A model generated the notes under the pieces. That model had not been told where the DNA came from. It saw only the letters and a list, made by a program, of their open reading frames with translations, and ran no database searches. A DNA stretch of 64,000 bases from a virus. A program made the translations under genes and the position numbers. The stretch covers positions 1 through 64,000 of IMG/VR virus record IMGVR_UViG_3300032288_004702; one strand, written 5' to 3'. How positions within the stretch are numbered: the stretch's first letter is position 1; the number at the start of each line of letters is the position of its first letter. Positions 1 through 64,000 of the stretch are shown here, one piece after another.

Positions 1-1036
1 AAAGTATTAGATTGCTTTTTGCAATCTTCTGCTTGGTATTTAGGTCGTCCCTATCGAGAAGCTCTTTCAGTTTGAGGAGAGCAAGCCCCTCTGGAGAAGC
101 TTCTTCGTCTATCTGGTGTTGCTGCGGCTCTACCTCATGAAATCCATCTTCAGAAACTTCTTTTGTATTTATTTCCGAGTATTCTTCGTACGCAATTAAA
201 TCTTCGATTGATTTTCCAGCAGACAAGTGGTCGGTTATGTCTTTATGCGATGGGCACACCCATACCTGCGCATCGCATCCAGCTTCAGTAAGTTTTTGCT
301 GGACGTCAAGCGCGTGGCGGATTCCAACTTCGTCATTATCGGCAATAATTTCAACAAGACTGCCAGCAAGTGGTTCAGTGTGCAGTTCAAGCCATTTACC
401 AGCCCCACCTGGCATGGTGGTGGCTATAAAACCGGCCTCAATAAGCGTGTCGGCGTCTTTTTCCCCCTCAACTACCCATACTGGCGCATTATATGCCTTT
501 GCTGAAATAACAGCAGGGAGATTGTAGAGGACTTTAGGAATGTCACCAAGACTGTATTCCCAGCCACCATTCCCATCCGGCTTGCGCTGGCGAAACGTCT
601 TCTTGCCGTCCTCATCCACGTAACGCAGTTTTTGGAAAAGCAAGACTCCGTTTTCATCGGTGTAGTCGTATGTTGCAACTAGTGTCTGTTTTTTCGGTGG
701 CTCAACAGGCCTTGGTGTTGATTGTCTTTGTTCTGTCCTTTTTGGCGCTAGTGTCGGCCTGCTCTCTAGTTTATTGAAATTCCCAAACTCATCTTTAGGG
801 GGCATTAGGTCGGATACGCCAAGACCAACAGCGGAGCAGATTTCTTCGACATTGCATGACATTCCCCGATGACATGTCACCAGTACTCGGCCGTCAGCCC
901 CTTGCCCAACCGAAAGCGACGGATTGGAATCGTCGTTTCTGCATGGACAGCGCGCCACCCAACCAGAACCAGCTTTTCTGACACCATCAAGCAGGCTTAA
1001 AAAATTTTCTGTCTGTGGAGATGGCGATATTGTCAT
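1..1036 (-). CDS. DNA primase with CHC-type zinc finger and TOPRIM domain (partial, runs off left edge)
   Basis: I translated this by hand; it is open from an ATG at 1036 to the window edge, so the C-terminus is missing. Residues 30-67 carry a zinc-finger-like pattern (C30-P-C32, then C55-H56 and C61) as in the DnaG/CHC2 zinc-binding domain of primases. Around residues 190-235 there is a TOPRIM signature: the EGEKDADTL motif, with acidic residues in IADNDE about 43 residues later. Between the two is a stretch seen in phage primases that synthesise RNA primers at the replication fork. Whether a helicase domain follows cannot be seen. A purine-rich GGAAG lies just before the start. It heads a minus-strand block whose upstream neighbour is the WhiB gene. 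Family assignment is firm; the exact role (primase alone or primase-helicase) is not. Confidence 0.85.
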   Translation of the reverse strand, partial: MTISPSPQTENFLSLLDGVRKAGSGWVARCPCRNDDSNPSLSVGQGADGRVLVTCHRGMSCNVEEICSAVGLGVSDLMPPKDEFGNFNKLESRPTLAPKRTEQRQSTPRPVEPPKKQTLVATYDYTDENGVLLFQKLRYVDEDGKKTFRQRKPDGNGGWEYSLGDIPKVLYNLPAVISAKAYNAPVWVVEGEKDADTLIEAGFIATTMPGGAGKWLELHTEPLAGSLVEIIADNDEVGIRHALDVQQKLTEAGCDAQVWVCPSHKDITDHLSAGKSIEDLIAYEEYSEINTKEVSEDGFHEVEPQQHQIDEEASPEGLALLKLKELLDRDDLNTKQKIAKSNLIL

Positions 1037-1052
1037 TTCTTCCGTCTTAGCA

Positions 1053-1376
1053 CTACTGGGGGAGAAGGATATTAACAGGTACGCGCGGTACTGGAATAAT
1101 ATTTAACTGCTTGCGCATCTTGTATCTCTCTCGCTCTGTTGCTCCACCCCATATTCCGAACATCTCGTGGTAAAGAGCGTAAGAAAGGCATTCAATTCTA
1201 ATTGCACATTCGGAGCAGATTTTCTTAGCAGTCTCAGTGTCCGCTTTTGCCTGTCTGTACTTTTTTGAAAACTGACCAGGCTCTGTTTTGTCGGCTAGCG
1301 GGAACCACATCTCTGGATTCTTCCCAACACATGCCCCTCCCCGTGGCAGTTCATCAATGCGACGAATAGGCGTCAT
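1053..1376 (-). CDS. WhiB-family iron-sulfur transcriptional regulator
   Basis: This 107-residue protein has the complete WhiB arrangement: a first cysteine (C16), then C54-x2-C57-x5-C63 that would hold a 4Fe-4S cluster, followed by the conserved turn FGIWGGATERER and a short basic tail. WhiB proteins bind the host principal sigma factor and DNA to activate or silence promoters; phage copies (for example in mycobacteriophage TM4) interfere with host WhiB proteins. A strong ribosome site, GGGAGG, sits about 6 bases before the ATG. It lies 16 bases upstream of the primase gene on the same strand. WhiB is found in Actinobacteria and their phages, so this gene is the best host indicator in the window. 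Confidence 0.95.
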   Translation of the reverse strand: MTPIRRIDELPRGGACVGKNPEMWFPLADKTEPGQFSKKYRQAKADTETAKKICSECAIRIECLSYALYHEMFGIWGGATERERYKMRKQLNIIPVPRVPVNILLPQ

Positions 1377-1403
1377 GTTCCCTCCCTATTTTGGCGGAAT
1401 TTA

Positions 1404-1814
1404 TTATTCCCCCGCTAATCGACTAATGTCTCGTGCAGAAAGATACACGACTGCACTGCGAATTACAAGGACTCCGTTGACATCTTCCGCAGCAACATCA
1501 ACAGCTTCCATTGGGACACCTATTCTCGCCGCTATGGCAGCTCGCGTTTTTTCAATCCGTGTCTCTTCTTCGGCGAGGTTGTCGTCATAAAAAACACTCT
1601 GGATGGGCGGTGCTGTTAGCTTCTTCAGCTCTGCCGCTTGCTCTTCCGCGCGCAAACACCACATACATGCTATTTCTTCCGAAGTAGCAGCACGCTTGCG
1701 AACATCGACATGTCCGCACTCAAGCTTATGGTTGTAGGTAAGTTGACCCCATCTACCGATTTTTTCGATAGAGATTATTTTTTTCCTTGGGGCTCGGCGT
1801 CGCTCTGTCGTCAT
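1404..1814 (-). CDS. Small protein with a CGH...CxxC zinc-binding pattern, function unknown
   Basis: The 136-residue product starts with a strongly basic segment (RRRAPRKK). It then has a cysteine/histidine pattern, CGH followed 15 residues later by CxxC (CMWC), which looks like a small zinc ribbon. The central part is a charged helix rich in Glu and Ala, and the C-terminal third, with alternating Val and Ala, looks like a compact alpha/beta unit. I do not recognise a named family. It lies between the WhiB and the histone-like gene in the same direction and is probably co-transcribed with them. A DNA- or RNA-binding accessory protein is possible but unproven. The start is an ATG at 1814; no clear ribosome site is visible. 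Confidence 0.6.
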   Translation of the reverse strand: MTTERRRAPRKKIISIEKIGRWGQLTYNHKLECGHVDVRKRAATSEEIACMWCLRAEEQAAELKKLTAPPIQSVFYDDNLAEEETRIEKTRAAIAARIGVPMEAVDVAAEDVNGVLVIRSAVVYLSARDISRLAGE

Positions 1815-1842
1815 CCGGCAAGATTTTTCTTACCGTTATTTC

Positions 1843-2301
1843 TTAGTGCTTAAAAAACTTCTTGAAGAAGCGCTTAAGGACACCATTTTTGGCGTTTAGA
1901 TTTATCTCAACCTTGTCGTTCTTGACGGAAATAAAGTCTGATGACTCCTCGTCAACCCACTCCTTGGCCCACTCGACAATTGTGTCTCGGGCGTCATCAA
2001 GGAGGTCGATTTTAATTGACTCTGTCGAATCAAGCGCCTCCATCATTTTCGCATTTAGGGATTCCATCATCTCCCCATGCATGATTTCGTGGGCCTCAAT
2101 TGAATTGACTGCTTCAAAAGCCGATTCGATTGTCTGCTTGGGCTTCTTGGGCGCCGCCTTCTTCGCAGGCGCTGCCTTCTTCGCGGGCGCCTTTTTAGCT
2201 GGCTGCTTCTTAGCTACAGCCTTCTTGGCGGGCGCCTTTTTTGCGGGTGCCTTCTTGGCTGGAGATTTCTTTGGTTGGCTTTTCTTCTTGCTATCGCTCA
2301 T
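1843..2301 (-). CDS. Histone H1-like / nucleoid-associated protein with KAPAKK repeats
   Basis: The first 55 residues of this 152-residue protein are a tandem array of short Lys-Ala-Pro-Lys units (PAKKAPAKK type, about nine copies), the low-complexity basic tail found in histone H1-like and mycobacterial HU/HupB-like proteins. The remaining ~95 residues are acidic and helical, ending in a basic cluster (RFFKKFFKH). Such tails bind DNA without sequence preference, so packaging, compaction or an effect on host nucleoid are plausible roles. I chose the ATG at 2301 rather than a TTG two codons upstream. The gene starts the leftmost minus-strand block and is divergent from the gene at 2393. The plus-strand frame over the same DNA is a Phe/Ala-rich shadow. 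Confidence 0.7.
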   Translation of the reverse strand: MSDSKKKSQPKKSPAKKAPAKKAPAKKAVAKKQPAKKAPAKKAAPAKKAAPKKPKQTIESAFEAVNSIEAHEIMHGEMMESLNAKMMEALDSTESIKIDLLDDARDTIVEWAKEWVDEESSDFISVKNDKVEINLNAKNGVLKRFFKKFFKH

Positions 2302-2315
2302 GCTCAAACACTAGC

Positions 2316-2329
2316 GCACCCATGGGTGC
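2316..2329. promoter_or_regulatory. Perfect 14-bp palindrome in divergent intergenic region (operator candidate)
   Basis: GCACCCATGGGTGC is an exact inverted repeat. It lies 15-28 bases upstream of the histone-like gene and about 65 bases upstream of the gene at 2393. A symmetric site here is what a dimeric repressor would use, but no cognate regulator can be assigned. Confidence 0.35.
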
Positions 2330-2380
2330 CGTGTGTGAAAAGAGGTTTATTTCTTTACCTTAAAATATAGACGCACAAAC

Positions 2381-2386
2381 TAGAAT
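2381..2386 (+). promoter_or_regulatory. TAGAAT -10 element, possible leaderless start for the gene at 2393
   Basis: TAGAAT lies 6 bases before the ATG at 2393, and no ribosome-binding sequence lies between. Initiation at this element would place the transcript start at the A of the start codon, as in leaderless actinobacterial mRNAs. A second AT-rich hexamer, TAAAAT, lies at 2361-2366. Confidence 0.35.
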
Positions 2387-2392
2387 CTGCCC

Positions 2393-3031
2393 ATGGAGCA
2401 GTATGTCAATGATTTTAGCAAAATGGCCCTGGCTCTTACGTCTGCCCAGATGGCAAAAGATGATGCAGTCCAGGAGCATGGGGTTGGCGAGGAGCTGGCA
2501 ATCCACTTTCTAGCGTGGGTAGATGATGGCCTGATTGCAATCTGCCAAATGAACGCCGAAACAGTCAAGCTCGAGCCGGAAATAAGATTCAACAGGTGTA
2601 AAGACTTGTGTAAAATTATGCGCAAAGACATGTGGGCGAGCGCCATAACAATGGTTTCCGAGGGCTACTGCTCTTTGGACTCCTCAAAAACCCACGACAT
2701 GGACCTGTCAATTGCCTTTGCCGACCCCAAAATGCCGGTCTATGAATGCATAACAATCTCACACGTCTCAATAGAAGAAGAAACGGGCCATATAGCTCCG
2801 GTTTCAATGGTTGCGGCACCATACAAGGTCGGCGTAGGCAGGAAGGTTCAATGGAAAGAGGTTTTGGTGTATCCAGAAAAGGCCGAGGAACACACCAAAC
2901 AGGCTAAATACCCGTCAATGCTGAAGAGGGTAATGCAAATGACCCCGAACGACGGAATCAGCGATGAAAGCCTCTTGGAAACATCGCAAAAAATAGCCAA
3001 TTTAGGCTTTGTTGTGCAAAGTATTATTTAG
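2393..3031 (+). CDS. Phage protein of unknown function
   Basis: The product has 212 residues, is mildly acidic, and has no signal peptide, membrane segment or motif I recognise. The first half looks like a helical bundle with Met, Ala and Glu; the second half has alternating strand-like stretches. It is the first gene of a plus-strand group that leads, through a small cysteine-containing protein, into the ribonucleotide reductase gene, so an early or metabolic role is more likely than a structural one. It has no ribosome site, and the -10-like TAGAAT just upstream suggests a leaderless message. Confidence 0.6.
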   Translation: MEQYVNDFSKMALALTSAQMAKDDAVQEHGVGEELAIHFLAWVDDGLIAICQMNAETVKLEPEIRFNRCKDLCKIMRKDMWASAITMVSEGYCSLDSSKTHDMDLSIAFADPKMPVYECITISHVSIEEETGHIAPVSMVAAPYKVGVGRKVQWKEVLVYPEKAEEHTKQAKYPSMLKRVMQMTPNDGISDESLLETSQKIANLGFVVQSII

Positions 3032-3043
3032 TAAACTTTATAT

Positions 3044-3379
3044 ATGAACCCGTTTTATACTAGCCCTGGATTCGGCGAAATATCAATATTTGAAGACGGG
3101 CTTAATGGCGTCAAGATTTCACGTGCGGACCGACTGCCGTGCCCCGTGTGTGGACACCCAACGGGAGACTGCACTGGCGACAGTGCGCCATTGTCTCCAG
3201 AAAAAGTTTGGGGATACAACACAAACTCATCGCTTGATGATTCGGTGAGTTATTATTTCGAAGAAGATTATGTAGAAGAGCGAGAAATTGCTCCGGGAAT
3301 AATCACAAAAGTGGTTATCCACAAGAGAGGAAAAAACATCCCTCTCTCTGAAGCCAAAAAATTGGGGCTCGTAAAATAA
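3044..3379 (+). CDS. Small protein with a CPVC...C zinc-binding knuckle, function unknown
   Basis: The product has 111 residues. Near residues 33-43 the sequence CPVCGHPTGDC gives three cysteines and a histidine in a tight turn, as in zinc knuckles or rubredoxin-like turns. The second half is acidic and then basic, with a short amphipathic tail (LSEAKKLGLVK). Similar small proteins are common in phage early regions, but I cannot name the family with confidence. It starts 12 bases after the preceding gene and about 90 bases before the ribonucleotide reductase gene. A TAAACT hexamer lies 6 bases before the ATG. Confidence 0.55.
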   Translation: MNPFYTSPGFGEISIFEDGLNGVKISRADRLPCPVCGHPTGDCTGDSAPLSPEKVWGYNTNSSLDDSVSYYFEEDYVEEREIAPGIITKVVIHKRGKNIPLSEAKKLGLVK

Positions 3380-3469
3380 ATCTCATCGTCTCTCGACTTT
3401 TTCTGTATTTGTTCTTGCGCTAAACTCTTTCTCTCGCGTCATCACACGACCTACTTAAGACAGGAAATC

Positions 3470-5395
3470 ATGAGCATTATTGATAACGAATTTGTTGCGT
3501 CCTACTCGAATCGACCAGTTCCGTGGGGTTTTAACGGAATGGGTGAAATCGTTTTTCTTCGCACCTATAGCAGAACAAAAGACGATGGCTCGATTGAGAC
3601 ATGGGGCGAAACAATCCAGCGGGTTATCAATGGCGCTGTTGAAATTGGAGTCCCATATACGAGAGCAGAAGCAGAAGAGCTTTTTGACCATATGTACAAC
3701 CTGCGCTGCTCAATGAGCGGTCGCGCTCTGTGGCAGTTGGGCACATCGATGGTTTCACGTTTTGGCGGAGCATCTCTCAACAACTGCTACTTCACAAATA
3801 TTGAAAAGATTGAAGACTTTGAGTTTCTTTTCGATTACTTAATGCTTGGAGGTGGAGTCGGATTTTCCGTAGAGCGCTCAAAGATTCACGATTTGCCCAA
3901 AGTAAAAACTGGTGTGACAATTACGCACGAGCGGACAAACGATGCAGACATTATTGTTCCTGATAGTCGCACTGGGTGGCGCCGACTGCTTCATAGCGTG
4001 CTTAAGTCGTATTTTGATACCGGAAAGTCGTTTAGCTACTCGACAATTTTGATTCGCGAATTTGGTGCGCCGCTGAAGACTTTCGGCGGAACGGCATCCG
4101 GTCCTGGGGCTCTAATTGAGGGCATCACCGACATTTGCAAAGTTCTCGATAATCGAGTTGGGAAAAAGCTGAGGTCAGTAGATGTTTTGGATATTTGTAA
4201 CATTATTGGTCGCATTGTTGTGTCCGGCTCGTCTAGGCGGTCCGCGCAAATAGCAATGGGTGACCCAGATGATGTGCTCTTCCTGCGCGCAAAAAACTGG
4301 GGTTCTGGCAACATTCCTGGGTGGAGAGCCAATAGTAATAACTCTCTTTATGCAGATGGCTGGGATGAGATGCCCAATGAATTGTGGCGTGGATATGACG
4401 GTTCTGGTGAGCCGTATGGCCTGGTTAACCGCAAACTAGCGCGCACATACGGAAGATTGGGGGAGAAGCGTCCCGACCCAACAATTGAAGGCTTCAACCC
4501 ATGTGCAGAAATTGGTCTAGCGGACGGCGAGTCGTGCAATCTTGCAACAATATTTTTGCCGAATGTTGAGTCACTTCCACAGCTTCTCTCCATATCACGA
4601 CTTCTTTACATGACGCAGAAGCAAATCACCAGATTGCCGTACCCGTACGAGAAGACAACATCAATCGTTAAGCAGAACGCTCGTCTCGGCCAGAGCATCA
4701 CTGGGGTTCTGCAAGCCACAGAGCAGCAGATTGAGTGGCTTGATGCGACATATAAGTACCTGAGAGACCTTGATGCTGAGTACTCAGCAGCAAACGGGTT
4801 CCCTGAGTCGGTAAGAATGACGACAGTTCAGCCGTCGGGAACGCTTTCCCTTCTTCCTGGCGTAACGCCCGGAATCCACCCAGCGTTTGCCCCCTACTAC
4901 ATCCGCCGTGTTCGTTTTGGTTCAGCCGACCCGCTTGTTGACGCCTGCCGCAAGCGTGGCTACAAGGTCGTATGGGATATCGGAATCGACGGTCGTGAAG
5001 ACCACACTAGATATGTCGTTGAATTCCCATGCATGTCGCCAGAGGGCTCAACGATGGCTAGCGAAATGACCGCCGTACAGCAGCTCGAATGGGTTAAGAA
5101 AATGCAGACCGAGTGGGCAGATAACGCTGTTTCGGTTACTGTGTATTACCGAAAAGAAGAGCTAGACAGCATCAAGGAATGGCTGTCAAAGAACTACGAC
5201 AAGAGCGTGAAGTCTGTTTCTTTCCTACTACACAGTGACCACAACTTTGTTCTCCCCCCATACGAGGAAATCAGCAAAGATGCTTACGACAAAATGGTTT
5301 CAAAGATTGATTTCTCCATTCCGCTTGTTCAGTCTCGATTCGACGGAGAGCTGGACATGGACAATTGCGCCACAGGAGCCTGTCCTGTAAAGTAA
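3470..5395 (+). CDS. nrdJ: Adenosylcobalamin-dependent (class II) ribonucleoside triphosphate reductase
   Basis: This 641-residue enzyme would reduce ribonucleotides to deoxyribonucleotides for phage DNA synthesis, using vitamin B12 as radical source. The residues expected in the monomeric Lactobacillus leichmannii-type enzyme are present: C106 in LNNCYF, the thiyl-radical cysteine C345 in NPCAEI, C356 exactly 11 residues later (as in C408/C419 of the model enzyme), and a C-terminal redox pair C633/C638 in CATGACPVK (five apart, as in C731/C736). The glycine-rich GGGVGFSV and PSGTLSLLPG loops are also there. It is about 100 residues shorter than the 739-residue model enzyme, with most of the loss between C106 and C345 and before the C-terminal pair. 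The start is supported by AGGAAA before the ATG. An HNH gene and a tRNA follow directly. Confidence 0.95.
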   Translation: MSIIDNEFVASYSNRPVPWGFNGMGEIVFLRTYSRTKDDGSIETWGETIQRVINGAVEIGVPYTRAEAEELFDHMYNLRCSMSGRALWQLGTSMVSRFGGASLNNCYFTNIEKIEDFEFLFDYLMLGGGVGFSVERSKIHDLPKVKTGVTITHERTNDADIIVPDSRTGWRRLLHSVLKSYFDTGKSFSYSTILIREFGAPLKTFGGTASGPGALIEGITDICKVLDNRVGKKLRSVDVLDICNIIGRIVVSGSSRRSAQIAMGDPDDVLFLRAKNWGSGNIPGWRANSNNSLYADGWDEMPNELWRGYDGSGEPYGLVNRKLARTYGRLGEKRPDPTIEGFNPCAEIGLADGESCNLATIFLPNVESLPQLLSISRLLYMTQKQITRLPYPYEKTTSIVKQNARLGQSITGVLQATEQQIEWLDATYKYLRDLDAEYSAANGFPESVRMTTVQPSGTLSLLPGVTPGIHPAFAPYYIRRVRFGSADPLVDACRKRGYKVVWDIGIDGREDHTRYVVEFPCMSPEGSTMASEMTAVQQLEWVKKMQTEWADNAVSVTVYYRKEELDSIKEWLSKNYDKSVKSVSFLLHSDHNFVLPPYEEISKDAYDKMVSKIDFSIPLVQSRFDGELDMDNCATGACPVK

Positions 5396-5400
5396 TTGGC

Positions 5401-5907
5401 ATGTCCAAAAACATGTCCATGGAAGATAGGTTCTTCCAGAAGGTGCGGAAAACAGATTCATGCTGGCTTTGGACTGGCGCGCTCAACTCGCGTGGCTACG
5501 GGGCATTTGGCGTTAATGGGAAATCCGTTAGTGCCCATAGGTACTCGTATGAAACGTACGTAGGGCCCATACCGGAAGGCATGGTTGTTTGCCATTCTTG
5601 TGATATTCGCAACTGTGTCAACCCGCAGCACCTGTGGGTTGGGTCGACTGCAGATAACAATAAGGACATGTTTCAAAAAGAAAGAAACGGCTCCTCAACA
5701 AGAAGACAAACGCACTGCAGAAGGGGCCATGACTTTTCTGAATACGGCGTATATGAAAGAAAACGCAAGGACGGCACTATCGATAGATTTTGTCGGGAGT
5801 GCAAAAGAATCTCTTCTGAAAAACGACGCAATAGCCCTGAGACGCGCGAGGCATATCTCGCATACCAGCGTGAATACCAAAGAAAATATTACCGCCGGGA
5901 TAGGTAG
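5401..5907 (+). CDS. HNH homing-type endonuclease
   Basis: The 168-residue protein has the layout of free-standing phage HNH homing endonucleases. The N-terminal CWLWTGALNSRGYG and AHRYSYE segments are followed by the catalytic core VCHSC, then NCVNPQHL, giving the H, N and H residues plus a zinc-binding set of cysteines. A second cysteine group (CRRGHDF, then CRECKR) precedes a basic, tyrosine-rich tail. Such enzymes nick or cut a target allele and promote their own spread. It starts 5 bases after the reductase stop and ends 6 bases before a tRNA gene, a typical position for an invading homing gene beside a conserved gene. Several in-frame ATGs exist (5401, 5413, 5419); I chose the first one outside the reductase. 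Confidence 0.9.
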   Translation: MSKNMSMEDRFFQKVRKTDSCWLWTGALNSRGYGAFGVNGKSVSAHRYSYETYVGPIPEGMVVCHSCDIRNCVNPQHLWVGSTADNNKDMFQKERNGSSTRRQTHCRRGHDFSEYGVYERKRKDGTIDRFCRECKRISSEKRRNSPETREAYLAYQREYQRKYYRRDR

Positions 5908-5913
5908 CTTCTG

Positions 5914-5989
<76 letters not shown>

Positions 5990-5994
5990 CTTTC

Positions 5995-6000
5995 TATAAG
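5995..6000 (+). promoter_or_regulatory. TATAAG -10-like element before the gene at 6009
   Basis: TATAAG ends 8 bases before the ATG at 6009, directly after the tRNA, with no ribosome site in between. It may drive a leaderless message. Processing from the tRNA transcript is the alternative. Confidence 0.3.
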
Positions 6001-6008
6001 ATAGCAGA

Positions 6009-6374
6009 ATGAAAGAGTACATAAATTCTGACCCAGAATTTCAGAACATTCTCGACCGTTTTGCCGACAACATTCCGGCACGGATAGATTGCGGTTATGG
6101 CTGGGCAGGCCTAATCAGGGAGTGCGATGAGACGCTATTTTCTCTTGACCCAAATTACGAAATTGCGCAGATAAAAGAGAAGTTCGGCGGGCTTAGGTTT
6201 TACTTCAATCCGACCGACATGAATCAGTACAGCAAACTTAACTCTATCGTGATGGCCATAGAAGAGAAATCTCTAGAGACCTGCGAGGAGTGTGGAGAGC
6301 CCGGGTACCGGAGACGCCGGCACGACACTGGATATATGTATACGTCGTGCGACGAACACGAAAACAGAGGCTAA
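6009..6374 (+). CDS. Small phage protein with FGGLRFYF motif and C-terminal zinc-ribbon-like cysteines
   Basis: The product has 121 residues. The middle contains IKEKFGGLRFYF, a segment I recall from many small uncharacterised phage proteins. The C-terminus has CEECG, then CDEH about 20 residues later, a CxxC/CxxH zinc-ribbon pattern. The N-terminal part (IPARIDCGYGWAGLIRECDE) looks like a folded helical unit. Its function is unknown. It is the last gene of the left plus-strand group and converges on the minus-strand capsid block. It has no ribosome site, and the upstream TATAAG suggests a separate promoter. Confidence 0.65.
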   Translation: MKEYINSDPEFQNILDRFADNIPARIDCGYGWAGLIRECDETLFSLDPNYEIAQIKEKFGGLRFYFNPTDMNQYSKLNSIVMAIEEKSLETCEECGEPGYRRRRHDTGYMYTSCDEHENRG

Positions 6375-6500
6375 CTATTCCCACATTTCAGGGTTGGGGT
6401 GCCTCGATGCCCGCCTAAGCCCAATGGATACTCTTGCGGCCATAAACGAGCCAACAAGAAGAGTGACAAACGTAATTAGTCTACTTACTTTTGGTTTCAC
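6375..6500 (-). CDS. Possible 41-residue single-span membrane protein
   Basis: A short frame starting at a GTG overlaps the end of the preceding gene by 20 bases and has GGTGG about 8 bases before the start. It encodes one hydrophobic stretch (LITFVTLLVGSFMAARV) followed by a basic tail ending in PEMWE. Positive residues after the membrane span would suggest a cytoplasmic C-terminus. The coding case rests only on the hydrophobic span and the position at the end of the operon, so this is tentative. Confidence 0.3.
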   Translation of the reverse strand: MKPKVSRLITFVTLLVGSFMAARVSIGLRRASRHPNPEMWE

Positions 6501-6936
6501 GTATTGGACCACCGGTAACCCATGCCCTACATGTGCGCTCTGATGCACACTTAAAGTCAAATGCTTCGCAATAACCAAGCTCTCCAGCGGAGTCTATTGC
6601 ATCCCATTCATCCTGTCGCTCATCGCCGACCAGTCCGGACTTAATGCATGACTTCATTTCTGGGGTAACAATAAATACAGCACAGTTACCGCAACGCTGC
6701 TTCTTTGCTTCGGATTCAGACACATCCCATTCCTTAGCCATTTTTGCCCAGTACTCTTCGTTAGGTTCAGAAGGATTTAACGGTCCGTAGTCAGCCACGG
6801 CAATAGATTTTTTTCTATTTTCTAGATTTACGGCTATGTCTTTTGTGGCTGTCGGGCATGATTCTGGGTCTGCCTTTGCCTCTATGCGAAAACCATTAAT
6901 TGGCCCGGTGTACGAACCCCATCTAATATCTGTCAT
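6481..6936 (-). CDS. Cysteine-rich protein with CGNC...GYC...C motif, probably iron-sulfur or disulfide domain
   Basis: The 151-residue product has a C-terminal domain with QRCGNC, then a cysteine in MKSC, then GYCEAFDFKC and RTC before an AWVTGGP ending. The spacing resembles the small high-potential-iron-protein-like cysteine modules (C-x2-C ... C ... C) in structural proteins of marine and freshwater phages; a related CANC...C motif occurs in the 2977-residue protein at residue 372. The N-terminal half is polar. I chose the ATG at 6936, which overlaps the nuclease stop codon (ATGA) and has GGAGG 10 bases upstream, over a TTG at 6954. It is the distal gene of the capsid block. A virion location is possible; the cluster is inferred. 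Confidence 0.65.
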   Translation of the reverse strand: MTDIRWGSYTGPINGFRIEAKADPESCPTATKDIAVNLENRKKSIAVADYGPLNPSEPNEEYWAKMAKEWDVSESEAKKQRCGNCAVFIVTPEMKSCIKSGLVGDERQDEWDAIDSAGELGYCEAFDFKCASERTCRAWVTGGPIRETKSK

Positions 6937-7334
6937 TTTCTGAATTCCTCCCAAGTCTTGTCGCCGACACCAAAATAGGCACGCGCATAACCAGAGGACA
7001 CTATATCCGAGTTGAGACAGGCAGTCAGCTCCGACTTTACGTCTTTGTCGGAGTAAACCATTGCCAGTATTCTGCCGTATTTGTCATCTTTGCCAGCGAT
7101 TGTGTTGATAAACACTTCACTATGTCTAGTTGCCCAGTCTGAGGTGAATGATTTTGCCTTCATTCCAAGCTCTTTTTCAGCGAGGTCTTTTGTTCTTGAT
7201 TCCGGGGTGTTGACCCCATATAGCCTAACCCTGGCCTTATGGTGGATATTAAAGCCAAGGTCAATCATTACATCCAGAGTGTCGCCATCAATTACTTTCA
7301 AGACCCGCGCAGAGTACCAAAACTGCTCAGCCAT
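6933..7334 (-). CDS. Staphylococcal nuclease-like (SNase/thermonuclease) endonuclease
   Basis: The 133-residue protein is a compact SNase domain of the OB-fold calcium-dependent nuclease family. It has the calcium-binding IDGDTLDV, the conserved RLYGVNTPE with catalytic Arg and Glu, and KYGRILA with the second catalytic Arg. Length and motif order match the minimal domain. There is no signal peptide, so it should act in the cytoplasm or in the virion. Roles could be degradation of host DNA or processing of phage DNA. It overlaps the upstream gene by 8 bases and the downstream gene by 4 bases, so all three are translated as one unit at the end of the capsid operon. Confidence 0.93.
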   Translation of the reverse strand: MAEQFWYSARVLKVIDGDTLDVMIDLGFNIHHKARVRLYGVNTPESRTKDLAEKELGMKAKSFTSDWATRHSEVFINTIAGKDDKYGRILAMVYSDKDVKSELTACLNSDIVSSGYARAYFGVGDKTWEEFRK

Positions 7335-8130
7335 TCTTGGCCTTTTTTGCTCGTCTTTTTTTCATCATGGCTGATGCTTTTTTGATTCTGTCTTTATCGA
7401 AATTGTCTGACGGCATGTACCCCATCGACTTTCCATATACAGCAGAAAGCTCGCCCATTACAAAGATTCTAATATCCAGGTCGTCTAGCTCGTCTCCGGA
7501 AATTACTGTTGGCATCGCCTTGTATAAAATTCCAGCAAGGTCTGCATTTTTTATTTCATCAAAATAATTCCCATCAGATGTTTTATTAAACACATCTAGA
7601 ACATATTCGGATTTCTTCTTTGTATTTTGGTATCTCTCAAGCAGTCTTCTGCCCTTGGCTGCCAACTTCTTTGCATCCTCAATGTTTTGAGGAACCGGTT
7701 CACCCCAGGCCGCAGCAGATAGAGCAAGTCTGGTTGCTCTGCCCTTCTCGTCTTTCATTGGGCCTGAAGGGTTGGTGAAAAATCTAGTCAGAAAAGAGCC
7801 TTTTCTTCTCATTTTCTGTGGGGTATTAGCAGCACCACGTACGCCCGGTTTCAGGTTTGCCCCCTCTTTCCTTTTAAAGTAGGCCCTGCCGGCTGCTGTC
7901 AGTCCACCCTTCGGGTCTCTTAGGACCGGTTTCTTTTGCCCCTTCTCAAGAATGTCAATAAATACATCTGAGCCATAGTATTCGTCAAATATCGGCTGCA
8001 TCTCCAGGCGCTTCAGCTCAATTAGGGACTGTTCCGCTATCTGCTCTAGCAGCAGTTCAGCCTCAATCTGATTTGCAATACTCTGCAACTCTTCATAGAG
8101 CTTTTCTGTTTCATCAATAGGATTTGTCAT
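7327..8130 (-). CDS. DUF6321-like phage protein
   Basis: The product has 267 residues. The central part (about residues 72-152) reads GGLTAAGRAYFKRKEG, then LKPGV, KMRRKGSFLTRFF and LALSAAAWGEP. This is the pattern I remember for DUF6321, a domain found in phage and some bacterial proteins, usually without known function. The N-terminal 70 residues form a probable coiled coil of Leu and Glu; the C-terminus is basic (MMKKRRAKKAKNG) and could bind nucleic acid. It is directly downstream of the major capsid protein after a large hairpin, with GGGAAG as ribosome site. A minor capsid, DNA-binding or cargo role is possible. The family call is from memory. Confidence 0.65.
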   Translation of the reverse strand: MTNPIDETEKLYEELQSIANQIEAELLLEQIAEQSLIELKRLEMQPIFDEYYGSDVFIDILEKGQKKPVLRDPKGGLTAAGRAYFKRKEGANLKPGVRGAANTPQKMRRKGSFLTRFFTNPSGPMKDEKGRATRLALSAAAWGEPVPQNIEDAKKLAAKGRRLLERYQNTKKKSEYVLDVFNKTSDGNYFDEIKNADLAGILYKAMPTVISGDELDDLDIRIFVMGELSAVYGKSMGYMPSDNFDKDRIKKASAMMKKRRAKKAKNG

Positions 8131-8160
8131 ATATATAATCTTCCCACATTTCTCGGCACA

Positions 8161-8217
8161 AACGGCAAACCCCCGGTTTCACCGCCTATTCAGCGATTAC
8201 TCCCGGGGGCGCCCGTT
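8161..8217 (-). terminator. Large two-part hairpin after the major capsid gene
   Basis: On the minus strand AACGG-(3 nt)-CCCCCGG pairs with CCGGGGG-(4 nt)-CCGTT: 12 base pairs with one internal loop and a 26-base loop. It begins 15 bases after the capsid stop codon. There is no uridine run, so it may be an RNA-stability or attenuation element rather than a strong intrinsic terminator. Confidence 0.5.
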
Positions 8218-8231
8218 GATTTAGCTACCTA

Positions 8232-9587
8232 TCAGGCAGGAGCGCTGTCGAAGTCCACCTTCACGAAGGCCTCTGGGCGCTTGACGGCTAGTGCCAGTCT
8301 CTGCTCTGCGAGGATGACGATGGCGTTGCGGACGAAGAAGTCCGAGTGCTGCTCGCTGATGCGGATGCTGGCCTCTTCGCGGTCGTACAGCTGAGCGCCG
8401 GTGCCGAAAGCTCCGACAAGGGCTGTACCCTCTTCCATCGCTGGGGTGTCGACGATTGGCATTCTCCAGACGCGTGGCTCGCCACCCATCGCAACAGAAA
8501 CTGCGATGAGGTATTGACCCTGCTCGTCCTTCGTCAGCTCGATGTCCTCCCAGTCGTTCGGGTGCAATACGACGCCCGATGGCTCGTAGTAAGCGAGGAA
8601 CGAGAGAGTTGCAGCGCGGCGGATTGCGTCAGCCTTGGTGTCGGCGACCGGTGCGGCAACGCCGTCCGACCATGCGTACTCCTGAATGTTCGGTGTCTGA
8701 AGAACGCCGAGCAGGTTCTCGCCAGTGCCATCGCCGTTGAGGATTTGGTTATCCTCAAGAAGACGAAGACCGTACATGAGCTCGTTGTCGATGATTGAAC
8801 GCAGCTGCGGCTCATCGGCAAGAACGTTACGGTGTGCTGCTTCCCAGTGCGCAAGGGTGCGAACCGGAGCCTGCTCGCCAACAAAGGCGAACGATGACTG
8901 CGGCTTGATACCGAATGCGGTGTTACCAGCGTTGCGCTCAGCGACAGAAGAAGCTGAGTTCGTGCCATGACCAGCCTGAAGCGTGGTGAAGCCGAGCTGA
9001 CGGAAGTACTCAATCACTGCGGCATTTGTCTTGCGGACCGGGAACAGGTCGCGAACGCGCTTGGTGCGCATTGGCGGTGTTACCATCGGGTCACGCTGGA
9101 CGGTGCCGAATGAACCGAGACGGCTGTCGCCAACTGCAGTTGTCGGCAGGCCTGAGTACACGTCCTTCACGTTGTATGAAGTTAGTGAAGCAGCAACTTG
9201 CCACGGAGCAGCCATGTTTGCACCGTTGCGGCCACCATTGAGGGCCTTGAACTCTGCTGACTCAAGGAACAGCTGACCGATGCTCTTGATTTCGCGTGAT
9301 GAAAGCTGGCTTAGGTCTGCAGCGGCAGCGGCGTATGCAGCAGCAGCTGAGTCACCTGAAGGCTGTGAGCCCCAGCTGTCAACGTTGTTCATGGTCTCAA
9401 GGTCGCCAAGCAGTGACTTGATTTCCTTGATGTCGCGCATGTTCTTGTCGAATGCGCTCTTTTGCTCTGGAGTAACGACAACGGTGCCGTCCTCAACTCT
9501 GAATGAATCTGCGATGGTCTTATTGTCTGCCATCTTCTGACGGAGTGCTGATTGCAGCTCCTCGATGCGGGCTTTGTCTTCCGACAT
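8232..9587 (-). CDS. Major capsid protein, HK97 fold
   Basis: The 451-residue protein is the shell subunit. Its first ~95 residues are charged and helical (starting KARIEELQSALRQKM), like the HK97 delta (scaffolding) domain. An alanine-rich linker follows, and then LSSR at residues 95-98, close to where HK97 capsid protein is cut (residue 103). After it come typical HK97-family features: IGQLFLESAEFKAL, the MRTKRVRDLFP and FVGEQAPVRTLAHWEAAHRN segments, the GDGTGENLLGVL turn and the C-terminal FFVRNAIVILAEQRLALAVKRPEAFVKV. The ATG has AGGAG 8 bases upstream. A candidate promoter lies about 120 bases upstream and a hairpin follows the stop. The codons are more G+C-rich than those of neighbours, as expected for a highly expressed gene. 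Confidence 0.95.
   Translation of the reverse strand: MSEDKARIEELQSALRQKMADNKTIADSFRVEDGTVVVTPEQKSAFDKNMRDIKEIKSLLGDLETMNNVDSWGSQPSGDSAAAAYAAAAADLSQLSSREIKSIGQLFLESAEFKALNGGRNGANMAAPWQVAASLTSYNVKDVYSGLPTTAVGDSRLGSFGTVQRDPMVTPPMRTKRVRDLFPVRKTNAAVIEYFRQLGFTTLQAGHGTNSASSVAERNAGNTAFGIKPQSSFAFVGEQAPVRTLAHWEAAHRNVLADEPQLRSIIDNELMYGLRLLEDNQILNGDGTGENLLGVLQTPNIQEYAWSDGVAAPVADTKADAIRRAATLSFLAYYEPSGVVLHPNDWEDIELTKDEQGQYLIAVSVAMGGEPRVWRMPIVDTPAMEEGTALVGAFGTGAQLYDREEASIRISEQHSDFFVRNAIVILAEQRLALAVKRPEAFVKVDFDSAPA
9294..9305 (-). other. LSSR motif at residues 95-98 of major capsid protein (predicted protease site)
   Basis: The motif lies at the junction between the helical N-terminal delta-like domain and the capsid fold, close to the known HK97 cut at residue 103. 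It resembles the LSSG motifs of the two giant proteins, so it may mark what the phage protease recognises. Confidence 0.5.
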
Positions 9588-9708
9588 TACTTTTCTCCTC
9601 TTTTGAGATTAAGTGATTTGGGTTGTTGGGTTAGCAATGGCTTAGGTCAGCACCCAGCCCTACATATAAACAAAAATAACAGATGATTGACATTATTCAG
9701 TGGAACTA

Positions 9709-9736
9709 ATAATATTTTGCAATTAAAGTGTGTAAA
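9709..9736 (-). promoter_or_regulatory. Candidate promoter for the major capsid gene
   Basis: On the minus strand TTTACA and TATTAT are separated by 16 bases, close to a sigma-70-type consensus, in an AT-rich gap of 167 bases before the capsid gene. The untranslated leader would be about 110 bases. Confidence 0.35.
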
Positions 9737-9754
9737 TAGATAGAGCGTAAATTT

Positions 9755-10414
9755 CTAGCGCAATTCTTCGGCTAGCGAGCTCTTTCTTTTAACAGTCGCG
9801 CGTGATGGTTCCCGGAGAACTGTTCGCACAGCTTGTCTAGTTTCTTCTTCACGACGCTTGCTCATATTTCTCCTGCCGAGGGCAGTTGAGCCAGTTCTAT
9901 TCGCATAATCAGTCATGTTGGTGCATGGCATCCAGACTGTCCTGCCAGCCTTACTGATTCTTCTACTTATCCCTATACAGCCAAGCTGTCTTGAGCGCGC
10001 CCTGGCGGATTCGGCGTCCATAAATACGTCGGCATCATTATCTCTGACGAACTCCGGGCCAACACCTTTCGAGCCACAACAGTCAAGAGTTTTCCCGCTA
10101 AAACTTGGCGAGGAGACTATTCCCCCGCCATCAAGCGAACCTATTCCCCTGATTGGGGCCTCCGTTAAATTTTCCCACCCCTGGACGTGGCGACGACGGT
10201 TTTTGCCCTTTCGCCTTCCCTGTGATGATTTTCCGTCAGGAACAACAGTTCTCCATTTTGAAGTCTCCGCAACATTGGAGATTCTCTCTAGCTCTTCCAT
10301 GGATGAGCACGGCATCCAGTTGCCGTCCTCCCCCTTGTGCGCGCCGGAGCAACCAATGTCGCGAGCAAGCCTGAGGGCCTCTGCCTTCTTGACGAGCTCT
10401 TTTTTATCGGCCAT
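9755..10414 (-). CDS. Capsid-block protein with two GCxG...WMPC repeats, function unknown
   Basis: The 219-residue product contains two copies of one short motif: LARDIGCSGAHK...WMPCSSM near residues 16-40 and SRQLGCIGISR...WMPCTNM near residues 140-168. Each holds a cysteine pair about 14-19 residues apart. I recall similar GCSG...MPC peptides in other phage structural proteins; a small cysteine-stabilised or metal-binding fold is likely. A third cysteine element, DCCGSKG, lies between them. The C-terminus is very basic (SKRREEETRQ, then ATVKRKSS). It overlaps the upstream gene by 11 bases and precedes the capsid gene. It is probably a virion or head-assembly protein; this is inferred from position only. 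Confidence 0.6.
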   Translation of the reverse strand: MADKKELVKKAEALRLARDIGCSGAHKGEDGNWMPCSSMEELERISNVAETSKWRTVVPDGKSSQGRRKGKNRRRHVQGWENLTEAPIRGIGSLDGGGIVSSPSFSGKTLDCCGSKGVGPEFVRDNDADVFMDAESARARSRQLGCIGISRRISKAGRTVWMPCTNMTDYANRTGSTALGRRNMSKRREEETRQAVRTVLREPSRATVKRKSSLAEELR

Positions 10415-11090
10415 GTCTAATCTGTTTTCTTGCTACCGATACACGCGCCATCAGAGGTTCACCCGTGGCAGCATGTGGCGACCTGTCGCCCAATAGTGCT
10501 TTTGCCCTGCGCGCCGCTCTTCTTGATGTCGTAAATACGAATGTTTTTTCTGCTGTTTTTCTAATAAAACTATCGGAAAAGCTGCTTTTAATTAGGTCGT
10601 ATTCAATGTGTCCGAGTGGGTTCTTGCTGTTAACCAAAACCTTCCCAAGAGAATCATTAAAAATAACTTTACCTGAAGCTATTTTTCTCAGTAGCTCGGA
10701 TTTTTTACTTGAGTTCTTAAATGCTCCGGCCTTGAATGCAACAGCGTTTATTTTTGCATGAGGTTTTACAAACTTGGATAGCGATAAAGATGAGGCCCTT
10801 AGCTTTTGGTTGCCTACAACATTAGATACAGAACCGCTGTACGAAAACCCCGGAGTATCAACGGCAGTTATTGCGGTTTCGGAATCTGAAACTACTGATT
10901 TTTCACTGAACCCAGTAAACACAAAGCCAGCAGGAATAGTGTTTGCTATGTCGTTCGCCTTAAATGATGTTTCAGAAATTATTGACTTTCCGAACTCAGT
11001 AATAGACTTTACCTGTATCCCGTTATCAGAGATTGTCGCCATAACGTGCGGCATCCCACGAAATGCATCTTTTATAAAACCGACTTTCAT
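10404..11090 (-). CDS. Capsid-block protein of unknown function
   Basis: The 228-residue protein is rich in Ser, Lys, Ala and Val, with little acidic content. The first half is strand-rich with phenylalanines (GFVFTGFSEK), and the second half has basic helices (TSRRAARRAKALLG) and a basic tail. It has no membrane segment, signal peptide or cysteine motif. I do not recognise a family. It overlaps the upstream gene by 4 bases and the downstream gene by 11 bases, so it is translated together with the two neighbouring cysteine-motif proteins. The net positive charge would suit a DNA-associated internal head protein, but nothing shows this directly. Confidence 0.55.
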   Translation of the reverse strand: MKVGFIKDAFRGMPHVMATISDNGIQVKSITEFGKSIISETSFKANDIANTIPAGFVFTGFSEKSVVSDSETAITAVDTPGFSYSGSVSNVVGNQKLRASSLSLSKFVKPHAKINAVAFKAGAFKNSSKKSELLRKIASGKVIFNDSLGKVLVNSKNPLGHIEYDLIKSSFSDSFIRKTAEKTFVFTTSRRAARRAKALLGDRSPHAATGEPLMARVSVARKQIRHGR

Positions 11091-13120
11091 TGGTTAGCTC
11101 CAGTTATAAGTCTGCGGAGAGTATTTTTTTGACCCCTAAGCACATCGAGCCGTGATTCAAACAGCTTTTCAATGATATTAAGGTGTATTTTTTCACCATC
11201 GGACATTCCGTATTGGTTCATTGAATCGGTGAAAGAGTTGGGATTGAACTTTCTTGCTCTGTTAATTAATTCAGATAGATAGCGCATAAAGATAACTCTT
11301 TGCTCAGCCTTCAATGCCTGGTAGTAGTCGGAGTATGACGGAGTTAGTTGTGTTGCATAAAAGTCATCTATGCGCATTTTCATACGTTTTGTTATTTCAA
11401 TTTTTGACAAATCGACGAGGCCGGAAGTTGAGTTTTGACCAAGCACTAGCCGGCGGGCATCAGGTGTATCAAGTGTGTATATTGACGTCATTGGACGTTC
11501 TCTTTGGTCTGTTAGGAAGTCAGAGATAAGCATTGCGGCAACATCACGTGGCTCAAGTTCGTTGAACTTTGCATCAGGATTAAAATTGCTCCCAGGTATT
11601 GCCGATGTTACGTCTTGACGTAGGAACTGGCGTGTTTCTGATGCTTTTCCCGAAAATATAACGTCAGGTGATTCGAGGCCTAGGACCTGCTGGACATCAG
11701 AAGCGAACCGCTCTCCAAGATGCTGAAAGCGTGATGGTTTTTCGTAGAGAAATAGTTGCTCTGATGGCGTTGAGATGGCCGTTATGTTGTTTGCCAGCTT
11801 TTGTTTTTGGATAACTCCAGTTTTTGACAACACTTTTGGCATTATTGATGGGTCAATTGCCGAAAGTTGGCCGCCCTCAACAATGTGCTGTATAGCCGAA
11901 TCTACGCTGGTAATAAGCTTGCGTCGTGGTCCAAAAGTTTCTGTGTTTCTTATGGATGACGAATCTGGCTTGGAAGAAAGTCTTCCGCCCCAGACTTGAG
12001 ATGCCCAGCTAACTCTTCCCTTTAGAACTTCATTTGGATTTTTTACACCAACAAAATTCTCCGAGTACTTAAGTCCGCCATCTATTTCTGCGGCAACAGC
12101 TCTAAGTTTTTTTGCAGGGTCACGAGAGTTATCGATTGACGATACTTCATTGACGACCCTGCCCAGCTTGCGCCTCTCTCCGATTTCCAACTGGCGAGCT
12201 TTTTCTAGTGTTATAGAAGAGCCACCGGGAAGAACATATATAAGTGACGTTATGCCGGTATTCGAAAGAAGGCCAAGCTCTTCTCCTCCGATATCCTTTG
12301 GGGACAGTGCCGACATAATAAATGCCGCCCCCTCCATGTCTCGGTTATCCGGTATTGCTCTTAGCACCTTATTGGGAACTACTGGTTCGAGCACGAAGCC
12401 GTCACGACGAACCATTCTCCGAACTTTTATTCCCGAATCCCTATTGAATGTCCCAATAGATGATATTGCGTCTTTAATTCTGCTTGACGAAACTCGCGGA
12501 TTAGAGTTTGTAACTTTTGGAATCTGCGGAGCTCGAGAAACAATTATTGAACTGTCGTAAGGTGCTCCAGTTATTTCGCGACCACGAGTTTGTGGGGAAA
12601 TTCCCGATGTCAGGGCCCGTCTGCCGGCCCCAATTGCAGCGCCGAGGGCCGACGGTATGTCGAATAGTTTTGCACCACACGTGGACAGGCGGTTGTCCGT
12701 AAATCTTCCACCGTATTGATAACCCTCCGGGCATCTATGTGCGCGATTTTCTCCTGGCCGCGAACCGCCCCTGCCCCCTCCACCAAAACCTGGAGTGATT
12801 GTTCTGTAAAACGCAGAACGAACCGGCGACCTAAGCGGCCCCATGTCCCCTGGTGTTATTGTGCTTAATATACTGCTTGCTATTTGACGCCCAGCGTTTG
12901 CCTTGAACTGAATCCCGCTTGCGCTGTTTGGTTTGCCTGTTCGTCTTATGCTCCCAAATCTTTTGGCAAGAGCTTTATATTCCGTAATTTTCCCACTAGC
13001 TACCTTAACTCCACGTATGTAGTCGACATGCTGTTTTTGGGCAGGATTAAATAAGATAACCCTGGTTACAAGAACATCATGACCACCACAGCAGCGGTCG
13101 GTCTCAGCCACAGCACTCAT
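11087..13120 (-). CDS. 677-residue capsid-block protein with CCGG and CPxG...FTD...C motifs; C-terminal part possibly kinase-like
   Basis: Three regions are visible. The N-terminus has C10-C11-G-G followed by a strand-like TRVILFNPA. At residues 130-148 lies C-P-x-G-x6-F-T-D-x5-C, the same motif and spacing as in the 2401-residue protein at 237-255; a helix follows it in both. At residues 381-384 is LSSK, a variant of the LSSG motif. After it, residues ~440-600 have a pattern (QLFLYEKP, ERFASDVQQVLGL, AAMLISDFLTDQ, then RRLVLGQ) reminiscent of HipA/PI-kinase-like folds, but the usual Asn/Asp catalytic residues are not obvious, so a degenerate kinase is only a guess. Its start overlaps the end of the preceding gene by 17 bases. 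It is probably packaged with the other large proteins. Confidence 0.55.
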   Translation of the reverse strand: MSAVAETDRCCGGHDVLVTRVILFNPAQKQHVDYIRGVKVASGKITEYKALAKRFGSIRRTGKPNSASGIQFKANAGRQIASSILSTITPGDMGPLRSPVRSAFYRTITPGFGGGGRGGSRPGENRAHRCPEGYQYGGRFTDNRLSTCGAKLFDIPSALGAAIGAGRRALTSGISPQTRGREITGAPYDSSIIVSRAPQIPKVTNSNPRVSSSRIKDAISSIGTFNRDSGIKVRRMVRRDGFVLEPVVPNKVLRAIPDNRDMEGAAFIMSALSPKDIGGEELGLLSNTGITSLIYVLPGGSSITLEKARQLEIGERRKLGRVVNEVSSIDNSRDPAKKLRAVAAEIDGGLKYSENFVGVKNPNEVLKGRVSWASQVWGGRLSSKPDSSSIRNTETFGPRRKLITSVDSAIQHIVEGGQLSAIDPSIMPKVLSKTGVIQKQKLANNITAISTPSEQLFLYEKPSRFQHLGERFASDVQQVLGLESPDVIFSGKASETRQFLRQDVTSAIPGSNFNPDAKFNELEPRDVAAMLISDFLTDQRERPMTSIYTLDTPDARRLVLGQNSTSGLVDLSKIEITKRMKMRIDDFYATQLTPSYSDYYQALKAEQRVIFMRYLSELINRARKFNPNSFTDSMNQYGMSDGEKIHLNIIEKLFESRLDVLRGQKNTLRRLITGANQ
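11969..11980 (-). other. LSSK motif at residues 381-384 of the 677-residue protein
   Basis: This is a variant of the LSSG motif, lying between the N-terminal cysteine region and the large C-terminal domain. If it is cut, the C-terminal ~294 residues would be released. Confidence 0.3.
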
Positions 13121-13757
13121 CCTCTATTGATTTAGACAAAATGACCGGAGAGTATGCTTTTTCTCCGGACAAATCCTCTCCCTCTATTTGCCAGTTTTCA
13201 TCATTTTGTAAGAATTTAACAAAGTCTGGCTCCATCTCGCAGAATTCCCCGAGCACCTTAATTGCGTGCTCTATATCCATCTCGGTTACTACTGCATTTT
13301 CTTGAGTTTTTGTCGATACGTCCGGATACTCATAAAAAAATATTTCAGATGAAGCATTGTCATATGCCTTCCCCGAACTTCTTATTATGTTTTTAGGTTT
13401 TTTACCGCTGAGTGACGCTGAAAATTGAGAGTCTGTCCAGTTTGTAAGTTTACGAAATTTTTTGCGACAGTTTTTCATGCCGGGGTGGTGGCACCCCTCG
13501 TTTGGCCATAGCCCTGTTGTTTCGTGGTGTAGCCACGCGCAAATGTTATTTAGTGGATACAGCTCGGGGTGATTTGCCAGTATCACCCTGCATCTCCTGA
13601 ATCCGCCAGGCTTCTTCATTATTGGACGCCAATAGCGAAGTAGTCGTTCCAGATTTCCACGCCGCGGCCCTCTGCCACGAAGAATGTCACCAGTGATGAG
13701 CTCCTGTGGAAGCAGCCCGCCAAGTGGGTCTGCCTTTATAGAATCATCAATTGACAT
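13104..13757 (-). CDS. Capsid-block protein with WRPIMKKPGGFRRC motif, function unknown
   Basis: The 217-residue protein has a strikingly well-defined first half: RGRGPRRGNLERLLRYW, then RPIMKKPGGFRRC, HPELYPLNNICAWLHHE and CHHPGMKNC. This includes several Trp, Cys and His residues that could bind zinc. I recall such a segment in other actinophage and freshwater phage proteins near head genes, but no function. The second half is acidic and ends in DECCG. It overlaps both neighbours (17 and 11 bases), so it is part of the same translation unit. A head-associated or DNA-binding role is possible; the arginine-rich first half supports nucleic acid contact. Confidence 0.6.
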   Translation of the reverse strand: MSIDDSIKADPLGGLLPQELITGDILRGRGPRRGNLERLLRYWRPIMKKPGGFRRCRVILANHPELYPLNNICAWLHHETTGLWPNEGCHHPGMKNCRKKFRKLTNWTDSQFSASLSGKKPKNIIRSSGKAYDNASSEIFFYEYPDVSTKTQENAVVTEMDIEHAIKVLGEFCEMEPDFVKFLQNDENWQIEGEDLSGEKAYSPVILSKSIEDECCG

Positions 13758-14262
13758 TTTCGGTCTCCTCTAGCTGGCGAAGAAGAAGCATCGATTTCCA
13801 TGCGAAATCACGTTCTTCCAGCGTTTTGAATTCATATATATTGACATCTAACTTTATCATTCCATCACAGCATGAATTGGTCAGCATTTTCTGTTCGATG
13901 TCCCTGTCGATAAAGGACTTGACCGCTCTTTCTGTCTTGTCAATCTTTTTCCCCTTTTTGCCAACAGATTTCTTCGCTGGCATCTTGTCAAGCATTGAGT
14001 CTTTTATCGGGCGTGTCTTTTCTATGAAAGTTTCGTACCATGCTCCAGATGTTGGATTCTTTGGCGCATCCCACAGAAATCTCTGAAAGGGTGTTGAGCG
14101 AAGCTTTCTAAAGTCGCGAGCAGTTGCCGCGATGCTCATTATGTATCCCTTTACGGTTGTTCCATCCGGTTTTTCTATTATTGCGTCTTTTTCTCCGGGC
14201 TTTGCTTCGGCGTTGTAGTACACCCTGCTGTCGTTTAGTAGGCCAACAAGTATTGATTTCAT
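13747..14262 (-). CDS. Capsid-block protein with SCCDGM motif, function unknown
   Basis: The 171-residue product starts with a strand-rich region (ILVGLLNDSRVYYNAE), has a lysine-rich centre (PAKKSVGKKGKKIDK), and then NSCCDGMIKLDVNIYEF, a cysteine pair followed by strands. The C-terminus is helical (FAWKSMLLLRQLEE). The cysteine pair echoes CCGG in the two large neighbours. It overlaps the stop codon of the 2401-residue gene by 4 bases and the next gene by 11 bases. No function is known to me. It may be a partner or chaperone of the adjacent large protein. Confidence 0.55.
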   Translation of the reverse strand: MKSILVGLLNDSRVYYNAEAKPGEKDAIIEKPDGTTVKGYIMSIAATARDFRKLRSTPFQRFLWDAPKNPTSGAWYETFIEKTRPIKDSMLDKMPAKKSVGKKGKKIDKTERAVKSFIDRDIEQKMLTNSCCDGMIKLDVNIYEFKTLEERDFAWKSMLLLRQLEETENVN

Positions 14263-17200
14263 AGCATCCCGCCAGACGTGGAGGTTATTTGTGGCCTGCG
14301 GCTGTTCTTCATCTCTTTCATCATGTCTTTTGCTGCTTCGGTTATTTCATTTCCGATAGCTTTAATCAGGACAGACTCGACCGACTCCCCACCCTTTGCT
14401 GCCTTGGAGTGTGAGCGCGGGTCCTCTATGTTGAAGCCTGTTGGGTGGGCAAACTTAATGTTGTTCAATCCCTTGCCGGCCATATCTGTCTTAATTTTTT
14501 GCGCCGCCCTATACTGCCTCAGCATTGCCATGCTCTGCGTGTTGATGTTTTTGCCGCCACCAATTGAGTAAAAATACTGAATCTCTTCTGGCGTAAATCC
14601 AGCAGCCCTTAGCCTGTCCGCTATGGACCGCTCGTTCACTGCGTCGCTGATATCTTCTTTTTCACCGGCAGCTTCTAGTCTCTTGAATGGGATATTAATC
14701 TGTTCAATTTCATTTACATCGAATCCGCCAAGTATCTGTGCCTCAAACGGCTCTCTAGATGAGCCATCTGGGAGGTTTCTATCGAACGAATTAGGCATTG
14801 CGCCCTTTGAGCCCCTAGATGCGTTTACGTTAGAGAAGTCATTGTTGATTGATGACGACAACATATGCAGGAATGCTTCCTGTGCTTGTTGATTTCCGTT
14901 TATCCCATCAGGATTAAGGATTGCGTCGGCAACATCTTCCCTATTTCGCGAGTTCAGCTTAACTGGGCGATGCGCCGATGATATCGAGTTTCCACGACCA
15001 TAGGCAGTTCTCTCTGACACAGATGGTCTTAGGACGATTTCTATGTCACCAAATGCGGTCAAGCCGTCACCAACAACATCTTCATCGCCTATTTCGTACA
15101 CCGCGTCTGGTCTTAGATTTCCATTCCTGGAATTCATTATTTGCTGTCTCTTGGCGTCAATGTGCGACTTATGAACAAGATAGCCGCTGACCGGCAAAGA
15201 GTCGGTTGGTACGGAATCTGGAATGCCTATTCGCGAGTAGTACTCCCTTGCGTAGTTTTCCGAGGATAGACCAACAGTCTTCCCAGACTCTATGTCTTCA
15301 CCCTGGTTGGCATTATTCGCAGAACGACCACTTGATAGTCGCAATTTCGCCATTCTTCCAACATTTTCTCTACCACTGGAGAGCCTTGACGACCTCTCAA
15401 TATCAGCAGCGCGAATAATTTCATCTAGCTGGCGCTCTCTTTCTATTGCAGCAGCGCTCGGGCGTCTTGTGTCGGCTAGTCGACGCCTATTTTCAAGAGC
15501 CTCAGCGTAGTTTGCATTGTTTTTTAGGCCAACAGAACCAAGCTGGATGTAGTCGCCTTCTGCGTACTTTTCGTCAATAAGTCGTGGTGCATTTTCCGAG
15601 AGGTCGACTGATATTGCATCAAACTCCTCTTGAGTTATCGGTGATATATCTTCCTGACGGCCTTCCCACTGTAGTTCAGCACCAAGACGCGCCTCCTTAA
15701 TGCCGAAAGCGTCCTGGAACACCTTTCCAAGAGTCAAACCCTCAACAATGTCTGTTTGGACTTCGTTTGCAGACAGGGGTATTTGAAGTTCTTTAGGAAG
15801 AGACCTATTCCCTACAACAATTCCAGCCCACCTATGATGGCCGTCAAGAATGTAATTATCTTTGGTCGTTAGGATTGGCTGCATAAACCATTCCTTGCCC
15901 ATCTCTTCCAGGTACTTCTCTCTAAATTCTGAGTCAGATAGACCTGGTGACTCTTTGCGTATTCTTTCAGCTACCTCGATGGCTTTTTCCTGAATTGTTT
16001 GAGCAGTGCCGTCTACTTTTGATGCCACTAATTGCTGTTGAGATGGCGCGTATTCACTCGGGTCTACTGTTCTTAATCTGACTGCTGGGCCATTTTCTGG
16101 GTCCTCTACAGTTATTATGCCATTTAGCCAATCAATAAATGGCGTTTCAAGGTTTACCTCAGTGTCGTTCCAGTTTGTATTTTCATAAAGCCACTGTTTT
16201 GCGGCATCAGAAAGATTGTCAAAAGAAGCTGCTTTATGCTCTCGTGCCGTAGTGCCGCCGAATTCATTGCGTAGCGAATGTTTTTCAGCAATTATTTCAT
16301 ATAAAATTCCGGGGATTTCCTCGTCTGATACTGGGTCCTCTGGCTCGTCTAGCTCTGCACGCTTCTTATTTATTTTTGCAATTTTTGCGTCGAGCTCGTC
16401 GGCGAATTCTATTTCTAGCTCGCGATTGCGCTTTACTCCATCTTTTGAGGGCTCCCATTTACCCGCAGCAATTCCCGCCTTAAGCGCCATTATCGCCTTT
16501 GTGTTTTGCCCAGACGACCTACCGTTAGTCTGCGGCATTTTCGCCCTATCAATTCCTATATGCCCTGAACACATAAGGTTATTTTCCGGGTTATATAGCG
16601 AGCATAGGTCGGCCTGGTAGTTGCCAACGTACTCATCTTCCATGTCTTTTCTGGTTTTGGGGTTGTCCAGGTCAGCATCTGGATTCAACTTTGCATATTC
16701 ATCCTGGAATGCCTTCCATCTTGGATGCCCGTCTTCTATGTGTTTTTTAGCTACTTCCTTTACCTGTTTCTCAAAAGCTTTTTGCGCCTGCTCGGTCAAC
16801 CTGACATCCTGGTCCTTAACTTCAACATGGTGACCGAGCATCATGAGAGCTACTGCAGTAGAAACATCATCAACTTCATAGAGGTTTGAGTCTTTTTCGC
16901 TAATTGACTTTCTACCTGACCTTTTAACGGAACCACCAAATCTCCTTGATAGTTCAGCGTCAGACATATCATTTACGTTTTGTCCGCTGTTAATAATGTC
17001 GTCAAAGACGGATAGGGCGCGTTTTGCTACTTCTTTTTCTTGACGTCTACGCTCGGCTAAATTTTCACTTGAATCAATAGTTCTGCCTGAGGACAGACGT
17101 GATGAGCGTTGCTCTGCTGGCATCCCGGCGAGGCGCTCTGCTCTCCTAGATGCACGTGAAGCCTCGTCTGAAGGCGATGAAAACGGAGAGCGTATTGAGC

Positions 17201-20200
17201 CACCTGACGCAAGTCTTTCGATGTCTGCATCAGTCGCGCGTACCCTGACTCTTCTGTCAAAACCTTCGTGCATTCTGTACGCGGCCATCTGCGCTCTAAC
17301 TATAAGTACCTCTTCTGGAACATTAGCAATCAGGTCTGCAACTTCCGGATGAATATCACCTCGAGAAATACTGCCGTCACCGCGTCCTCCGCCAAGCGCC
17401 TTTTTGATGTTCCTCGTGATGGATGACATTCTTGATTCGCGCGACTGGGTCCTCTGCTGTCTTGTGGCAGGCCTGCCAAGAGCATCACTTTTTGTCTTTG
17501 CCATAATTGTCGCCGACGCTGCAGCTGCAGCAGCACCAGATGAAAGCCTTGATGAGCCATCTGGCAATTCATCAACACCTTCGCCGAATGAGCCCCCAGC
17601 GTCTATGACATCATCTAGCACTTCAGAAGTTGATTTAGCCGCCGACTCATCGTAGTCGCTCCGCGGGCCCGGGAATGTGTCCCCAGACGCGCGTCTCTTC
17701 GCAACATATCTGTCTGCAACAGCCTGTATCTTTTTCGAGTGGCTTTGCGCCCATATGGCATCAGTTTTATTCTTTGACAAGCTATCTGCCATACTGTCGA
17801 CAACTTCAACAGCGTCTTTCTGGTAAGAAATTTCTGCCCGTATCGTGCCATCGGAATCCCGGCCAATAATTCTCAGCCTTCCAGGCGGTGCAACAAATTT
17901 CTGTTCGCCTTCTCCGCCTGTTGCCGGGAATAGGCCACGGTCACCCTCTCTCACCTGGACAACTACGCGTCGTGAAGTTCTGCCAGTTTTGGCGTCTCTC
18001 CTGCCACGTTCTGGCATGTCTGTCTTTTTGGTTCTGCTTGTTATCACGCGACCAGAAACAAACTTATCAACATCAACTTCCTTCCCGTCCATTTTGCCCT
18101 TTAGGGCCCCTGGTTCGAAGTCGATAATCGCTTCTATTTCAAATGGGTCCGCGACAGACGTACCGTCGATTGCTTCCATCGTTGGTATTAAGAGTTTTTC
18201 GACCTGCTGAACAGCATCTGCTTCATCGGAAGACATTGGGTCAACCTCTAGGCCAAGACGCTTGAGTCTTGCGTTTCTCTTGTTCATTGCACGCCCAGCC
18301 CTTGTCTGGTTGGCGGGGTCAAGAAGCATCCCAACGTCAGATTCCGCTACGTCACCGAGCTCTTTCATGGCTTTCTTTTGTTCTGGCGTAGCTTTTACAC
18401 GTCTGCGCTCACGTGCTCCGTGGTCAGCAGCTTCTTTTGCGCTCTTGAACTTCTTGCTTGGCTTGGGTGGGGGGCTTATTGTGTCCTTTACCCTCTTATC
18501 AATATCTCTCTTAATTGCCGGAATACTCCTGGTATCTCCAGCTTCTTTTAGATTCTTTGCATGTTGGTCTTTTACAACATCGATACGCTCTGCGAGGTCT
18601 CTTGCCTCAGGCGATGCTGGGTCCATTGTTGAAAGGCGCACCTCATCGTCGGCAAGCTTGCGGATTACTTTTTTATCCGGCATACCCTTTACGCGCTCAC
18701 GCAAGTCATCTAGGTCTGCGAGCCTTGCAATTTCTTCCATTTCTCCTGCATCCAAGAGACCCTCGCGCTCCCTGATGGCCCGTACTTTTTCCTCAAAACG
18801 CTTCTTTTCGCCACTAGCGCCAACGCCATACTTTTTTCTCCATAGCTTTGATGCTTCGTCATATCTTTTACTATGAAAATCGAACTCCCTCTGGGCATCC
18901 TTTATCGCTTCTGATTTAAGAAGTTCGAGCGCACTTCTATCATCGTCTGGTAGCGATGGGTCAATTTCCATTGCACTAAAACCATCAACTCTGCGCTTAG
19001 CATCATCGCGCTGAGAGGCAATTATCGCAGCCTCGCTAAACATTTCCTCTTCTGGAAGTTCGCTGAATGCTGTCTTGAATCGCTTTATTTCCTCGCGCAG
19101 CTCCGATGCAAGTCTTTCATCCCTATCCGCAAGCGTCTCTTCAATAACGTCTTCGGGAATATCGTCCGGTACGGTAGTCGGGGTTGGGATGCGGAATACA
19201 TCGTCCATTGACTCCATAGCCGAATCGTCGTCTGCAGAGGCCCTTTCACGCGCTGCGGTGGCAAAACTGAGATTGTCCATCCACTCGAGAGCAGCGTCTA
19301 TGTCATCGCCATAGATGATTCCACGCTCACGCAGTGCCCACAATTCCGCTGCGGCCTCTAGGGCCCAAACCTCAGTGCCTTCGGCGTATACGTCACGCGG
19401 ATATGAGCCCGCAAGTGGAGCTATAGCCTTGATTCTCTCCATTGCGTCATCAAGTGACTCTATGTTTATCGAGTCGGCAACGTCTGTCATTATTGCCATG
19501 ATGTCATCGCCGTTTAGAGCATAAATAGAGTCAACATTCCTTGAGCCGACTGCGACCCCATCGCGCATTATAGGAACAGATATGAAACCCTTTTCGTCTA
19601 TTTCATTTTGAATCTTTTCGACAAACAATTGAGCCTGTCTGTGGTGTGCCAACTCGTGGAGCATAATGTGCCCCGAAAAAGAGTAAACGCCATCGATTAG
19701 GCCTGCCATCCCGCGAGCCGCATAGTCGGCGTTAACCAAAAAGTCAGCCACTGCTAGGCGAGATTCAGCTTCGCTTCTTGCTCCAACTGCAGAAATCGCA
19801 AGACGTTCATCTGGCCTCATATCGGGGAGCATTGACTCCTGGTTTGCCAGAATCATCCCCATATTTATGTGTATGACGCTTCGCAGTTCCCCCGGAACCT
19901 TGCGCATAACTGGATTGCCATCGCGGTCAAGAACTGGTGTTCCGTCTGGATTTAGTCGTGGAACAAGTTCTGGTGCGGACCTATAAACACCTGTTCCAGC
20001 TTCATCTGGGGAGTTAAAGTCATATTCGATTCTGCCCAAAAATCTTGTGCTGGATGGGTCCTTCATGAACTGGTCAAGAAGTGTTTCGAATAATGCTTTC
20101 TCCGTATCTTGGTAGCGCTTCACGTCAGCATCAAGAAGTCGAGTTTGCTCTTCTTTAGACAAAGAAGGCCAGCCAGGTATTGATTCAAGACGTGCTTCAG

Positions 20201-21464
20201 TAAATCTTCTTACTTCCAAATCCGTCAAACGCCCAGCACCACCGCCAGATATGTTGACCAACTGCACATCCCAGCCCGCACGTCCGCCAGAATCTGAATG
20301 CATTTTCTGCAGAGCCTCTACGGCCTTGATATGCGCATCAGGGTCGGCCGGGTCTATTCCTAGCGAATCGTAAAGTCTGGCGACATTTGCTTTTTGTCTC
20401 GCGATATCATCCTGTCCACGAATTGCACCATTCTTAAACATGCGCAAGTTTTCTGGAACTGGGATATCTCTCCACTCCGGAGCCTCAAACTGCTCCGGCC
20501 ATAGCTCTTTGTAATAGGCGCATCTACCAAGAAATGCCGGGTCTGCCACGCCTCGCGATGATTCGCTCCATTGGTCGTTGTATACGAAGTTGAGCAACGA
20601 CCTAGCCGTATTTCTAAGCCCCTGGTATTCGCCTTCTGCGGTCATCTGCGCTGCTTGGCGTGCAGCAAATCTTGCAAAACGTGATGCACTAAAGCCGAAA
20701 CAGTTTGAACCAGTTGCATCGGTGAACTGATTGGCGGCAGGAGTTCCAGGCGGGCATCTGAATTTGTTATTTTCGTCCCGCAGAACACCAAATGCTGCGG
20801 CAGCGCGTGCTAAAAGTGAGCCCCCCGGAACGCGCGAGGCCAAACTTCTGCCAGGGAGCATTTTTTGCTCAACACCATTGTTTTTATGCTTTTGCAGTGC
20901 GCGTTGTTTTTCTTCGTAGGTCATCCCTGCGGCAATGCCAAAGGGGTCCATGACCCTTTCTGATTCAGGTATTACTTCGTCTGTTTTGGGGTTGACTTTG
21001 TATTTGCTTATTTTGATTGATGGCTTTTTTCTATAGCGCTCTATCAGCTCATCGAATGTCTTTGTTTGGTTTGGGGATGGAGAAATCCACCCAACATTTG
21101 GGCCAGTCCCCATGCCTTCACGTGACTGGAACGATGGGCTAATTACGAGTTTGTCGCCCGGCTCCCATTTCTTTGATGATTCCCACCTATACCCGAGGTT
21201 GTTTGACTCTACGCCAGGCTGCTTATCGCCGCTGAAGTCTCTTTTCTTATTGTCTGTGTCCGTGTAGGCCTTTACGCGAATTCCAAAGTTTGAGGTAATC
21301 GCTTTTACGGCAAGCTCAGGCTCAAGCCTTCCAGTTGATACAGATGAGTTTATTGCACGCCTGAATCTAATTGCTTTTTCGTTGAATCCACCACAGCATG
21401 AAGTTGGGACTATAAGCCGGGCAGAAACTATGACTCTTTCGCGTGTAGCAGGGGTATCCGCCAC
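14259..21464 (-). CDS. Giant (2401-residue) polyvalent-type protein: metallopeptidase, ADP-ribosyltransferase-like and ParB-like domains
   Basis: Visible parts in order: C23-C24-G-G; C237-P-x-G-x6-FTD-x5-C255; a zinc metallopeptidase signature H603-ELAHH with a downstream glutamate-rich helix; a long charged coiled-coil region (~800-1060); a segment around residues 1180-1195 with GEGEQ and VAPPG that resembles the catalytic Glu loop of ADP-ribosyltransferases; and a ParB/sulfiredoxin-like segment with LDGHHRW at ~1873-1879. A C-terminal unit contains GYLVHKS and ERTAYGRG. LSSG occurs at residues 1307, 1457, 2028 and 2043, mostly preceded by SSR, and separates these parts. Multi-enzyme proteins of this sort match the published 'polyvalent protein' concept. 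The start is a GTG with AAGGGGG upstream. Location between protease and capsid genes suggests head cargo. Domain calls are by eye: peptidase fairly sure, ParB moderate, transferase tentative. Confidence 0.75.
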   Translation of the reverse strand: MADTPATRERVIVSARLIVPTSCCGGFNEKAIRFRRAINSSVSTGRLEPELAVKAITSNFGIRVKAYTDTDNKKRDFSGDKQPGVESNNLGYRWESSKKWEPGDKLVISPSFQSREGMGTGPNVGWISPSPNQTKTFDELIERYRKKPSIKISKYKVNPKTDEVIPESERVMDPFGIAAGMTYEEKQRALQKHKNNGVEQKMLPGRSLASRVPGGSLLARAAAAFGVLRDENNKFRCPPGTPAANQFTDATGSNCFGFSASRFARFAARQAAQMTAEGEYQGLRNTARSLLNFVYNDQWSESSRGVADPAFLGRCAYYKELWPEQFEAPEWRDIPVPENLRMFKNGAIRGQDDIARQKANVARLYDSLGIDPADPDAHIKAVEALQKMHSDSGGRAGWDVQLVNISGGGAGRLTDLEVRRFTEARLESIPGWPSLSKEEQTRLLDADVKRYQDTEKALFETLLDQFMKDPSSTRFLGRIEYDFNSPDEAGTGVYRSAPELVPRLNPDGTPVLDRDGNPVMRKVPGELRSVIHINMGMILANQESMLPDMRPDERLAISAVGARSEAESRLAVADFLVNADYAARGMAGLIDGVYSFSGHIMLHELAHHRQAQLFVEKIQNEIDEKGFISVPIMRDGVAVGSRNVDSIYALNGDDIMAIMTDVADSINIESLDDAMERIKAIAPLAGSYPRDVYAEGTEVWALEAAAELWALRERGIIYGDDIDAALEWMDNLSFATAARERASADDDSAMESMDDVFRIPTPTTVPDDIPEDVIEETLADRDERLASELREEIKRFKTAFSELPEEEMFSEAAIIASQRDDAKRRVDGFSAMEIDPSLPDDDRSALELLKSEAIKDAQREFDFHSKRYDEASKLWRKKYGVGASGEKKRFEEKVRAIREREGLLDAGEMEEIARLADLDDLRERVKGMPDKKVIRKLADDEVRLSTMDPASPEARDLAERIDVVKDQHAKNLKEAGDTRSIPAIKRDIDKRVKDTISPPPKPSKKFKSAKEAADHGARERRRVKATPEQKKAMKELGDVAESDVGMLLDPANQTRAGRAMNKRNARLKRLGLEVDPMSSDEADAVQQVEKLLIPTMEAIDGTSVADPFEIEAIIDFEPGALKGKMDGKEVDVDKFVSGRVITSRTKKTDMPERGRRDAKTGRTSRRVVVQVREGDRGLFPATGGEGEQKFVAPPGRLRIIGRDSDGTIRAEISYQKDAVEVVDSMADSLSKNKTDAIWAQSHSKKIQAVADRYVAKRRASGDTFPGPRSDYDESAAKSTSEVLDDVIDAGGSFGEGVDELPDGSSRLSSGAAAAAASATIMAKTKSDALGRPATRQQRTQSRESRMSSITRNIKKALGGGRGDGSISRGDIHPEVADLIANVPEEVLIVRAQMAAYRMHEGFDRRVRVRATDADIERLASGGSIRSPFSSPSDEASRASRRAERLAGMPAEQRSSRLSSGRTIDSSENLAERRRQEKEVAKRALSVFDDIINSGQNVNDMSDAELSRRFGGSVKRSGRKSISEKDSNLYEVDDVSTAVALMMLGHHVEVKDQDVRLTEQAQKAFEKQVKEVAKKHIEDGHPRWKAFQDEYAKLNPDADLDNPKTRKDMEDEYVGNYQADLCSLYNPENNLMCSGHIGIDRAKMPQTNGRSSGQNTKAIMALKAGIAAGKWEPSKDGVKRNRELEIEFADELDAKIAKINKKRAELDEPEDPVSDEEIPGILYEIIAEKHSLRNEFGGTTAREHKAASFDNLSDAAKQWLYENTNWNDTEVNLETPFIDWLNGIITVEDPENGPAVRLRTVDPSEYAPSQQQLVASKVDGTAQTIQEKAIEVAERIRKESPGLSDSEFREKYLEEMGKEWFMQPILTTKDNYILDGHHRWAGIVVGNRSLPKELQIPLSANEVQTDIVEGLTLGKVFQDAFGIKEARLGAELQWEGRQEDISPITQEEFDAISVDLSENAPRLIDEKYAEGDYIQLGSVGLKNNANYAEALENRRRLADTRRPSAAAIERERQLDEIIRAADIERSSRLSSGRENVGRMAKLRLSSGRSANNANQGEDIESGKTVGLSSENYAREYYSRIGIPDSVPTDSLPVSGYLVHKSHIDAKRQQIMNSRNGNLRPDAVYEIGDEDVVGDGLTAFGDIEIVLRPSVSERTAYGRGNSISSAHRPVKLNSRNREDVADAILNPDGINGNQQAQEAFLHMLSSSINNDFSNVNASRGSKGAMPNSFDRNLPDGSSREPFEAQILGGFDVNEIEQINIPFKRLEAAGEKEDISDAVNERSIADRLRAAGFTPEEIQYFYSIGGGKNINTQSMAMLRQYRAAQKIKTDMAGKGLNNIKFAHPTGFNIEDPRSHSKAAKGGESVESVLIKAIGNEITEAAKDMMKEMKNSRRPQITSTSGGML
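15327..15338 (-). other. LSSG motif, residues 2043-2046 of the 2401-residue protein
   Basis: Context LRLSSGRS. It lies 15 residues after another copy; together they flank a short linker before the C-terminal domain. Confidence 0.5.
15372..15383 (-). other. LSSG motif, residues 2028-2031 of the 2401-residue protein
   Basis: Context SSRLSSGREN. It follows the ParB-like region. Confidence 0.5.
17085..17096 (-). other. LSSG motif, residues 1457-1460 of the 2401-residue protein
   Basis: Context SSRLSSGRTI. It precedes the region holding the ParB-like domain. Confidence 0.5.
17535..17546 (-). other. LSSG motif, residues 1307-1310 of the 2401-residue protein
   Basis: Context SSRLSSGAAA. It follows the ADP-ribosyltransferase-like region and is followed by an alanine-rich linker. 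Confidence 0.5.
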
Positions 21465-21478
21465 CTGGCGCCCCCTTT

Positions 21479-23062
21479 TCAGTCGTCGTTCAGGGTGTCT
21501 TCGAGCAACTGGAACTCAACAAGCGATGCCATAAAGTCTGCGTCGCTAACATCGCCGGCTTTCTCTTCGCTGCCAGCTATCCAGTTTGCGGGGATAAGGC
21601 TTTCAAGCTTGAGCGCTCTTGCGCGCTTCATGATGTGCTTCTTGGTAGCTTCTTTATCCTTGGCGCGCCCAAAAGCTTGAATTGCATTACGCAAGTCATT
21701 CTCGGAAACTATTGGGTATGAGCCGTCAGCCATGGCCATGCCCTCTTTTGCGAGGTCCATTCTGCGCTCTTCAGAGAAAGCACGCTTTAATGCAATCTCG
21801 GCAGCCTCTGCCTCGATTTGCTCAACCTCATCAGCTTCGTACTTGTCGTAGCCGAGGACTTCTCCGTCAAGAGCAACAAACACGTCATATGATTTGCCGT
21901 CAAAGCCTTCAATTTCTACCGCATATGCATCAAAGCCCTCGAAAACATCTGGCTCTACTGCAATAACAGTTCCATCTATTGACTTAACAGCAATTTCTGC
22001 TGCCTCAGTGAAGTCAATTAGCTTGTAGCTCACCGAGTCGGACTTCTGCTCGAAGCTGGAAGAATCAAGCTTGTGGAATCCGAGTATTTCTGCAGACTGG
22101 CCGTCGATGAATACCTCATTGATTGAGCCGTCTTTGACTTGAACGTCAACGACGAACATGTCGGCGTCAGACGAGTATCCGGAATCCACGACCACACCGC
22201 TGAACATTTTTTCGGCAAGACCCTCAACGTGGAGGATTCCTGGCATACCTTTTTCTGCGACGCACCCACCCGGACAGTCATCGCACACCTGGGAAGAGCC
22301 GCCGTACGCCTTGCGCTCTATGGCGCAGACATAACCAGCTGCTCCAACATCTGAAACCTTTAGGCCCATGGACTTGATTCGCGCTCTGCGAATCTCCTCC
22401 CATTCAGAGTCCTGTGGTGAGAATGACTTTGTACCCATCTCTGAATACTCCTCTTCATCCTCCTCTTCGTCCTCCTCCATTTCGGGCTCTTCATCCATGC
22501 CCTCTTCGTCTTCAAGCGAAGCCTTTGCGCCCTTCATGCGCGCAATGCGCTGCATTCGTGCACCGCGGCCGCCATTGGAAGCCATCATCTTCTCTTCATC
22601 GGATTCCATGTCCTCTTCGTCTTCTGGCATATCCTCGTCAAGCTCGTCCTCATCAAGCTCGTCCTCTTCTGCCATCATCTCTTCCGACTCGTCATCCATC
22701 ATTTCGGCCATTCCGGCCTTTTTTTCTGGCATGTAAGCAGCCATCTCTTCATCTGAGATTTCTGGCTCTTCTGACTCGTCTGTCATGTCAAGAAGTGCAT
22801 GCCCCGGCTTTTTTTTGTTCATCTTTTTTGTTGCAGAACCAGCAGCTGTTGGGTTCATTGCGTCCTCTGCATCGACGTTCTCGTCTTCCACTTCCTCGTC
22901 CATCGCTGGGACCATTTTCATTTCGACCGGCATAGCTCCGCATTTGGCGCAAATTTCAGCACCTTTAACAAAGCCGCACTCAGATGCTGCAGCGCCCTTG
23001 GCACACTTCAGGACGTTGCCGTCGCTGTCAATGCTTACAGTAGCTTTCTCGTCGTATTTCAT
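21479..23062 (-). CDS. Acidic scaffold-like protein with cysteine modules, PepSY-like repeats and a DUF6582-like C-terminus
   Basis: The 527-residue protein has an N-terminal cysteine cluster (C20, C29, C38, C41), a very acidic, methionine-rich low-complexity stretch (roughly residues 90-200), and a second cysteine group (VCDDCPGGC near 270). Two strand-helix units follow (about 285-430; for example VQVKDGSINEVFIDG and FVALDGEVLGYDKYE) that resemble PepSY domains, which inhibit or chaperone peptidases. A C-terminal segment (NDLRNAIQAFGRAKD, then HIMKRARALKLE) matches what I recall as DUF6582. High acidity and the position next to the prohead protease suggest an internal scaffold. The PepSY-like units might hold a protease in check; this is inference. 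A dedicated promoter with a dyad lies upstream, and GGGAG precedes the ATG. Confidence 0.65.
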   Translation of the reverse strand: MKYDEKATVSIDSDGNVLKCAKGAAASECGFVKGAEICAKCGAMPVEMKMVPAMDEEVEDENVDAEDAMNPTAAGSATKKMNKKKPGHALLDMTDESEEPEISDEEMAAYMPEKKAGMAEMMDDESEEMMAEEDELDEDELDEDMPEDEEDMESDEEKMMASNGGRGARMQRIARMKGAKASLEDEEGMDEEPEMEEDEEEDEEEYSEMGTKSFSPQDSEWEEIRRARIKSMGLKVSDVGAAGYVCAIERKAYGGSSQVCDDCPGGCVAEKGMPGILHVEGLAEKMFSGVVVDSGYSSDADMFVVDVQVKDGSINEVFIDGQSAEILGFHKLDSSSFEQKSDSVSYKLIDFTEAAEIAVKSIDGTVIAVEPDVFEGFDAYAVEIEGFDGKSYDVFVALDGEVLGYDKYEADEVEQIEAEAAEIALKRAFSEERRMDLAKEGMAMADGSYPIVSENDLRNAIQAFGRAKDKEATKKHIMKRARALKLESLIPANWIAGSEEKAGDVSDADFMASLVEFQLLEDTLNDD

Positions 23063-23122
23063 ACAACTCCCGTTAGTGCAGGGAAATGACCTGATGGACC
23101 ATTAACCATTAAATGTCTTTAA

Positions 23123-23152
23123 ATTATAACCTATCACGCTATACATGCGTGA
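23123..23152 (-). promoter_or_regulatory. Promoter with TATAAT -10 and an inverted repeat for the scaffold-like gene
   Basis: On the minus strand a perfect TATAAT (23128-23123) is preceded, 5 bases upstream, by TCACGC-7 nt-GCGTGA (23152-23134), a 6-bp dyad filling the -10/-35 spacer. The dyad could be an operator, or the terminator of the upstream 2977-residue gene. The leader would be about 50 bases. Confidence 0.45.
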
Positions 23153-23189
23153 ATTAGCAACACCAGTTAGTTCTGTTCAATTTTTATTG

Positions 23190-26100
23190 CTACTTTTTGC
23201 CAGAGGTTCTCTTCTTGCCTGAGAGTGTTTCCCCAGACTCGATTCTTTCCCTAGCTGTCCTCAACTGCTCGTCGCTAAATATGTCGTCGATGGTGTAGCT
23301 GGTGCCGAATATTTCATTAAACCTGTCAACCATTGATTGCATTTCTGCGCCAGAGAATCGCGGCTCATTTCCCTTTTTGGGAGACCATGGGGAGCCTTTC
23401 GCCGTGGCAGCAGCGCTCAGTGTCACGCCCATGTCCGTTGCCCCAGTGATTCTGTTCCGATTATCTCTGTTATTAAGTCTTGAATCAGGGAAACTCTTGT
23501 CAATGAACTCGTTTAATGCTTCATAGACAACATATTTTGAGTTTTTAAGTTCTGAATCAAAACGCTCGCCGGTATCTCCGTCTTTCCAGACTGACGAGGC
23601 GTCGGGCAGAACGCCGGTCCTAATCATCTGCGCAACGGTTGCAGTTGGAATTCCGTTCTTTGACCATTCATTGTTAATTCCGACATCGTCGGTACCAAAT
23701 GCGGCAGAAAGTCTTTCTTGCAATCCCTTTTTCCACTCCGCCCTGTCTATGCCGAGATAGTCAAGTAATGGCTCGATTTCAAAGTCTTCTCGTGAAGTCT
23801 TGTCTGCGATTATTGCCTCGCCAGCGCGCGCAACCTGCTCATCAGATGGGTTCAGAAGGTCGAATGATTCGCCGTATAGGTCAACTTCAGCCTCGGAATC
23901 ACCCTTTGTTGCGCTGTCTGGGGCAAATCGTCCAGTTGCACGGAATTTAGAAACCTCGCTGACCTCACCTAGCTGAGCGTACTCATCCGGCGTCATTGAC
24001 TCGTTCTCTTCCGTGTCAAACCAATGCGGGAAAGCGTCTTTACCGAATGTCTCGATAATGAATCTGTCTCGCATATTTGCGCGTCCAGCATTCTCTCTTG
24101 CTAGGTCAACATATGGGATATTTTCCGTCGTGTCGCCATCTGGGGATGGGATAATTCTCTTTGCCTCGTCAGCCGTTACGGGGGCAAAATATCTCCATGC
24201 TGCAAGGTCTGGCTGTTTGCCGAGCTCGGCAACTAACAAACGAACTGCATCATGGTTGATACCGGCGTCTGGCTCCTTGATTTTTGCTGTGTCGGCAGGG
24301 CTCAGTCCGAGCATTTTAGCCAACTCTTCACGTGTTGCTGGCCTTGATTGCGTCCAGCGAATCGTGGTGCCGCCTTCAGTATTTTCCCGTGAGGTGAACT
24401 CCGTTGGTATCCGTATTGTTTCGGCGAGCTTGTCTACCGAAAGCATCCACGTCTCAGCAGAAGGATTCTCGTTTCTGGAGTTGTCGCCAACTCTTCCAAC
24501 TCTGACGCGGTTCTGCTTCATCTGCATTGCCTTGCCAACATCCCTCATTGCCCCGCGCGTTCTTTGCTGGCGCTCATTTACTGAAAGGTCGTCAACATCG
24601 ACATCGATGGCAATGCCACGCTTGCGGACGCCATCCCATGCCTGCATTGCGTACTGTAGAGCCTCGCGATTTCGTGGAGTATCTGGGTTGCCATCTATGC
24701 GTATGCCGGCAAGCTGCTGGGCGCTAAGTGTGCCTGGATAAATGCTGCTTCCTGCGACGCGGCGGCTTCTGCGGCCAGGACGAGTGCCTGTCGCGCCGCT
24801 AGATAGGCGCATAGCTGTTCCATCGGCATTATCACCGTAATCCGCTTCCCCGTCTCCATCTATGTCATTGTCACGAATAGAGCCATCGATATCGTCATCT
24901 GTATCGATGTCGTCAGGTTCATAATCTTCTTTGTCTATGCCAATTTCGTTACCGTTTTCAGACCCAGGACCATCAGTAATCATGTCGTCCGTGATGACAA
25001 TAGGGCTATCGTCTTTTTCTTCCTTCTTATTCCCACGAGGTGGAAGGTTTTCAAAGTCAATATCCTCGAGGCGCGTTTCATTTAGTTGTTTATAGAATGC
25101 TGGCAGAGGTATCCCGCCATCATCGCTGAAAGCGCCTTTGTCAAGCTCCTGTGGGATGTGCCCATCTTTCACTGCCTGCGTCATTGCTGCGCGAATGTCT
25201 TTGGTCTTTTCATCATGCAAGTAGAATGCAAACGCTTTTGCGCCGGGGTCAATCATTTCCTTGGCGCGCGACATCGCTACGTGAACAAGGTTCGCTTCTT
25301 CCATGTAGCCGATAGATGCTTGACCAGGCTGTAGGGATTGGGCGATTGACTCCGCAGGGTCGCTCAGGTCTTCTGCTATTGCAACAAATCTCGACTCGCG
25401 ACCCTTTGACAGCTGCATTGTTGTTATTTCAACATCTCCGCCAGCATGTCTTGCCTCATCGCGTAGCGCTTGACCAATTCTATTTAGAATGTCGGCGCTT
25501 TCTTCTAGCGTTGCCCCCTCGATAACAAAACCATCATAAGCGCGTCGCTTTGCGTTTCCTTTCATGCCCTTTTCGGCTCCAGCCTGCGGTTTTACTTTAT
25601 CCTGAAGCCCGAGGCGCTTGATGATTTTTTCTAGGTCTCTTCTATAGCGTCCATTGCCGCCCTTGCGGTTTCCTGGAGGCTGGTTTGGAGACTGTGAGCC
25701 ATCTGGATTATCGATTGGACGCCCAGTATCAGCGCCATCTCCAGTTATCAGAATACGCCCAGTTGGCTTTCCTGGTTTTTTATTATCTCCGCCATCGATT
25801 TCAAGCTGTGCATACACTGCTTGGCGACCATCATTTGCAAATTTCGGCTGCGGTATTATTATTATTTGAGCCCTTTGGCTATCGATTGCCTGAACTGCCT
25901 CTGCAGCAGTTTTGCCGCGGGATATCCGAAGAACCTCTTCCCGTCCCGCAGTAAACGCATCTAGCTCAAGGGTCTTTCTTTCCGGGAGAAGACTTGGCGG
26001 TATAACCTTGACAATCTCTTTTCCTTTGTCGTTGGTCTCTCTTATCTGGCGCCCTTCAAGGAGGGTCAGCATGCCCATCGTTCCAAGTGGAGGGGCAGTT

Positions 26101-29100
26101 TTGTCGCCCTTGGGAGGCTCCATAATTAGCCTAAATGCAGTATTTGCCTGCTGATATCCAGCTTGATTAAGAATTCTCTCCAAGCCCTTTGCATCATAAA
26201 TCGGCCCAAGCCAGCTCGACTGTTCTGGAAGGCCAAACTTTTTCCTATATTCAGCTTTTGCAGTTGGCGACTTAAGTATGTAATCGAGATGTTTTGTAAA
26301 TTTGAGCAATTCTTCCCATTTGCTCAATGGGATGATTACTTCTGGCAGCTTCGGCAACCCATTTTCGTCGCGCTCAACGGCATCGCTATTGATTACTAGG
26401 CGTACGAAGTTAAGGGCCTCGTTGATTATCTCTGCGTTGCTTCTACACAGAATCATTGTTGGTAGATTGCCCTTATCGGCTTCTTCGACTCTGTCAACAA
26501 TCTTGCCAGCCTTGGGGCCGTATAGACTGTCTCTTAGCTCTGTTAGCGCAACATCTTGGGCATCGCGGTCCATTGCCGATATGTCAAGTTTTTTATCCGG
26601 CGTGGAGAATTTCTTATCTATGTCGGCAATCATTAGGGCGCGAGTTGCGTCGTCTACTTCATCTACCGGGTTATTACCTTTTCTGTCTTTTTCAGGGAGG
26701 AGGGGGTCGAAAAGTCTATTAATAACAGTCTGGGCCTGGCCCTTGACGTGTTTCCACGGGAGCTGGGGAACCCCCTGCTTGCGCAAGTAAAGATTTTGTT
26801 GCCCAAGAACAAGGTTAGCTAGATGCCCAATCACTTCCCCATATCTAAATGATTCTGTAATTGTCAATGCGTAGTCTGCATCCAGTGATTCAAGAATATT
26901 CTTTGCTTCGCGGAAAGCATAGACAGCCTGCCTATCGTCGCCCACAATAACAATAGGAAGATTTTTTCTGTTAGCGTCAAGAACGGCTTCTAGAACCTCG
27001 TTTGAGTCCTGTGCTTCGTCCACCATAAATGCGCCAAGTGGATTTTCTTTTGTTGCCATTCTTTTTGCGAGTTTTGCCTCGTTGTTTTTGCTGCCTTGCT
27101 GTTTTTTAACAGAAGTAACAATCCACTCTGCGCCATCTTTATCGACAATAACGTCGCCAACGGAGTACGAGTTTGGTATCTGGACCTTGTCTCTTGTTTG
27201 ATTTTCGGTATGTGTTATAAGGCCTGGGTCGCTGCGAAGGTCGGGATTTGTCAACATCCACAGTTTGGCAATTGAATCCCGTGGCGGAAGCATGTTGTTG
27301 TTACCGTCAGACATTGCGTCTATCGCTTTTTGTAGGTAACCGACCCATGAGTCTGGGATTTGCGCATCAGTCAAGACGGTGTCTACGGCGTGACGTTTTT
27401 TGCTTTGGCCCCTCTGTGTATCGAGTTCCTGCAGCACCCTTTCGGATGGTGTAAACATCCATTTTGCTGCTTTTTCTTCTTTTGATATATTCCAACGCTT
27501 AAGCGCATTGTTGAATACGTCTCCCATTTCCTCAATGGAGACGAATGTGCCGTCTGGGAGATTGAAGCCAGTTACTTCATACTCCTCCATTTGGGGCTTT
27601 CCGTCAGGGCCACGAACAACCTTCCCCTTGGCGTCCCTCACTTTGCGGCGTCGCTTCTGGGTTATCTGGTCTGGCCACTTATCCATGCCAAGGAACTTGG
27701 CCCAGTCCGTGCCGTCGTCTAGACGCTCCCATCCAAGGGCTCTGTATCCAGGCTCTTCTCCTGAGAATGTTTCAAAAGAGCCATCAAATAGTTCTCTTAC
27801 ATAATCAAAAGGAATGAACTCTGGCTCATCTGGGGTTTTTTCTGCGCTGATGAATTTTGGATTCTTTTTTGCACCGCGCGTCTTTTTTGATTCTGCACCG
27901 AGAAGAGCGAATTGCATTTTCCTGCGCATCCCCACGCCGTATCTCTCGTCCCCCTGGCCAAGCTTCAGAGACCAATACCAGAGCTTGTCGGTCGTGGAGA
28001 TTCCGGTATTCTTGGGGAATTCAAGTTCTGCTTCGAGCTGGTTCTTTTTATTGAACACTGCATAGTAGATATTGCCAATTTGATTTTCTTTTGCAAGCTT
28101 GTCTACTGCCGCCTTCACCTCATCAGCAGACATACCAGAGAAATCGACCTTGTATCTGTCCGCTAGATAGGCAAGCTGCTCGTCGCGTCTCTTATCGCCC
28201 TCTGGCCAAAGGTCAAACTCGCGCTGCAATGCCCACGCAATGCTCTTGAGTGTCGTTGTTTTACCAGTTCCGGCGCCGGCCAATATTGACAATATGCGCG
28301 GGTCTTTTTGTCTTATCAAGCGCATTGCGACATCCATGATGTCCCTCTGCTCATTTGTTGGCTCGTTTGCTAGACCAAAAGCAAACTTCATTGATATTTT
28401 TTCGTCTGTCCGCTCTACCTCTGGGACGCCATCTTTGCGCCCCTTAATTGGCCCGGCTGATTTACCACTGGCTAGACGACCGGATGGCGTTATTACAATT
28501 CCGTCCTTATTCTTCGACGGAGCATTTGGTGAGCGGTCAAATGAGCGAAGCTCGCGTTCGGCGACGCTTAGATTGACTGCGTCTGGAACAAGAGCTTCAA
28601 ATTCATCTGTATCCAACAGGTCTTCCATTGGTCCAGTTATTGTCGTGGTTGGCTTTATGCTTGGAGCGTCTTCGTAGCCGGCAAGCATCGGAACCTCAAA
28701 CCACGTGTCCATCCTGCCCTTGCGCTCGTCGTCCGGTATTCCGGCGAGTCGGCGCATTGTCGCTGAACGATTAAGCAGGTAATCGTTTGCCTGCTGTGCC
28801 TGAAGAATTGCGCGATGAAGGGCGAGTGGGTCCTGCTTCAGTTTCTTCAGCCATGAGTTTAGGTAAAGAAGATGGTCTTCTCTGACGGTTGGCTCAAGAC
28901 CCATTGCGCCCATTGCAAATGCTGAGCCAATTTCAGCAACAAGTTCCTCAAATGCATACTGTTCATCACCGAACTGCAAACCGAGCGTTCTGTTAAGTCT
29001 TGTTGGATGAGAAGTCCAGTGAATGGTCTCATGCATGGCGGTCCCATAGAAAGCAAGTGCATTTTCAAATTGCTCAAACGCCGGCATGTGTATTTTATCT

Positions 29101-32100
29101 GTTGATGGGCGATAGAAAGCCTGTGAACCCTTAGACTCAACAAACGCAGGACCAATCTCCTGAATTACGTTCTCAATATCCTGAAGCCGCTCTTCCTGAT
29201 TTATCTCTAAATCATCAACTTTGTAGAACCTTTCAGGAAGGCCCTCTACATCGTCAACGTTATAAACAGTTTGGACAACGTAGAATTTTCCTTGACTCAC
29301 TTCTTTCCCGTCAGAGCCAACAAACGTTCTTCCCTCGCGAGGTACCAGAATTGCGACACCCTTGCTGCGTGCCCCGGGCTTTAGTCGACCACCCAAACGC
29401 TTCCACTGGCTCTCCCCTGCCCACCTGCTGGTTTTGTATCCGCGCGCAGAACCAGTAAGTGAAAGAATCATCTGGTTCATGCCCTGATAGATGCGACCGC
29501 GCGTTGGATTACGCGCGTATAGCTCTGGATTTCTCCACGGCATCTTCCACTGCCCAGCCTTGTCTGGGTTATCAATTAGCTCCTGTAGGAGGTCGACAAT
29601 GTTCTTTGCCATCTCTTCGTACAGCTCTTGTAGCTGAGATGAATCCTCCGGAAGCTCCGCTTTGTCTTTTAGCTTTCCTGAAGAAAGTGAAGCCAGTGGA
29701 CCGTCAAACTTTCTTGCTTCATCGCGCGAGCGCTTGGACTCTGGCTTATCCAGGTACTTGGCATAACCACTCGACAGCATCTGCGTGTCGGCTGCCTGCG
29801 ATGCTGTTTTTGGAGCCTTGCGGACAATTGATTCTTTTTTGGGTTTTGCTTTTGGCTTCTTCTCGCGCTCCATGTCGCGTTCTGCAAGCTTTTCAACCCT
29901 CTTCATGTATCTATCTAGCTCGGCAATAGCTTTCTTTAAGCGCTTTACCTGCTCTGGGTCGGTCGCACCATCAAGTACACCCTGAAGCTCATCTCTCTGT
30001 GATTCCGCAATTCCGTATTTTTGAGCAGAATCAACATCCGGGTCGTCGATGCGGGGGAGGTCAAACAGTTTTCCGCTACTCAAAACAAAATCATCGGCTG
30101 ATGAGGGTTTTGTGGGGGCTGGCCCACGTGAATACTTGCCCGGCTTTTCTCTGAAATTTTCATCAAGCTCCGGTCTACTGACCGGTTTGGTAAATTTTGG
30201 TACCCCTATTTCAGACTCTGGCTTGGCGAGCTGGCGTGGTGATGGTTTTGGGTTCCTTATCGAGCCTGGCCCATCTGGTGTCGGGTCCGGCGTGGCGAGG
30301 GGTACGCCTCGGAGAAACAATCCCTCTCCAACTATCCCGTTAAGGTTTGCATCACGAGCTGTGAATGGGTCGAAGTCTTCCGCCCCAATTGATGTGAAGA
30401 ATCTTCCGCGCGAGCGTCCGCCACCAATGTTTGGTCTGTCTATTAATCTGCTGCCGATTGCGCGGCCAAGCCTATAGCCAGCCGCTTTCCATTCTATGTC
30501 GTCTTCAGTTAGAGATTTTTTTTTTAGGTTTTCTATAGCGGTATCAACCGCCTCAATCAGTTCGTAGCTAACGCCAGACGTCATGACGATTCCATCAACG
30601 TCGACAAACGAATCAACACCGTGGTAATCAAAAATTGGGTCTAGGGCCTGCTTTACGCGGAATGCAAACTTGGGCATTATCGGAAGCACATAAGCCTTGC
30701 CTGAAACATCGTCATCGTCAGGCATTCCAAATTCGCTGAGCGTCTTATACTTGCGGCGCTTCTTGCGACGTCTGCCGATTGCGCCACGGAGGCCAGCTAT
30801 TAGAAGTTCCCCTGGGTACTTGACCTCAAGGTCATATACGTAATCCTCTTCGTTTACTTCTTCGTCTATCTCGTAGCTCTTCTTGGCCATTGCATCGCCA
30901 TTAACGACGCCATTAGGTATAACCGCAAAGCGGCACTTGCCCTCTGACTCAATGTCCATATCAATTATCTTGCAGGAATTTCCACCCTGGAAAAAGACGC
31001 AGTTCGCGCACTTAACCCCAATTCCCGCAACCGGGTTCTCGGCTGCTGGCTTATATCCAGCCCATACGCCGTCCGAATCCTCGTTGAATTTGCCGTGGCG
31101 CTTTACGATTTTTAGCAACGCATCGCGTAGGTCGGCTTCCTCTTTGTCGAGGTTGTTGGGGTCAAAATCTTGTTCTTTTTCGTTTTCGTACTCAACCGGG
31201 GGAAGGGGGACGATTCTGTTTCCATTCTCCCCAGGCTTAATCGCTATCGGCATCGACGGCATTTGCGGAGGGCGCACAATTCTGCGTGGCTCATCCATTG
31301 GCATCATCGGTTGAGACATTGGGGCGACCGGCTTGCGTGTCGGAAGAACTATGATTTGCTCTGGTGCGCCAAACATGAAACGACCATGATTTCGGCTAAA
31401 TCCACACTTGAAGCGCCCAACCTCGCCATTTTCCATTCTTTTAGCGAAAGTTATTTCATCTTCCCCAATATCCATAAGGGAGACTTTTGAGCCAATGATT
31501 GTTGCTAGCTGCTTTTCTAGTTCGGCGCGGTCGATAGAGTCGTCTTCGTCGTCCATCATGGCCATCGCACCCATTGCCATGTCCTCCGACTTTACGGAAA
31601 TAGTTCCGGTGAGCTGATTTGCCCCATGAAGAACTGGGGAAACCTCATAAAGCTCCAGCTCATAGATGACATTCGCCTGAGACTTCTGGTCATATTGAGC
31701 GCGCAGGGTCTTGTAGCCAATTGACCACTCCTGCTCTTCACCAAAAAACGCAACCATCGCAAATGCTTCGCGGCCTTTTTCTGAGTTAAGGTTAAATTGC
31801 ACTCTTGCAAATAGACCGCCGATGCCGGCCATCTTCATTTTCATCGGGAGGCGCGGGTCGGTATTGGGAACTTCGTAAATCTCTAGAACTTTTCCGATTG
31901 GGTCGTTCCAGTTGTGCCCCCATACAACTCTTGGCTTTCTGCGCTGGAGGCTCTTCGTAAAAGCCCCACTGGAAACAATGTCGCCTACGGAGTCCCTATT
32001 GCCAATGCCGGCAACAAAACACTCAACTATCCCCTGAGCCTCGTCCAGATTAATCGCTCCGGCCTTAGCGGAAATCCCGCTACCTAGCGAAGTTGACTTA

Positions 32101-32123
32101 TATTCGAACAGTTCAGCCGGCAT
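23190..32123 (-). CDS. Giant (2977-residue) polyprotein: prohead protease, ArdC-type antirestriction/metallopeptidase, SF1 helicase
   Basis: Domain order by residue: 1-~180, HK97-type S78 prohead protease with H70 (WGHNW), S134 (EWSIGY) and the ELYEVSPVLHGAN strand; 372-~400, a CANC...C...C cysteine module; ~590, an EF-hand-like loop (DANLNG); ~820-1110, an ArdC-like region (KMPWRNP, then the metallopeptidase H1031-ETIH with EELVAEI downstream); from ~1255, a UvrD-like superfamily 1 helicase with Walker A GAGTGKT at 1283, VDEAQD at 1701-1706, GDDRQAVYAF, and motif VI VAMSRAK near 2283-2288; then an unknown basic/acidic C-terminus. LSSG at 681, 783, 813 and 2440 and LASG at 1217 fall between the domains. 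It follows the portal gene, the usual place for the protease. I chose the ATG at 32123 (GAAGGG upstream) over a TTG one codon earlier. Confidence 0.9.
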   Translation of the reverse strand: MPAELFEYKSTSLGSGISAKAGAINLDEAQGIVECFVAGIGNRDSVGDIVSSGAFTKSLQRRKPRVVWGHNWNDPIGKVLEIYEVPNTDPRLPMKMKMAGIGGLFARVQFNLNSEKGREAFAMVAFFGEEQEWSIGYKTLRAQYDQKSQANVIYELELYEVSPVLHGANQLTGTISVKSEDMAMGAMAMMDDEDDSIDRAELEKQLATIIGSKVSLMDIGEDEITFAKRMENGEVGRFKCGFSRNHGRFMFGAPEQIIVLPTRKPVAPMSQPMMPMDEPRRIVRPPQMPSMPIAIKPGENGNRIVPLPPVEYENEKEQDFDPNNLDKEEADLRDALLKIVKRHGKFNEDSDGVWAGYKPAAENPVAGIGVKCANCVFFQGGNSCKIIDMDIESEGKCRFAVIPNGVVNGDAMAKKSYEIDEEVNEEDYVYDLEVKYPGELLIAGLRGAIGRRRKKRRKYKTLSEFGMPDDDDVSGKAYVLPIMPKFAFRVKQALDPIFDYHGVDSFVDVDGIVMTSGVSYELIEAVDTAIENLKKKSLTEDDIEWKAAGYRLGRAIGSRLIDRPNIGGGRSRGRFFTSIGAEDFDPFTARDANLNGIVGEGLFLRGVPLATPDPTPDGPGSIRNPKPSPRQLAKPESEIGVPKFTKPVSRPELDENFREKPGKYSRGPAPTKPSSADDFVLSSGKLFDLPRIDDPDVDSAQKYGIAESQRDELQGVLDGATDPEQVKRLKKAIAELDRYMKRVEKLAERDMEREKKPKAKPKKESIVRKAPKTASQAADTQMLSSGYAKYLDKPESKRSRDEARKFDGPLASLSSGKLKDKAELPEDSSQLQELYEEMAKNIVDLLQELIDNPDKAGQWKMPWRNPELYARNPTRGRIYQGMNQMILSLTGSARGYKTSRWAGESQWKRLGGRLKPGARSKGVAILVPREGRTFVGSDGKEVSQGKFYVVQTVYNVDDVEGLPERFYKVDDLEINQEERLQDIENVIQEIGPAFVESKGSQAFYRPSTDKIHMPAFEQFENALAFYGTAMHETIHWTSHPTRLNRTLGLQFGDEQYAFEELVAEIGSAFAMGAMGLEPTVREDHLLYLNSWLKKLKQDPLALHRAILQAQQANDYLLNRSATMRRLAGIPDDERKGRMDTWFEVPMLAGYEDAPSIKPTTTITGPMEDLLDTDEFEALVPDAVNLSVAERELRSFDRSPNAPSKNKDGIVITPSGRLASGKSAGPIKGRKDGVPEVERTDEKISMKFAFGLANEPTNEQRDIMDVAMRLIRQKDPRILSILAGAGTGKTTTLKSIAWALQREFDLWPEGDKRRDEQLAYLADRYKVDFSGMSADEVKAAVDKLAKENQIGNIYYAVFNKKNQLEAELEFPKNTGISTTDKLWYWSLKLGQGDERYGVGMRRKMQFALLGAESKKTRGAKKNPKFISAEKTPDEPEFIPFDYVRELFDGSFETFSGEEPGYRALGWERLDDGTDWAKFLGMDKWPDQITQKRRRKVRDAKGKVVRGPDGKPQMEEYEVTGFNLPDGTFVSIEEMGDVFNNALKRWNISKEEKAAKWMFTPSERVLQELDTQRGQSKKRHAVDTVLTDAQIPDSWVGYLQKAIDAMSDGNNNMLPPRDSIAKLWMLTNPDLRSDPGLITHTENQTRDKVQIPNSYSVGDVIVDKDGAEWIVTSVKKQQGSKNNEAKLAKRMATKENPLGAFMVDEAQDSNEVLEAVLDANRKNLPIVIVGDDRQAVYAFREAKNILESLDADYALTITESFRYGEVIGHLANLVLGQQNLYLRKQGVPQLPWKHVKGQAQTVINRLFDPLLPEKDRKGNNPVDEVDDATRALMIADIDKKFSTPDKKLDISAMDRDAQDVALTELRDSLYGPKAGKIVDRVEEADKGNLPTMILCRSNAEIINEALNFVRLVINSDAVERDENGLPKLPEVIIPLSKWEELLKFTKHLDYILKSPTAKAEYRKKFGLPEQSSWLGPIYDAKGLERILNQAGYQQANTAFRLIMEPPKGDKTAPPLGTMGMLTLLEGRQIRETNDKGKEIVKVIPPSLLPERKTLELDAFTAGREEVLRISRGKTAAEAVQAIDSQRAQIIIIPQPKFANDGRQAVYAQLEIDGGDNKKPGKPTGRILITGDGADTGRPIDNPDGSQSPNQPPGNRKGGNGRYRRDLEKIIKRLGLQDKVKPQAGAEKGMKGNAKRRAYDGFVIEGATLEESADILNRIGQALRDEARHAGGDVEITTMQLSKGRESRFVAIAEDLSDPAESIAQSLQPGQASIGYMEEANLVHVAMSRAKEMIDPGAKAFAFYLHDEKTKDIRAAMTQAVKDGHIPQELDKGAFSDDGGIPLPAFYKQLNETRLEDIDFENLPPRGNKKEEKDDSPIVITDDMITDGPGSENGNEIGIDKEDYEPDDIDTDDDIDGSIRDNDIDGDGEADYGDNADGTAMRLSSGATGTRPGRRSRRVAGSSIYPGTLSAQQLAGIRIDGNPDTPRNREALQYAMQAWDGVRKRGIAIDVDVDDLSVNERQQRTRGAMRDVGKAMQMKQNRVRVGRVGDNSRNENPSAETWMLSVDKLAETIRIPTEFTSRENTEGGTTIRWTQSRPATREELAKMLGLSPADTAKIKEPDAGINHDAVRLLVAELGKQPDLAAWRYFAPVTADEAKRIIPSPDGDTTENIPYVDLARENAGRANMRDRFIIETFGKDAFPHWFDTEENESMTPDEYAQLGEVSEVSKFRATGRFAPDSATKGDSEAEVDLYGESFDLLNPSDEQVARAGEAIIADKTSREDFEIEPLLDYLGIDRAEWKKGLQERLSAAFGTDDVGINNEWSKNGIPTATVAQMIRTGVLPDASSVWKDGDTGERFDSELKNSKYVVYEALNEFIDKSFPDSRLNNRDNRNRITGATDMGVTLSAAATAKGSPWSPKKGNEPRFSGAEMQSMVDRFNEIFGTSYTIDDIFSDEQLRTARERIESGETLSGKKRTSGKK
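24795..24806 (-). other. LSSG motif, residues 2440-2443 of the 2977-residue protein
   Basis: Context MRLSSGAT. It separates the helicase from the unknown C-terminal ~530 residues and follows an Asp-rich linker. Confidence 0.5.
28464..28475 (-). other. LASG motif, residues 1217-1220 of the 2977-residue protein
   Basis: Context GRLASGKS. It is a near-match of LSSG at the junction between the ArdC-like region and the helicase. Confidence 0.4.
29676..29687 (-). other. LSSG motif, residues 813-816 of the 2977-residue protein
   Basis: Context ASLSSGKL. It lies immediately before the ArdC-like region. Confidence 0.5.
29766..29777 (-). other. LSSG motif, residues 783-786 of the 2977-residue protein
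   Basis: Context TQMLSSGYAK. It lies 30 residues before the next copy and ends a lysine-rich helical segment. Confidence 0.5.
30072..30083 (-). other. LSSG motif, residues 681-684 of the 2977-residue protein
   Basis: Context DFVLSSGKLF. It follows a proline-rich linker after the protease-containing N-terminal part. Confidence 0.5.
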
Positions 32124-32207
32124 CAAGAGGCCCTTCTTTTGCGTCTATTCAAGATAATAAGCGATTGGGAAGTCTGTTCGTAGCAACTATTGCTTTAAGT
32201 TTTGAGT

Positions 32208-32236
32208 ATAAAGAAACCACTTATATTTTTGTGGTT
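32208..32236 (-). terminator. Hairpin with U-rich tail after the portal gene
   Basis: On the minus strand AACCAC-10 nt-GTGGTT is followed by TTCTTTAT. It lies about 20 bases after the portal stop codon. The stem is short (6 bp), so termination may be partial, which would let some transcripts continue into the polyprotein gene. Confidence 0.5.
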
Positions 32237-32255
32237 AATATACTGAAACTAGCTA

Positions 32256-34361
32256 TTAAACAGTTTGTCCAAAGCTCCAGGCAGACCTAGTTTCCCGCTC
32301 GGCAAGCTCTTCCTGCTCGTGGGCAAAAAAGTTTGTGTACATCTCAACAAGGCCGTCTCTGAAGAACGAGAATCTTCTTTCCTCATCTGCGTATTCAAAC
32401 GACTTAATCATCAGTGAATTTATCTCGCTGAAGTTTTCGTCGTTTATTTTCTTGATTCTTGCAACATGTGCGTCAACCATTGTTCGTACATCTTTCGCCG
32501 GCATCGCCTTTACTCTTATGCCGTTTTCCGATGCATCCTTGACTCTTGCCTCAAAAGAATCGTTAATGATTGACGAAATGACTGGTCGGAGGTCTTCGTC
32601 AAACTGACGATTCCATGTGTCAATCGAAAGCACCGCATCTATGTCAAGCGTTCCGCCCATAAGGGCTTTTTTGGCTTTTGCTCCGCTGGCTTTTTCCAGA
32701 ACAACGCGCTGCTGTCTTTCAACAACGCGCTCTATCCCGCGCGCAAGAATGTTCGACCACCGCTCAACTGCTAGCTCGGTTTTGTCTATCGACTCTTTTA
32801 CGTCTTGTTGTTCATCTTCGGTTTTGGTTTCAATTTCATCAGATGCTGACGAAGCCATTGTCATAGGGCCTGGCGGCATTCCGGGGGCAGGTACTCCTGC
32901 CATTGCCTCTGGCGGAACTGTTGTTTGGGCGAGCTGACCTTCTGTGGCAGATTCTGCGAGGGCTCCAGCCATTGTGTTGACATCGAGCGGAACGCTTTCG
33001 CCCGGAGGAGGAACCGGCCCAGGCACTCCCGGGGGCATACCCGGCATACCAGGCGGCATACCAGGCATTCCCGGCATTCCCGGCATGCCTGGTGCTCCAG
33101 GGATTTGCGTTTGCCCTTCTTCCATCTTCTTTTTTGTATTTGCTATAGGTATTAGGTTTGGATTCTGGAGCAAAGAGTCAGCCAAATCTGCTTCTACCTC
33201 TTTGCGCGAAGAGCCGATTCTGTATTCATTGGCACTGATGAGTCCAGACTGGAACTCCTGAAGAAGATATTTATCCCTCTCCTGCTTATAAAGCATAAGA
33301 ATAGGAACTTCCGAGGTATCAAAATCTAAGTAGTACTTCTCGTCAAGTTCGTCTAATGCTCTGGCCAAAGGCTCTAGGTGAGGAAGCATTGTTTCCATCC
33401 AGAACACCCGTATTTCCTCTGCGGCGTTGCTAAATGTTCTTCCAGCTGCATTACCGATGACTGATTCCGGTACGCCGAAGGCCGAAAGAATTTCCTCTTT
33501 TGTTATCTGTCTCATCTGGATGTAGGCAGCATCTCTTGGATTGGCAGATGTATCAACAAAGTCGACACCATCATCTGCCGCGATAACTGTGGTGTGCCCA
33601 GCCCTGGCCAGATTCCCCCTAAACCTGCTACGCAACTCTTCCTTGTCGTCCTCATCTATCTCGCCGCGGACAACCAATAGACCGCCAGGCCTGCCATCAT
33701 TCAGTAGATAATTTCTGTTATATAGCTTGGCTAGATTCTCAATCTCAATCGCCACGCCAGATGCCTCAAGGGGCGTAAGCGATAGATATGGGTCCAGCGG
33801 GTGCGGTCTTCTAACCCAGCAAACATCTTCTGGTTTTAAAAATTTCTTTTCTCCGTAAGGCATCTGTACTTCGTAGCCGGAAACAAATGTCTTTGGGTCT
33901 GGAATTGGCGCTGTCGATTGTGGTGGAAGAAGATTCAGTGCAATTATTCTTCCGTCTCGGCCATATATCTTTTCAATAAACGCGCCGCGCGTGCCCAATA
34001 GAAGCTGAGCAGAGAGCCTGTACCTAAAGATGAAGGAGTTTTCACCAATATTGGCCTTATTGTTCAGAAGCTCCAACAAAGTTGAACGGTTTGCTTCCCT
34101 GCCACGGACTATCTCGCCCTGATTGGAATTATCTTTCCTCAGGATTATTGGAAGCCGTGCTTGGTTGCCGGCAATTGCATCAATGCACCGATTAACCCAG
34201 GTGATTTTGGACATTCCCTCGCGGTATGCCCGCTCGATGTCCCACGAATCCCTATACGCCTTGCCGGCAAGGGATGGGTTGATGGAGATTGGCGCTCCAT
34301 ACCCAAGGTCTTTGCGAGACTGGGAATTTATATTCTTGTTTTGCGGCGAGTTCCAGCCCAT
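32256..34361 (-). CDS. Portal protein with collagen-like Gly-Met-Pro linker and C-terminal extension
   Basis: Residues 1-~400 of this 701-residue protein are an HK97/phi29-type portal: WVNRCIDAIAGNQARLP at the start, FIFRYRLSAQLLLGTRGAFIE, then VCWVRRPHPLDPYLSLTPLEA, LLNDGRPGGLL, ITKEEILSAFGVPESVIG and the stem/wing segment up to EFQSGLISANEYRI. It forms the dodecameric ring for DNA entry and tail attachment. From about residue 425 there is a Gly-Met-Pro / Gly-Pro-Pro repeat region, and then ~200 residues of charged helix that resemble the C-terminal part of some long portals. The extension may face the head interior. The gene starts 7 bases after the preceding membrane-protein gene and is divergent from the terminase. 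Confidence 0.93.
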   Translation of the reverse strand: MGWNSPQNKNINSQSRKDLGYGAPISINPSLAGKAYRDSWDIERAYREGMSKITWVNRCIDAIAGNQARLPIILRKDNSNQGEIVRGREANRSTLLELLNNKANIGENSFIFRYRLSAQLLLGTRGAFIEKIYGRDGRIIALNLLPPQSTAPIPDPKTFVSGYEVQMPYGEKKFLKPEDVCWVRRPHPLDPYLSLTPLEASGVAIEIENLAKLYNRNYLLNDGRPGGLLVVRGEIDEDDKEELRSRFRGNLARAGHTTVIAADDGVDFVDTSANPRDAAYIQMRQITKEEILSAFGVPESVIGNAAGRTFSNAAEEIRVFWMETMLPHLEPLARALDELDEKYYLDFDTSEVPILMLYKQERDKYLLQEFQSGLISANEYRIGSSRKEVEADLADSLLQNPNLIPIANTKKKMEEGQTQIPGAPGMPGMPGMPGMPPGMPGMPPGVPGPVPPPGESVPLDVNTMAGALAESATEGQLAQTTVPPEAMAGVPAPGMPPGPMTMASSASDEIETKTEDEQQDVKESIDKTELAVERWSNILARGIERVVERQQRVVLEKASGAKAKKALMGGTLDIDAVLSIDTWNRQFDEDLRPVISSIINDSFEARVKDASENGIRVKAMPAKDVRTMVDAHVARIKKINDENFSEINSLMIKSFEYADEERRFSFFRDGLVEMYTNFFAHEQEELAERETRSAWSFGQTV

Positions 34362-34368
34362 GCGTTAT

Positions 34369-34635
34369 CTACTCAGAACCCAGTAAAAAGCCGAAAATTC
34401 CACAACAAACACCAGCGACCACCCAACCGGCAGGCAAAAATATCAAACCTGCTCCAATACTGGTAAATATTATAAAGCAAAGCATTAATAAATTTGCGAA
34501 AGTACTGCGATTGGCTCTGTTTTTGATGAAACCCCAGGCCAGAACCATCGGTCTAGCGACCTTTCTGGCGGCAATTTTTAATGCTCTAGATGATTTACGA
34601 CGTTTATTTTTTATGTCTGCTGATGCTGGGGGCAT
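34369..34635 (-). CDS. Small protein with two membrane spans
   Basis: The 88-residue product has a basic N-terminal half (KNKRRKSSRALK) followed by two hydrophobic segments, LLMLCFIIFTSIGAGLIFL and VVAGVCCGIFGFLLG, separated by a short PAGW turn. With this topology both termini would be on the same side, probably the cytoplasm. Size and two spans would fit a holin, but holins usually sit beside a lysin, and here the neighbours are portal and terminase genes. A membrane anchor for head assembly is an alternative. No family is recognised. It is the first gene of the minus-strand capsid block. Confidence 0.6.
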   Translation of the reverse strand: MPPASADIKNKRRKSSRALKIAARKVARPMVLAWGFIKNRANRSTFANLLMLCFIIFTSIGAGLIFLPAGWVVAGVCCGIFGFLLGSE

Positions 34636-34659
34636 GTAAGATACAGTAGCGCAGAAGTT

Positions 34660-34680
34660 GGCCCCAAAGTATTAAGGGCC
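34660..34680. promoter_or_regulatory. Inverted repeat between capsid block and terminase
   Basis: GGCCC-11 nt-GGGCC lies in the 69-base divergent gap between the membrane-protein gene and the terminase gene. It could be an operator shared by both directions. Promoter hexamers are not clear on either strand. Confidence 0.25.
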
Positions 34681-34704
34681 CTATCGAATTGGTGCAAAGT
34701 TTCT

Positions 34705-36018
34705 ATGGCAGCAAAACCGAACTGGGAAGAAGTACTGGAGTATCTAAGCCCCAAAATGCCGCCATTTTGCCCCGAAGAGCCCTCCATCAACCAAAAAGTG
34801 TTTTTGCGAACAAACTCAATCGAGGCTCTTTTTGGCGGTGCTGCTGGGGGTGGCAAATCTTCGGCCCTATTGATGGCCGCACTGCAATACGTAGATGTCC
34901 CCAACTACTCGGCAATCCTTTTCCGTAGAACATTTGCCGACCTGTCACTTCCTGGGGCGCTAATGGACCGCTTCAAGTCGTGGATGAGCAACTACGACGA
35001 CGTGCATTGGAACAATAATACATTCGTGGCGACCTTCCCCTCCGGGGCAAGAATTTCCTTTGGTTACTTAAATAATGTCAATGACTATTTACGCTATAAG
35101 GGCTCAGAATTCCAGTTCATCGGCATGGATGAGGTCACAGAAATAAGAGAGTCCGACTATAGGTACCTCTTCTCTCGTCTTCGCCGCCCAGCAAGCGGTC
35201 CAATCGCTCAGGTCCCCCTAAGGATGAGGGCAGCATCAAACCCCGCACCCAATTGGGTTCGTCAACGATTTATTGTAGAAGGCAAGGAAACTGGCAGGGT
35301 ATTCGTCCCCTCAACCCTGAAGGACAACCCCGGAATTGATGCAGAGTCTTACCGACAGGCCCTGTCCGCCCTTGACCCCGTAGAAAGAAGGAGGCTCGAG
35401 GAAGGCGACTGGTGGTCAACAACACTGGGTAGCCTTTTTGAGCGAGAATCTTTTATAATTATTGACCCAGACGAGATTCCGGTGATTACAAATTCTGCTC
35501 GGGTTGTTAGATACTGGGACTTGGCCGCCACGGAACCCCACCAGGGGAACCCAGACCCCGACTGGACAGTAGGAACCCTTATGCTTTTTGACGGGGGAAT
35601 CGCATACATCCTGGACGTCAAAAAGGCCAGGGTTAAGGGTGAAAAAGTAGAACAGCTCATTGCTCAAACTGCTGAAGAGGACGGTTACGGCGTATCAATA
35701 AGAATGGAGCAGGAGCCGGGCTCGTCCGGGAAAGCCCTGGTTGACCAATATGCCAGATACGTCATCCCGGGTTACGATTTCGGCGCAATGCGCCCGAGCG
35801 GGGACAAAGTGACCAGAGCTAGGCCATTTGCGGCGGCGGCGGCAAACGGCAATGTCCGCCTCGTGCGAGCCTCATGGTTGACTGACTGGCTTGATGAATT
35901 TTCTTCGTTCCCTGAAGCGGCTAACCACGATGACCAAGTTGACTCGGCTGTTGGGGCATTTACGTACCTGACCGGACTGGGGTTGCCTCAGCGCAAAAGG
36001 GCATCTATACTCATCTGA
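34705..36018 (+). CDS. terL: Terminase large subunit
   Basis: The 437-residue DNA-packaging motor has Walker A GGAAGGGKS at residues 44-52, Walker B FIGMDEVTE with D142-E143, and the coupling-type SNPAP segment after it. The C-terminal RNase H-like nuclease shows D272 in RYWDLAA and D409-D410 in NHDDQVDS. Length is normal for a Terminase_6-type large subunit. It uses ATP to fill the prohead through the portal and cuts the DNA at the start and end of packaging. I see no small terminase in the window. It is divergent from the portal/capsid block and starts a plus-strand group of recombination genes. No good ribosome site precedes the ATG. Confidence 0.96.
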   Translation: MAAKPNWEEVLEYLSPKMPPFCPEEPSINQKVFLRTNSIEALFGGAAGGGKSSALLMAALQYVDVPNYSAILFRRTFADLSLPGALMDRFKSWMSNYDDVHWNNNTFVATFPSGARISFGYLNNVNDYLRYKGSEFQFIGMDEVTEIRESDYRYLFSRLRRPASGPIAQVPLRMRAASNPAPNWVRQRFIVEGKETGRVFVPSTLKDNPGIDAESYRQALSALDPVERRRLEEGDWWSTTLGSLFERESFIIIDPDEIPVITNSARVVRYWDLAATEPHQGNPDPDWTVGTLMLFDGGIAYILDVKKARVKGEKVEQLIAQTAEEDGYGVSIRMEQEPGSSGKALVDQYARYVIPGYDFGAMRPSGDKVTRARPFAAAAANGNVRLVRASWLTDWLDEFSSFPEAANHDDQVDSAVGAFTYLTGLGLPQRKRASILI

Positions 36019-36057
36019 CATAGCCGCCAACCTAGACCTATACAAAGAGGTACTAAA

Positions 36058-36552
36058 ATGAGCTTGGAAAAAATCCAAGAGCTTCGTTCTGCAGTCATGA
36101 ACCTAGATAATGAAATCTATTCATTTCTAGCATCCAACCCTTCTCCAGAAGATGCTGGGGCAGCGCTGGCAGAGCTTAATTATCTAAAACGTGATGTTGC
36201 CCTCGTTTACGACTCATTTGCTGCCGCACTTTCTGAATTGATGGGGTCAATGGAGTCGCTAATGCTTGCAGATGGAACAACGATTGAAAAGAAGTCGGCA
36301 TATGACAGAAAAGGATGGAAGCACGCAGACCTTGGTTCCGCTGTTGCCGACAGGCTTGTAAAAATGTCTATAGACATGGATACTGGAGAGGTAACAAGGT
36401 CACCTAAAGAGATTGCCGAAGAGATGTTGACATACTGCGCTCCTTCCTACTGGAGAATCAAAGAACTCAACAAAATTGGCCTTAATGCCGACAACTTCAG
36501 CGAAGTTGGCGAACTCAAAACAAGCATCATTGTCCGAAAGCCAAAGTCATAG
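36058..36552 (+). CDS. Phage protein of unknown function upstream of the annealing protein
   Basis: The 164-residue, largely helical protein begins IQELRSAVMNLDNEI and has a conserved-looking centre (KSAYDRKGWKHADLG) with a second helical unit (RSPKEIAEEMLTYCAPSYWRIKELNKIGL). I recall similar proteins beside Rad52-like and nuclease genes in actinophages, where they could be recombination accessory factors, but I know of no demonstrated function. The ATG has AGAGG upstream, and the next gene follows 23 bases later, so they are co-transcribed. It has no membrane segment and one cysteine. Confidence 0.6.
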   Translation: MSLEKIQELRSAVMNLDNEIYSFLASNPSPEDAGAALAELNYLKRDVALVYDSFAAALSELMGSMESLMLADGTTIEKKSAYDRKGWKHADLGSAVADRLVKMSIDMDTGEVTRSPKEIAEEMLTYCAPSYWRIKELNKIGLNADNFSEVGELKTSIIVRKPKS

Positions 36553-36575
36553 AACACATGAGAGGAAGCAATCAA

Positions 36576-37250
36576 ATGAACTCAACAGAAGTAGCAAGAA
36601 TGCTTGCAGAGCCATTTCCTGAGGAGATGGAGAAAACAATCGTCAAGAGCGGTGTGCAGCTTGTCTACTTGCCCATCAGTGAAGTAATCAACCGTCTCAA
36701 TAAAGTTATTGGCGTCAACAATTGGTCATTCGAAATCATCTCTGTCCGCAGGGACGAGATTGATACCGACGAAATCATTGCCCACGTTTCGCTTGTTGCA
36801 ACAATTGATGGACTCACGGTTGTCAAACACGGTTTTGGTGGCCAATCAGTAAAGCGCCAGCGCAAAGACAACAAACCAGTAGACCTTGGCAATGATTTCA
36901 AGGGAGCCGTATCGGATGCCCTAAAGAAAGCAGCACAGCAGCTGGGGGTTGGCCTTTATCTTGCGCGTACAGCTGATGCTCTTGATGCGGAAGACGCACA
37001 AGCGTCGTCTGCACCAGCAAATGATGTTCCTACAGAAATTGATGAAAAGTGGGGCAACTTTGTTGCCATTACAAAAACGCTCACATCGGAGCAGAAGGAT
37101 TCTCTCAATATGTTCTGGGAGAAGCATTCTGGCGGGAAGCCGAAGCCAACCCGTTCTACCGCCACAGAGCAGGACATTGACGCCTTGGTCGTAGAGGCAA
37201 TGCGTTTGTCGTTCGGGGCAACTCTCGTTGAGCCAGACAATGCAGGCTGA
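36576..37250 (+). CDS. Rad52/Rad22-family single-strand annealing protein
   Basis: The 224-residue protein has the Rad52 core in its first ~130 residues: LPISEVINRLNKVIG, NWSFEIISV, the antiparallel strands around HVSLVATIDGL, and the helix DFKGAVSDALKKAAQQLGVG that ends the conserved block. Such proteins form rings on single-stranded DNA and anneal complementary strands, giving RecA-independent recombination and end repair. The C-terminal third is a separate helical tail, probably a partner-binding part. I chose the ATG at 36576, which has GAGAGGAAG 8 bases upstream, over an ATG six codons earlier. It overlaps by 11 bases a RecB-like nuclease, a natural functional partner. Confidence 0.9.
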   Translation: MNSTEVARMLAEPFPEEMEKTIVKSGVQLVYLPISEVINRLNKVIGVNNWSFEIISVRRDEIDTDEIIAHVSLVATIDGLTVVKHGFGGQSVKRQRKDNKPVDLGNDFKGAVSDALKKAAQQLGVGLYLARTADALDAEDAQASSAPANDVPTEIDEKWGNFVAITKTLTSEQKDSLNMFWEKHSGGKPKPTRSTATEQDIDALVVEAMRLSFGATLVEPDNAG

Positions 37251-38022
37251 TTCGCCTAGCCCGCTTGTCGCCCCAGACGTGCTGTCGCCGTCTTCAATAT
37301 CGACATTTCGTCAGTGCCCATTAAAGTTCAAGTTCAGCAAGATTGATGGCCTTCGTGACTCCCCAACCGAGGCAACAATGTTGGGAAATTTTGTTCACGA
37401 GATACTTGAAACAATGTATGCCCTTGAGCCGGCAGCCCGCACCAAAGACACCGCACGTAACATAGCAAGAGACCTATGGGCGTCAAAGTGGGAAGAACAG
37501 GTCTGCACGCTAATACACTCCGAAAAGGAACTTAAGTTATTCCGCTGGACAGCATGGTGGTGTGTCGAAAATCTTTGGTTGCTAGAAGAACCGGAATCAG
37601 TATCTCCGTGGGGCATAGAGGAGCACGTTGAGGGCGATATATCTGGAATTAGACTTCACGGGTATATTGACCGCCTCCACGTTGATGGCGATATTGCGCG
37701 TGTGTGTGACTACAAGACTGGCAAAACGCCCAAAAAGAACTATGTCGACGATAAATTCTTTCAGCTTATCATTTACACCCAGCTCCTGAAAAGCATAGGG
37801 ATTGAGGCAGAACGCTTTGAAGTGGAACTCCTTTATCTAAAAGATGGAGTTAGGTTTGAAAAGCAAATAACCCCTGATGACATTGAGAAAGTGGCCTCGG
37901 TTATAGCTGAAGTGCGAAATGGGATAGAGAAACGGTGTGTTGATGGTTATTTTGAACCAAACAAATCTATTCTCTGCAATTGGTGCGGGTTTAAGTCAAT
38001 GTGCCCAGCATGGCAGCGATAA
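37240..38022 (+). CDS. RecB/Cas4-like PD-(D/E)XK exonuclease with four-cysteine iron-sulfur site
   Basis: The 260-residue nuclease shows the expected order: SISTFRQCPLKF with C26, GNFVHEILE with the conserved His, GYIDRL followed by CDYKTGK (the D...D-x-K catalytic core), a QLIIYTQLL helix, and a terminal C246-x2-C249-x5-C255. One early and three late cysteines are typical of Cas4/AddB-type nucleases that bind a 4Fe-4S cluster. It would resect double-stranded ends to give single strands for the Rad52-like protein encoded just upstream, whose gene it overlaps by 11 bases. I chose the ATG at 37240; an upstream TTG is in frame but unlikely. Confidence 0.92.
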   Translation: MQADSPSPLVAPDVLSPSSISTFRQCPLKFKFSKIDGLRDSPTEATMLGNFVHEILETMYALEPAARTKDTARNIARDLWASKWEEQVCTLIHSEKELKLFRWTAWWCVENLWLLEEPESVSPWGIEEHVEGDISGIRLHGYIDRLHVDGDIARVCDYKTGKTPKKNYVDDKFFQLIIYTQLLKSIGIEAERFEVELLYLKDGVRFEKQITPDDIEKVASVIAEVRNGIEKRCVDGYFEPNKSILCNWCGFKSMCPAWQR

Positions 38023-38037
38023 CGCATAACAAAATCT

Positions 38038-38595
38038 ATGAAAACAGCACAACACAAAAACAGGACACTACAAACACGTATGAGCATGCGTTGGAATGAT
38101 GACTCTTTTGCACGACTTGTTGCAGAGGAAGTAAAAAACAGAGTTACCCCATCGGAAAGGGACGAACTCCGCCATCCAGAAAACTGGGAGCGGTGGAAAA
38201 ACGCCCTTCTGGCGCTTTCGGAGAACCTACAGAACCAAATAGATAATGTTGAAGCAGACAGCGAGTCTGACCAGCGGCGCTACTCATCGCTTGGTTCAAA
38301 AGGTGGCAAGCTGACGAGCGAGACACAGCGTTACTACAGCGAAAAAGCAACACGTATCAAGCGGTTCAAGTACCACGTTGATAGACGTCTTGATGAAGTT
38401 TGCGTCATGATTGAGACCGGTGAGCAAAGCGATAATGACGGCTGGAAAGATGTCGAGTTCTATAGGCGCGCAATCATCACACACCGCAACCTCCTCAGAG
38501 AATTTGACCTAGAGGACACGGCAATCGACCGTTCTCTATGGGATGCCCTTGACGGAAAATGGACATTTGACTCAATCAATAACGACAACCTCTAG
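38038..38595 (+). CDS. Helical protein of unknown function
   Basis: The 185-residue protein is highly charged and predicted almost all helical (ENWERWKNALLALSENLQNQ, then TRIKRFKYHVDRRLDE, and RAIITHRNLLREFDLE). I see no motif, membrane span or cysteine cluster. It follows the RecB-like gene by 15 bases and precedes an HNH gene. Its place in the recombination cluster suggests an accessory or DNA-binding role, but nothing in the sequence proves this. The ATG at 38038 lacks a ribosome site; a second ATG at 38080 is possible. Confidence 0.55.
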   Translation: MKTAQHKNRTLQTRMSMRWNDDSFARLVAEEVKNRVTPSERDELRHPENWERWKNALLALSENLQNQIDNVEADSESDQRRYSSLGSKGGKLTSETQRYYSEKATRIKRFKYHVDRRLDEVCVMIETGEQSDNDGWKDVEFYRRAIITHRNLLREFDLEDTAIDRSLWDALDGKWTFDSINNDNL

Positions 38596-38617
38596 CTGGT
38601 GTAATATCTCCGCTTAG

Positions 38618-38986
38618 ATGAAGCGGAAGAAGCCACTCAAGCGCACGCAACTTAAGCGAACACCAATAAAAAGAGCGTCAAAACCGATAGCCAAACGAAG
38701 CAAAAAGACAGAAAAAGTCTATGTTGAGAGGCGAAAACTGGTAGCAGAAATGCTTCTAGAATTTCCCCTTTGCTATGCATGCCCTATTTTTGCAAAGCAT
38801 GATGGTTTAGTCACTTTCGTACATAGAACAAGCGTGGACGTCCATGAATTGGTTCGTAGGTCGCAGGGTGGTTCAATACTTGAGCGAGAAAACCTGGTAA
38901 CGGTATGTAGGCAGTGCCACGCGAGAATAGGCAATGAACCGGGTTTATCCTTTTCGCTTGGACTCGCTAAACATTCATGGGAATGA
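38618..38986 (+). CDS. HNH-type nuclease domain protein
   Basis: The 122-residue protein has a lysine- and arginine-rich N-terminal tail (KRKKPLKRTQLKRTPIKR), then LCYACPIF with two cysteines. The HNH core follows: DVHELVRRSQGG, ENLVTVCRQCHARIG, giving His, Asn and His with a second CxxC pair for structural zinc. Small HNH proteins of this type are common near terminase genes and can assist packaging; others are homing or restriction-like enzymes. Here it sits among recombination genes. A TAATAT hexamer 10 bases before the ATG, and no ribosome site, suggest its own promoter. Confidence 0.85.
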   Translation: MKRKKPLKRTQLKRTPIKRASKPIAKRSKKTEKVYVERRKLVAEMLLEFPLCYACPIFAKHDGLVTFVHRTSVDVHELVRRSQGGSILERENLVTVCRQCHARIGNEPGLSFSLGLAKHSWE

Positions 38987-39041
38987 GTGTATTATTTAAT
39001 CATTCTCAGATATCGCTACCTGGGGATGGTATAGGTACATC

Positions 39042-39086
39042 GGCGGGCGGGTGCCAAACTGTGGCCACTGCCCGCCTTTGTATTTG
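39042..39086 (+). terminator. Intrinsic terminator-like hairpin
   Basis: GGCGGGC (39042-39048) pairs with GCCCGCC (39070-39076), and extra GTG/CAC pairs are possible inside. TTTGTATTT follows. It closes the recombination gene group, in the 115-base gap before the resolvase gene. Confidence 0.65.
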
Positions 39087-39087
39087 C

Positions 39088-39093
39088 TATAGT
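39088..39093 (+). promoter_or_regulatory. TATAGT -10-like element before the resolvase gene
   Basis: TATAGT lies directly after the terminator hairpin and ends 8 bases before the ATG at 39102, with no ribosome site between. It would restart transcription, with a leaderless or nearly leaderless message. Confidence 0.4.
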
Positions 39094-39101
39094 CAGCAAT
39101 T

Positions 39102-39629
39102 ATGCGCTTTATCGGCCTGGACCTTTCTCTTACGTCTACTGGCTACTCAATAAATGGAGAAACGGGCGTAATCAAGACAAACGCCAAGGGCCCGGAGCGC
39201 CTGTCAATTGTTTCAAATAAAATACTTGACTTGATTGCGGACAATGACATAGATGTAGTGATAATCGAGGGGTACTCATTCGCCTCCAGAAATGGCCAGG
39301 CTCACAGTATTGGCGAGCTCGGTGGGGCAGTGAGAATGAGGCTTTGGGAATTCAATATTCCATTTATAGACATTCCCCCAACATGCCGAGCAAAATTTGC
39401 AACAGGCAAAGGTAACGCCGGGAAAACAGAGGTTATATCATCTATTTCAGCGAAAACAGGACTGACATTCGAAGGTTCTGGGGCCGATGATGAATGCGAC
39501 GCGTGGGTTCTTGAACAAATGGGTTTGACATATATTGGTCAGTCAACGCAGTACTGGAATAAAGAGCAACTTAATGCCCTCGAGAAAGTAGACTGGGCTG
39601 AAATTGACAGAATCAGAGAGGGAAAATGA
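39102..39629 (+). CDS. RuvC-like Holliday junction resolvase
   Basis: The 175-residue protein has the RNase H-fold active site of RuvC-type resolvases: D7 in IGLDLSLTSTGY, E56 in VVIIEGYSF, and D130 and D133 in GADDECDAW. It would cut four-way junctions produced by recombination or replication so that branched DNA can be packaged. Length matches RuvC (about 170). It is the first gene after a terminator-like hairpin and overlaps the next gene by 4 bases. Recombination partners (Rad52-like, RecB-like) lie just upstream. Confidence 0.93.
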   Translation: MRFIGLDLSLTSTGYSINGETGVIKTNAKGPERLSIVSNKILDLIADNDIDVVIIEGYSFASRNGQAHSIGELGGAVRMRLWEFNIPFIDIPPTCRAKFATGKGNAGKTEVISSISAKTGLTFEGSGADDECDAWVLEQMGLTYIGQSTQYWNKEQLNALEKVDWAEIDRIREGK

Positions 39630-39961
39630 GAACAACACCCATTAGCCAAGTCGATATTGAGCAGGAGCTGCTGCGCTTGATGGACACACTAGAAAACGAG
39701 ACAGAGCAATTTGAGTCTTTGTCTATGGATATGGCAAAAAAAGAAGCTCTCTATAAGGCGAACTGGGCACGCGAATATCTTTCGGCAAAGGGCTCTATCA
39801 AGGAGCGCGAAGCGTGGGCTGACTACAAGCTAGACCAGGAGCTGTTTGAATACAAGTGTGCAGAAGCTTTAGTTAAAGCGAAGAGAGAAAAACTTTTATC
39901 AGTCAGGTCATCCATGGATGCAATAAGAACACTGAACGCAAACGTAAGAACACAGGTGTAA
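39626..39961 (+). CDS. Small coiled-coil protein, function unknown
   Basis: The 111-residue product is one long charged helix, rich in Glu, Lys, Leu and Ala, consistent with a coiled coil (EQELLRLMDTLENETEQFE, then KKEALYKANWAREYL and KLLSVRSSMDAIRTL). Similar proteins next to resolvase or recombination genes in other phages have no assigned role that I know. It overlaps the resolvase stop by 4 bases (ATGA) and precedes the ParB-like gene by 3 bases, so translation is coupled on both sides. Confidence 0.6.
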   Translation: MRTTPISQVDIEQELLRLMDTLENETEQFESLSMDMAKKEALYKANWAREYLSAKGSIKEREAWADYKLDQELFEYKCAEALVKAKREKLLSVRSSMDAIRTLNANVRTQV

Positions 39962-39964
39962 CAA

Positions 39965-40843
39965 ATGTCAAACGGCATACATGAATCATTACTTTCCCTA
40001 GCAGTAGACATAGACACCCTGATACCACTAGACAACAACCCGCGGCGAGGTGATGTTGCTGCGATTATGTCCTCGTATAAAGAGTTTGGTCAAATAAAGC
40101 CAATAGTGATACGTCCGAACGATGATGGAACAGCAACCGTAATTGCTGGCAACCATCAGTTGCAGGCTGCAAAACAACTTGGATGGAACAAAATTGCAGC
40201 AGTCCCATATGACGTAGATGGCGAACGCGCAATAGCATTCGCAATAGCGGACAATAGAACAATGGAACTTGGCTACACGGAGCCAGAACTGCTTAATGAA
40301 GTAATCCTTGAATTGGCTGATGTTTACCCAGAGTTGATGACAGGACTCGGATGGGATGAATTCTCTACGGCGGAGATAGAGCAAAAAGTAATCCGCCAAG
40401 ACAATAGAGTTATCGAGCCTGGTGCTGGTTTTGTCCCGCCTGTCATAACTGACAATTCTGGTAACGGTTTCACGTCAAGCGGAACTGGGTTCGATAGATA
40501 TGGAGACTCAGGGGATGATGAAGAAGACGAGTACGAGCCTGTTCCCAATCGTCCATCGCTCGATAGAAATGCTGTCACTGTTACACAAACGGACGATGGA
40601 AAACAGAGAATAGACATAAGGCCTGGAATTGACCAAAACGACGCTGTTATTCGAGGCTCAACAACCGTTGCCCCTGGCTCTGCTCCACAGGCCGTAGTTC
40701 AATACACAATAGTATTTGACAACACAGCGCAACAGGCTAGGTGGTATGAATTTATTAAGTGGCTGCGCTCTGACTCTGCAGTAGTAGGAACAACGACTGC
40801 AGAAAAATTAATCGACTTTATTGACCAACACATAGAGATTTGA
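39965..40843 (+). CDS. ParB-like N-terminal domain protein (IbrB-like), first of two
   Basis: The first ~130 residues of this 292-residue protein are a ParB/sulfiredoxin-type domain: LIPLDNNPRRGD, FGQIKPIVIR, then IAGNHQLQAAKQLGW and VPYDVD. Phage ParB-like proteins of this type are often DNA-modification or regulatory factors rather than plasmid partition proteins; in E. coli the IbrB protein has such a domain and works with the PAPS-reductase-like IbrA. The C-terminal part holds an acidic linker and a strand-rich unit ending FIKWLRSD...LIDFIDQH. AGGTG precedes the ATG. It lies upstream of a PAPS-reductase-like gene and another ParB-like gene. Confidence 0.85.
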   Translation: MSNGIHESLLSLAVDIDTLIPLDNNPRRGDVAAIMSSYKEFGQIKPIVIRPNDDGTATVIAGNHQLQAAKQLGWNKIAAVPYDVDGERAIAFAIADNRTMELGYTEPELLNEVILELADVYPELMTGLGWDEFSTAEIEQKVIRQDNRVIEPGAGFVPPVITDNSGNGFTSSGTGFDRYGDSGDDEEDEYEPVPNRPSLDRNAVTVTQTDDGKQRIDIRPGIDQNDAVIRGSTTVAPGSAPQAVVQYTIVFDNTAQQARWYEFIKWLRSDSAVVGTTTAEKLIDFIDQHIEI

Positions 40844-40844
40844 A

Positions 40845-41048
40845 ATGAATCAAGAACTAGAACAAAAATGTCGTTATCTTCTTAATCGCGGTAGAGTATC
40901 AAAGCAGGAATGCGTAGACATCCTGTCGATTCTCGATGAGCGCATATCCGAAGCAACCTACTGGAAAGCCGTCGCCGAAAAAGCACTCTCAGAGAATGGC
41001 GAGCTAAAAGCCGAAGTAGCAAGACTAAACCAAATAGCGCGGTACTGA
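40845..41048 (+). CDS. Small coiled-coil protein within the ParB/PAPS-reductase cassette
   Basis: The 67-residue product is entirely helical (ELEQKCRYLLNRGRV, then ALSENGELKAEVARLNQI) with one heptad-like stretch at the end. It lies 1 base after the ParB-like gene and 1 base before the PAPS-reductase-like gene, so it is translated with them. A dimerisation or adaptor role is possible. It is too short to assign. Confidence 0.6.
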   Translation: MNQELEQKCRYLLNRGRVSKQECVDILSILDERISEATYWKAVAEKALSENGELKAEVARLNQIARY

Positions 41049-41049
41049 A

Positions 41050-42189
41050 ATGACTCGCCAGCGTCTATTCTTGGACATGAGCTGCGTCGACGCTGCTCGT
41101 CAGAGGATTAGGCACGTTTACGACACATTTGATACCGTATGTGTTCAGTTCTCCGGTGGGAAAGATTCAACTGCTGTTCTTCTGTTGGCAAAAGAAGTTC
41201 ATGAAGAGCGCGGTCTCGGGCCAGTAAAAGTTATATTCCGTGATGAGGAAATGGTTAGCCCTGTAGTGGCTGAATATGTGGAGAAGGTCCGCAACTATGA
41301 CTGGGTTGATATGGAGTGGTACTGCTTGCCATACCCAGCAGAAATCTGGGTTCTTGGTTATCGGATAACGACACTACTTTGGAGCCAGGAGCGCTTTGAG
41401 CAGGACAGATGGGTAAGACAAATGCCACCATGGGCCATAAGCGGAAAGCACTTTGGGCTTAGTCACAGCGTTTCATTACCGGAGCAGACCGATTACTACA
41501 CGATGCAGGGGAAGAAGGGAAACGTTGCCTTCCTTACTGGCGTTCGGGCGAGCGAATCGATGGTCAGATACAGGTCTATTGTCCAGAAACTGCACGAAAA
41601 CTACATAAATACTCCCTACAAACTCAAAAAGGGAATACCCCTAAAGTTCGCAAAAGTCATTTATGACTGGAACACAAATGATGTCTTCAAGTTCATAATC
41701 GAAGAACATGGAGCAGAGTACTGCGAATACTATGACCTGGCGGCACTAACTGGAAGCAATACGAGAGTCGGTATACCACTTCATGCTACTGCTATTAGAA
41801 GAATTGGTGACGTAATCGCTACTGAGCCAGAATTTTACGACAGATTATTTGAGTGTTTCCCGTACATCGACGCACAGCGCAGGCTTTGGCCAGAATTTGA
41901 TTCCGAACAGCTAATAGAAAGCTATGCGCGTTTTGGCTTTGATGGGGCATCTAGTTTTATTGATGAGTACCTAGTTGGGGATAGGCGCAAAACTGAAGCA
42001 CGAGCATATGTCTCCAAGTTTAGAAAAAAACACCTAACAGACCCTCACGGGTACCCCGTTAGCTGGCTAATCAGAAATCTTATGCTTAACGATATCGACG
42101 TTAACTCCCCAACTCCAGTTGGGCCCAAAACAAAAGCCCACTCAATCAGGGCCGTGGAAATGGAAAGAGCTGATATTTATGAGTATTAA
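41050..42189 (+). CDS. PAPS reductase-like / ATP pyrophosphatase protein (IbrA-like)
   Basis: The 379-residue protein has the PP-loop S35-G-G-K-D-S-T41 that binds ATP or PAPS in the adenine nucleotide alpha-hydrolase superfamily, followed by VIFRDEEMVSP and, later, FLTGVRASESMVRY, a segment typical of PAPS-reductase-like proteins (the DUF3440/IbrA group). The cysteine of true PAPS reductases near the C-terminus is not evident, so sulfate assimilation is unlikely. Relatives act in sulfur transfer or in nucleic acid modification, or are regulators (IbrA of E. coli). It is flanked on both sides by ParB-like genes; the downstream one overlaps it by 11 bases. A DNA- or RNA-modifying pair is my inference. 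Confidence 0.85.
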   Translation: MTRQRLFLDMSCVDAARQRIRHVYDTFDTVCVQFSGGKDSTAVLLLAKEVHEERGLGPVKVIFRDEEMVSPVVAEYVEKVRNYDWVDMEWYCLPYPAEIWVLGYRITTLLWSQERFEQDRWVRQMPPWAISGKHFGLSHSVSLPEQTDYYTMQGKKGNVAFLTGVRASESMVRYRSIVQKLHENYINTPYKLKKGIPLKFAKVIYDWNTNDVFKFIIEEHGAEYCEYYDLAALTGSNTRVGIPLHATAIRRIGDVIATEPEFYDRLFECFPYIDAQRRLWPEFDSEQLIESYARFGFDGASSFIDEYLVGDRRKTEARAYVSKFRKKHLTDPHGYPVSWLIRNLMLNDIDVNSPTPVGPKTKAHSIRAVEMERADIYEY

Positions 42190-42736
42190 TATTGAATATG
42201 TTGACCCATCTGTCCTTTCTGTACCAGATTGGCGCGCAACATATACTCTCAGGCCTGAGATGCTTGTTATTTCCGCATCTTTATCGCAGTTTGGATTTAT
42301 TCAGCCCATTCACGTCCGGCGAGAAACGGGCGAAATTATTGACGGTTCCGAAAGGTTCTTGCTGGCAACGAATATTCCACAAATATTAAGAAAAAGCTCA
42401 GGGAAGGTACCTGTTGTATTTCACGATGTTGACAAAATTGATGCAATGTTGATGCATTTGAGGCTCAACAGGGGTCATTCTCAGGTTCTGGCGCTCAAGA
42501 CTTCAAGCATAATTAGGTCAGTAAAGCGTTCTGGTAAATATGGTGTTGCCGACTTTGAGGACATGCTCTGCATGAGGGCTGAAGAATTATCGATAATGCT
42601 CGATGGTTCGTTGCTTAAAACTAGAAAACTGAAGGAGCATAACTATGCTCGCGCATGGATACCAATCGAGGCTCCCCCGGGTTCAATGGAGCAAGACCCT
42701 CTTTCTATTGAAAGACCCCCAAATCCTGACAGATAA
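42179..42736 (+). CDS. ParB-like domain protein, second of two
   Basis: The 185-residue protein shows a minimal ParB-type fold: SVPDWRATYTLRPEMLVISASL, FGFIQPIHVR, then GEIIDGSERFLLA and VPVVFHDVD. The helix-rich second half (HLRLNRGHSQVLALKTSSIIR) resembles the ParB helix-turn-helix region. I chose the ATG at 42179, inside the end of the PAPS-reductase-like gene, over a TTG 60 bases earlier. It is more divergent than the ParB-like protein at 39965. With the PP-loop gene between them, the two ParB-like proteins may bind one complex. Confidence 0.75.
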   Translation: MSINIEYVDPSVLSVPDWRATYTLRPEMLVISASLSQFGFIQPIHVRRETGEIIDGSERFLLATNIPQILRKSSGKVPVVFHDVDKIDAMLMHLRLNRGHSQVLALKTSSIIRSVKRSGKYGVADFEDMLCMRAEELSIMLDGSLLKTRKLKEHNYARAWIPIEAPPGSMEQDPLSIERPPNPDR

Positions 42737-42782
42737 ATAAAGTCATTTTCTGGTATATTTAGAAAAAGACCAGAGGAGCCAC

Positions 42783-43505
42783 ATGCCCGGAGTACGCTAC
42801 GGCCCAGACATTACAGACGACGCTGCACAAATTCTTGACTTTGTCAGGGATGCTCAGGCGCGCATGCGAAAGGGTCTAAAGCTTTCTAAGCGCGACCAGG
42901 GCAGGTATGACGCATTTAGGGATGTCGCAGATAAGGTTTTCGGAGTCGGGAACAAGCGTTTTGACAAGGGGCAGTTTGGCGACCTTGCTGTACTAGCGCA
43001 ATATGGTGGCTCCAAGTCGCGCAGTAAGATAGCCAAGAGCTGGCGAACCGGCGGACAAATGAAAAAGTCCGTCACTCAGGAATTCATAGACAGAGGAACT
43101 CCTGGTGGCCGCAAGGCTGGAAGTACAAAAACGCCAAGCGATGCATGGTATGTCGGCAGAACAAATCCAAAACGACTACGCGAGGCAACCGCGCGCGCAC
43201 AGCGGCGTATGAATAGAAATGGAGCCACTTTTGGAAAAACCAAAATTGCTCCTCGTTCGACAAAGCCAGACAACTTTTTGGCGCAAGTTGACAAGCTTAA
43301 TATAACAAAAGCCAGAACGGGCTCGAGCGACATAGTCAACAGGCCTCGCGGAACCACGTCAGTTCGGAAACCGGGCGCACCAATTAGGCCACCGCTGCCA
43401 AAGTCTGCGGCGCGTGCGCAACAGCGTAAGCGAGCAAAGACTGGTACTAAGAAAGCTAGAGAATTGGCCGGGAAGGGCAAAACGGGTGGCAAGCGGAAGA
43501 AGTAA
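42783..43505 (+). CDS. Very basic phage protein, possibly DNA-binding
   Basis: The 240-residue protein has a folded N-terminal ~90 residues (DITDDAAQILDFVRDAQARM, then RYDAFRDVADKVFGVGNKRF) and a long basic, Gly-Pro-rich tail ending in repeated Lys/Arg clusters (QRKRAKTGTKKARELAGK). There is almost no acidic residue in the second half, which should bind DNA or RNA nonspecifically. It has a clear ribosome site (AGAGGAG). It is the last gene of the plus-strand recombination group, facing the two acidic minus-strand genes. An internal head protein or DNA-binding protein is possible. Confidence 0.6.
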   Translation: MPGVRYGPDITDDAAQILDFVRDAQARMRKGLKLSKRDQGRYDAFRDVADKVFGVGNKRFDKGQFGDLAVLAQYGGSKSRSKIAKSWRTGGQMKKSVTQEFIDRGTPGGRKAGSTKTPSDAWYVGRTNPKRLREATARAQRRMNRNGATFGKTKIAPRSTKPDNFLAQVDKLNITKARTGSSDIVNRPRGTTSVRKPGAPIRPPLPKSAARAQQRKRAKTGTKKARELAGKGKTGGKRKK

Positions 43506-43524
43506 TCTTGGCTCTTGGGCCAGA

Positions 43525-43917
43525 CTAGTCTCCGATTATTTTTTCATCATGGCGCCCAAACCCAGAGTCTCTCCCAAGGTCTTCTAGATAGTCCTCATAG
43601 AAAATATGGTCATCTCTGCCGATGTCCTCATTTATTAGAAAATCTTTTACCGATTTCGCCGGCTTCAGGCTTGCGATGTAATTCCCGTCGTTATCTTTGC
43701 CCAGAATCTTTATTCCGGTTGACGCCATTGCCGAAACTGTCATATCCCACAGGAAATCAGAGAAATCCTCCATGGCCCCCTCTTCATCGAGGCCCTCCTG
43801 TTCTTCCTCTAGGTAAAAAAACAAAACCTTCATGACGTTCTCAAAAACATCGACAGCTGCTGCTCTTTTTGACCCTTCATCGACAAAGAAATCAATTGAA
43901 GAAATATTTGTTTTCAC
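43525..43917 (-). CDS. Acidic protein, tandem paralogue (second), function unknown
   Basis: The 130-residue, strongly acidic protein has a helical core (AAAVDVFENVMKVLFFYLEEEQE, including DFSDFLWDMTVSAMASTG) and a C-terminal GKDNDGNYIASLKP segment. That last part matches GENPHGEYVARFKP of the neighbouring gene at 43914, so the two are paralogues from a tandem duplication. The start is a GTG that overlaps the upstream stop codon (GTGA). Strong negative charge is seen in DNA mimics and anti-restriction proteins, but no family is recognised. The pair is the only minus-strand island between the recombination and tail genes. Confidence 0.55.
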   Translation of the reverse strand: MKTNISSIDFFVDEGSKRAAAVDVFENVMKVLFFYLEEEQEGLDEEGAMEDFSDFLWDMTVSAMASTGIKILGKDNDGNYIASLKPAKSVKDFLINEDIGRDDHIFYEDYLEDLGRDSGFGRHDEKIIGD

Positions 43918-44213
43918 TGTAAGCCATTCTCCTTGCCAAAATGCTCTAATGAATCATACGGTTTAAATCTGGCCACGTATTCGCCGTGGGGGTTTTCCCC
44001 TATTACGTCCATTCCGGCTACGGCCATAATTATTGATGCCATACCGGAAGATTCCTCAATAAGTTCATCGAACTCATTCTCGGACATTGGTTCATCGTCC
44101 GGCATGAAGGCCATGAAAATCACCCTCGTAACCCTGTCAAGTATTTCTTGATTAATGTCTGATTTTTCAGAATTATCAAACTTCTTGGATACCTGAAATA
44201 TCTCATTTTTCTG
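43914..44213 (-). CDS. Acidic protein, tandem paralogue (first), function unknown
   Basis: From a GTG at 44213 the product has 99 residues; a TTG at 44252 would add 13. It shows INQEILDRVTRVIFMAFMPDDEP, an acidic patch (SENEFDELIEE), then AGMDVIGENPHGEYVARFKP, which aligns with the neighbouring gene at 43525. No motif of known function is visible. It sits divergent from the head-tail connector gene with an 84-base gap or more between. Its expression may be separate from that of the structural genes. The start is uncertain. Confidence 0.5.
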   Translation of the reverse strand, partial: QKNEIFQVSKKFDNSEKSDINQEILDRVTRVIFMAFMPDDEPMSENEFDELIEESSGMASIIMAVAGMDVIGENPHGEYVARFKPYDSLEHFGKENGLQ

Positions 44214-44336
44214 CACGGTTGCAAATCTACACCCTGACAGTGGCCTGGTCAACGCCCCCTGCGTCCCCAGATATTAACTAGGTGTTAGAATTTGATACCG
44301 CATTTATTTGCAAAATCGCTTTAAACGGGAGCAGCC

Positions 44337-44981
44337 ATGATTGTCTCAGTCAACGATGTCAAGACATACATGGATATCAAGCTTTCTGCGCGTCAAGAGG
44401 ATGCCGCAGAAATCATTTTAGCCGGGCTACAGAGCGAGCTTGAGTCATTTCTGAGACGACCCATAGAGGTTGCGGAGTTTGAAGAAGAGCATCGACTCGA
44501 TGCCGGGCATGTCGGCGTGCCCATGGGGAGCTTCTTAACGGCAAACGACAATACGTATAACTCCTCATTTACGACCAGCCCGAGAAATGATATGACAACT
44601 TGGGCTACTCCGCCTCCGGCTATTTACTTCAAGAACACTCCAATAGTTTCGATACTGGAAGTAAAGGTCAAACCAGTTTTTGGACAGGAAAGGGTATTAG
44701 CGGAAGAGACCGATTACATACCAAGAAAATACGGAATAGATTACTATTATGGGTATTCAGACGACCTAGTCACCGTTACCTACACTGCTGGGCTAGATGG
44801 AGCGTCAATACCTGTTTTCAAGCTTCTCATACTGCGCGCAGCATCGCGTGAAATGCAGAACATGCACGACGATGTGGTTGGAGTCAAGGACATCACCACG
44901 CGAAATACTGGACCGTTGGTGACGGGGTTTCTTGATAGCGAGCTGGCGACTGTCCGCAAGTACCGTCGTGTCAGGGCGTAA
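44337..44981 (+). CDS. Head-tail connector (gp6-like adaptor)
   Basis: The 214-residue protein has the pattern of the HK97 gp6/SPP1 gp15 adaptor family: an N-terminal helical unit VNDVKTYMDIKLSARQEDAAEIILAG is followed by the SELESFLRRPIE segment, strands around TPIVSILEV and YIPRKYGIDYYYGY, and C-terminal helices (LKLLILRAASREMQNM). It would form a ring under the portal. It is the first gene of the long tail operon, with GGGAG 8 bases before the ATG. It is longer than the ~110-residue HK97 gp6 because of a central insertion (residues 55-85), which looks flexible. Confidence 0.75.
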   Translation: MIVSVNDVKTYMDIKLSARQEDAAEIILAGLQSELESFLRRPIEVAEFEEEHRLDAGHVGVPMGSFLTANDNTYNSSFTTSPRNDMTTWATPPPAIYFKNTPIVSILEVKVKPVFGQERVLAEETDYIPRKYGIDYYYGYSDDLVTVTYTAGLDGASIPVFKLLILRAASREMQNMHDDVVGVKDITTRNTGPLVTGFLDSELATVRKYRRVRA

Positions 44982-44983
44982 TA

Positions 44984-45484
44984 ATGGCCGGTAAAGAAGT
45001 TTTTGTCTACATTAAAGACGTTGACTTTCATGGAGAAGACGCCAAAGACCGTCTCGAAAACATGAAAGACCGGGCGAAAAAAATGAGCCCTGTTTTGCAT
45101 TGGGCAAAAAATTACCTAGAGCGCGCTTACTCAAAAAACTTCACAACAATGGGTTCGTTGTCGGCCAAAGCGATGCTCAAAGGGGCATGGCCGCCCCTTG
45201 ATGAAGAGTATGCATCATGGAAGTTCGAGAGGGTCCCCGGTGCTCCGCCACTTGTGTTGACTGGAGAGCTTTTCAGAAGCGTTGCGAACATGGCATCAAG
45301 CCCCAAAAATGTAATAAGCGATATGGAGGGAACGTTTGTTATTGATAGCCCAATAGCTAAGTTCCATCAATACGGCACACAGGACATGCCGGCTCGCAAA
45401 ATTTTATTTGTTCCTCGTGACTTTGACAGGGACATCAATAAAAAGGCGACAAAATACATAGTTGAAGGAAGCAAGCTGACATGA
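44984..45484 (+). CDS. Head-tail joining / virion morphogenesis protein (gp10/GpG-like)
   Basis: The 166-residue protein has KNFTTMGSLSAKAM, PPLVLTGELFRSV and the characteristic IAKFHQYGTQDMPARKILFVP near the C-terminus. This is the signature of the phage virion morphogenesis / tail completion family (Mu gpG-like and HK97 gp10-like). It would act as a head completion or neck factor between adaptor and tail terminator. It lies 2 bases after the adaptor gene and overlaps the next gene by 4 bases. Confidence 0.8.
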   Translation: MAGKEVFVYIKDVDFHGEDAKDRLENMKDRAKKMSPVLHWAKNYLERAYSKNFTTMGSLSAKAMLKGAWPPLDEEYASWKFERVPGAPPLVLTGELFRSVANMASSPKNVISDMEGTFVIDSPIAKFHQYGTQDMPARKILFVPRDFDRDINKKATKYIVEGSKLT

Positions 45485-46089
45485 CGGCCCTAATGAATGG
45501 CTCACACTTCGCGAAGAAGTATGTCAATGATTATTTAAAAGCTGACCTGCCAATAAGACTCATTCGATATAGGAACGGCTGGAATCTCGATAGCACCGCA
45601 CTTCCGGACCCAGGGCAATTCATTGCCTACGAACCTTTGGCCATTGATGAGTGGCCGTCGATAATTACCGTCGCCTTATCAATGACTGGCTTGGAGCGTA
45701 TTGGTTATGACAGCACTGACCCCCTATACCGCGTCGGCTACAGCATGAGGACATATATATGGGTTAGGGACGAAGGCAACGAAGACACAACACTCATGAG
45801 AGACAGGCTGACAACAGTTGTTAGAAGTGCGCTTCTTGACTATCCATGTCTTAAGGCGTATGACTCAAGAACCACATTTAGGGCATTGATTTCGGAAAAT
45901 AGTATCCGTGAAGAATATTCCGATATCACTTTGCTTAAAGGCGACAGGATGATGGCCGGCGCATACATTGCTTACACGCTGGAACTTGATGAAGTAGTAA
46001 CACGCGAACCTCTTGGAATTGTTTCTGAAGTTGAGATAGAAGCAAGGTCTGCCGGCGCTGGTCAGGAAATGCCGTCCCTAAATGACTGA
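45481..46089 (+). CDS. Probable tail terminator / tail completion protein
   Basis: The 202-residue protein starts with a helix (FAKKYVNDYLKADLP), then alternating strands (IRLIRYRNGW, PSIITVALSMTG, YSMRTYIWVRDEG), a helix with RLTTVVRSALLDY, and more strands. This alpha/beta layout with a terminal strand pair is typical for tail terminators that cap the tail tube at the neck. Position after the gp10-like gene and before the sheath gene supports it. Sequence alone would not name it. The next gene starts 105 bases downstream, and this gap may hold a promoter for the tail genes. Confidence 0.65.
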   Translation: MTALMNGSHFAKKYVNDYLKADLPIRLIRYRNGWNLDSTALPDPGQFIAYEPLAIDEWPSIITVALSMTGLERIGYDSTDPLYRVGYSMRTYIWVRDEGNEDTTLMRDRLTTVVRSALLDYPCLKAYDSRTTFRALISENSIREEYSDITLLKGDRMMAGAYIAYTLELDEVVTREPLGIVSEVEIEARSAGAGQEMPSLND

Positions 46090-46194
46090 AAACGTTCTTT
46101 TAAAAGTTCAATTCATAGTTGCACAAAATAATAGAATCTCGTCTGTACAATTGACCATACAAACGGGATTCCCTATTCGAAACAGTGAGGTCCT

Positions 46195-47652
46195 ATGCCT
46201 GGCGTAGTCATTTCAACTTCAGTTAGAACCGGTCCATCAACGGAGACAGTTCGCGAGTCATCTCAGCTCTTCATTGTCGGCCTAACTGAGCGTGGTCCGT
46301 CCGACGAGCCAGTGCTTGTAGAAAGCCTTGCCGAGTTCGAGGATATTTTTGGTGGATACCAGTCGTGGTCGTACACCCATCCAACAATGGAGACATTCTT
46401 TGAAGAGGGCGGAACTCGCGCCTATGTGGCACGTGCCGTTGGGGCATCAGCCACCGTTGGTTCATTGACGCTGGTTGATGACGGTGATGATGATGTAATT
46501 ACGCTTACCGCAAACGGCGCAGGTGCATGGAGCGCCGATGTGGCAGTCAGCGTTTCGCACCCGACAGCATCGACTTTTAAGATTGACATCTGGTATGACG
46601 ATGTTCTTAAGTACACAACTGGAAATGTTTCTAGCGCTTCACAGGCTGTCGGTCGCATTAATCTGAGCGCTGTTGCAACACGTTACGTAACCGCGTCAGT
46701 AGATGACGCCACACTAACGCCAGCAGTTCTTTCTACTACTGCTCTCAGTGCCGGCAACGACCAAAAGGCTCTTGTGGATACTGGCGTATATGCAGCACAG
46801 CTTGAACTCTTCAATGATGCTCTTGGTGCCGGTGCTGTAGTGTGTGCCGAGGATTCAAGCGATGCTATGGGTGTCGAGCTAATTACGCACGCCAATACAT
46901 ATAGCCGGGTTGCTCTATTGTTCGATAGTGAAACAGCGACGGCCGCAGACGTCAAGACAAAGGCACTTTCGCTCCAGGCAGAATCTGGCTCGGAGCACGC
47001 GGCACTGTATTACCCATGGGTAGAGGTTCCTACTGGAACTCCAGGCGTTACACGCTTTATCCCACCGATTGGGTATGTTGCCGGCAAGCGTGCGGTCGCA
47101 CATAACCAGACCGGGCCACATCTACCTGCAGCAGGTTTGCTGTCATCGGCAAAATTCGTGGTTGGGATTAAGAGCGACATCAATAAAACCGTTGGTGATG
47201 ACCTGGACGAAAACTATGTCAACGCTATCCGGGTGATTCAAAACACAATCAGAGTCTATGGAGCTCGCTCGCTTTCTGCTGACACAGACAACTTCCGCTA
47301 TATCACGCAACAAGATGTTGTCAATACAATCGTCACGGAATGCTACCGCTCAATAGAGGACGTAGTTTTCAGCTCAATCGACGGAAGAAACACCATCTTT
47401 GCCAATATCGAATCACGACTAATCTCGATTCTTTCGGTAATGCGCAACATCGGTGCTCTTTACCCCGCATTTGATGCAAATGGCCGCCAGCTGGACAATG
47501 GGTACATTGTGAAGTGTGACTCCTCACTGAACCCAACATTGCAACTGGCTGACGGTCTGGTCAAGGCAAAGGTTGGCGTCCGCGTCAGCAGCGTCGGGGA
47601 CAGAATCGAAATTGACATTGTCAAGTCGAACCTCACTTCAACAGTGGTTTAA
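46195..47652 (+). CDS. Tail sheath protein
   Basis: The 485-residue protein begins MPGVVISTSVRTGP and continues LFIVGLTERGPSDEPVLV, EFEDIFGGYQSWSYTH and FFEEGGTRAYVARAVG, the classical N-terminal signature of contractile sheath proteins. The C-terminal third has RVIQNTIRVYGARSLSAD and the helix region with IFANIESRLISILSVM, followed by the conserved C-terminal strand. An inserted ~100-residue strand-rich domain (roughly residues 85-190) projects outward in related sheaths. It contracts around the tube to drive DNA injection, and shows that this is a myovirus. Its G+C-rich codons suggest high expression. Confidence 0.95.
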   Translation: MPGVVISTSVRTGPSTETVRESSQLFIVGLTERGPSDEPVLVESLAEFEDIFGGYQSWSYTHPTMETFFEEGGTRAYVARAVGASATVGSLTLVDDGDDDVITLTANGAGAWSADVAVSVSHPTASTFKIDIWYDDVLKYTTGNVSSASQAVGRINLSAVATRYVTASVDDATLTPAVLSTTALSAGNDQKALVDTGVYAAQLELFNDALGAGAVVCAEDSSDAMGVELITHANTYSRVALLFDSETATAADVKTKALSLQAESGSEHAALYYPWVEVPTGTPGVTRFIPPIGYVAGKRAVAHNQTGPHLPAAGLLSSAKFVVGIKSDINKTVGDDLDENYVNAIRVIQNTIRVYGARSLSADTDNFRYITQQDVVNTIVTECYRSIEDVVFSSIDGRNTIFANIESRLISILSVMRNIGALYPAFDANGRQLDNGYIVKCDSSLNPTLQLADGLVKAKVGVRVSSVGDRIEIDIVKSNLTSTVV

Positions 47653-47668
47653 TCGGAGGAAGTAACCA

Positions 47669-48166
47669 ATGGCAAAAGTAGCGCAGAGACAAGTACTTGC
47701 AACAATCGTTCCAAGCACTTTTACCAATAACGCTAAGCAGCAAACCAACGTGCAGGTGAACTTGCCGAAATGGAATGAGTTCCGCTTTGCTCAGGTCTCC
47801 GGTGGTGAAATCACCGCTTCTGTGGAGAAGATTTACGAGGGTGGCAAGTCTCGCCCAACCGTACTGTGTGCTCCTTCAGAAATAGGTGACATCACGCTTA
47901 CGGCCCACTACGACGACGACATGAACGCGGCAGAGACGGCAGCCGGTATTGGTGCAAAAATCAAGGGTTTGCGTAAGTATGTGGGTACGGCCTACTACAA
48001 CATTACGGTATCCGTTTACGACTGCGACATCAAGGACCCGACAAACGACCGTGTTTACACAAATGCGCTCCTAGTTGGCATGACTGAGCCAGAGGGTGAC
48101 TCCTCATCTGGAGCCCCCGCTACATTCGCCCTAACATTTGCCATTTCTGACGTCGACGCCGTCTGA
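47669..48166 (+). CDS. Tail tube protein
   Basis: The 165-residue, strand-rich protein has no cysteine cluster or membrane segment. Position directly after the sheath gene, size, and segments such as FAQVSGGEITASVEKIYEGG and PSEIGDITLTAHYD fit contractile-phage tube proteins. It polymerises into the inner tube through which DNA passes. A strong ribosome site (GGAGGAAG) precedes the ATG. The next gene encodes the tape-measure chaperone. Confidence 0.85.
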   Translation: MAKVAQRQVLATIVPSTFTNNAKQQTNVQVNLPKWNEFRFAQVSGGEITASVEKIYEGGKSRPTVLCAPSEIGDITLTAHYDDDMNAAETAAGIGAKIKGLRKYVGTAYYNITVSVYDCDIKDPTNDRVYTNALLVGMTEPEGDSSSGAPATFALTFAISDVDAV

Positions 48167-48215
48167 TTAGGCTAGTTGCACGAATGGCACACAGACGTGT
48201 GCTAGTTTCTGCGGC

Positions 48216-48767
48216 ATGAGCGAAAATTCATTGTACGTAAGCGAAGACTCCGATGATGCCAAGGGCGGCAAGAAGTCGCCCCAGCGCGACAGCGGCCTAT
48301 CCCAGGTGAAGGAAGAGACTCAACTTGAGCGCCTTCGTTCTGTTGTTAAAAAGAAGGTTGAACGCCCTGTTGTCCACATCCAGGTCCCTGAGCGTCCAGG
48401 CGTAAGCATCCGGGTTAGCCCAAATATCACCCAGAGCCAAATGAAGAACTGGCGAAAGAATGCTGGTGAGGATTCACGAAACGGTCTTGATGCGACAAAG
48501 TTTGCCTGCCTTGTTATTGGACACACCACTGTCGGTATCTGCATGGATGATGAAGAGATTTTCGACGAGAATGGTAATAATCTCAACTTTGCCCACCCAT
48601 CAATTCTTGAGATGACAGAGACAACACGCCCAGTCCCAGATGCGGTTCGAGCAATGTTTGGAGTTGACCCGCACGTTGAGTCGGCTGCACTGGCAATCCT
48701 CGATGCCGCTGGATACTCGGACACGGTTGCGGCGGTGGACCCTACGAAGGAATCTTCGACGAACTAG
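48216..48767 (+). CDS. Tail assembly chaperone (short form)
   Basis: The 183-residue protein lies between tube and tape-measure genes, where tailed phages encode the chaperone that wraps the tape measure. It has a polar, lysine-rich N-terminus, then VHIQVPERPGVSIRVSP and a helical end (LEMTETTRPVPDAVRAMFG). In the -1 frame, reading continues past the TAG at 48765 through a good coding stretch to 48940, as expected for the programmed frameshift product of this gene pair (lambda G/GT-like). Composition supports the gene, though no domain is recognised by sequence alone. Confidence 0.75.
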   Translation: MSENSLYVSEDSDDAKGGKKSPQRDSGLSQVKEETQLERLRSVVKKKVERPVVHIQVPERPGVSIRVSPNITQSQMKNWRKNAGEDSRNGLDATKFACLVIGHTTVGICMDDEEIFDENGNNLNFAHPSILEMTETTRPVPDAVRAMFGVDPHVESAALAILDAAGYSDTVAAVDPTKESSTN

Positions 48768-48940
48768 TTGAAGATTCCATTGTCACTTCAGCCGCGAGGC
48801 TAGGGGAACTTTTCCACGTCAACCCATTAGAGATAATGGATGTATCTGATAATGACTGGATGATTCTGCTTGCCTGTGCTAAAGTTATAAGTAACGACCG
48901 CGAAGAGCAAGAGCGAAAGTCGAAGACTCAGGGAGCCTAG
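48755..48940 (+). CDS. Frameshift extension of the tail assembly chaperone (-1 frame)
   Basis: The -1 frame stays open through the end of the chaperone gene and encodes FDELVEDSIVTSAARLGE, then LEIMDVSDNDWMILLACAK and a charged tail ending at TAG 48938-48940, about 61 residues. There is no good start codon or ribosome site of its own at the beginning, so ribosomal slippage near the end of the chaperone gene is the best reading. The slip site lies upstream of 48765, perhaps in the GGCGGTGGACCC region, but a classic heptamer is not obvious. The tape-measure gene follows 57 bases later. Confidence 0.7.
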   Translation, partial: FDELVEDSIVTSAARLGELFHVNPLEIMDVSDNDWMILLACAKVISNDREEQERKSKTQGA

Positions 48941-48997
48941 TCCCATAGCTCGGCCGCCTTACACTCACGTGACTTAAAAATCACTCTGGAGTAAGTA

Positions 48998-51900
48998 ATG
49001 GCCGACGAAACAGTCGATATTAAAATTAAGTTTGATGCCCAAACGGCTCAACTTAATAAAGCCATTGCAAAGCTTGCCCTTCTTGAAAAGCAGGTCCAAA
49101 AGCTCTCTAGTGGTAGAGAAAAAGCATTCGCCAAGCGCACAACTCAAGACCTCTTCAATGTAACAAAAGGTTGGAAGAGAAGCTTTGACTTTATAGACGC
49201 CGGTGCCAAAATGGCCGGCAAAGGCCTTACTAAGTTTCTCGGCCTGGCCATCAAGGGCGTAATTATAGAAATGGCAGCACTCGGTGCCGCGATGATTGCT
49301 GTTCACGCGCTTTTTGCGGCTGGGCAATTTTTAATGAAGGCGTATCGAGGGGCAATGCAGATGTTGGCCGCTGGGGCGGCCGGCGTAACGGTAGCAATTG
49401 CTGCTGCCTCCGCTGCAATACGCGAACAGCAGGCTGCCATATTTGCCTATAGAGGAAAGGGTGCACCAGCTTTTGGTTCTGCCATGAACCAAACACGAAT
49501 GGGAATGCGCAACCTCCAGATGGATGCTGACCTAGCAACCCTTGGTGTTGAGTCTTTGAATAAGGCCTACGGCAACATGTCAAAGACGATGAGCACATCT
49601 CAAATAAATACAAGCAAGGGCGCGATAAAAGCCCTCATGGACTTTGGGTCCGCAGGCCAGGACCCAGCAAAAGGCCTGGAGCAGGTTTCTATAGTCATAG
49701 CTGCCCTATCGGACAAGAAAAAGGGAATATCTGACGTCATAACCGAAGCCAAAAAACTTGGTCCAGAAATGGAACAAGCACTTAAGAAGGCAAATGTTAA
49801 GACAAAAAAGCAGTTTCAAGAACTGCTCATGTCTGGGGAGTTGGCCAAAAAGGGTGGAGTAGCCGGACAGTTCGACGCCGTTAACAACACGCTCATAAGC
49901 CAACTAAAAGGATACTTCCAACGCCTGCGCGGTGAATTCGCCGACTTTGGAGACCAATTTCTTGAGCCGCTAAAAGTTGCATTTGAAAAAGTGTTCGGCA
50001 CTATCAGGCGAGACCTACAGCGCGTTATGGGCGCTGTTATGTTCAGCTTTGGAACGCAGGGCGTAATTAACAACTTTTCTGGCGCAATCGAAAAGGCGTC
50101 TAACTGGCTTGTAAAAATGATTCGCGAATACCTGCCTGGTGCTATAGGTATGTTCGACAGAATCGGCGACTGGTTTACACGATTTAAGCGTGGGTGGAAC
50201 ATTGTTCTTGACCAAACTAGACCATTAATAGATGGAGCGCGTGTTCTTTACAAGGCATTTGACCCAGTATGGGAAGCGCTAAAGCGTGGCGCTGGGAACA
50301 TGACCCTTTTTAGGGAGCTGTTGATAGACAACAAAGACAATGTCGAGGAATTCGGCCAAAGGGTTGGAAACCTAATTGATGCCTTGTCTAAGTTCTTTAT
50401 GAACTTGAAAAAAATGTTCATGGACATGCTCCCGTTCCTGAATGACCTAGTCGGTGGCCTAACTGAAGTATTCAAGATGATTTCCGGCATGTTCACAATG
50501 GGCGCAGGGGGTGGGCTGGCAACTGCCCTCGCTCCGCTGCTTGGCTTTGGGATTCTCGGACGAACAATGGCTGGCGTTAAGGGTCGCCTGATGCCTGGCC
50601 AGGGCGTCATGAACCCAAATACTATGAACGTCACAGCTACAAATGTAAATATTGCCAACGCCGTTGGTCCGCGGGCAATGAATAGAACAATGATGGGTGG
50701 AGGTCCTGGCGCTGTTCCAAGCCCATACGGTCCAGTTCTATCTTCTGGTCGACTTCCATCTGGTGCACCAATGCCAGTTGCCCCTGGTGCAATACCAGCT
50801 GGGATGAGCGTTTACCCATCGAGCCCCCTTGCGCTACCTGCAGGAAAGATAAAAGACCTGTCTAAAAGCCCATATAGCACATTTGGGCAAAACGTTAAAC
50901 TCGGAAGCCGGATGATTGTTCGCGGAAGCGACTTTGAGCAAAGAAAGCTTGAGAGGATTACTAGCCGAGAAATGACTGGACGTGGAGTTGGCTACGCAAT
51001 GTTTGGCCAACCAGCAGACCCATACGCAAGCCCGACAATAATGACAAAAGACGGCCCAATAGCTAATCCTCGGTACAACCTGCTTGAAAGCGCTCGGTTC
51101 AGGGCAACACAATCCCTTAATGGCCGCTCAATGGATGAGATTCGCTCAATCGCAACTGCACGCGGAATAACTGTTGGCCCAGACGCAACGAGAGAGGCTC
51201 TTACTCAGCAGATATTACGCAAGAAGGGTGCAATAAAGCAATACAAGGACGAGCCGCGCCCTGTGTCGATAGGCCAGGGTATAGCAAACGATGCTCGTCG
51301 TGGTGCTCTTGCTATTGGCGGGGCAGTTGATAGAGCTCAATATGGAGCCAGACGTTTTGCTGGTGGAGTACGTGGTGGATTTGCTTACATGAACTCTGCA
51401 GCATTTGATGCAGAAAAGGGTGAGTACGTTAATCTCCAGGAACAAAAGGACGCAATACGCGCAAGACGAGACAGAATTCTCCAGCAACGTGGTGGCCGAT
51501 TGAGCAGAATGTCGGCAAATTTACAAGCTTTTAGAGATACGAATCGGGCCAATAGAACTGGTTCTAAATTTGGCAATGCTTATAACAATAAATTTGCCAA
51601 GAGCATGACTGGTCGCATGGGAACGGGAATGGGTTTGGGTCTTGCAAGTCAATACGCCCCAGAAGAAATGCGTGGGGCCATGGCGCTCGGCGCTACAGTT
51701 GCACAGTTCGACCCACGCGCAGGACTTGCCGTAGCTGGCCTTGGTGGTGCCATGAAGGCTAAGGGCGCAATGAAGGGCGCTCTTTCTGGTGCTGCCGGTG
51801 GAGCCGCACTAGGCGCAATGTTTGGACCACAGGCTGCACTTGCGGGCGCTGCGATTGGCCTTGTTTTTGGCGGAATCATGGGTGCCATAAATAAGGGTAA

Positions 51901-53785
51901 AGAAAATATGAAGCAGGCACGTGCTGCGGTTAGGGAGCAGTTCACGTCGCTTTACCAAACTGCTGCCGGTGCAGCTGGTAGCCAAATGGCGCAGAATAAG
52001 CTCCGTTTAGAGCGCGGCGAGAATATAACAGGGCAGACTGGTGCATTTGCCAACATGGGCAAAGAAATGTCAAAAAAGGCAGCCCAGGCAAGGCTTGACA
52101 TGATTGCATCCCTGGAGGCAGCTGGGGCCGTAGGTGAAAAAAATGATGATGGTTCAACCACCTATGACTATCACAACCGAAAGCAACAAACGCTCGATGC
52201 TTATTTTAGGACGGAAAGCGCTAAGGGGCTTACGGCTGACCAGAAAAAAGCAATGCGCAAAGCGGGTGGCACGACAATAGACGCGGTGTTGAAGGAAGGC
52301 GGGCTTCGTGATGACTACGGCAAAATTGATGACGTAAACGCCAAGCGCATTGCAGAGCTATCGAAAGCCACCGGCAAGAGCACTGCAGAACTAGAGTTGC
52401 TTGCCCAAACAATGGGGGTAAACCTATATGACGCAACGATGGACTACGATACGTTGCTCGGCAAATTCACCAAGAACCTTAGAAAAAATAAAGAACAGCT
52501 AAATGCAGCACTGACAGACGTTTTTCTCGCGGGAGCAAATCCATTCGCAAAAAATAGACAACAGAATGAAGCGCAGTACGCACTAAATCAGAACTTCCGG
52601 CAAATAGGCGACATCCTTAGGGGTGGCGGAAGTGAAGCTGAAAAAATGGGTGCTATCAACACCGGCATGGAGCAGGCGTTCTCGCAAATACTTACTGTTG
52701 CTGGTGGAGATGCGTTTAAAGCATACGAAATGTTCAACAAGATGTTCCGCGCCGGAGAGGGCAAGGGGCTATTTGCCGAAAACGCTGAATTTGCTGGAAT
52801 GGACAAATACTTTGCGAATAACCCATTATTCCAAGAAGCTGCATCATCAATAGATAAGGGAGTTGCAAAAGAAGCTGGCACTCAGGTCCGAGGAATTCTT
52901 GCCGACAAAGGCATGACTATTAATGGGGCAAAGCTTGAAAGCATAATTGAATCAATGTCGCCACAGGACAGGGAAAAATTCCTTAAAGACCTGTCTACGT
53001 ATGGTGCTGTGCCACCAGCTGGCGCAAATGCGAAAGGTTTTACAATTAGCCCGCTTCAGGCGGCCCTTGATTCTAAAGACCCAGCCAAGGCGCTGGCTGC
53101 GTTAAACCCAGCATTTGCTCAGCTGGAGATTGGAAAAACAGACAAAGGCGAAATGAATGAGCTGGTAAATGCTGCCGGCGATATGGCAACTGCGCTTGAA
53201 GAGTTCAATAAACTTGTGGGCGGATTTTTTACCGGACCTAACGGTGGACCGGACTGGTGGAATAAAGGGCTAAAAATAACTGGCTCCGGAGACGATATGC
53301 GCCTAATGCCTGGAGATACATCAAGTCCTCGTGGATGGATGGTTGGAGATACATCAACAAGCAAGCTTTCACAGACAATGTCGCGTCATGCGGCAATGAA
53401 TGGTCAATTAACTGGAAAGCGCACGATTACATCAAGTTTACGAAACTATGCTCTCGGCTCTCCAAGTTCTGACCATGCAACTGGGGCCGCATATGACCTA
53501 ACTGGGCAAAATCTTGGACAGTACGCAAAGCTTGTTCACGCTAATGGCGGTTTTGCCGAGTTCCACGGAAGCATGGCAAGCCGTCACCTACACGTAGTGC
53601 CTGGTCCCGGAGTAGGCGACACAAGTACTGTTCGCCCAGTTGCTTCAGTTTCTTCAGGCGGAGGTGGAACAACTAATTATTATTCAATTGAGATAAACGG
53701 CGCAAACGCATCTCCGGAGGCAATAGCAAATATGGTTATGGCCAAAATTGAGGCTAAAGAACGTTCCAACAGGGAGCGCAGATAA
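48998..53785 (+). CDS. Tape measure protein with C-terminal M15-type peptidase domain
   Basis: The 1595-residue protein sets tail length and is the largest tail gene. The N-terminus is coiled-coil; residues ~85-150 are hydrophobic, Ala/Gly-rich helices, and a glycine-zipper region (GAALGAMFGPQAALAGAAIG) lies near 940. At the C-terminus is a D,D-carboxypeptidase-like (M15/VanY) domain: S1491-D-H1493-ATGAAYD1500 and H1530-L-H1532, the zinc ligands of that family. It could loosen host peptidoglycan during injection. LSSG occurs twice (residues 36 and 581), which may be chance or hint at processing. GGAG precedes the ATG. The next gene begins on the last base of the stop codon. Confidence 0.93.
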   Translation: MADETVDIKIKFDAQTAQLNKAIAKLALLEKQVQKLSSGREKAFAKRTTQDLFNVTKGWKRSFDFIDAGAKMAGKGLTKFLGLAIKGVIIEMAALGAAMIAVHALFAAGQFLMKAYRGAMQMLAAGAAGVTVAIAAASAAIREQQAAIFAYRGKGAPAFGSAMNQTRMGMRNLQMDADLATLGVESLNKAYGNMSKTMSTSQINTSKGAIKALMDFGSAGQDPAKGLEQVSIVIAALSDKKKGISDVITEAKKLGPEMEQALKKANVKTKKQFQELLMSGELAKKGGVAGQFDAVNNTLISQLKGYFQRLRGEFADFGDQFLEPLKVAFEKVFGTIRRDLQRVMGAVMFSFGTQGVINNFSGAIEKASNWLVKMIREYLPGAIGMFDRIGDWFTRFKRGWNIVLDQTRPLIDGARVLYKAFDPVWEALKRGAGNMTLFRELLIDNKDNVEEFGQRVGNLIDALSKFFMNLKKMFMDMLPFLNDLVGGLTEVFKMISGMFTMGAGGGLATALAPLLGFGILGRTMAGVKGRLMPGQGVMNPNTMNVTATNVNIANAVGPRAMNRTMMGGGPGAVPSPYGPVLSSGRLPSGAPMPVAPGAIPAGMSVYPSSPLALPAGKIKDLSKSPYSTFGQNVKLGSRMIVRGSDFEQRKLERITSREMTGRGVGYAMFGQPADPYASPTIMTKDGPIANPRYNLLESARFRATQSLNGRSMDEIRSIATARGITVGPDATREALTQQILRKKGAIKQYKDEPRPVSIGQGIANDARRGALAIGGAVDRAQYGARRFAGGVRGGFAYMNSAAFDAEKGEYVNLQEQKDAIRARRDRILQQRGGRLSRMSANLQAFRDTNRANRTGSKFGNAYNNKFAKSMTGRMGTGMGLGLASQYAPEEMRGAMALGATVAQFDPRAGLAVAGLGGAMKAKGAMKGALSGAAGGAALGAMFGPQAALAGAAIGLVFGGIMGAINKGKENMKQARAAVREQFTSLYQTAAGAAGSQMAQNKLRLERGENITGQTGAFANMGKEMSKKAAQARLDMIASLEAAGAVGEKNDDGSTTYDYHNRKQQTLDAYFRTESAKGLTADQKKAMRKAGGTTIDAVLKEGGLRDDYGKIDDVNAKRIAELSKATGKSTAELELLAQTMGVNLYDATMDYDTLLGKFTKNLRKNKEQLNAALTDVFLAGANPFAKNRQQNEAQYALNQNFRQIGDILRGGGSEAEKMGAINTGMEQAFSQILTVAGGDAFKAYEMFNKMFRAGEGKGLFAENAEFAGMDKYFANNPLFQEAASSIDKGVAKEAGTQVRGILADKGMTINGAKLESIIESMSPQDREKFLKDLSTYGAVPPAGANAKGFTISPLQAALDSKDPAKALAALNPAFAQLEIGKTDKGEMNELVNAAGDMATALEEFNKLVGGFFTGPNGGPDWWNKGLKITGSGDDMRLMPGDTSSPRGWMVGDTSTSKLSQTMSRHAAMNGQLTGKRTITSSLRNYALGSPSSDHATGAAYDLTGQNLGQYAKLVHANGGFAEFHGSMASRHLHVVPGPGVGDTSTVRPVASVSSGGGGTTNYYSIEINGANASPEAIANMVMAKIEAKERSNRERR

Positions 53786-55290
53786 TGGCTGTTGGAAATA
53801 TCGTTTACATCACTGTTGGTTATACAGAAACAGACAACGCGAGCCTTCGCAAGGGATACCCCGTAAAACGTAAGTATAAGCAGACGGAGAATACGCAATC
53901 GCCGAAATTCCCATCTTCATATATGGAAGTGTCCGACCAGCTTTATTGGTTTCCGTTCACGTCTCTTGGCGCATCTGATGAAAACTACATACCATACACG
54001 GTTGGTGATGAGTATGGGTGGTCGGACGACCAGGCGAAGCGCGCACCAGAGATACCGTATTCAAATCCACGGACGACAAAATATGACGACTTCCCTGTGG
54101 GGCAAAAAATTGTGTACGGCGGCTCGATATATGTAGCTACGCGCTATACATTTGATTGGGGCGAAACAAAGTTTGATGTTTCAATTAACCCATACAAAAC
54201 GGGACGAATAAGAAAGTGGCGTAAATTTACAGACACTTCTGATGAGTGGACGCAATACTGGTATCACCCGTTGCTAAAGCGTTTTTATACACTCGCTTCT
54301 ACTGACGAACTTCAAGAGCTGCCGGATTTTGACGAACCGTCACAATCCAGGTGGGACAGGTTCAAGGGCGACGCGAAAGACATGAATCTCAATAACTTCA
54401 CATTTGCTCAAATACGAGAACTTGTATCTACCGGCTCCGCCCTAACCACGGCGCAGTCTGCTGTTCAGTCGCTAGAAGAGAGGTCAATGTCGCCACTTAC
54501 TGGGCAGATTGAAGCTGGAACTGATGTCAGGGTCTCTAGCGTTCAGCAATCGGGGTCTTTTGTAATAAACAATAGTATCGCTGGTCAAAATGGGGAGGGG
54601 CAGCTCCTGCCAGACAACCTGCCGAAGATGATTCAACGCATGAGTACGGGTAAATCTGGTGTTAAAACAGTACTTGATACGTATGTATTTAACCTACGGC
54701 CAAACAATGTCTCATATTCAAATATAGGTATTACATGGACGGAAGTTGACAGGGTTAACAACTTCCCGCTAGTTGACTATAGAAATAACAAACTTATGAA
54801 AATAACTTTCGAGTTTGTTGTTGAAGCTCAGTTGATTGGGATATCAAGCCTTTACGAATCATGTGAAGATAGATTGAAACAAGTTCAGCGCATGGCAAGT
54901 AGGCCAGAGCTTGTAGTTTTTACGAATTTTGACTCATTATTCGGTGAAGTCTCTTTTGACAACTTGACCGCCTCTAATTATCGCGAGTGGGCAATTGTTG
55001 AGATGTCAATTAACTCAATTCAGCGAACACCTGCCGGCACGGATACTGCACAAGGTTCAATAAGCAGAGCAACAGTAAGTATGACAATTCAAGAAGTACG
55101 ACTCTCGCCTGACCAGGTTATTTTTATGCCAAAACTAAGAAAAGTTCCTGGCGTTCCAAATATCCCAACCGACATACCTGACCCAACACCATGTATAGAG
55201 CTTGCAACAGACACAGTCGTTGGAAAGGTGCCAGGCCTGAAATATAGCCCATGTTGGTATAAGAATAGGGGCCTCCCTGTTCCGGGGTGA
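53785..55290 (+). CDS. Baseplate/hub adaptor protein (XkdP-like position)
   Basis: The 501-residue protein follows the tape measure, the place of the PBSX XkdP / T4 gp53-type adaptor. Residues ~300-400 hold the most typical part (VFNLRPNNVSYSNIGITWTEV, KLMKITFEFVVEAQLIG), strands that in related proteins contact the hub and tube. No LysM motif is visible, unlike XkdP. The C-terminus is proline-rich with two cysteines. It is probably part of the baseplate hub. Function is inferred mainly from order and strand pattern. Confidence 0.6.
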   Translation: MAVGNIVYITVGYTETDNASLRKGYPVKRKYKQTENTQSPKFPSSYMEVSDQLYWFPFTSLGASDENYIPYTVGDEYGWSDDQAKRAPEIPYSNPRTTKYDDFPVGQKIVYGGSIYVATRYTFDWGETKFDVSINPYKTGRIRKWRKFTDTSDEWTQYWYHPLLKRFYTLASTDELQELPDFDEPSQSRWDRFKGDAKDMNLNNFTFAQIRELVSTGSALTTAQSAVQSLEERSMSPLTGQIEAGTDVRVSSVQQSGSFVINNSIAGQNGEGQLLPDNLPKMIQRMSTGKSGVKTVLDTYVFNLRPNNVSYSNIGITWTEVDRVNNFPLVDYRNNKLMKITFEFVVEAQLIGISSLYESCEDRLKQVQRMASRPELVVFTNFDSLFGEVSFDNLTASNYREWAIVEMSINSIQRTPAGTDTAQGSISRATVSMTIQEVRLSPDQVIFMPKLRKVPGVPNIPTDIPDPTPCIELATDTVVGKVPGLKYSPCWYKNRGLPVPG

Positions 55291-55295
55291 TAAGT

Positions 55296-57020
55296 ATGTC
55301 TTCTAAGCTTTTTCTACCGCCAACAGTTGATACATACAGGGACAGCCTTAACGCCACAAATTTTCGTGGGCCTTTTGAGCGTAAAATAATTATTGCCTCT
55401 CTACCGGACAATCTCCAGGCTGACATTTCTCACAACGTTACTCAGGTAAGTGTTAGCTACTCGATATCGCTTGTTTCGGAGTTGTCATTTGACGTAATTG
55501 ACGTTGACCTGCTTATGTCTAGAAATAATTATTTCATACTTGGGCGAGACGTAATATACGAAACACAGACACTTGGTCGCGTTGATTCATATACCGGAGA
55601 AGTTCGCCCAGTTCGCCAGCTTTTTGAAATCTCCGATGTGACTGTTTCCCAGGGTCCAGGTGGTTCTGCCGTTTACTCAGTTAAGTGCTACACCAAGGCA
55701 ATACAGCAAATGAAACGGGATAAAAAACCCGGCTCAATTAAAGGCAATGGAAGTCAGTACATTAGGAATGCGGCGAAAAAATATGGACTTGAGGTGTATT
55801 ACCAGGAAACCTCAAAAGCTAAAACTATTTCGAAAGCCAGTGGTTCAAAGCAGACAGAATCGCTCTGGGACGTAATGCTCAGGCTCGCGGATGATGCAAA
55901 ATTTGTTTTATTTGAAGTAGATGGAATTTTGATATTTGCGTCTGAAAAATTTTTAATGCATAAATGGGGAACAAATATACGTTATGTTGAAAAAACTGTT
56001 GCTGACCCAAAGACAAAGAAGAAGAAAAAAAAGAGGCTTGCTAGGAGATTTATACCGCTTCAGTGGCCAAATGGTGGAGATGGGTATGTTGGCACTCCTG
56101 GGTATTTCCGGCTTGTAGAACGTCCAACATTTAGAAAATCAGCAAATGACCCATACGCAGGAGAGGGGAGCTGCCTAGTAGAAAGATTTAACGGAACGCA
56201 AATACGTCCGGGTATGACGGCATATGTTGGTCTTGTTCCAAACATGTCTGGTTATTACCTAATTGATTCTGTCTCGTATAACGAAATGGTTCCTGACCCA
56301 GTATCTGTTTCTTTTAGAACTCTTACAAGAGATGAAGAAAAAGAAAAAATTGAATTACTGCCAATAGGAAAAACATATCAACAGACAGCTTTAATTGGTC
56401 AACCGATTAGAACTACGGCAGAGGCCGCAAAAATAGAAAAAGGCAATCCAATTTCTAAGCCATCGGCAGATAAAAGAATAATTGGGGAAAACCTACCGAC
56501 AGCAGAATTTAGATATAGATACCCACAAATGGAATACGCCAACATATCTCGAACATATGCATCTGTTTTGGGTAAAGTTGAAGAAAGCACAAATCAAAGA
56601 AACACAGTGATAATTACTGGAAATATTGATTTATGGGAAAGACCCGTTCTACCAACTCTGAATAATTCGGGTACGCAAACAATCGGATACCAGACACTCT
56701 CCCAAGTGGTTCACGTTGTTACTGCTGGCTCAGAGTACAGGGCAATAATATTGCCGCTTCTCTACACCGAAGGCGGAATTCCAGTATTAAAAACAGAGGC
56801 TCAGGCTATTGAGAAATACAACAGCGCTGGGGGGTATTCTGGAACGGCAAAACATTTTGGGGTCGTATCCGGGCCAACAAGAAACGCTGCACTTCTAAAC
56901 GCCCGAGACTATTCTTTTCTGCTCAATCTGCAGCAAAGTTTGATAATGAGCAAGCGTTTTCCAGATTTTAGCCTGTCAACAATAGTCGCAACACCTGGCT
57001 CTGCTGACAGTCAGTGGTAA
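55296..57020 (+). CDS. Baseplate hub protein (gpD/gp27/XkdQ-like)
   Basis: The 574-residue protein has the expected features of the trimeric hub: N-terminal strands around VSYSISLVSELSFDVID; then the repeated beta-barrel part with KKYGLEVYY, LWDVMLRLADDAKFVLFEVDG and FASEKFL; and later GTQIRPGMTAYV with YLIDSVSY. It attaches the tail tube and spike. A lysine-rich insertion (KTKKKKKKRLARR) at ~250 is notable. I chose the ATG at 55296, with GGGGTGAT upstream, rather than the overlapping GTG at 55287. Confidence 0.8.
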   Translation: MSSKLFLPPTVDTYRDSLNATNFRGPFERKIIIASLPDNLQADISHNVTQVSVSYSISLVSELSFDVIDVDLLMSRNNYFILGRDVIYETQTLGRVDSYTGEVRPVRQLFEISDVTVSQGPGGSAVYSVKCYTKAIQQMKRDKKPGSIKGNGSQYIRNAAKKYGLEVYYQETSKAKTISKASGSKQTESLWDVMLRLADDAKFVLFEVDGILIFASEKFLMHKWGTNIRYVEKTVADPKTKKKKKKRLARRFIPLQWPNGGDGYVGTPGYFRLVERPTFRKSANDPYAGEGSCLVERFNGTQIRPGMTAYVGLVPNMSGYYLIDSVSYNEMVPDPVSVSFRTLTRDEEKEKIELLPIGKTYQQTALIGQPIRTTAEAAKIEKGNPISKPSADKRIIGENLPTAEFRYRYPQMEYANISRTYASVLGKVEESTNQRNTVIITGNIDLWERPVLPTLNNSGTQTIGYQTLSQVVHVVTAGSEYRAIILPLLYTEGGIPVLKTEAQAIEKYNSAGGYSGTAKHFGVVSGPTRNAALLNARDYSFLLNLQQSLIMSKRFPDFSLSTIVATPGSADSQW

Positions 57021-57055
57021 ACGTGAACATGTTTAAGATTTAAAATAGTAAGGTT

Positions 57056-57418
57056 ATGAATATGCGCCCAGACATAGTTGATAGAACAAAATCCTCTTCC
57101 CACCCACTGCGGGCTGGACGATTCTACACTGGCGTCATTAAATCAGTTGACACCAGGGGGGCTGTTGTGGTGCATATTACAGAGTTGGGCTCTTCATATG
57201 AAAAGGTAGTGCCAATCGGAACTACGCCAGCAAACCATCTATCTGTTGGCGATGTAGTCAAATGCACATTTGCCGATGAATTTTTTAATGAGTTAATAGT
57301 TTTTGGAAGCGCACAAATAAAAGACTCCGATTATCCGACCATTGAGCAATACAACTCCCTTTTATCAACGGTAAATGACCTGGTTTCAAGAGTTGAAACG
57401 CTTGAGGGTGGTGCCTAA
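57056..57418 (+). CDS. OB-fold baseplate protein (spike- or gpV-like)
   Basis: The 120-residue protein has one small beta-barrel: FYTGVIKSVDTRGAVVVHI, YEKVVPIG, and VGDVVKCTFADEFFNELIVFG, with a C-terminal helix (TVNDLVSRVETLEGG) that could trimerise. This resembles the OB-fold domain of tail-spike and hub proteins such as P2 gpV or the XkdR position of PBSX. It lacks an obvious triple-strand spike tip. Two ATGs lie at 57056 and 57062; AAGG lies just upstream of the first. Confidence 0.65.
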   Translation: MNMRPDIVDRTKSSSHPLRAGRFYTGVIKSVDTRGAVVVHITELGSSYEKVVPIGTTPANHLSVGDVVKCTFADEFFNELIVFGSAQIKDSDYPTIEQYNSLLSTVNDLVSRVETLEGGA

Positions 57419-57420
57419 TT

Positions 57421-57723
57421 ATGCAGATGATTAAGTTTCCACTCAGGTTTGACTCCACTGGATTTGAGAAAATCGACGAAGGAACTACTGATTACTATTC
57501 TCAGCTTTTATCAATATGCATGTTGACCGAGCCTGGCACACACCCAATGAGCCCGCAGTTTGGTGCATATGACCCGTCGTTTAGGGTTATAGATAAAAGT
57601 ATTTTTGTTTTGAATGCTTCTCAGTTTGTACCAGAAGTAACAATAACAAATATTGACATATCCGAAAAAGACTCAGCAGACGGCGCAGTTAAAGTTGCCG
57701 TCTCTTTCAACATCAACACGTAG
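57421..57723 (+). CDS. Baseplate wedge protein (gp25/W-like)
   Basis: The 100-residue protein has the size and position of the gp25-like wedge subunit: LRFDSTGFEKIDEGTTDYYSQLLSICMLTEPGTHPMSPQFG, in which the EPGTHPMSPQFG loop corresponds to the conserved glycine/proline-rich turn of this family. Strands follow (FVPEVTITNIDISEKD). It joins the sheath to the wedge at the baseplate. It starts 2 bases after the spike-like gene and is followed by baseplate J, the usual order. Confidence 0.85.
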   Translation: MQMIKFPLRFDSTGFEKIDEGTTDYYSQLLSICMLTEPGTHPMSPQFGAYDPSFRVIDKSIFVLNASQFVPEVTITNIDISEKDSADGAVKVAVSFNINT

Positions 57724-57734
57724 GGATTGTAGCC

Positions 57735-59192
57735 ATGGCAGCAGATTTTTCAGAATATGTCGACCTTTCAATATTCGACAAAGAACCAGGAGATATATAT
57801 CGCGACGCCATTGAGCTGGCGCGGCTATCCCTGCCCGATTTTAATCTACGCGTAGGCACTCCAGAGGATGCAATATTTCAAGCTGCAGCGTACGTCGGCG
57901 CGCTAAACATTAACGCAATTAATAGGCTTCCAGACAGATTGATGGCTGGAATAGTTTCAATGCTTGGATACCAGCGACAAGAAGCAATACCAGCAGAAGT
58001 TGATGTTGAAATAACTATAGGCTCATACGAAGGCGGCGTCATACCCGTTGGGACGGTATTCGTTTATGACTCAGTATTCGAAGATGAAGTTCAGCAATAC
58101 GCATTCCAACTAACATCCGCATTGACGATACCCGCAACAATAGGGACCGATTACCCTTCCGAAATTGCCACAGTTACAGCAATTGAGGCTGGTGTAATGC
58201 CTCCGCTTACTGCGGGAACTGAACTTGCTGTCATTTCATCAGGTACAGATATTGTTTCTGTCGTAGTGGCCGATGATGCAAATTTTGCGAATGGCATAAA
58301 TGCTGATATGGATAATGAGTACCTTTCAAAGGCAACAACATATCTCCGGTCTCTTGCCTCTGCCCTTGTGAGACCATCTCAGGTTGATGCATATCTGCTA
58401 ACCAATTATCCAGGAATCGTGTCTAGGGCAAAAACATTTGACCTGACAAATGGCGACCCCGATGGTGGCGACATAACAACGAAGCGCTCTAGCGGAGTTA
58501 TACAAACATTTCTATCTAGCAACTTGGCAACAATAGAGACAGAGGCACCGCATTTGTTTATTGTTGGCGATGTTGTTGAGCTCGATATATTTAACTCGTC
58601 TGTCAGTGCAACATTTAATGGTACACATACGATAACTGGTGCTGACGACACAACGTTCAGCTTTGTAAAAGTTGCAGGAAATTCAGCCAGCACTGTTGTT
58701 ACCGGCTCGGCATATGCTGGGCAGGATGTCCCGGGATACGTAACAGTTGTCGCATACGGAAATAATACAGAACTTACTTCGCCGCAAAAAATTGATATCT
58801 TAAGCGAAATACGGGCGAAGTCTGTTGCCGGCCTAACAATTGAGCTAATTGACCCGACATTGGTGACGCTCGAAATATCTGGTTCAATAACACTGAACCA
58901 ACAATATGAACAAACATCCCTATATCAAACAATAGAGGATGCATTAGTAGAGTATTTAAGTCCATCAAAGTTCTCGTTTAATTTCGACAGAATAAGACAT
59001 AGCCAAGTTGTGTCACTAATTAGCGGCATTCCCGGTGTTGTCTATGTTGAGTCTCTGACGCTTACCCCCACTGGTAGCGGATGGTTGCCACAGCATGATA
59101 ATGATTTGCTGTTCAGGGACAAGGGTTCGCTGCCAATACTCTCACTAGACGACATTGATTTTACCTATGTCGCAGTAGACGTGGAGGGCTGA
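57735..59192 (+). CDS. Baseplate J-like wedge protein
   Basis: The 485-residue protein has the gpJ/gp6/XkdT architecture: an N-terminal helix with PDFNLRVGTPEDAIFQAAAY, then INRLPDRLMAGIVSMLGY, the PAEVDVEITI strand domain, the central DNEYLSKATTYLRSLASALVRPSQVDAYL helices and the C-terminal IEDALVEYLSPSKFSFNFDRIRHSQVVSLISGIPGVVYVESLTL. An extra strand-rich insert of about 65 residues (near residues 255-325) interrupts the core; it may be a surface-exposed domain. It makes the baseplate ring together with the preceding gp25-like protein and the following I-like protein. Confidence 0.92.
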   Translation: MAADFSEYVDLSIFDKEPGDIYRDAIELARLSLPDFNLRVGTPEDAIFQAAAYVGALNINAINRLPDRLMAGIVSMLGYQRQEAIPAEVDVEITIGSYEGGVIPVGTVFVYDSVFEDEVQQYAFQLTSALTIPATIGTDYPSEIATVTAIEAGVMPPLTAGTELAVISSGTDIVSVVVADDANFANGINADMDNEYLSKATTYLRSLASALVRPSQVDAYLLTNYPGIVSRAKTFDLTNGDPDGGDITTKRSSGVIQTFLSSNLATIETEAPHLFIVGDVVELDIFNSSVSATFNGTHTITGADDTTFSFVKVAGNSASTVVTGSAYAGQDVPGYVTVVAYGNNTELTSPQKIDILSEIRAKSVAGLTIELIDPTLVTLEISGSITLNQQYEQTSLYQTIEDALVEYLSPSKFSFNFDRIRHSQVVSLISGIPGVVYVESLTLTPTGSGWLPQHDNDLLFRDKGSLPILSLDDIDFTYVAVDVEG

Positions 59193-59193
59193 G

Positions 59194-60405
59194 GTGGCAC
59201 GCACGGTTAACCTTCTTTCAGACGCAAATGCACTTCTTAGGTTTTCGTCAAATGACGGCGCGAATATAGGAATATCATCTGTTGCATATGATTGGGAGAC
59301 AGAAAACGCAACGCTTTCCCTTATAAGTACTGAATTCGTTGTAAATACAAGATATGTACTTCAGGCTTTCCCGAGCAGCTCTGACGACGTGGTGATAAAG
59401 CTAGAAAATATTCCATTAAAAATATCCGATAACGGGAGAGTGCTGTCGGCAAATATGCGAATCAAAGCAAGCTCGCCGATGACCATTAATTCATTGCTCT
59501 ACGTCGATTCGGATTCTAATGCATATTCTGGGAACTCGTTATCCTATACAAGCGGACTATACAATGCAGTGCACACTAATCAAGTTGTGATTCCAGATGA
59601 CGAGACTCTTCATACAGTAACCATACTTATAACCATCTCTGGTCATTCGCCAGTGCCAATACACCTAACTTTGCCGCACCTAATACATGACATGGCATTA
59701 TTTGAAAACCCATTTGTCCGCCGGTCAAGAACCTTTCTTCCAGACTTTTACTTTGAAATAGATTCATCACAGACGCAGCCCTCATATCCATTTTTTAGAT
59801 TAATAGACATACTTACTGCAGCTGCCGGAGAAACAGCAATTGAGCACGACAGAATGTACGGGGTTGAAGTCGGTCAAGTTCCGCTTCCTGAACAAACGGC
59901 AGAATATTGGGCCCGCAGCTCGTTGGTATCTCCACGTTCTGTAAGAGATGCATACATACCGTGGCTTGCGCAATTTACCGGTGGACCGCTTCGTCAGAAT
60001 ATCCAGAAATCAGATGGTTCATTATTTTTTCAGAATGAAGGCGTGCGTCGGGATTTTATAGAGTGGCAGTTAGTAAATGGTTACTACGGGAGGGCATCTG
60101 GCTCAAGAGAAGCCATGACAGAGGCAGCCAAGCAAGTTCTGCTTTACACAAAGGATGGCACCCAGAGCACGCTGTCTGTTGCGGTAACCCCGCGTTATCT
60201 TGACGAACCCTTTACTGTTCGTGTCCAGACGCTAACGAATGAAACACCGGATGCTGACGCCGGCGAAGAAAGTGAGCTCGTATTGAAAACTGTTTCATGG
60301 GCCAAACCGATGGGATATCGAGTTTTGCATCAAACAGTTGACGAATTCTTCTTTTCGTTCGATGACCCAACGTTGGGCGTCCTGGACTCAATGAGGTTTG
60401 GGTAA
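59194..60405 (+). CDS. Tail protein I-like (baseplate wedge)
   Basis: The 403-residue protein has an N-terminal strand-rich ~170 residues, probably an added domain. The P2 gpI-like core follows: FFRLIDILTAAAGETAIEHDRMYG, LPEQTAEYWARSSLVSPRSVRDAYIPWLAQFTGG, and GVRRDFIEWQLVNGYYGRASGSREAMTEAA. The core is typical of wedge proteins that connect the baseplate to fibres. The start is a GTG with GGAGG upstream, 1 base after the J-like gene. Usual gpI proteins have about 170-200 residues, so the extra N-terminal domain is unusual. Confidence 0.82.
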   Translation: MARTVNLLSDANALLRFSSNDGANIGISSVAYDWETENATLSLISTEFVVNTRYVLQAFPSSSDDVVIKLENIPLKISDNGRVLSANMRIKASSPMTINSLLYVDSDSNAYSGNSLSYTSGLYNAVHTNQVVIPDDETLHTVTILITISGHSPVPIHLTLPHLIHDMALFENPFVRRSRTFLPDFYFEIDSSQTQPSYPFFRLIDILTAAAGETAIEHDRMYGVEVGQVPLPEQTAEYWARSSLVSPRSVRDAYIPWLAQFTGGPLRQNIQKSDGSLFFQNEGVRRDFIEWQLVNGYYGRASGSREAMTEAAKQVLLYTKDGTQSTLSVAVTPRYLDEPFTVRVQTLTNETPDADAGEESELVLKTVSWAKPMGYRVLHQTVDEFFFSFDDPTLGVLDSMRFG

Positions 60406-60443
60406 AATGATAAACTCGATTATTAAGATTCAGGAGAAATAAC

Positions 60444-61454
60444 ATGGCTGGCTCAGGAGTAAGGCTATTTGTATCGGGTGAAATCGCCTATGCAGCTGAC
60501 GTAAACACCTACCTAATGGACCAGGTGATTAGTCGATTTGCTGATGCCGATGCACGAGATGCTGCTTTCGGTGACGGAATCCCGGTATCACAGGGCGGCG
60601 ACGGCAAACCATCTCTTTCAGAAGGTAGATTTTGCTATCTCGACGACGTTAATGAAGTCCAATTTTACAATGGTGCCGCATGGCAATCCGCTTCACAGTT
60701 TACAGTCGGTGATGGAACAATTACAGAGGCCAAACTTGCTGCAAACTCTGTTACCTCTGACAAAATTGCGCCCGGAACCGTAATCGCCTCGGACATAGGC
60801 GATAACACAATTACGGAAGCAAAACTTACAACATCTGTAGCTGGTTCTGGCCTTTCTGGCGGAAACGGAACAGCACTGGCTGTAAATGTTGACAACTCAA
60901 CCGTAGAAATAAATTCGGATAATTTAAGAATTAAAGACCTTGGCGTAACAACCGCAAAAATAAATGACGGTGCAGTAACATCTGCAAAGCTTGATTCGGA
61001 TATTTCTATATCTGGCGACGTTGCGGCAGGCGGAAACCTAAATGTATCTGGGACTTCATTTATTGCTGAAATAATCGAGAAGGCTCATCTCGTCGGCTCG
61101 GCCTCTGGTACAGAGACAATTGACATTCTGACTGCTGGAATACATTTTTTTGAAACATCAAGCACATCTTCTTTTGTTCTTGATTTTATTGGTGATGGCT
61201 CTAATTCATTTAACAGCCTTACGTCTGTCGGCCAGTCCGTTACTGGCGTAATACTAGTTAACTGCGGTTCAACTTCATGCAAGCCGACCGCAATACGAGT
61301 TGATGGCGTTGCGCAAACAGTTAAATGGTTCGGTGGAGTTTCGTTCCCGGACGGGAGCGGTGGTGGAGCAATAGATTCGTACACAATAACGATTATAAAA
61401 ACCGCGGCTACGCCAACATATGTCGTATTGGCCAGTCAGTCAAAGTTTGCGTAA
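60444..61454 (+). CDS. Tail fibre-like protein
   Basis: The 336-residue protein starts with FVSGEIAYAADVNTYLMDQVISRFADADARD, a pattern of the phage attachment segment in fibres, and continues with FCYLDDVNEVQFYNGAAW. The central part has repeats of the kind ITEAKLAANSVTSDKI, where each turn ends in K-L/I, commonly found in fibre shafts. The C-terminal ~150 residues look like a strand-rich head domain. It would bind the host surface or link the baseplate to a receptor-binding protein. AGGAG lies 8 bases before the ATG. Confidence 0.8.
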   Translation: MAGSGVRLFVSGEIAYAADVNTYLMDQVISRFADADARDAAFGDGIPVSQGGDGKPSLSEGRFCYLDDVNEVQFYNGAAWQSASQFTVGDGTITEAKLAANSVTSDKIAPGTVIASDIGDNTITEAKLTTSVAGSGLSGGNGTALAVNVDNSTVEINSDNLRIKDLGVTTAKINDGAVTSAKLDSDISISGDVAAGGNLNVSGTSFIAEIIEKAHLVGSASGTETIDILTAGIHFFETSSTSSFVLDFIGDGSNSFNSLTSVGQSVTGVILVNCGSTSCKPTAIRVDGVAQTVKWFGGVSFPDGSGGGAIDSYTITIIKTAATPTYVVLASQSKFA

Positions 61455-61468
61455 GGCTCGAGGTAATT

Positions 61469-63271
61469 ATGCCATTTCTCGGAGGCAGGGCATCAGCATC
61501 TCGCGGATTTTTTGGTGGCGGCTCCACGCCGACAGAACCAACAAATCTGTCTTCAATTGAGGGAAATCAACAGTTAACAATATCATTTGATGCCCCATCG
61601 TTTAATGGTGGTTTAAATATCTCAAACTATGAATATGCTCTTTCAACAAATAGCGGTTCATCGTATGGAGCCTGGACTCCGCTTTCTCCGGTAGACACAT
61701 CTTCGCCGATTATTATTGGTGAGCTAACAAATGGCCAGGAATATTACGTAAAACTGCGGGCTGCCAACCCTCTTGGCGGCGGACAGCAATCAGACCCGCT
61801 GTCCACAAATACGACACCATACACGGTGCCGGGTAAGCCGTCGATTACTGGGCTTACGCCTGGAAACGGGCAGGTTGAAGTAACTTATTCAGCGCCTGCA
61901 TCCAATGGCGGTAGGCCAATAACAAACTACTATATCCAGTACTCGTCCAATAATGGCTCAACATGGTCTAGCCCTATTGATTCTGGCAGCGACCTCAGCC
62001 ATCCGGTGACCGGTTTATCTAACGGTACCAACTATGTATTCAGGGTTTACGCCACAAATATTGCTGGGAATGGCCCTGTTTCCGATACGTCGTCATCCTC
62101 AAAGCCACGAACAGTACCAGCAAAGATTTCACCTGCGCCTACTTCGTCAGCGGGCGATAGAAGTTTCACTATCAGCTGGACAGCACCAAACGATGGCGGC
62201 AGCGATATTACTGGATACAGGGTTCAGTATTCTTCCGATGGCGGCTCAACGTGGGTCGGGACAGACACAACTACATCAACTTCTTATTCATGGGTTCCAC
62301 TTACAAATGGTACATCTTATATAGGAAAAGTTCAGGCATACAATATTGTTGGCAATGGTGAGTACTCTGATGCTTCAGTGGCAAGAACCCCAACATTTTC
62401 TGCCCCTGCACTTTCTGGGGACGGAAGCTGGGCGAGTTCTGCAAGCATTGGGGTGAGGCGAGTTTCGTGGACGGTCAACCCGACAGACGTATATGGCTCA
62501 AATGCTACTGCCGGTACAACAACAGAAATATACCTTCAGTGGATGTACGCAGATGGGACATGGTCAACACCAAATGCGGCAGAAGAATTAGTGGCGACAT
62601 ATACAGGAAACCAGTCATATAGCGGCTATGGCACAGCATTTGCTAATTCTAGTACTGTCGCTCCTGGTGAACAGTACAGGATACGCGCTAAACAATACTC
62701 AAGCGCAGAACCATCATATGCCATTTATACGTCATGGGTAAATATACAGATAATAGGGTACCAAACTCAATATTACGATACGTGGGTTGGTCTTTCGAAT
62801 GTTTCGTCGTCGTCAGAACTTGTTTCAGTTACCGGAACATCATTCACTCATACATATGCCGCGGCAGTGGGCGGAGTTAATACACAAAACTATGGAGACA
62901 TCCAACATAGGGCGGTTTCCGTCTATATAACCTCATATACTGGAGATTCTGGCACAACAATTTGCACATCATCAAGGTACTGGGGCCTATTTTGGTCCGG
63001 CAACTCAACCAGTGGAGGGACGAGCGGAAGCATTGATTACACTGGACTACAGCAGCCATGGTCAAACAACGCAGGGTCTACGCAGCGGAGCGCAACCTGG
63101 ACGCCAACCGCGACGAACTGGGGCGCCGTTGGAGCCGGCAGGGTTAGCGTAAAAGGTTTTGGCACTATAGCAACATGGTCGACAAGCCCTGACCAAAGAA
63201 TCAGGGTGCGAATTAGTGTTACTTACGAAAGACGACAGTGGACACAGAATGGCGGCTCGTTCCTGTATTAG
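61469..63271 (+). CDS. Protein with three fibronectin type III domains, probably surface fibre
   Basis: The 600-residue protein has a short glycine-rich start (FLGGRASASRGFFGGG) and then three FN3 domains of ~90 residues each, marked by P...P.NL...N.QLTISFDAP, LTPGNGQVEVTYSAP and SSAGDRSFTISWTAP, with LTNG-x-Y-V-x-R-x-x-A-N ends. A strand-rich C-terminal ~300 residues follow, probably a carbohydrate- or receptor-binding part. FN3 domains are common in phage virion surface proteins and may bind carbohydrates weakly. I chose the ATG at 61469 (GAGG upstream); the frame is open further upstream only by chance. Confidence 0.85.
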   Translation: MPFLGGRASASRGFFGGGSTPTEPTNLSSIEGNQQLTISFDAPSFNGGLNISNYEYALSTNSGSSYGAWTPLSPVDTSSPIIIGELTNGQEYYVKLRAANPLGGGQQSDPLSTNTTPYTVPGKPSITGLTPGNGQVEVTYSAPASNGGRPITNYYIQYSSNNGSTWSSPIDSGSDLSHPVTGLSNGTNYVFRVYATNIAGNGPVSDTSSSSKPRTVPAKISPAPTSSAGDRSFTISWTAPNDGGSDITGYRVQYSSDGGSTWVGTDTTTSTSYSWVPLTNGTSYIGKVQAYNIVGNGEYSDASVARTPTFSAPALSGDGSWASSASIGVRRVSWTVNPTDVYGSNATAGTTTEIYLQWMYADGTWSTPNAAEELVATYTGNQSYSGYGTAFANSSTVAPGEQYRIRAKQYSSAEPSYAIYTSWVNIQIIGYQTQYYDTWVGLSNVSSSSELVSVTGTSFTHTYAAAVGGVNTQNYGDIQHRAVSVYITSYTGDSGTTICTSSRYWGLFWSGNSTSGGTSGSIDYTGLQQPWSNNAGSTQRSATWTPTATNWGAVGAGRVSVKGFGTIATWSTSPDQRIRVRISVTYERRQWTQNGGSFLY

Positions 63272-63298
63272 GATGAGTTAAGGGGATAATATTTCAGC

Positions 63299-63523
63299 AT
63301 GAGCGATACAGACGACATTTATATAATCCCGGATTGTCAACCTACTGATTTTGCCTCGGGAGATATAGCACTTGCCGACAATGAAACAGTGCTATACAGA
63401 ATTTCTGAATGTTACAAATGTGATGAGTTCATTAGAGAATCATCACTCTGCAGGCAAAGTGGTTGTCAAATTTCAATAAAAGTGAAAGTCAGTAATTCCA
63501 CATGCCCAATAGGAATATGGTGA
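63299..63523 (+). CDS. Small four-cysteine protein, DUF6171-like, copy 1
   Basis: The 74-residue protein has CYKCDEF, then SLCRQSGCQISIKVKV and TCPIGIW. The pattern Cys-x2-Cys, Cys-x4-Cys, and CP-x-G/K-x-W is the one I recall for DUF6171, a small zinc-ribbon-like family abundant in environmental phages next to tail genes. Copy 2 follows after 1 base and shares the pattern. Its function is unknown. Position after the fibre genes suggests a role in virion assembly or a minor virion part. Confidence 0.7.
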   Translation: MSDTDDIYIIPDCQPTDFASGDIALADNETVLYRISECYKCDEFIRESSLCRQSGCQISIKVKVSNSTCPIGIW

Positions 63524-63524
63524 C

Positions 63525-63746
63525 ATGAGGGAGAGAAGGGCAAACCCTCTAGATTTTTTTAAAACGTCGACAAAGTATGTCGACGACGAGACTGCCGAGT
63601 TGCGATACTCGATATGCGATGGATGCGAATTTTTCTTGCAAATCACAAAACAGTGCCGCAAGTGTGGCTGTTTTATGCATCTAAAGACAAAAATTGCACA
63701 CGCTGAATGCCCGATTAACAAGTGGGGTCCGGTCCTGACAGATTAA
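63525..63746 (+). CDS. Small four-cysteine protein, DUF6171-like, copy 2
   Basis: The 73-residue protein reads YSICDGCEFFLQITKQCRKCGCFMHLKTK and ECPINKW, a textbook match to the DUF6171 pattern (CxxCexf...CkxCGCfmxxK...CPxxkW). Such proteins may bind zinc. With the neighbouring copy it forms a tandem pair at the end of the tail operon. The first ~25 residues include KYVDDETAELRYS. The minus-strand glycosyltransferase overlaps its end by 4 bases. Confidence 0.8.
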   Translation: MRERRANPLDFFKTSTKYVDDETAELRYSICDGCEFFLQITKQCRKCGCFMHLKTKIAHAECPINKWGPVLTD

Positions 63747-64000
63747 CTGTTCAGCTCGTACCATCCACCTCCCCATAGTGTTTCAAGTCTCCTGAAGTAT
63801 CGCTCATACATCAAACCTACAGCGTCGAGGCCGTATCTGTTCTTTGCGTATTGACCTATTGCCCGCCTATCAAGCTTTTCAGCATTAAGTGCCGCGTCAA
63901 TAAATTCCCGGAGTGTGTGACATCTAAAACCAGTTACCCCATCTTGCACTGTTTCTGTGAACGCCCCCCAGTCCGTTGATATTACGGGCGAGCCGCAGGC
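63743..64000 (-). CDS. Glycosyltransferase C-terminal fragment (partial, runs off right edge)
   Basis: The frame is open to the window edge on the minus strand and shows the last ~85 residues of a GT-B (family 4-like) glycosyltransferase: ACGSPVISTDWGAFTETVQDG and VTGFRCHTLREFIDAAL, with an ending GLMYERYFRRLETLWGGGWYEL. The glycine/glutamate-containing acceptor loop (GSPVIST...FTETV) belongs to the nucleotide-sugar binding region. The N-terminal half is outside the window. It could glycosylate virion proteins or modify the host surface. It is on the opposite strand from the tail genes. Confidence 0.85.
   Translation of the reverse strand, partial: ACGSPVISTDWGAFTETVQDGVTGFRCHTLREFIDAALNAEKLDRRAIGQYAKNRYGLDAVGLMYERYFRRLETLWGGGWYELNS

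Follow-up and report, generated by a model that had tools for sequence, protein, structure and literature searches.

A recurrent [LFM]-x-S mark at module borders of giant phage proteins: a candidate cleavage signal for a fused prohead protease

The stretch of viral DNA analysed here (the window, 64,000 nucleotides of a 156-kb virus record) encodes two giant proteins, a major capsid protein and a tape-measure protein. Two of these, giant 1 and giant 2, had been described as carrying a recurrent tetrapeptide, LSSG or LASG, referred to below as the mark. The features considered are as follows; a third giant protein lies farther along the record.

8232..9587, (-) strand: major capsid protein, lacking LSSG; its N-terminal coil is delta-like (phrog_10, E 5e-58; alignment)
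14259..21464, (-) strand: giant 2 (P2), 2401 aa, with HExxH within its first unit
15327..15338, (-) strand: LSSG at residue 2043 of giant 2, not conserved
15372..15383, (-) strand: LSSG at residue 2028 of giant 2, kept in near relatives
17085..17096, (-) strand: LSSG at residue 1457 of giant 2, conserved, in a linker
17202..17213, (-) strand: LASG at residue 1418 of giant 2, in a predicted helix, probably incidental
17535..17546, (-) strand: LSSG at residue 1307 of giant 2, in a disordered linker
21479..23062, (-) strand: acidic 527-aa protein without a mark, between giants 1 and 2
23190..32126, (-) strand: giant 1 (P1), 2977/2978 aa, consisting of S78 prohead protease, ArdC-N/zincin, UvrD-like helicase and C-terminal unit (Pfam/PHROGs matches)
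24795..24806, (-) strand: LSSG at residue 2441 of giant 1, past the helicase
28464..28475, (-) strand: LASG at residue 1218 of giant 1 (LSSG, LASG or FASG in relatives)
28809..29627, (-) strand: ArdC-N plus MPTase-PolyVal zincin module of giant 1 (PF08401, PF18818)
29676..29687, (-) strand: LSSG at residue 814 of giant 1, immediately ahead of ArdC-N
29766..29777, (-) strand: LSSG at residue 784 of giant 1
30072..30083, (-) strand: LSSG at residue 682 of giant 1
30177..30455, (-) strand: GSRxIDRP...GGGR element of giant 1, directly preceding the first mark (module comparison)
31578..32030, (-) strand: Peptidase_S78 domain of giant 1, candidate cutting enzyme (PF04586, E 7e-14; PHROG head maturation protease)
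48998..53785, (+) strand: tape-measure protein (1595 aa), which also carries marks
49103..49114, (+) strand: LSSG at residue 36 of the tape-measure protein; a mark is present here in 10/11 genomes
50738..50749, (+) strand: LSSG at residue 581 of the tape-measure protein, in a variable Gly/Pro-rich linker
G000:145149-154334, outside the 64-kb window: giant 3, 3061 aa, with nine LSSG and one LASG

All eight LSSG and the LASG that the preliminary description had listed in giants 1 and 2 were found in place (for giant 1 it counted from the ATG, 1 below the present numbering), and the phenomenon proved larger than it had stated. It had also called the motif rare by chance, in agreement with the ~0.06 copies expected in giant 1. 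The mark consensus in the present phage is S-x-R-L-S/A-S-G-R/A/K. Relatives of giant 1 were found in at least 599 viral-contig stretches, and the marks at residues 682, 784, 814, 1218 and 2441 of giant 1 and at 1307 and 1457 of giant 2 are conserved in relatives; LSSG 2028 of giant 2 is kept only in near relatives. Across five linkers, motif columns were 58–100% conserved versus 33–46% for the flanks. The sites are thus conserved and the surrounding linkers are not, with the non-conserved LSSG 2043 as the exception. LASG 1418 of giant 2, which had not been listed before, is probably incidental, because it is predicted to lie within a helix, and the stretch around it is conserved while the motif itself is missing in most relatives. 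In the AlphaFold2 model of giant 2, all four LSSG lie in stretches with pLDDT<50, which make up 24% of the residues; in that of giant 1, the marks at 682 and 784 sit at the edges of disordered stretches and that at 814 in a loop ahead of ArdC-N. Two minor sites excepted, neither of the sequence-based conditions that the preliminary description had named as refuting its reading, loss of the motif in homologues or a position within folded domains, was borne out by the relatives and the models.

The 46 giants of 11 related phages contain 178 LSSG, versus a mean of 3.9 and a maximum of 12 in 200 shuffles, which rules out chance or composition as the source of the marks. The other proteins of these phages hold 13 LSSG (1669 proteins, 348,364 aa), and the rest of the 156-kb record has a single LSSG besides those of giants 1–3 and the tape-measure protein. 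The two tape-measure copies were absent from the preliminary description though inside the window; giant 3 was beyond its view.

The marks coincide with the borders of modules whose order differs from phage to phage. Ends of local homology fell within 15 aa of a mark in 327 of 691 cases for giant 3 (60 expected, maximum 129), 90 of 368 for giant 1 (20 expected) and 58 of 210 for giant 2 (9 expected). Modules between marks contain whole domains, such as the ADP-ribosyltransferase (PF03496) and RNase_T (PF00929) that giant 3 joins, as polyvalent-type domains, in one polypeptide; the GSRxIDRP...GGGR element of giant 1 reappears in giant 3, within its first ~130 aa (module comparison). Giants 1 and 3 each carry two or more unrelated conflict-related domains (ArdC-N, MPTase-PolyVal and helicase in giant 1), with recurrent sequence-specific sites between them as in a polyprotein. 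At the DNA level, 22 sites are encoded by 22 different 12-mers that use both Ser codon blocks. Because 22/22 sites are coded differently, selection acts on the peptide and not on the DNA, and a DNA recombination signal is excluded as the identity of the marks.

An unbiased search found that phages use their own [LFM]-x-S dialects (LSSG, FSSG, GLxSRR, GLRSST or LRSSG), with no dialect in some fused relatives, e.g. L255, L297, L302 and L309. The dialect of giant 1 matched that of the other giants and the tape-measure protein in 15/16 genomes, with near-empty off-diagonals, as is expected if they are all cut by one trans-acting protease whose specificity drifts. The N-terminal tape-measure mark keeps its place while its dialect changes (KLSSGR in G000, GMRSST in G024). 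The protease tree shows two origins of Leu-to-Phe dominance, which P1 and the other marked proteins have in common; Leu/Phe usage in P1 and in the others is correlated (r 0.93, permutation p 0.010). Within the protease, a Q/H that the Phe-only clade has in GDIVxxGAF is a candidate specificity residue, though only a lead, because the sequences that carry it are sister lineages.

The S78 domain is present in every fused P1. Its VWGHNW and EWSIGY motifs are conserved, with VWGH and EWS invariant among 23 homologues; we take these to hold the catalytic His and Ser, respectively. The portal gene lies just upstream of the S78-bearing giant 1 and the capsid gene in the same gene run (11 genomes). The AlphaFold2 model of the protease unit is of low confidence, and the S78 domain had no sequence match in the PDB; nor did the C-terminal half of giant 2 have a PDB fold match at E<=0.001 (best E 0.08). 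The major capsid protein is the usual substrate of a prohead protease, and the tape measure belongs to the tail. Neither sequence nor alignment revealed an LSSG in the capsid protein here, where L-[ST]-S-[RSH]-E, at about residue 121, is only a weak candidate mark.

From these sequence comparisons we consider it quite likely that the giants are polyproteins cut at [LFM]-x-S marks by a phage protease, most likely the S78 unit of giant 1. In such a scheme the [LFM]-x-S core would separate functional modules, and cutting would most likely follow the second Ser, with Leu or Phe at P3, any residue at P2, Ser at P1 and Gly, Arg or Ser at P1'. Giant 1 would be cut by the protease in cis; giants 2 and 3 would be its trans substrates, as would the tape measure, which would be trimmed at its marks. 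Products released in this way, presumably packaged in the virion, would include the protease unit, the ArdC/zincin, the helicase, the ADP-ribosyltransferase, the exonuclease and other modules. The earlier proposal that the marks divide the giants into separate proteins is strongly supported by conservation, module borders and disorder. Its second part, cutting inside the head by the prohead protease with which giant 1 begins, keeps that enzyme as the best candidate, but because the tape measure is marked and the capsid protein has no LSSG, the head may be only part of the story, or cutting may occur before or outside it.

It is unlikely that the enzyme is instead a zincin-like metallopeptidase inside the giants. 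HExxH zincins do occur in giants 1 and 2 and nearly always in giant 3 (first 11 genomes), and Iyer et al. (2017; PMC5512222) proposed processing of this kind for polyvalent proteins. The ArdC zincin of giant 1, however, is missing in some relatives that do carry marks (L253 and L176, for example) and so is not required as the enzyme, one giant 3 (in G022) lacks HExxH, and known prohead proteases act on sites of this short P3-x-P1 type. In every genome in which giant 2 was identified it has its zincin, so presence and absence cannot single out S78. We regard as improbable an uncut docking or packaging tag bound by a phage protein that changes along with the marks: a coordinated dialect needs just one trans-acting recogniser, and an assembly tag would fit polyvalent proteins and a tape measure, yet a single tag per protein would be enough, whereas the marks stand one copy per linker at shuffled-module borders, beside a fused protease. 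Cutting by a host protease, with dialects tracking the host, is very improbable; a host factor would also be trans-acting, on head as well as tail proteins, but the dialects largely follow the phage S78 tree, and the marks are restricted to giants and tape measure where wider gain or avoidance of sites would be expected. Plain flexible linkers or DNA-level recombination sites can be practically dismissed, for although Ser and Gly suit linkers and modules are shuffled at the marks, a linker has no need of an invariant Leu or of a changeover throughout the genome to Phe, GLxSRR or LRSSG, and the codon and dialect tests, with differing coding DNA at 22/22 sites, contradict both.

To our knowledge, tailed phages are not known for polyproteins of the RNA-virus kind. 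On balance we favour the broader view that widespread uncultured tailed phages make virion-cargo polyproteins with a fast-evolving, phage-specific cleavage code, which would be read by a fused prohead protease, would let modules be shuffled as marked cassettes and would also govern the tape measure. If so, giant metagenomic phage proteins could be handled by a simple rule (determine the dialect, cut accordingly, then annotate each module), the possible packaging and delivery of very large multi-domain proteins would be explained, and the dialects would form a natural protease-specificity series (P3 Leu to Phe; P1' Gly, Arg or Ser) for studying protease–substrate coevolution.

Literature searches for LSSG with prohead protease returned no description of such marks, the LSSGR/phage matches being unrelated. 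The nearest cultured relatives, Gordonia phages GMA6 and Gray, Brevibacterium phage Cantare and Streptomyces phage Gilgamesh (capsid protein 34–48% and protease 40–44% identical), differ in having a stand-alone protease, and no enriched mark was found in their virion proteins; 'GLMS' in Cantare was excluded as a tail-fibre repeat. The proposed system resembles T4 gp21, SPN3US gp245 and phiKZ gp175, in which one phage serine protease with very short P3-x-P1 specificity (L/I-X-E for gp21, PMC9026906; A-X-E, P3-P2-P1, for gp245, PMC10052503) processes many virion proteins, with several cuts in some head or ejection substrates. Those proteases for the most part strip off propeptides or dismantle scaffold, whereas here giants of 2400–3100 aa would be cut into enzyme modules, the [LFM]-x-S core varies by phage, the protease is fused to a substrate and the tape measure is marked. 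The phage P1 prohead protease Pro likewise trims the capsid protein as well as an antirestriction protein that is packaged in the head (DarA/Hdf), but from separate genes, by N-terminal trimming and without a multi-module polyprotein (PMC12810830). Similar in domain content are the polyvalent proteins of Iyer, Burroughs, Anand, de Souza and Aravind (2017), which are multi-domain and include ArdC-N, MPTase-PolyVal, ADP-ribosyltransferase and nuclease. The accessible part of that paper (PMC5512222) draws the comparison with RNA-virus polyproteins and proposes release by embedded peptidases, and contains no description of a cleavage signal that we could find. It differs in favouring zincins where we favour S78, and its assemblin-like peptidase is said to be always C-terminal where the protease here is N-terminal. 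If the present reading is right, the question it raises, whether and how such proteins are dismantled, becomes testable.

The window covers the first 64 kb of an IMG/VR virus record comprising 156,276 bases. The eight LSSG and one LASG counted in two window giants by the preliminary description were all present on re-check. The tape-measure protein contains two further LSSG and giant 2 one further LASG, and a third giant, outside the window, is the mark-richest.

Marked proteins of this phage
23190-32126, minus strand: giant 1
14259-21464, minus strand: giant 2
48998-53785, plus strand: tape-measure protein
145149-154334 of the parent record (9149-18334 of its stretch L086), minus strand: giant 3, 3061 aa, 9 LSSG and 1 LASG

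The rest of the predicted proteome (~50,000 aa total) holds a single other LSSG, in an 84-aa ORF. Since portal, HK97-type capsid protein, large terminase and tail sheath are all encoded, the virus is a myovirus; PAPS reductase (41050-42189, plus strand) and ribonucleotide reductase (3470-5395, plus strand) genes lie close to virion genes. Giants 1–3 are polyvalent proteins as defined in PMC5512222. Giant 1 starts with Peptidase_S78, followed by a middle part, then ArdC-N with MPTase-PolyVal, then a UvrD-like helicase, and ends in a C-terminal unit. Its protease unit includes a conserved Cys-rich stretch, possibly metal-binding (CANCVFFQGGNSCKIIDMxxExEGKCRFAVIPNGVV, residues ~372–407; window 30906-31013, minus strand). 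Giant 2, without a Pfam match at E ≤ 0.1, carries HExxH; its DGHHR stretch recalls ParB-like proteins. In giant 3, LSSG flanks two domains on both sides: ADP-ribosyltransferase (PF03496) and RNase_T exonuclease. An HExxH stretch is also present. Giants 1 and 2 are separated, at the same position in 11/11 genomes, by a 527-aa protein (21479-23062, minus strand) with a Cys-containing N-terminus, a long, very acidic variable stretch and a strongly conserved C-terminal half; it had no Pfam or PHROG match.

Across 11 related phage records, scanned over their whole accessible length, the 46 giants (119,424 aa) contained 178 LSSG versus a shuffled mean of 3.9 (maximum 12), upholding the earlier claim of an excess over chance. 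The 1669 non-giant proteins (348,364 aa) contained 13, at least one of them in a truncated tape measure. Taken over 196 sites, the consensus context reads S-x-[RSK]-L-[SA]-S-G-[ARK]. Because all 22 sites of this phage differ in their coding 12-mer, with both serine codon blocks used, it is the peptide that is under selection.

The mark was proposed to lie between domains, and in an alignment of 24 giant 1 homologues it was indeed retained within gap-rich, poorly conserved stretches (flank conservation 33–46% vs 51% for the whole protein). In AlphaFold2 models, both mediocre (mean pLDDT 67 and 58), 4/4 LSSG of giant 2 fell within low-confidence stretches, and giant 1 marks either bordered such stretches or lay in a loop. 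The marks are thus predicted to sit in linkers, outside domains. In blastp comparisons between giants of different phages, homology ends clustered at marks much more strongly than in a rotation control, placing module borders at the marks. When the giants are divided at their marks, the resulting modules recur among phages; their order varies in giant 3 and is mostly constant in giants 1 and 2. The element GSRxIDRPxxGGGR occurs in the N-terminal piece of giant 3 and also in giant 1, where it directly precedes the first mark; it is a candidate common targeting or docking piece.

The mark differs among phages. The related contig L176 (protease domain 75% identical) has zero LSSG, its giant 1 having G-[LF]-x-S-R-R instead; [LF]xSRR occurred 33 times in seven relatives of this clade (shuffled mean 1.0). 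An unbiased search of giants returned one mark per phage, with a common core [LFM]-x-S.

Mark dialects in related phage records (G) and contig stretches (L)
LSSG: G000 (this phage), G001, G009
FSSG: G008, G021
GLRSST: G024
LRSSG: G028
GFSS: G023
GLAS: L209
GMRS: L220, L226, L284

In 15 of 16 genomes, the remaining giants and the tape measure most often used the giant 1 dialect, with off-diagonal counts of ~0; the sole exception, G022, mixes two related forms. The dialect list was compiled after inspecting these same giants, and whether giant 1 agreed with the others played no part in the choice. Independent events are few, since most of the 16 genomes inherited LSSG by descent: two Leu-to-Phe shifts and the GLRS, LRSSG, GFSS and SRR lineages. 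The Leu/Phe shift alone gave r = 0.93 (permutation p = 0.010, n = 12).

The tape measure carries a mark at residue 36 in 10/11 genomes, and most full-length copies have a second at ~560–600, in a variable linker. In G024 the residue 36 position is occupied by GMRSST, that phage's own dialect, from which we infer that the recogniser of the mark would act on a tail protein as well. The C-terminal part of the tape measure (residues ~1490–1540) contains SDHATGAAYDL and HLHVVPG, presumably resembling M15-type peptidoglycan peptidases (no Pfam match).

The candidate cutting enzyme is the S78 prohead protease at the giant 1 N-terminus. Its His/Ser motifs are invariant, and in marked relatives such as contigs L253 and L176 the S78 domain is present and giant 1 is without an HExxH zincin. 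Alternatively, the zincin of giant 2 may make the cuts. For the S78 protease, analogy with the prohead proteases of T4 and SPN3US, which recognise P3-x-P1 and cut several head proteins (PMC9026906, PMC10052503), together with the near-invariant P3 and P1 and free P2 of the SRR clade, points to cleavage after Ser, between LSS and G. The capsid protein does not carry the mark. At ~residue 121 it has L-[ST]-S-[RSH]-E in the LSSG/FSSG clade, absent in G024, G028 and G029; this is no more than suggestive. In the protease motif GDIV[S/A/T]xGAF, the variable residue is Gln/His in the Phe-only clade (L070/L076/L078) versus Ser/Ala/Thr in the Leu clade; it is a candidate determinant of specificity. A clade including L177 and L178 has a stand-alone S78 protease (423–480 aa) without extension; its contigs occur in MAGs binned as Gammaproteobacteria, a tentative host.

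Processing by prohead proteases is classical. Polyvalent proteins have been likened to polyproteins, with release through embedded peptidases put forward, in PMC5512222. Full-text searches of a largely open-access literature returned no prior description of such marks. What is new is the punctuation signal itself, present across three giants and the tape measure, together with its dialects, the N-terminal fusion of the protease and the shuffling of modules at marks.

Follow-up and report, generated by a model that had tools for sequence, protein, structure and literature searches.

The LSSR tetrapeptide in the major capsid protein (MCP) of this phage probably lies inside an N-terminal scaffold domain of about 145 residues, which would be removed by a cut near S145|G146. 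Its likeness to the LSSG motif of two giant proteins of the same phage appears mostly incidental. More interesting than LSSR itself is that the motif is rewritten from lineage to lineage across the giant cargo and tape measure proteins, with the capsid apparently spared. The window analysed is the whole stretch of 64,000 nucleotides, positions 1 to 64,000 of IMG/VR virus record IMGVR_UViG_3300032288_004702, a viral contig 156,276 bases long. As relatives, 421 viral contig stretches were matched.

The major capsid protein and its linker

The open reading frame at 8232–9587 on the minus strand translates into a 451-aa protein that matches Pfam Phage_capsid PF05065 (5.5e-42) and a PHROG major head family (4.7e-58). 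The AlphaFold model compares with HK97 Prohead II (8cfa) at Z 27.6 over 237 residues. Pfam, PHROG and the model thus agree with the preliminary description, which had seen here an MCP of HK97 type that begins with a scaffold domain. The closest cultured relatives are the MCPs of the actinobacterial phages Cantare and GMA6, with 47–49% identity. The features of the capsid gene are:

8232..9587, minus strand: MCP of HK97 fold with a fused N-terminal scaffold (delta) domain (PF05065, PHROG, model against 8cfa)
9306..9587, minus strand: scaffold domain part 1, residues 1–94, with coiled-coil helices 2–27 and 40–74 and the Ala-rich helix 81–94 (AlphaFold2 model)
9294..9305, minus strand: LSSR, residues 95–98, in the exposed linker 95–102 (translation; coil in the model; aligned to HK97 about 69–72)
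9237..9281, minus strand: spoke helix, residues 103–117, counterpart of the HK97 scaffold helix 76–88 (alignment of 95 MCPs; model)
9144..9167, minus strand: KDVYSGLP, residues 141–148, with the predicted scaffold removal site S145|G146 (alignment; motif conservation)

The AlphaFold2 model was built from an alignment of 95 MCPs (26–93% identity) and has a mean pLDDT of 78, with 81–95 across residues 1–70; an earlier model from close relatives only reached a pLDDT of 48 and was unusable. Helices at 2–27, 40–74 and 81–94 are followed by coil at 95–102 and by the spoke helix at 103–117, which is resolved as helices 103–109 and 111–117. Past residue 117 the confidence is low up to about 166–177, and the HK97 fold follows thereafter. 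The position of LSSR in the translation, the helical N-terminus with an alanine-rich stretch ahead of it, and its exposure in a linker, for which a structure prediction had been proposed as a check, were therefore all described correctly.

Among 58 distinct MCP relatives L95 is kept in 49, S97 in 47 and R98 in 46, and S96 is often T. LSSR is absent from several sublineages; about 80% of relatives retain L-x-S in the linker, a degree of sequence conservation that hints at some constraint. The genes flanking that of the MCP (9755–10414 and 7327–8130, minus strand) match DUF3721 (twice) and DUF6321.

Predicted position of the scaffold cut

The preliminary description placed LSSR exactly where the HK97 delta domain is cut away. 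The alignments place it elsewhere. In HK97 gp5 the counterpart of LSSR is residues about 69–72, upstream of the spoke helix at HK97 76–88; residues 101–104 of the window MCP (KSIG) pair with HK97 75–78, and S102 pairs with HK97 S76. The HK97 cut K103|S104 corresponds to S145|G146 of the window MCP in three alignments, the MCP alignment being gappy between residues 118 and 140. The part of the scaffold end that can be seen in HK97 Prohead I consists of helix 76–88 below the shell and strand 92–97, after which comes the cut K103/S104, so that the spoke residues 76–88 are scaffold, upstream of the cut (PMC10275583). LSSR lies about 47 residues too early for an HK97-type cut and, judging from sequence comparison, is probably not the maturation site.

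Around the aligned point, the pattern KD[VIM][YF][ST][AGT]xP is kept in all 58 distinct MCP relatives. The solved mature chains of HK97 and of Pseudomonas phage D3 begin at that point or no more than about two residues from it. The HK97 chain (1ohg) starts at 104, equivalent to window residue 146, and the D3 virion chain (9ous) comprises residues 114–395, the entire mature chain of 282 residues. The D3 start maps to 148 and not 146, which counts against S145|G146 as the precise bond. For phiXacJX1 (9lbm) 286 of 394 residues are modelled, giving a start near 109 if the model reaches the C-terminus. Literature searches turned up no mature N-terminus data for this group of capsids.

A lineage-specific motif in the giant and tape measure proteins

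The sequences with which LSSR had been compared lie in two giant proteins, one of which carries the prohead protease that the preliminary description had assumed the phage to have; the probable tape measure protein has the same motif.

14259..21464, minus strand: second giant protein, 2401 aa, with four LSSG and one LASG (translation)
23190..32126, minus strand: giant polyvalent protein, 2978 aa, with S78, ArdC-N, MPTase-PolyVal and UvrD helicase domains, four LSSG and one LASG (Pfam, translation)
31578..32030, minus strand: Peptidase_S78 prohead protease domain, residues 33–183 of the 2978-aa giant (PF04586, 2.2e-11)
49103..49114, plus strand: LSSG, residue 36 of the probable tape measure protein at 48998–53785 (translation; own-motif match in relatives)
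50738..50749, plus strand: second LSSG, residue 581 of the probable tape measure protein (translation)

With several effector-type domains, MPTase-PolyVal and ArdC-N among them, the 2978-aa giant is a polyvalent protein. Its S78 domain is N-terminal and not C-terminal; the C-terminal placement of peptidases is a feature of the surveyed members and not a defining one. QEWSIGYKT of the S78 domain is unchanged in 22 of 22 aligned relatives. In more distant relatives the S78 protease is a separate open reading frame of 474–835 aa.

The two giants and the tape measure protein together have 13 copies of the pattern L[SA]S[GRK], against 1.2 in shuffles. Across 31 related phages the short motif of the giants varies between phages and is uniform inside each. 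The classes are LSSG or FSSG; GLAS, GMAS or GFAS (GxAS); STRS; ISGRM, ISGKM or GVSGxM; GMRS; SKST; GMSS; and GLRS. Between lineages (relatives G001–G049) the motif changes as a whole set. An origin at the DNA level was rejected, since nearly all copies differ in their codons, which argues for selection at the protein level. Common to most of the motifs is a loose core of the form hydrophobic-x-S (LSS, LAS, MRS, LRS, MSS), which VYS|G/A at MCP residues 143–146 would fit. The linked protease, together with the precedent of T4, phiKZ and SPN3US (PMC5694885), suggests by analogy that the motifs are protease sites. Motif classes and the protease tree agree, which is weak evidence because the protease and the giant are often a single gene. 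GLMS repeats in Cantare were considered as a motif of this type and rejected as tail-fibre repeats.

In many relatives the phage's own motif recurs at two roughly homologous places of the probable tape measure protein, near residue 40 and near 580–640; examples are GSKSTT in a phage of the SKST class and GMRS in one of the GMRS class. The first site follows the motif class of the giants (permutation p = 0.0012), and this served as the control for the MCP test below. At the second site the newly examined SKST and GMRS classes matched prediction. In one GMSS-class phage the tape measure protein has only a GMAS variant.

Other genes in the window include one at 11087–13120 (minus strand) for a 677-aa protein without a Pfam or PHROG match, which has a single LTSG and an LSSK and keeps its size in relatives (about 660–730 aa). 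A B12-dependent-type ribonucleotide reductase lies at 3470–5395 (plus strand), and a PAKK-repeat protein resembling histone-like tails at 1843–2307 (minus strand).

Comparison of the capsid linker with the motif

Is LSSR the capsid form of the giants' motif? Within the MCP alone a match to L[SA]S[GRK] has P = 0.10, and the proteins of the window other than the two giants and the tape measure protein have 2 against 2.3 expected; the LSSR match in isolation is thus unremarkable. Scored on the LSSG profile, LSSR reaches 0.2 bits, when 95% of real motifs score at least 12.2, and so falls outside the giants' motif. LTSR, found in three LSSG-class phages, scores about -8 to -9 bits on the same profile. 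In fourth place the motif of the giants has G, and the MCP has R, H or S.

Covariation between MCP and motif class was tested in the 31 related phages for which both regions were available and a class could be assigned, in eight classes (G023 and G041 could not be given a motif class). With smoothed profiles the linker did not covary significantly with the giants' motif (p = 0.20), and the HK97-homologous MCP segment showed no significant covariation either (p = 0.43). The MCP window neighbouring the linker gave p = 0.08, and one unrelated window of about 30 reached 0.04. A previous scan across the MCP with four classes found nothing. In it the linker (-1.96) beat every derangement locally, and not protein-wide; the eight-class repeat with smoothed profiles was made for this reason. 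The common consensus L-(S/A)-S-(G/R/K) that had been proposed for the MCP and the giants therefore finds no support in the fourth letter, the profile score or the covariation test.

L[ST]S stands in the linker of each of the 14 LSSG-class phages examined and is missing from most other classes. In one phage, G024, the MCP belongs to the LSSG capsid clade and the protease to the GxAS group, and the linker has lost L[ST]S; another, G012, retains QLTSRE in its MCP despite xSGxM in its giants. On these sequences the association between LSSG class and linker L[ST]S appears weak; it is confounded by descent and not significant, though a secondary cut would be compatible with it. The MCP and protease trees conflict for G024 (L079) and partly for G012 (L055), which suggests that capsid genes have been exchanged between motif classes.

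Proposed maturation and alternative readings

We propose that the first 145 or so residues of the MCP as synthesized are a scaffold (delta) domain, in which LSSR lies in a flexible hinge between the Ala-rich end of the coiled-coil part and the spoke helix. Once the shell has assembled, the prohead protease, probably the S78 domain of the 2978-aa giant, would remove the whole scaffold domain with a cut at S145|G146 (KDVYS|GLP) or no more than about two residues away, and the mature chain would have about 306 residues. If the protease were strictly motif-specific, a cut at VYS|G would need explaining, and this counts against the proposal.

Could the protease also cut at LSSR? It might nick the scaffold at L-S-S|R so that the pieces can exit, with the mature N-terminus still near S145. 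This we regard as unlikely, though likelier than the other alternatives. In its favour, the model exposes the linker, L-x-S is present in every LSSG-class phage examined, several MCPs of the GxAS and GLRS classes have SLGS, GLGS or SLRS, the core shared by most of the giants' motifs is loose, and additional motif sites are reported within SPN3US propeptides (PMC5694885). It is opposed by the non-significant similarity of the linker to its own class and by G012, where capsid and giants disagree. That LSSR is instead the main delta-domain cut, as the preliminary description held, would leave the spoke helix in the mature capsid. The same exposure, the distribution of L[ST]S among the classes and its loss in G024 could be read in this way; HK97 and D3 homology, however, places the cut past the spoke helix, the class-defining G is missing from LSSR, and the LTSR of three LSSG-class phages scores far below the motif. 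We consider this reading very improbable.

A further explanation is that L95-S96-S97-R98-E99-I100 is a helix N-cap box opening the spoke helix and conserved as such. Conservation is indeed seen for L, S/T, E and I/L/V; in L075 the N1 position is occupied by P. The helix of the model begins at 103, however, and its cap would be S102-x-x-Q/E105, which makes this the least credible of the readings. The preferred reading, a single scaffold removal near S145|G146, can be taken one step further. One polyvalent-fused head protease may act on a two-tier code, consisting of a lineage-rewritten motif in the giants and tape measure protein and an invariant, motif-poor site in the capsid. We offer this extension tentatively, and would sooner expect it to fail than to hold.

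The reassignment changes the expected mature capsid chain to about 306 residues from about 353, a difference that an ordinary gel can distinguish. It also splits apart two things that had been treated as one, a lineage-specific motif in the giants and tape measure protein and a capsid linker without significant covariation with it. Together the motif variants amount to a natural experiment on the specificity of a head protease, and they bear as well on how very large proteins are readied for injection.

Comparison with known systems

The closest structural parallel is HK97 gp5 (Prohead I/II), which shares the fold, with 40% identity over the aligned part, as well as the N-terminal helical scaffold, the spoke helix, the flexible N-arm and an S78-type protease. 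The scaffold of the window MCP is longer by about 42 residues, and between the spoke helix and the predicted cut it has an extra conserved segment of GGRNGANM type and a variable linker. Its protease forms part of a giant protein, whereas that of HK97 stands alone. The MCP of phage D3 (9osb, 9ous) is alike in fold and spoke region, and its start at 114 is near the homologous point, but its linker is shorter and its protease gene is free and adjoins the MCP gene. Brevibacterium phage Cantare and Gordonia phage GMA6 share an SLGE/TLGE spoke and the QKDI[FY][ST]G motif; the head maturation protease gene of Cantare is free, and in the genes examined no repeats of LSSG type were seen. P1, in which a fused scaffold is removed from the MCP at E120|S121, provides further precedent (PMC9024508).

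The giant protein has its own parallels. The polyvalent proteins surveyed by Iyer et al. (2017) likewise combine ArdC-N, MPTase-PolyVal and helicase domains in a single chain, but their assemblin-like peptidases were reported at C-termini only (PMC5512222), unlike the N-terminal S78 domain described here. The proteases T4 gp21, phiKZ gp175 and SPN3US gp245 recognize one short motif across many internal head proteins (PMC5694885), much as a single short motif recurs in the giants and tape measure protein of this phage. In those systems the MCP is cut at the same kind of motif, whereas the MCP of the window is unlike the motif of its cargo.
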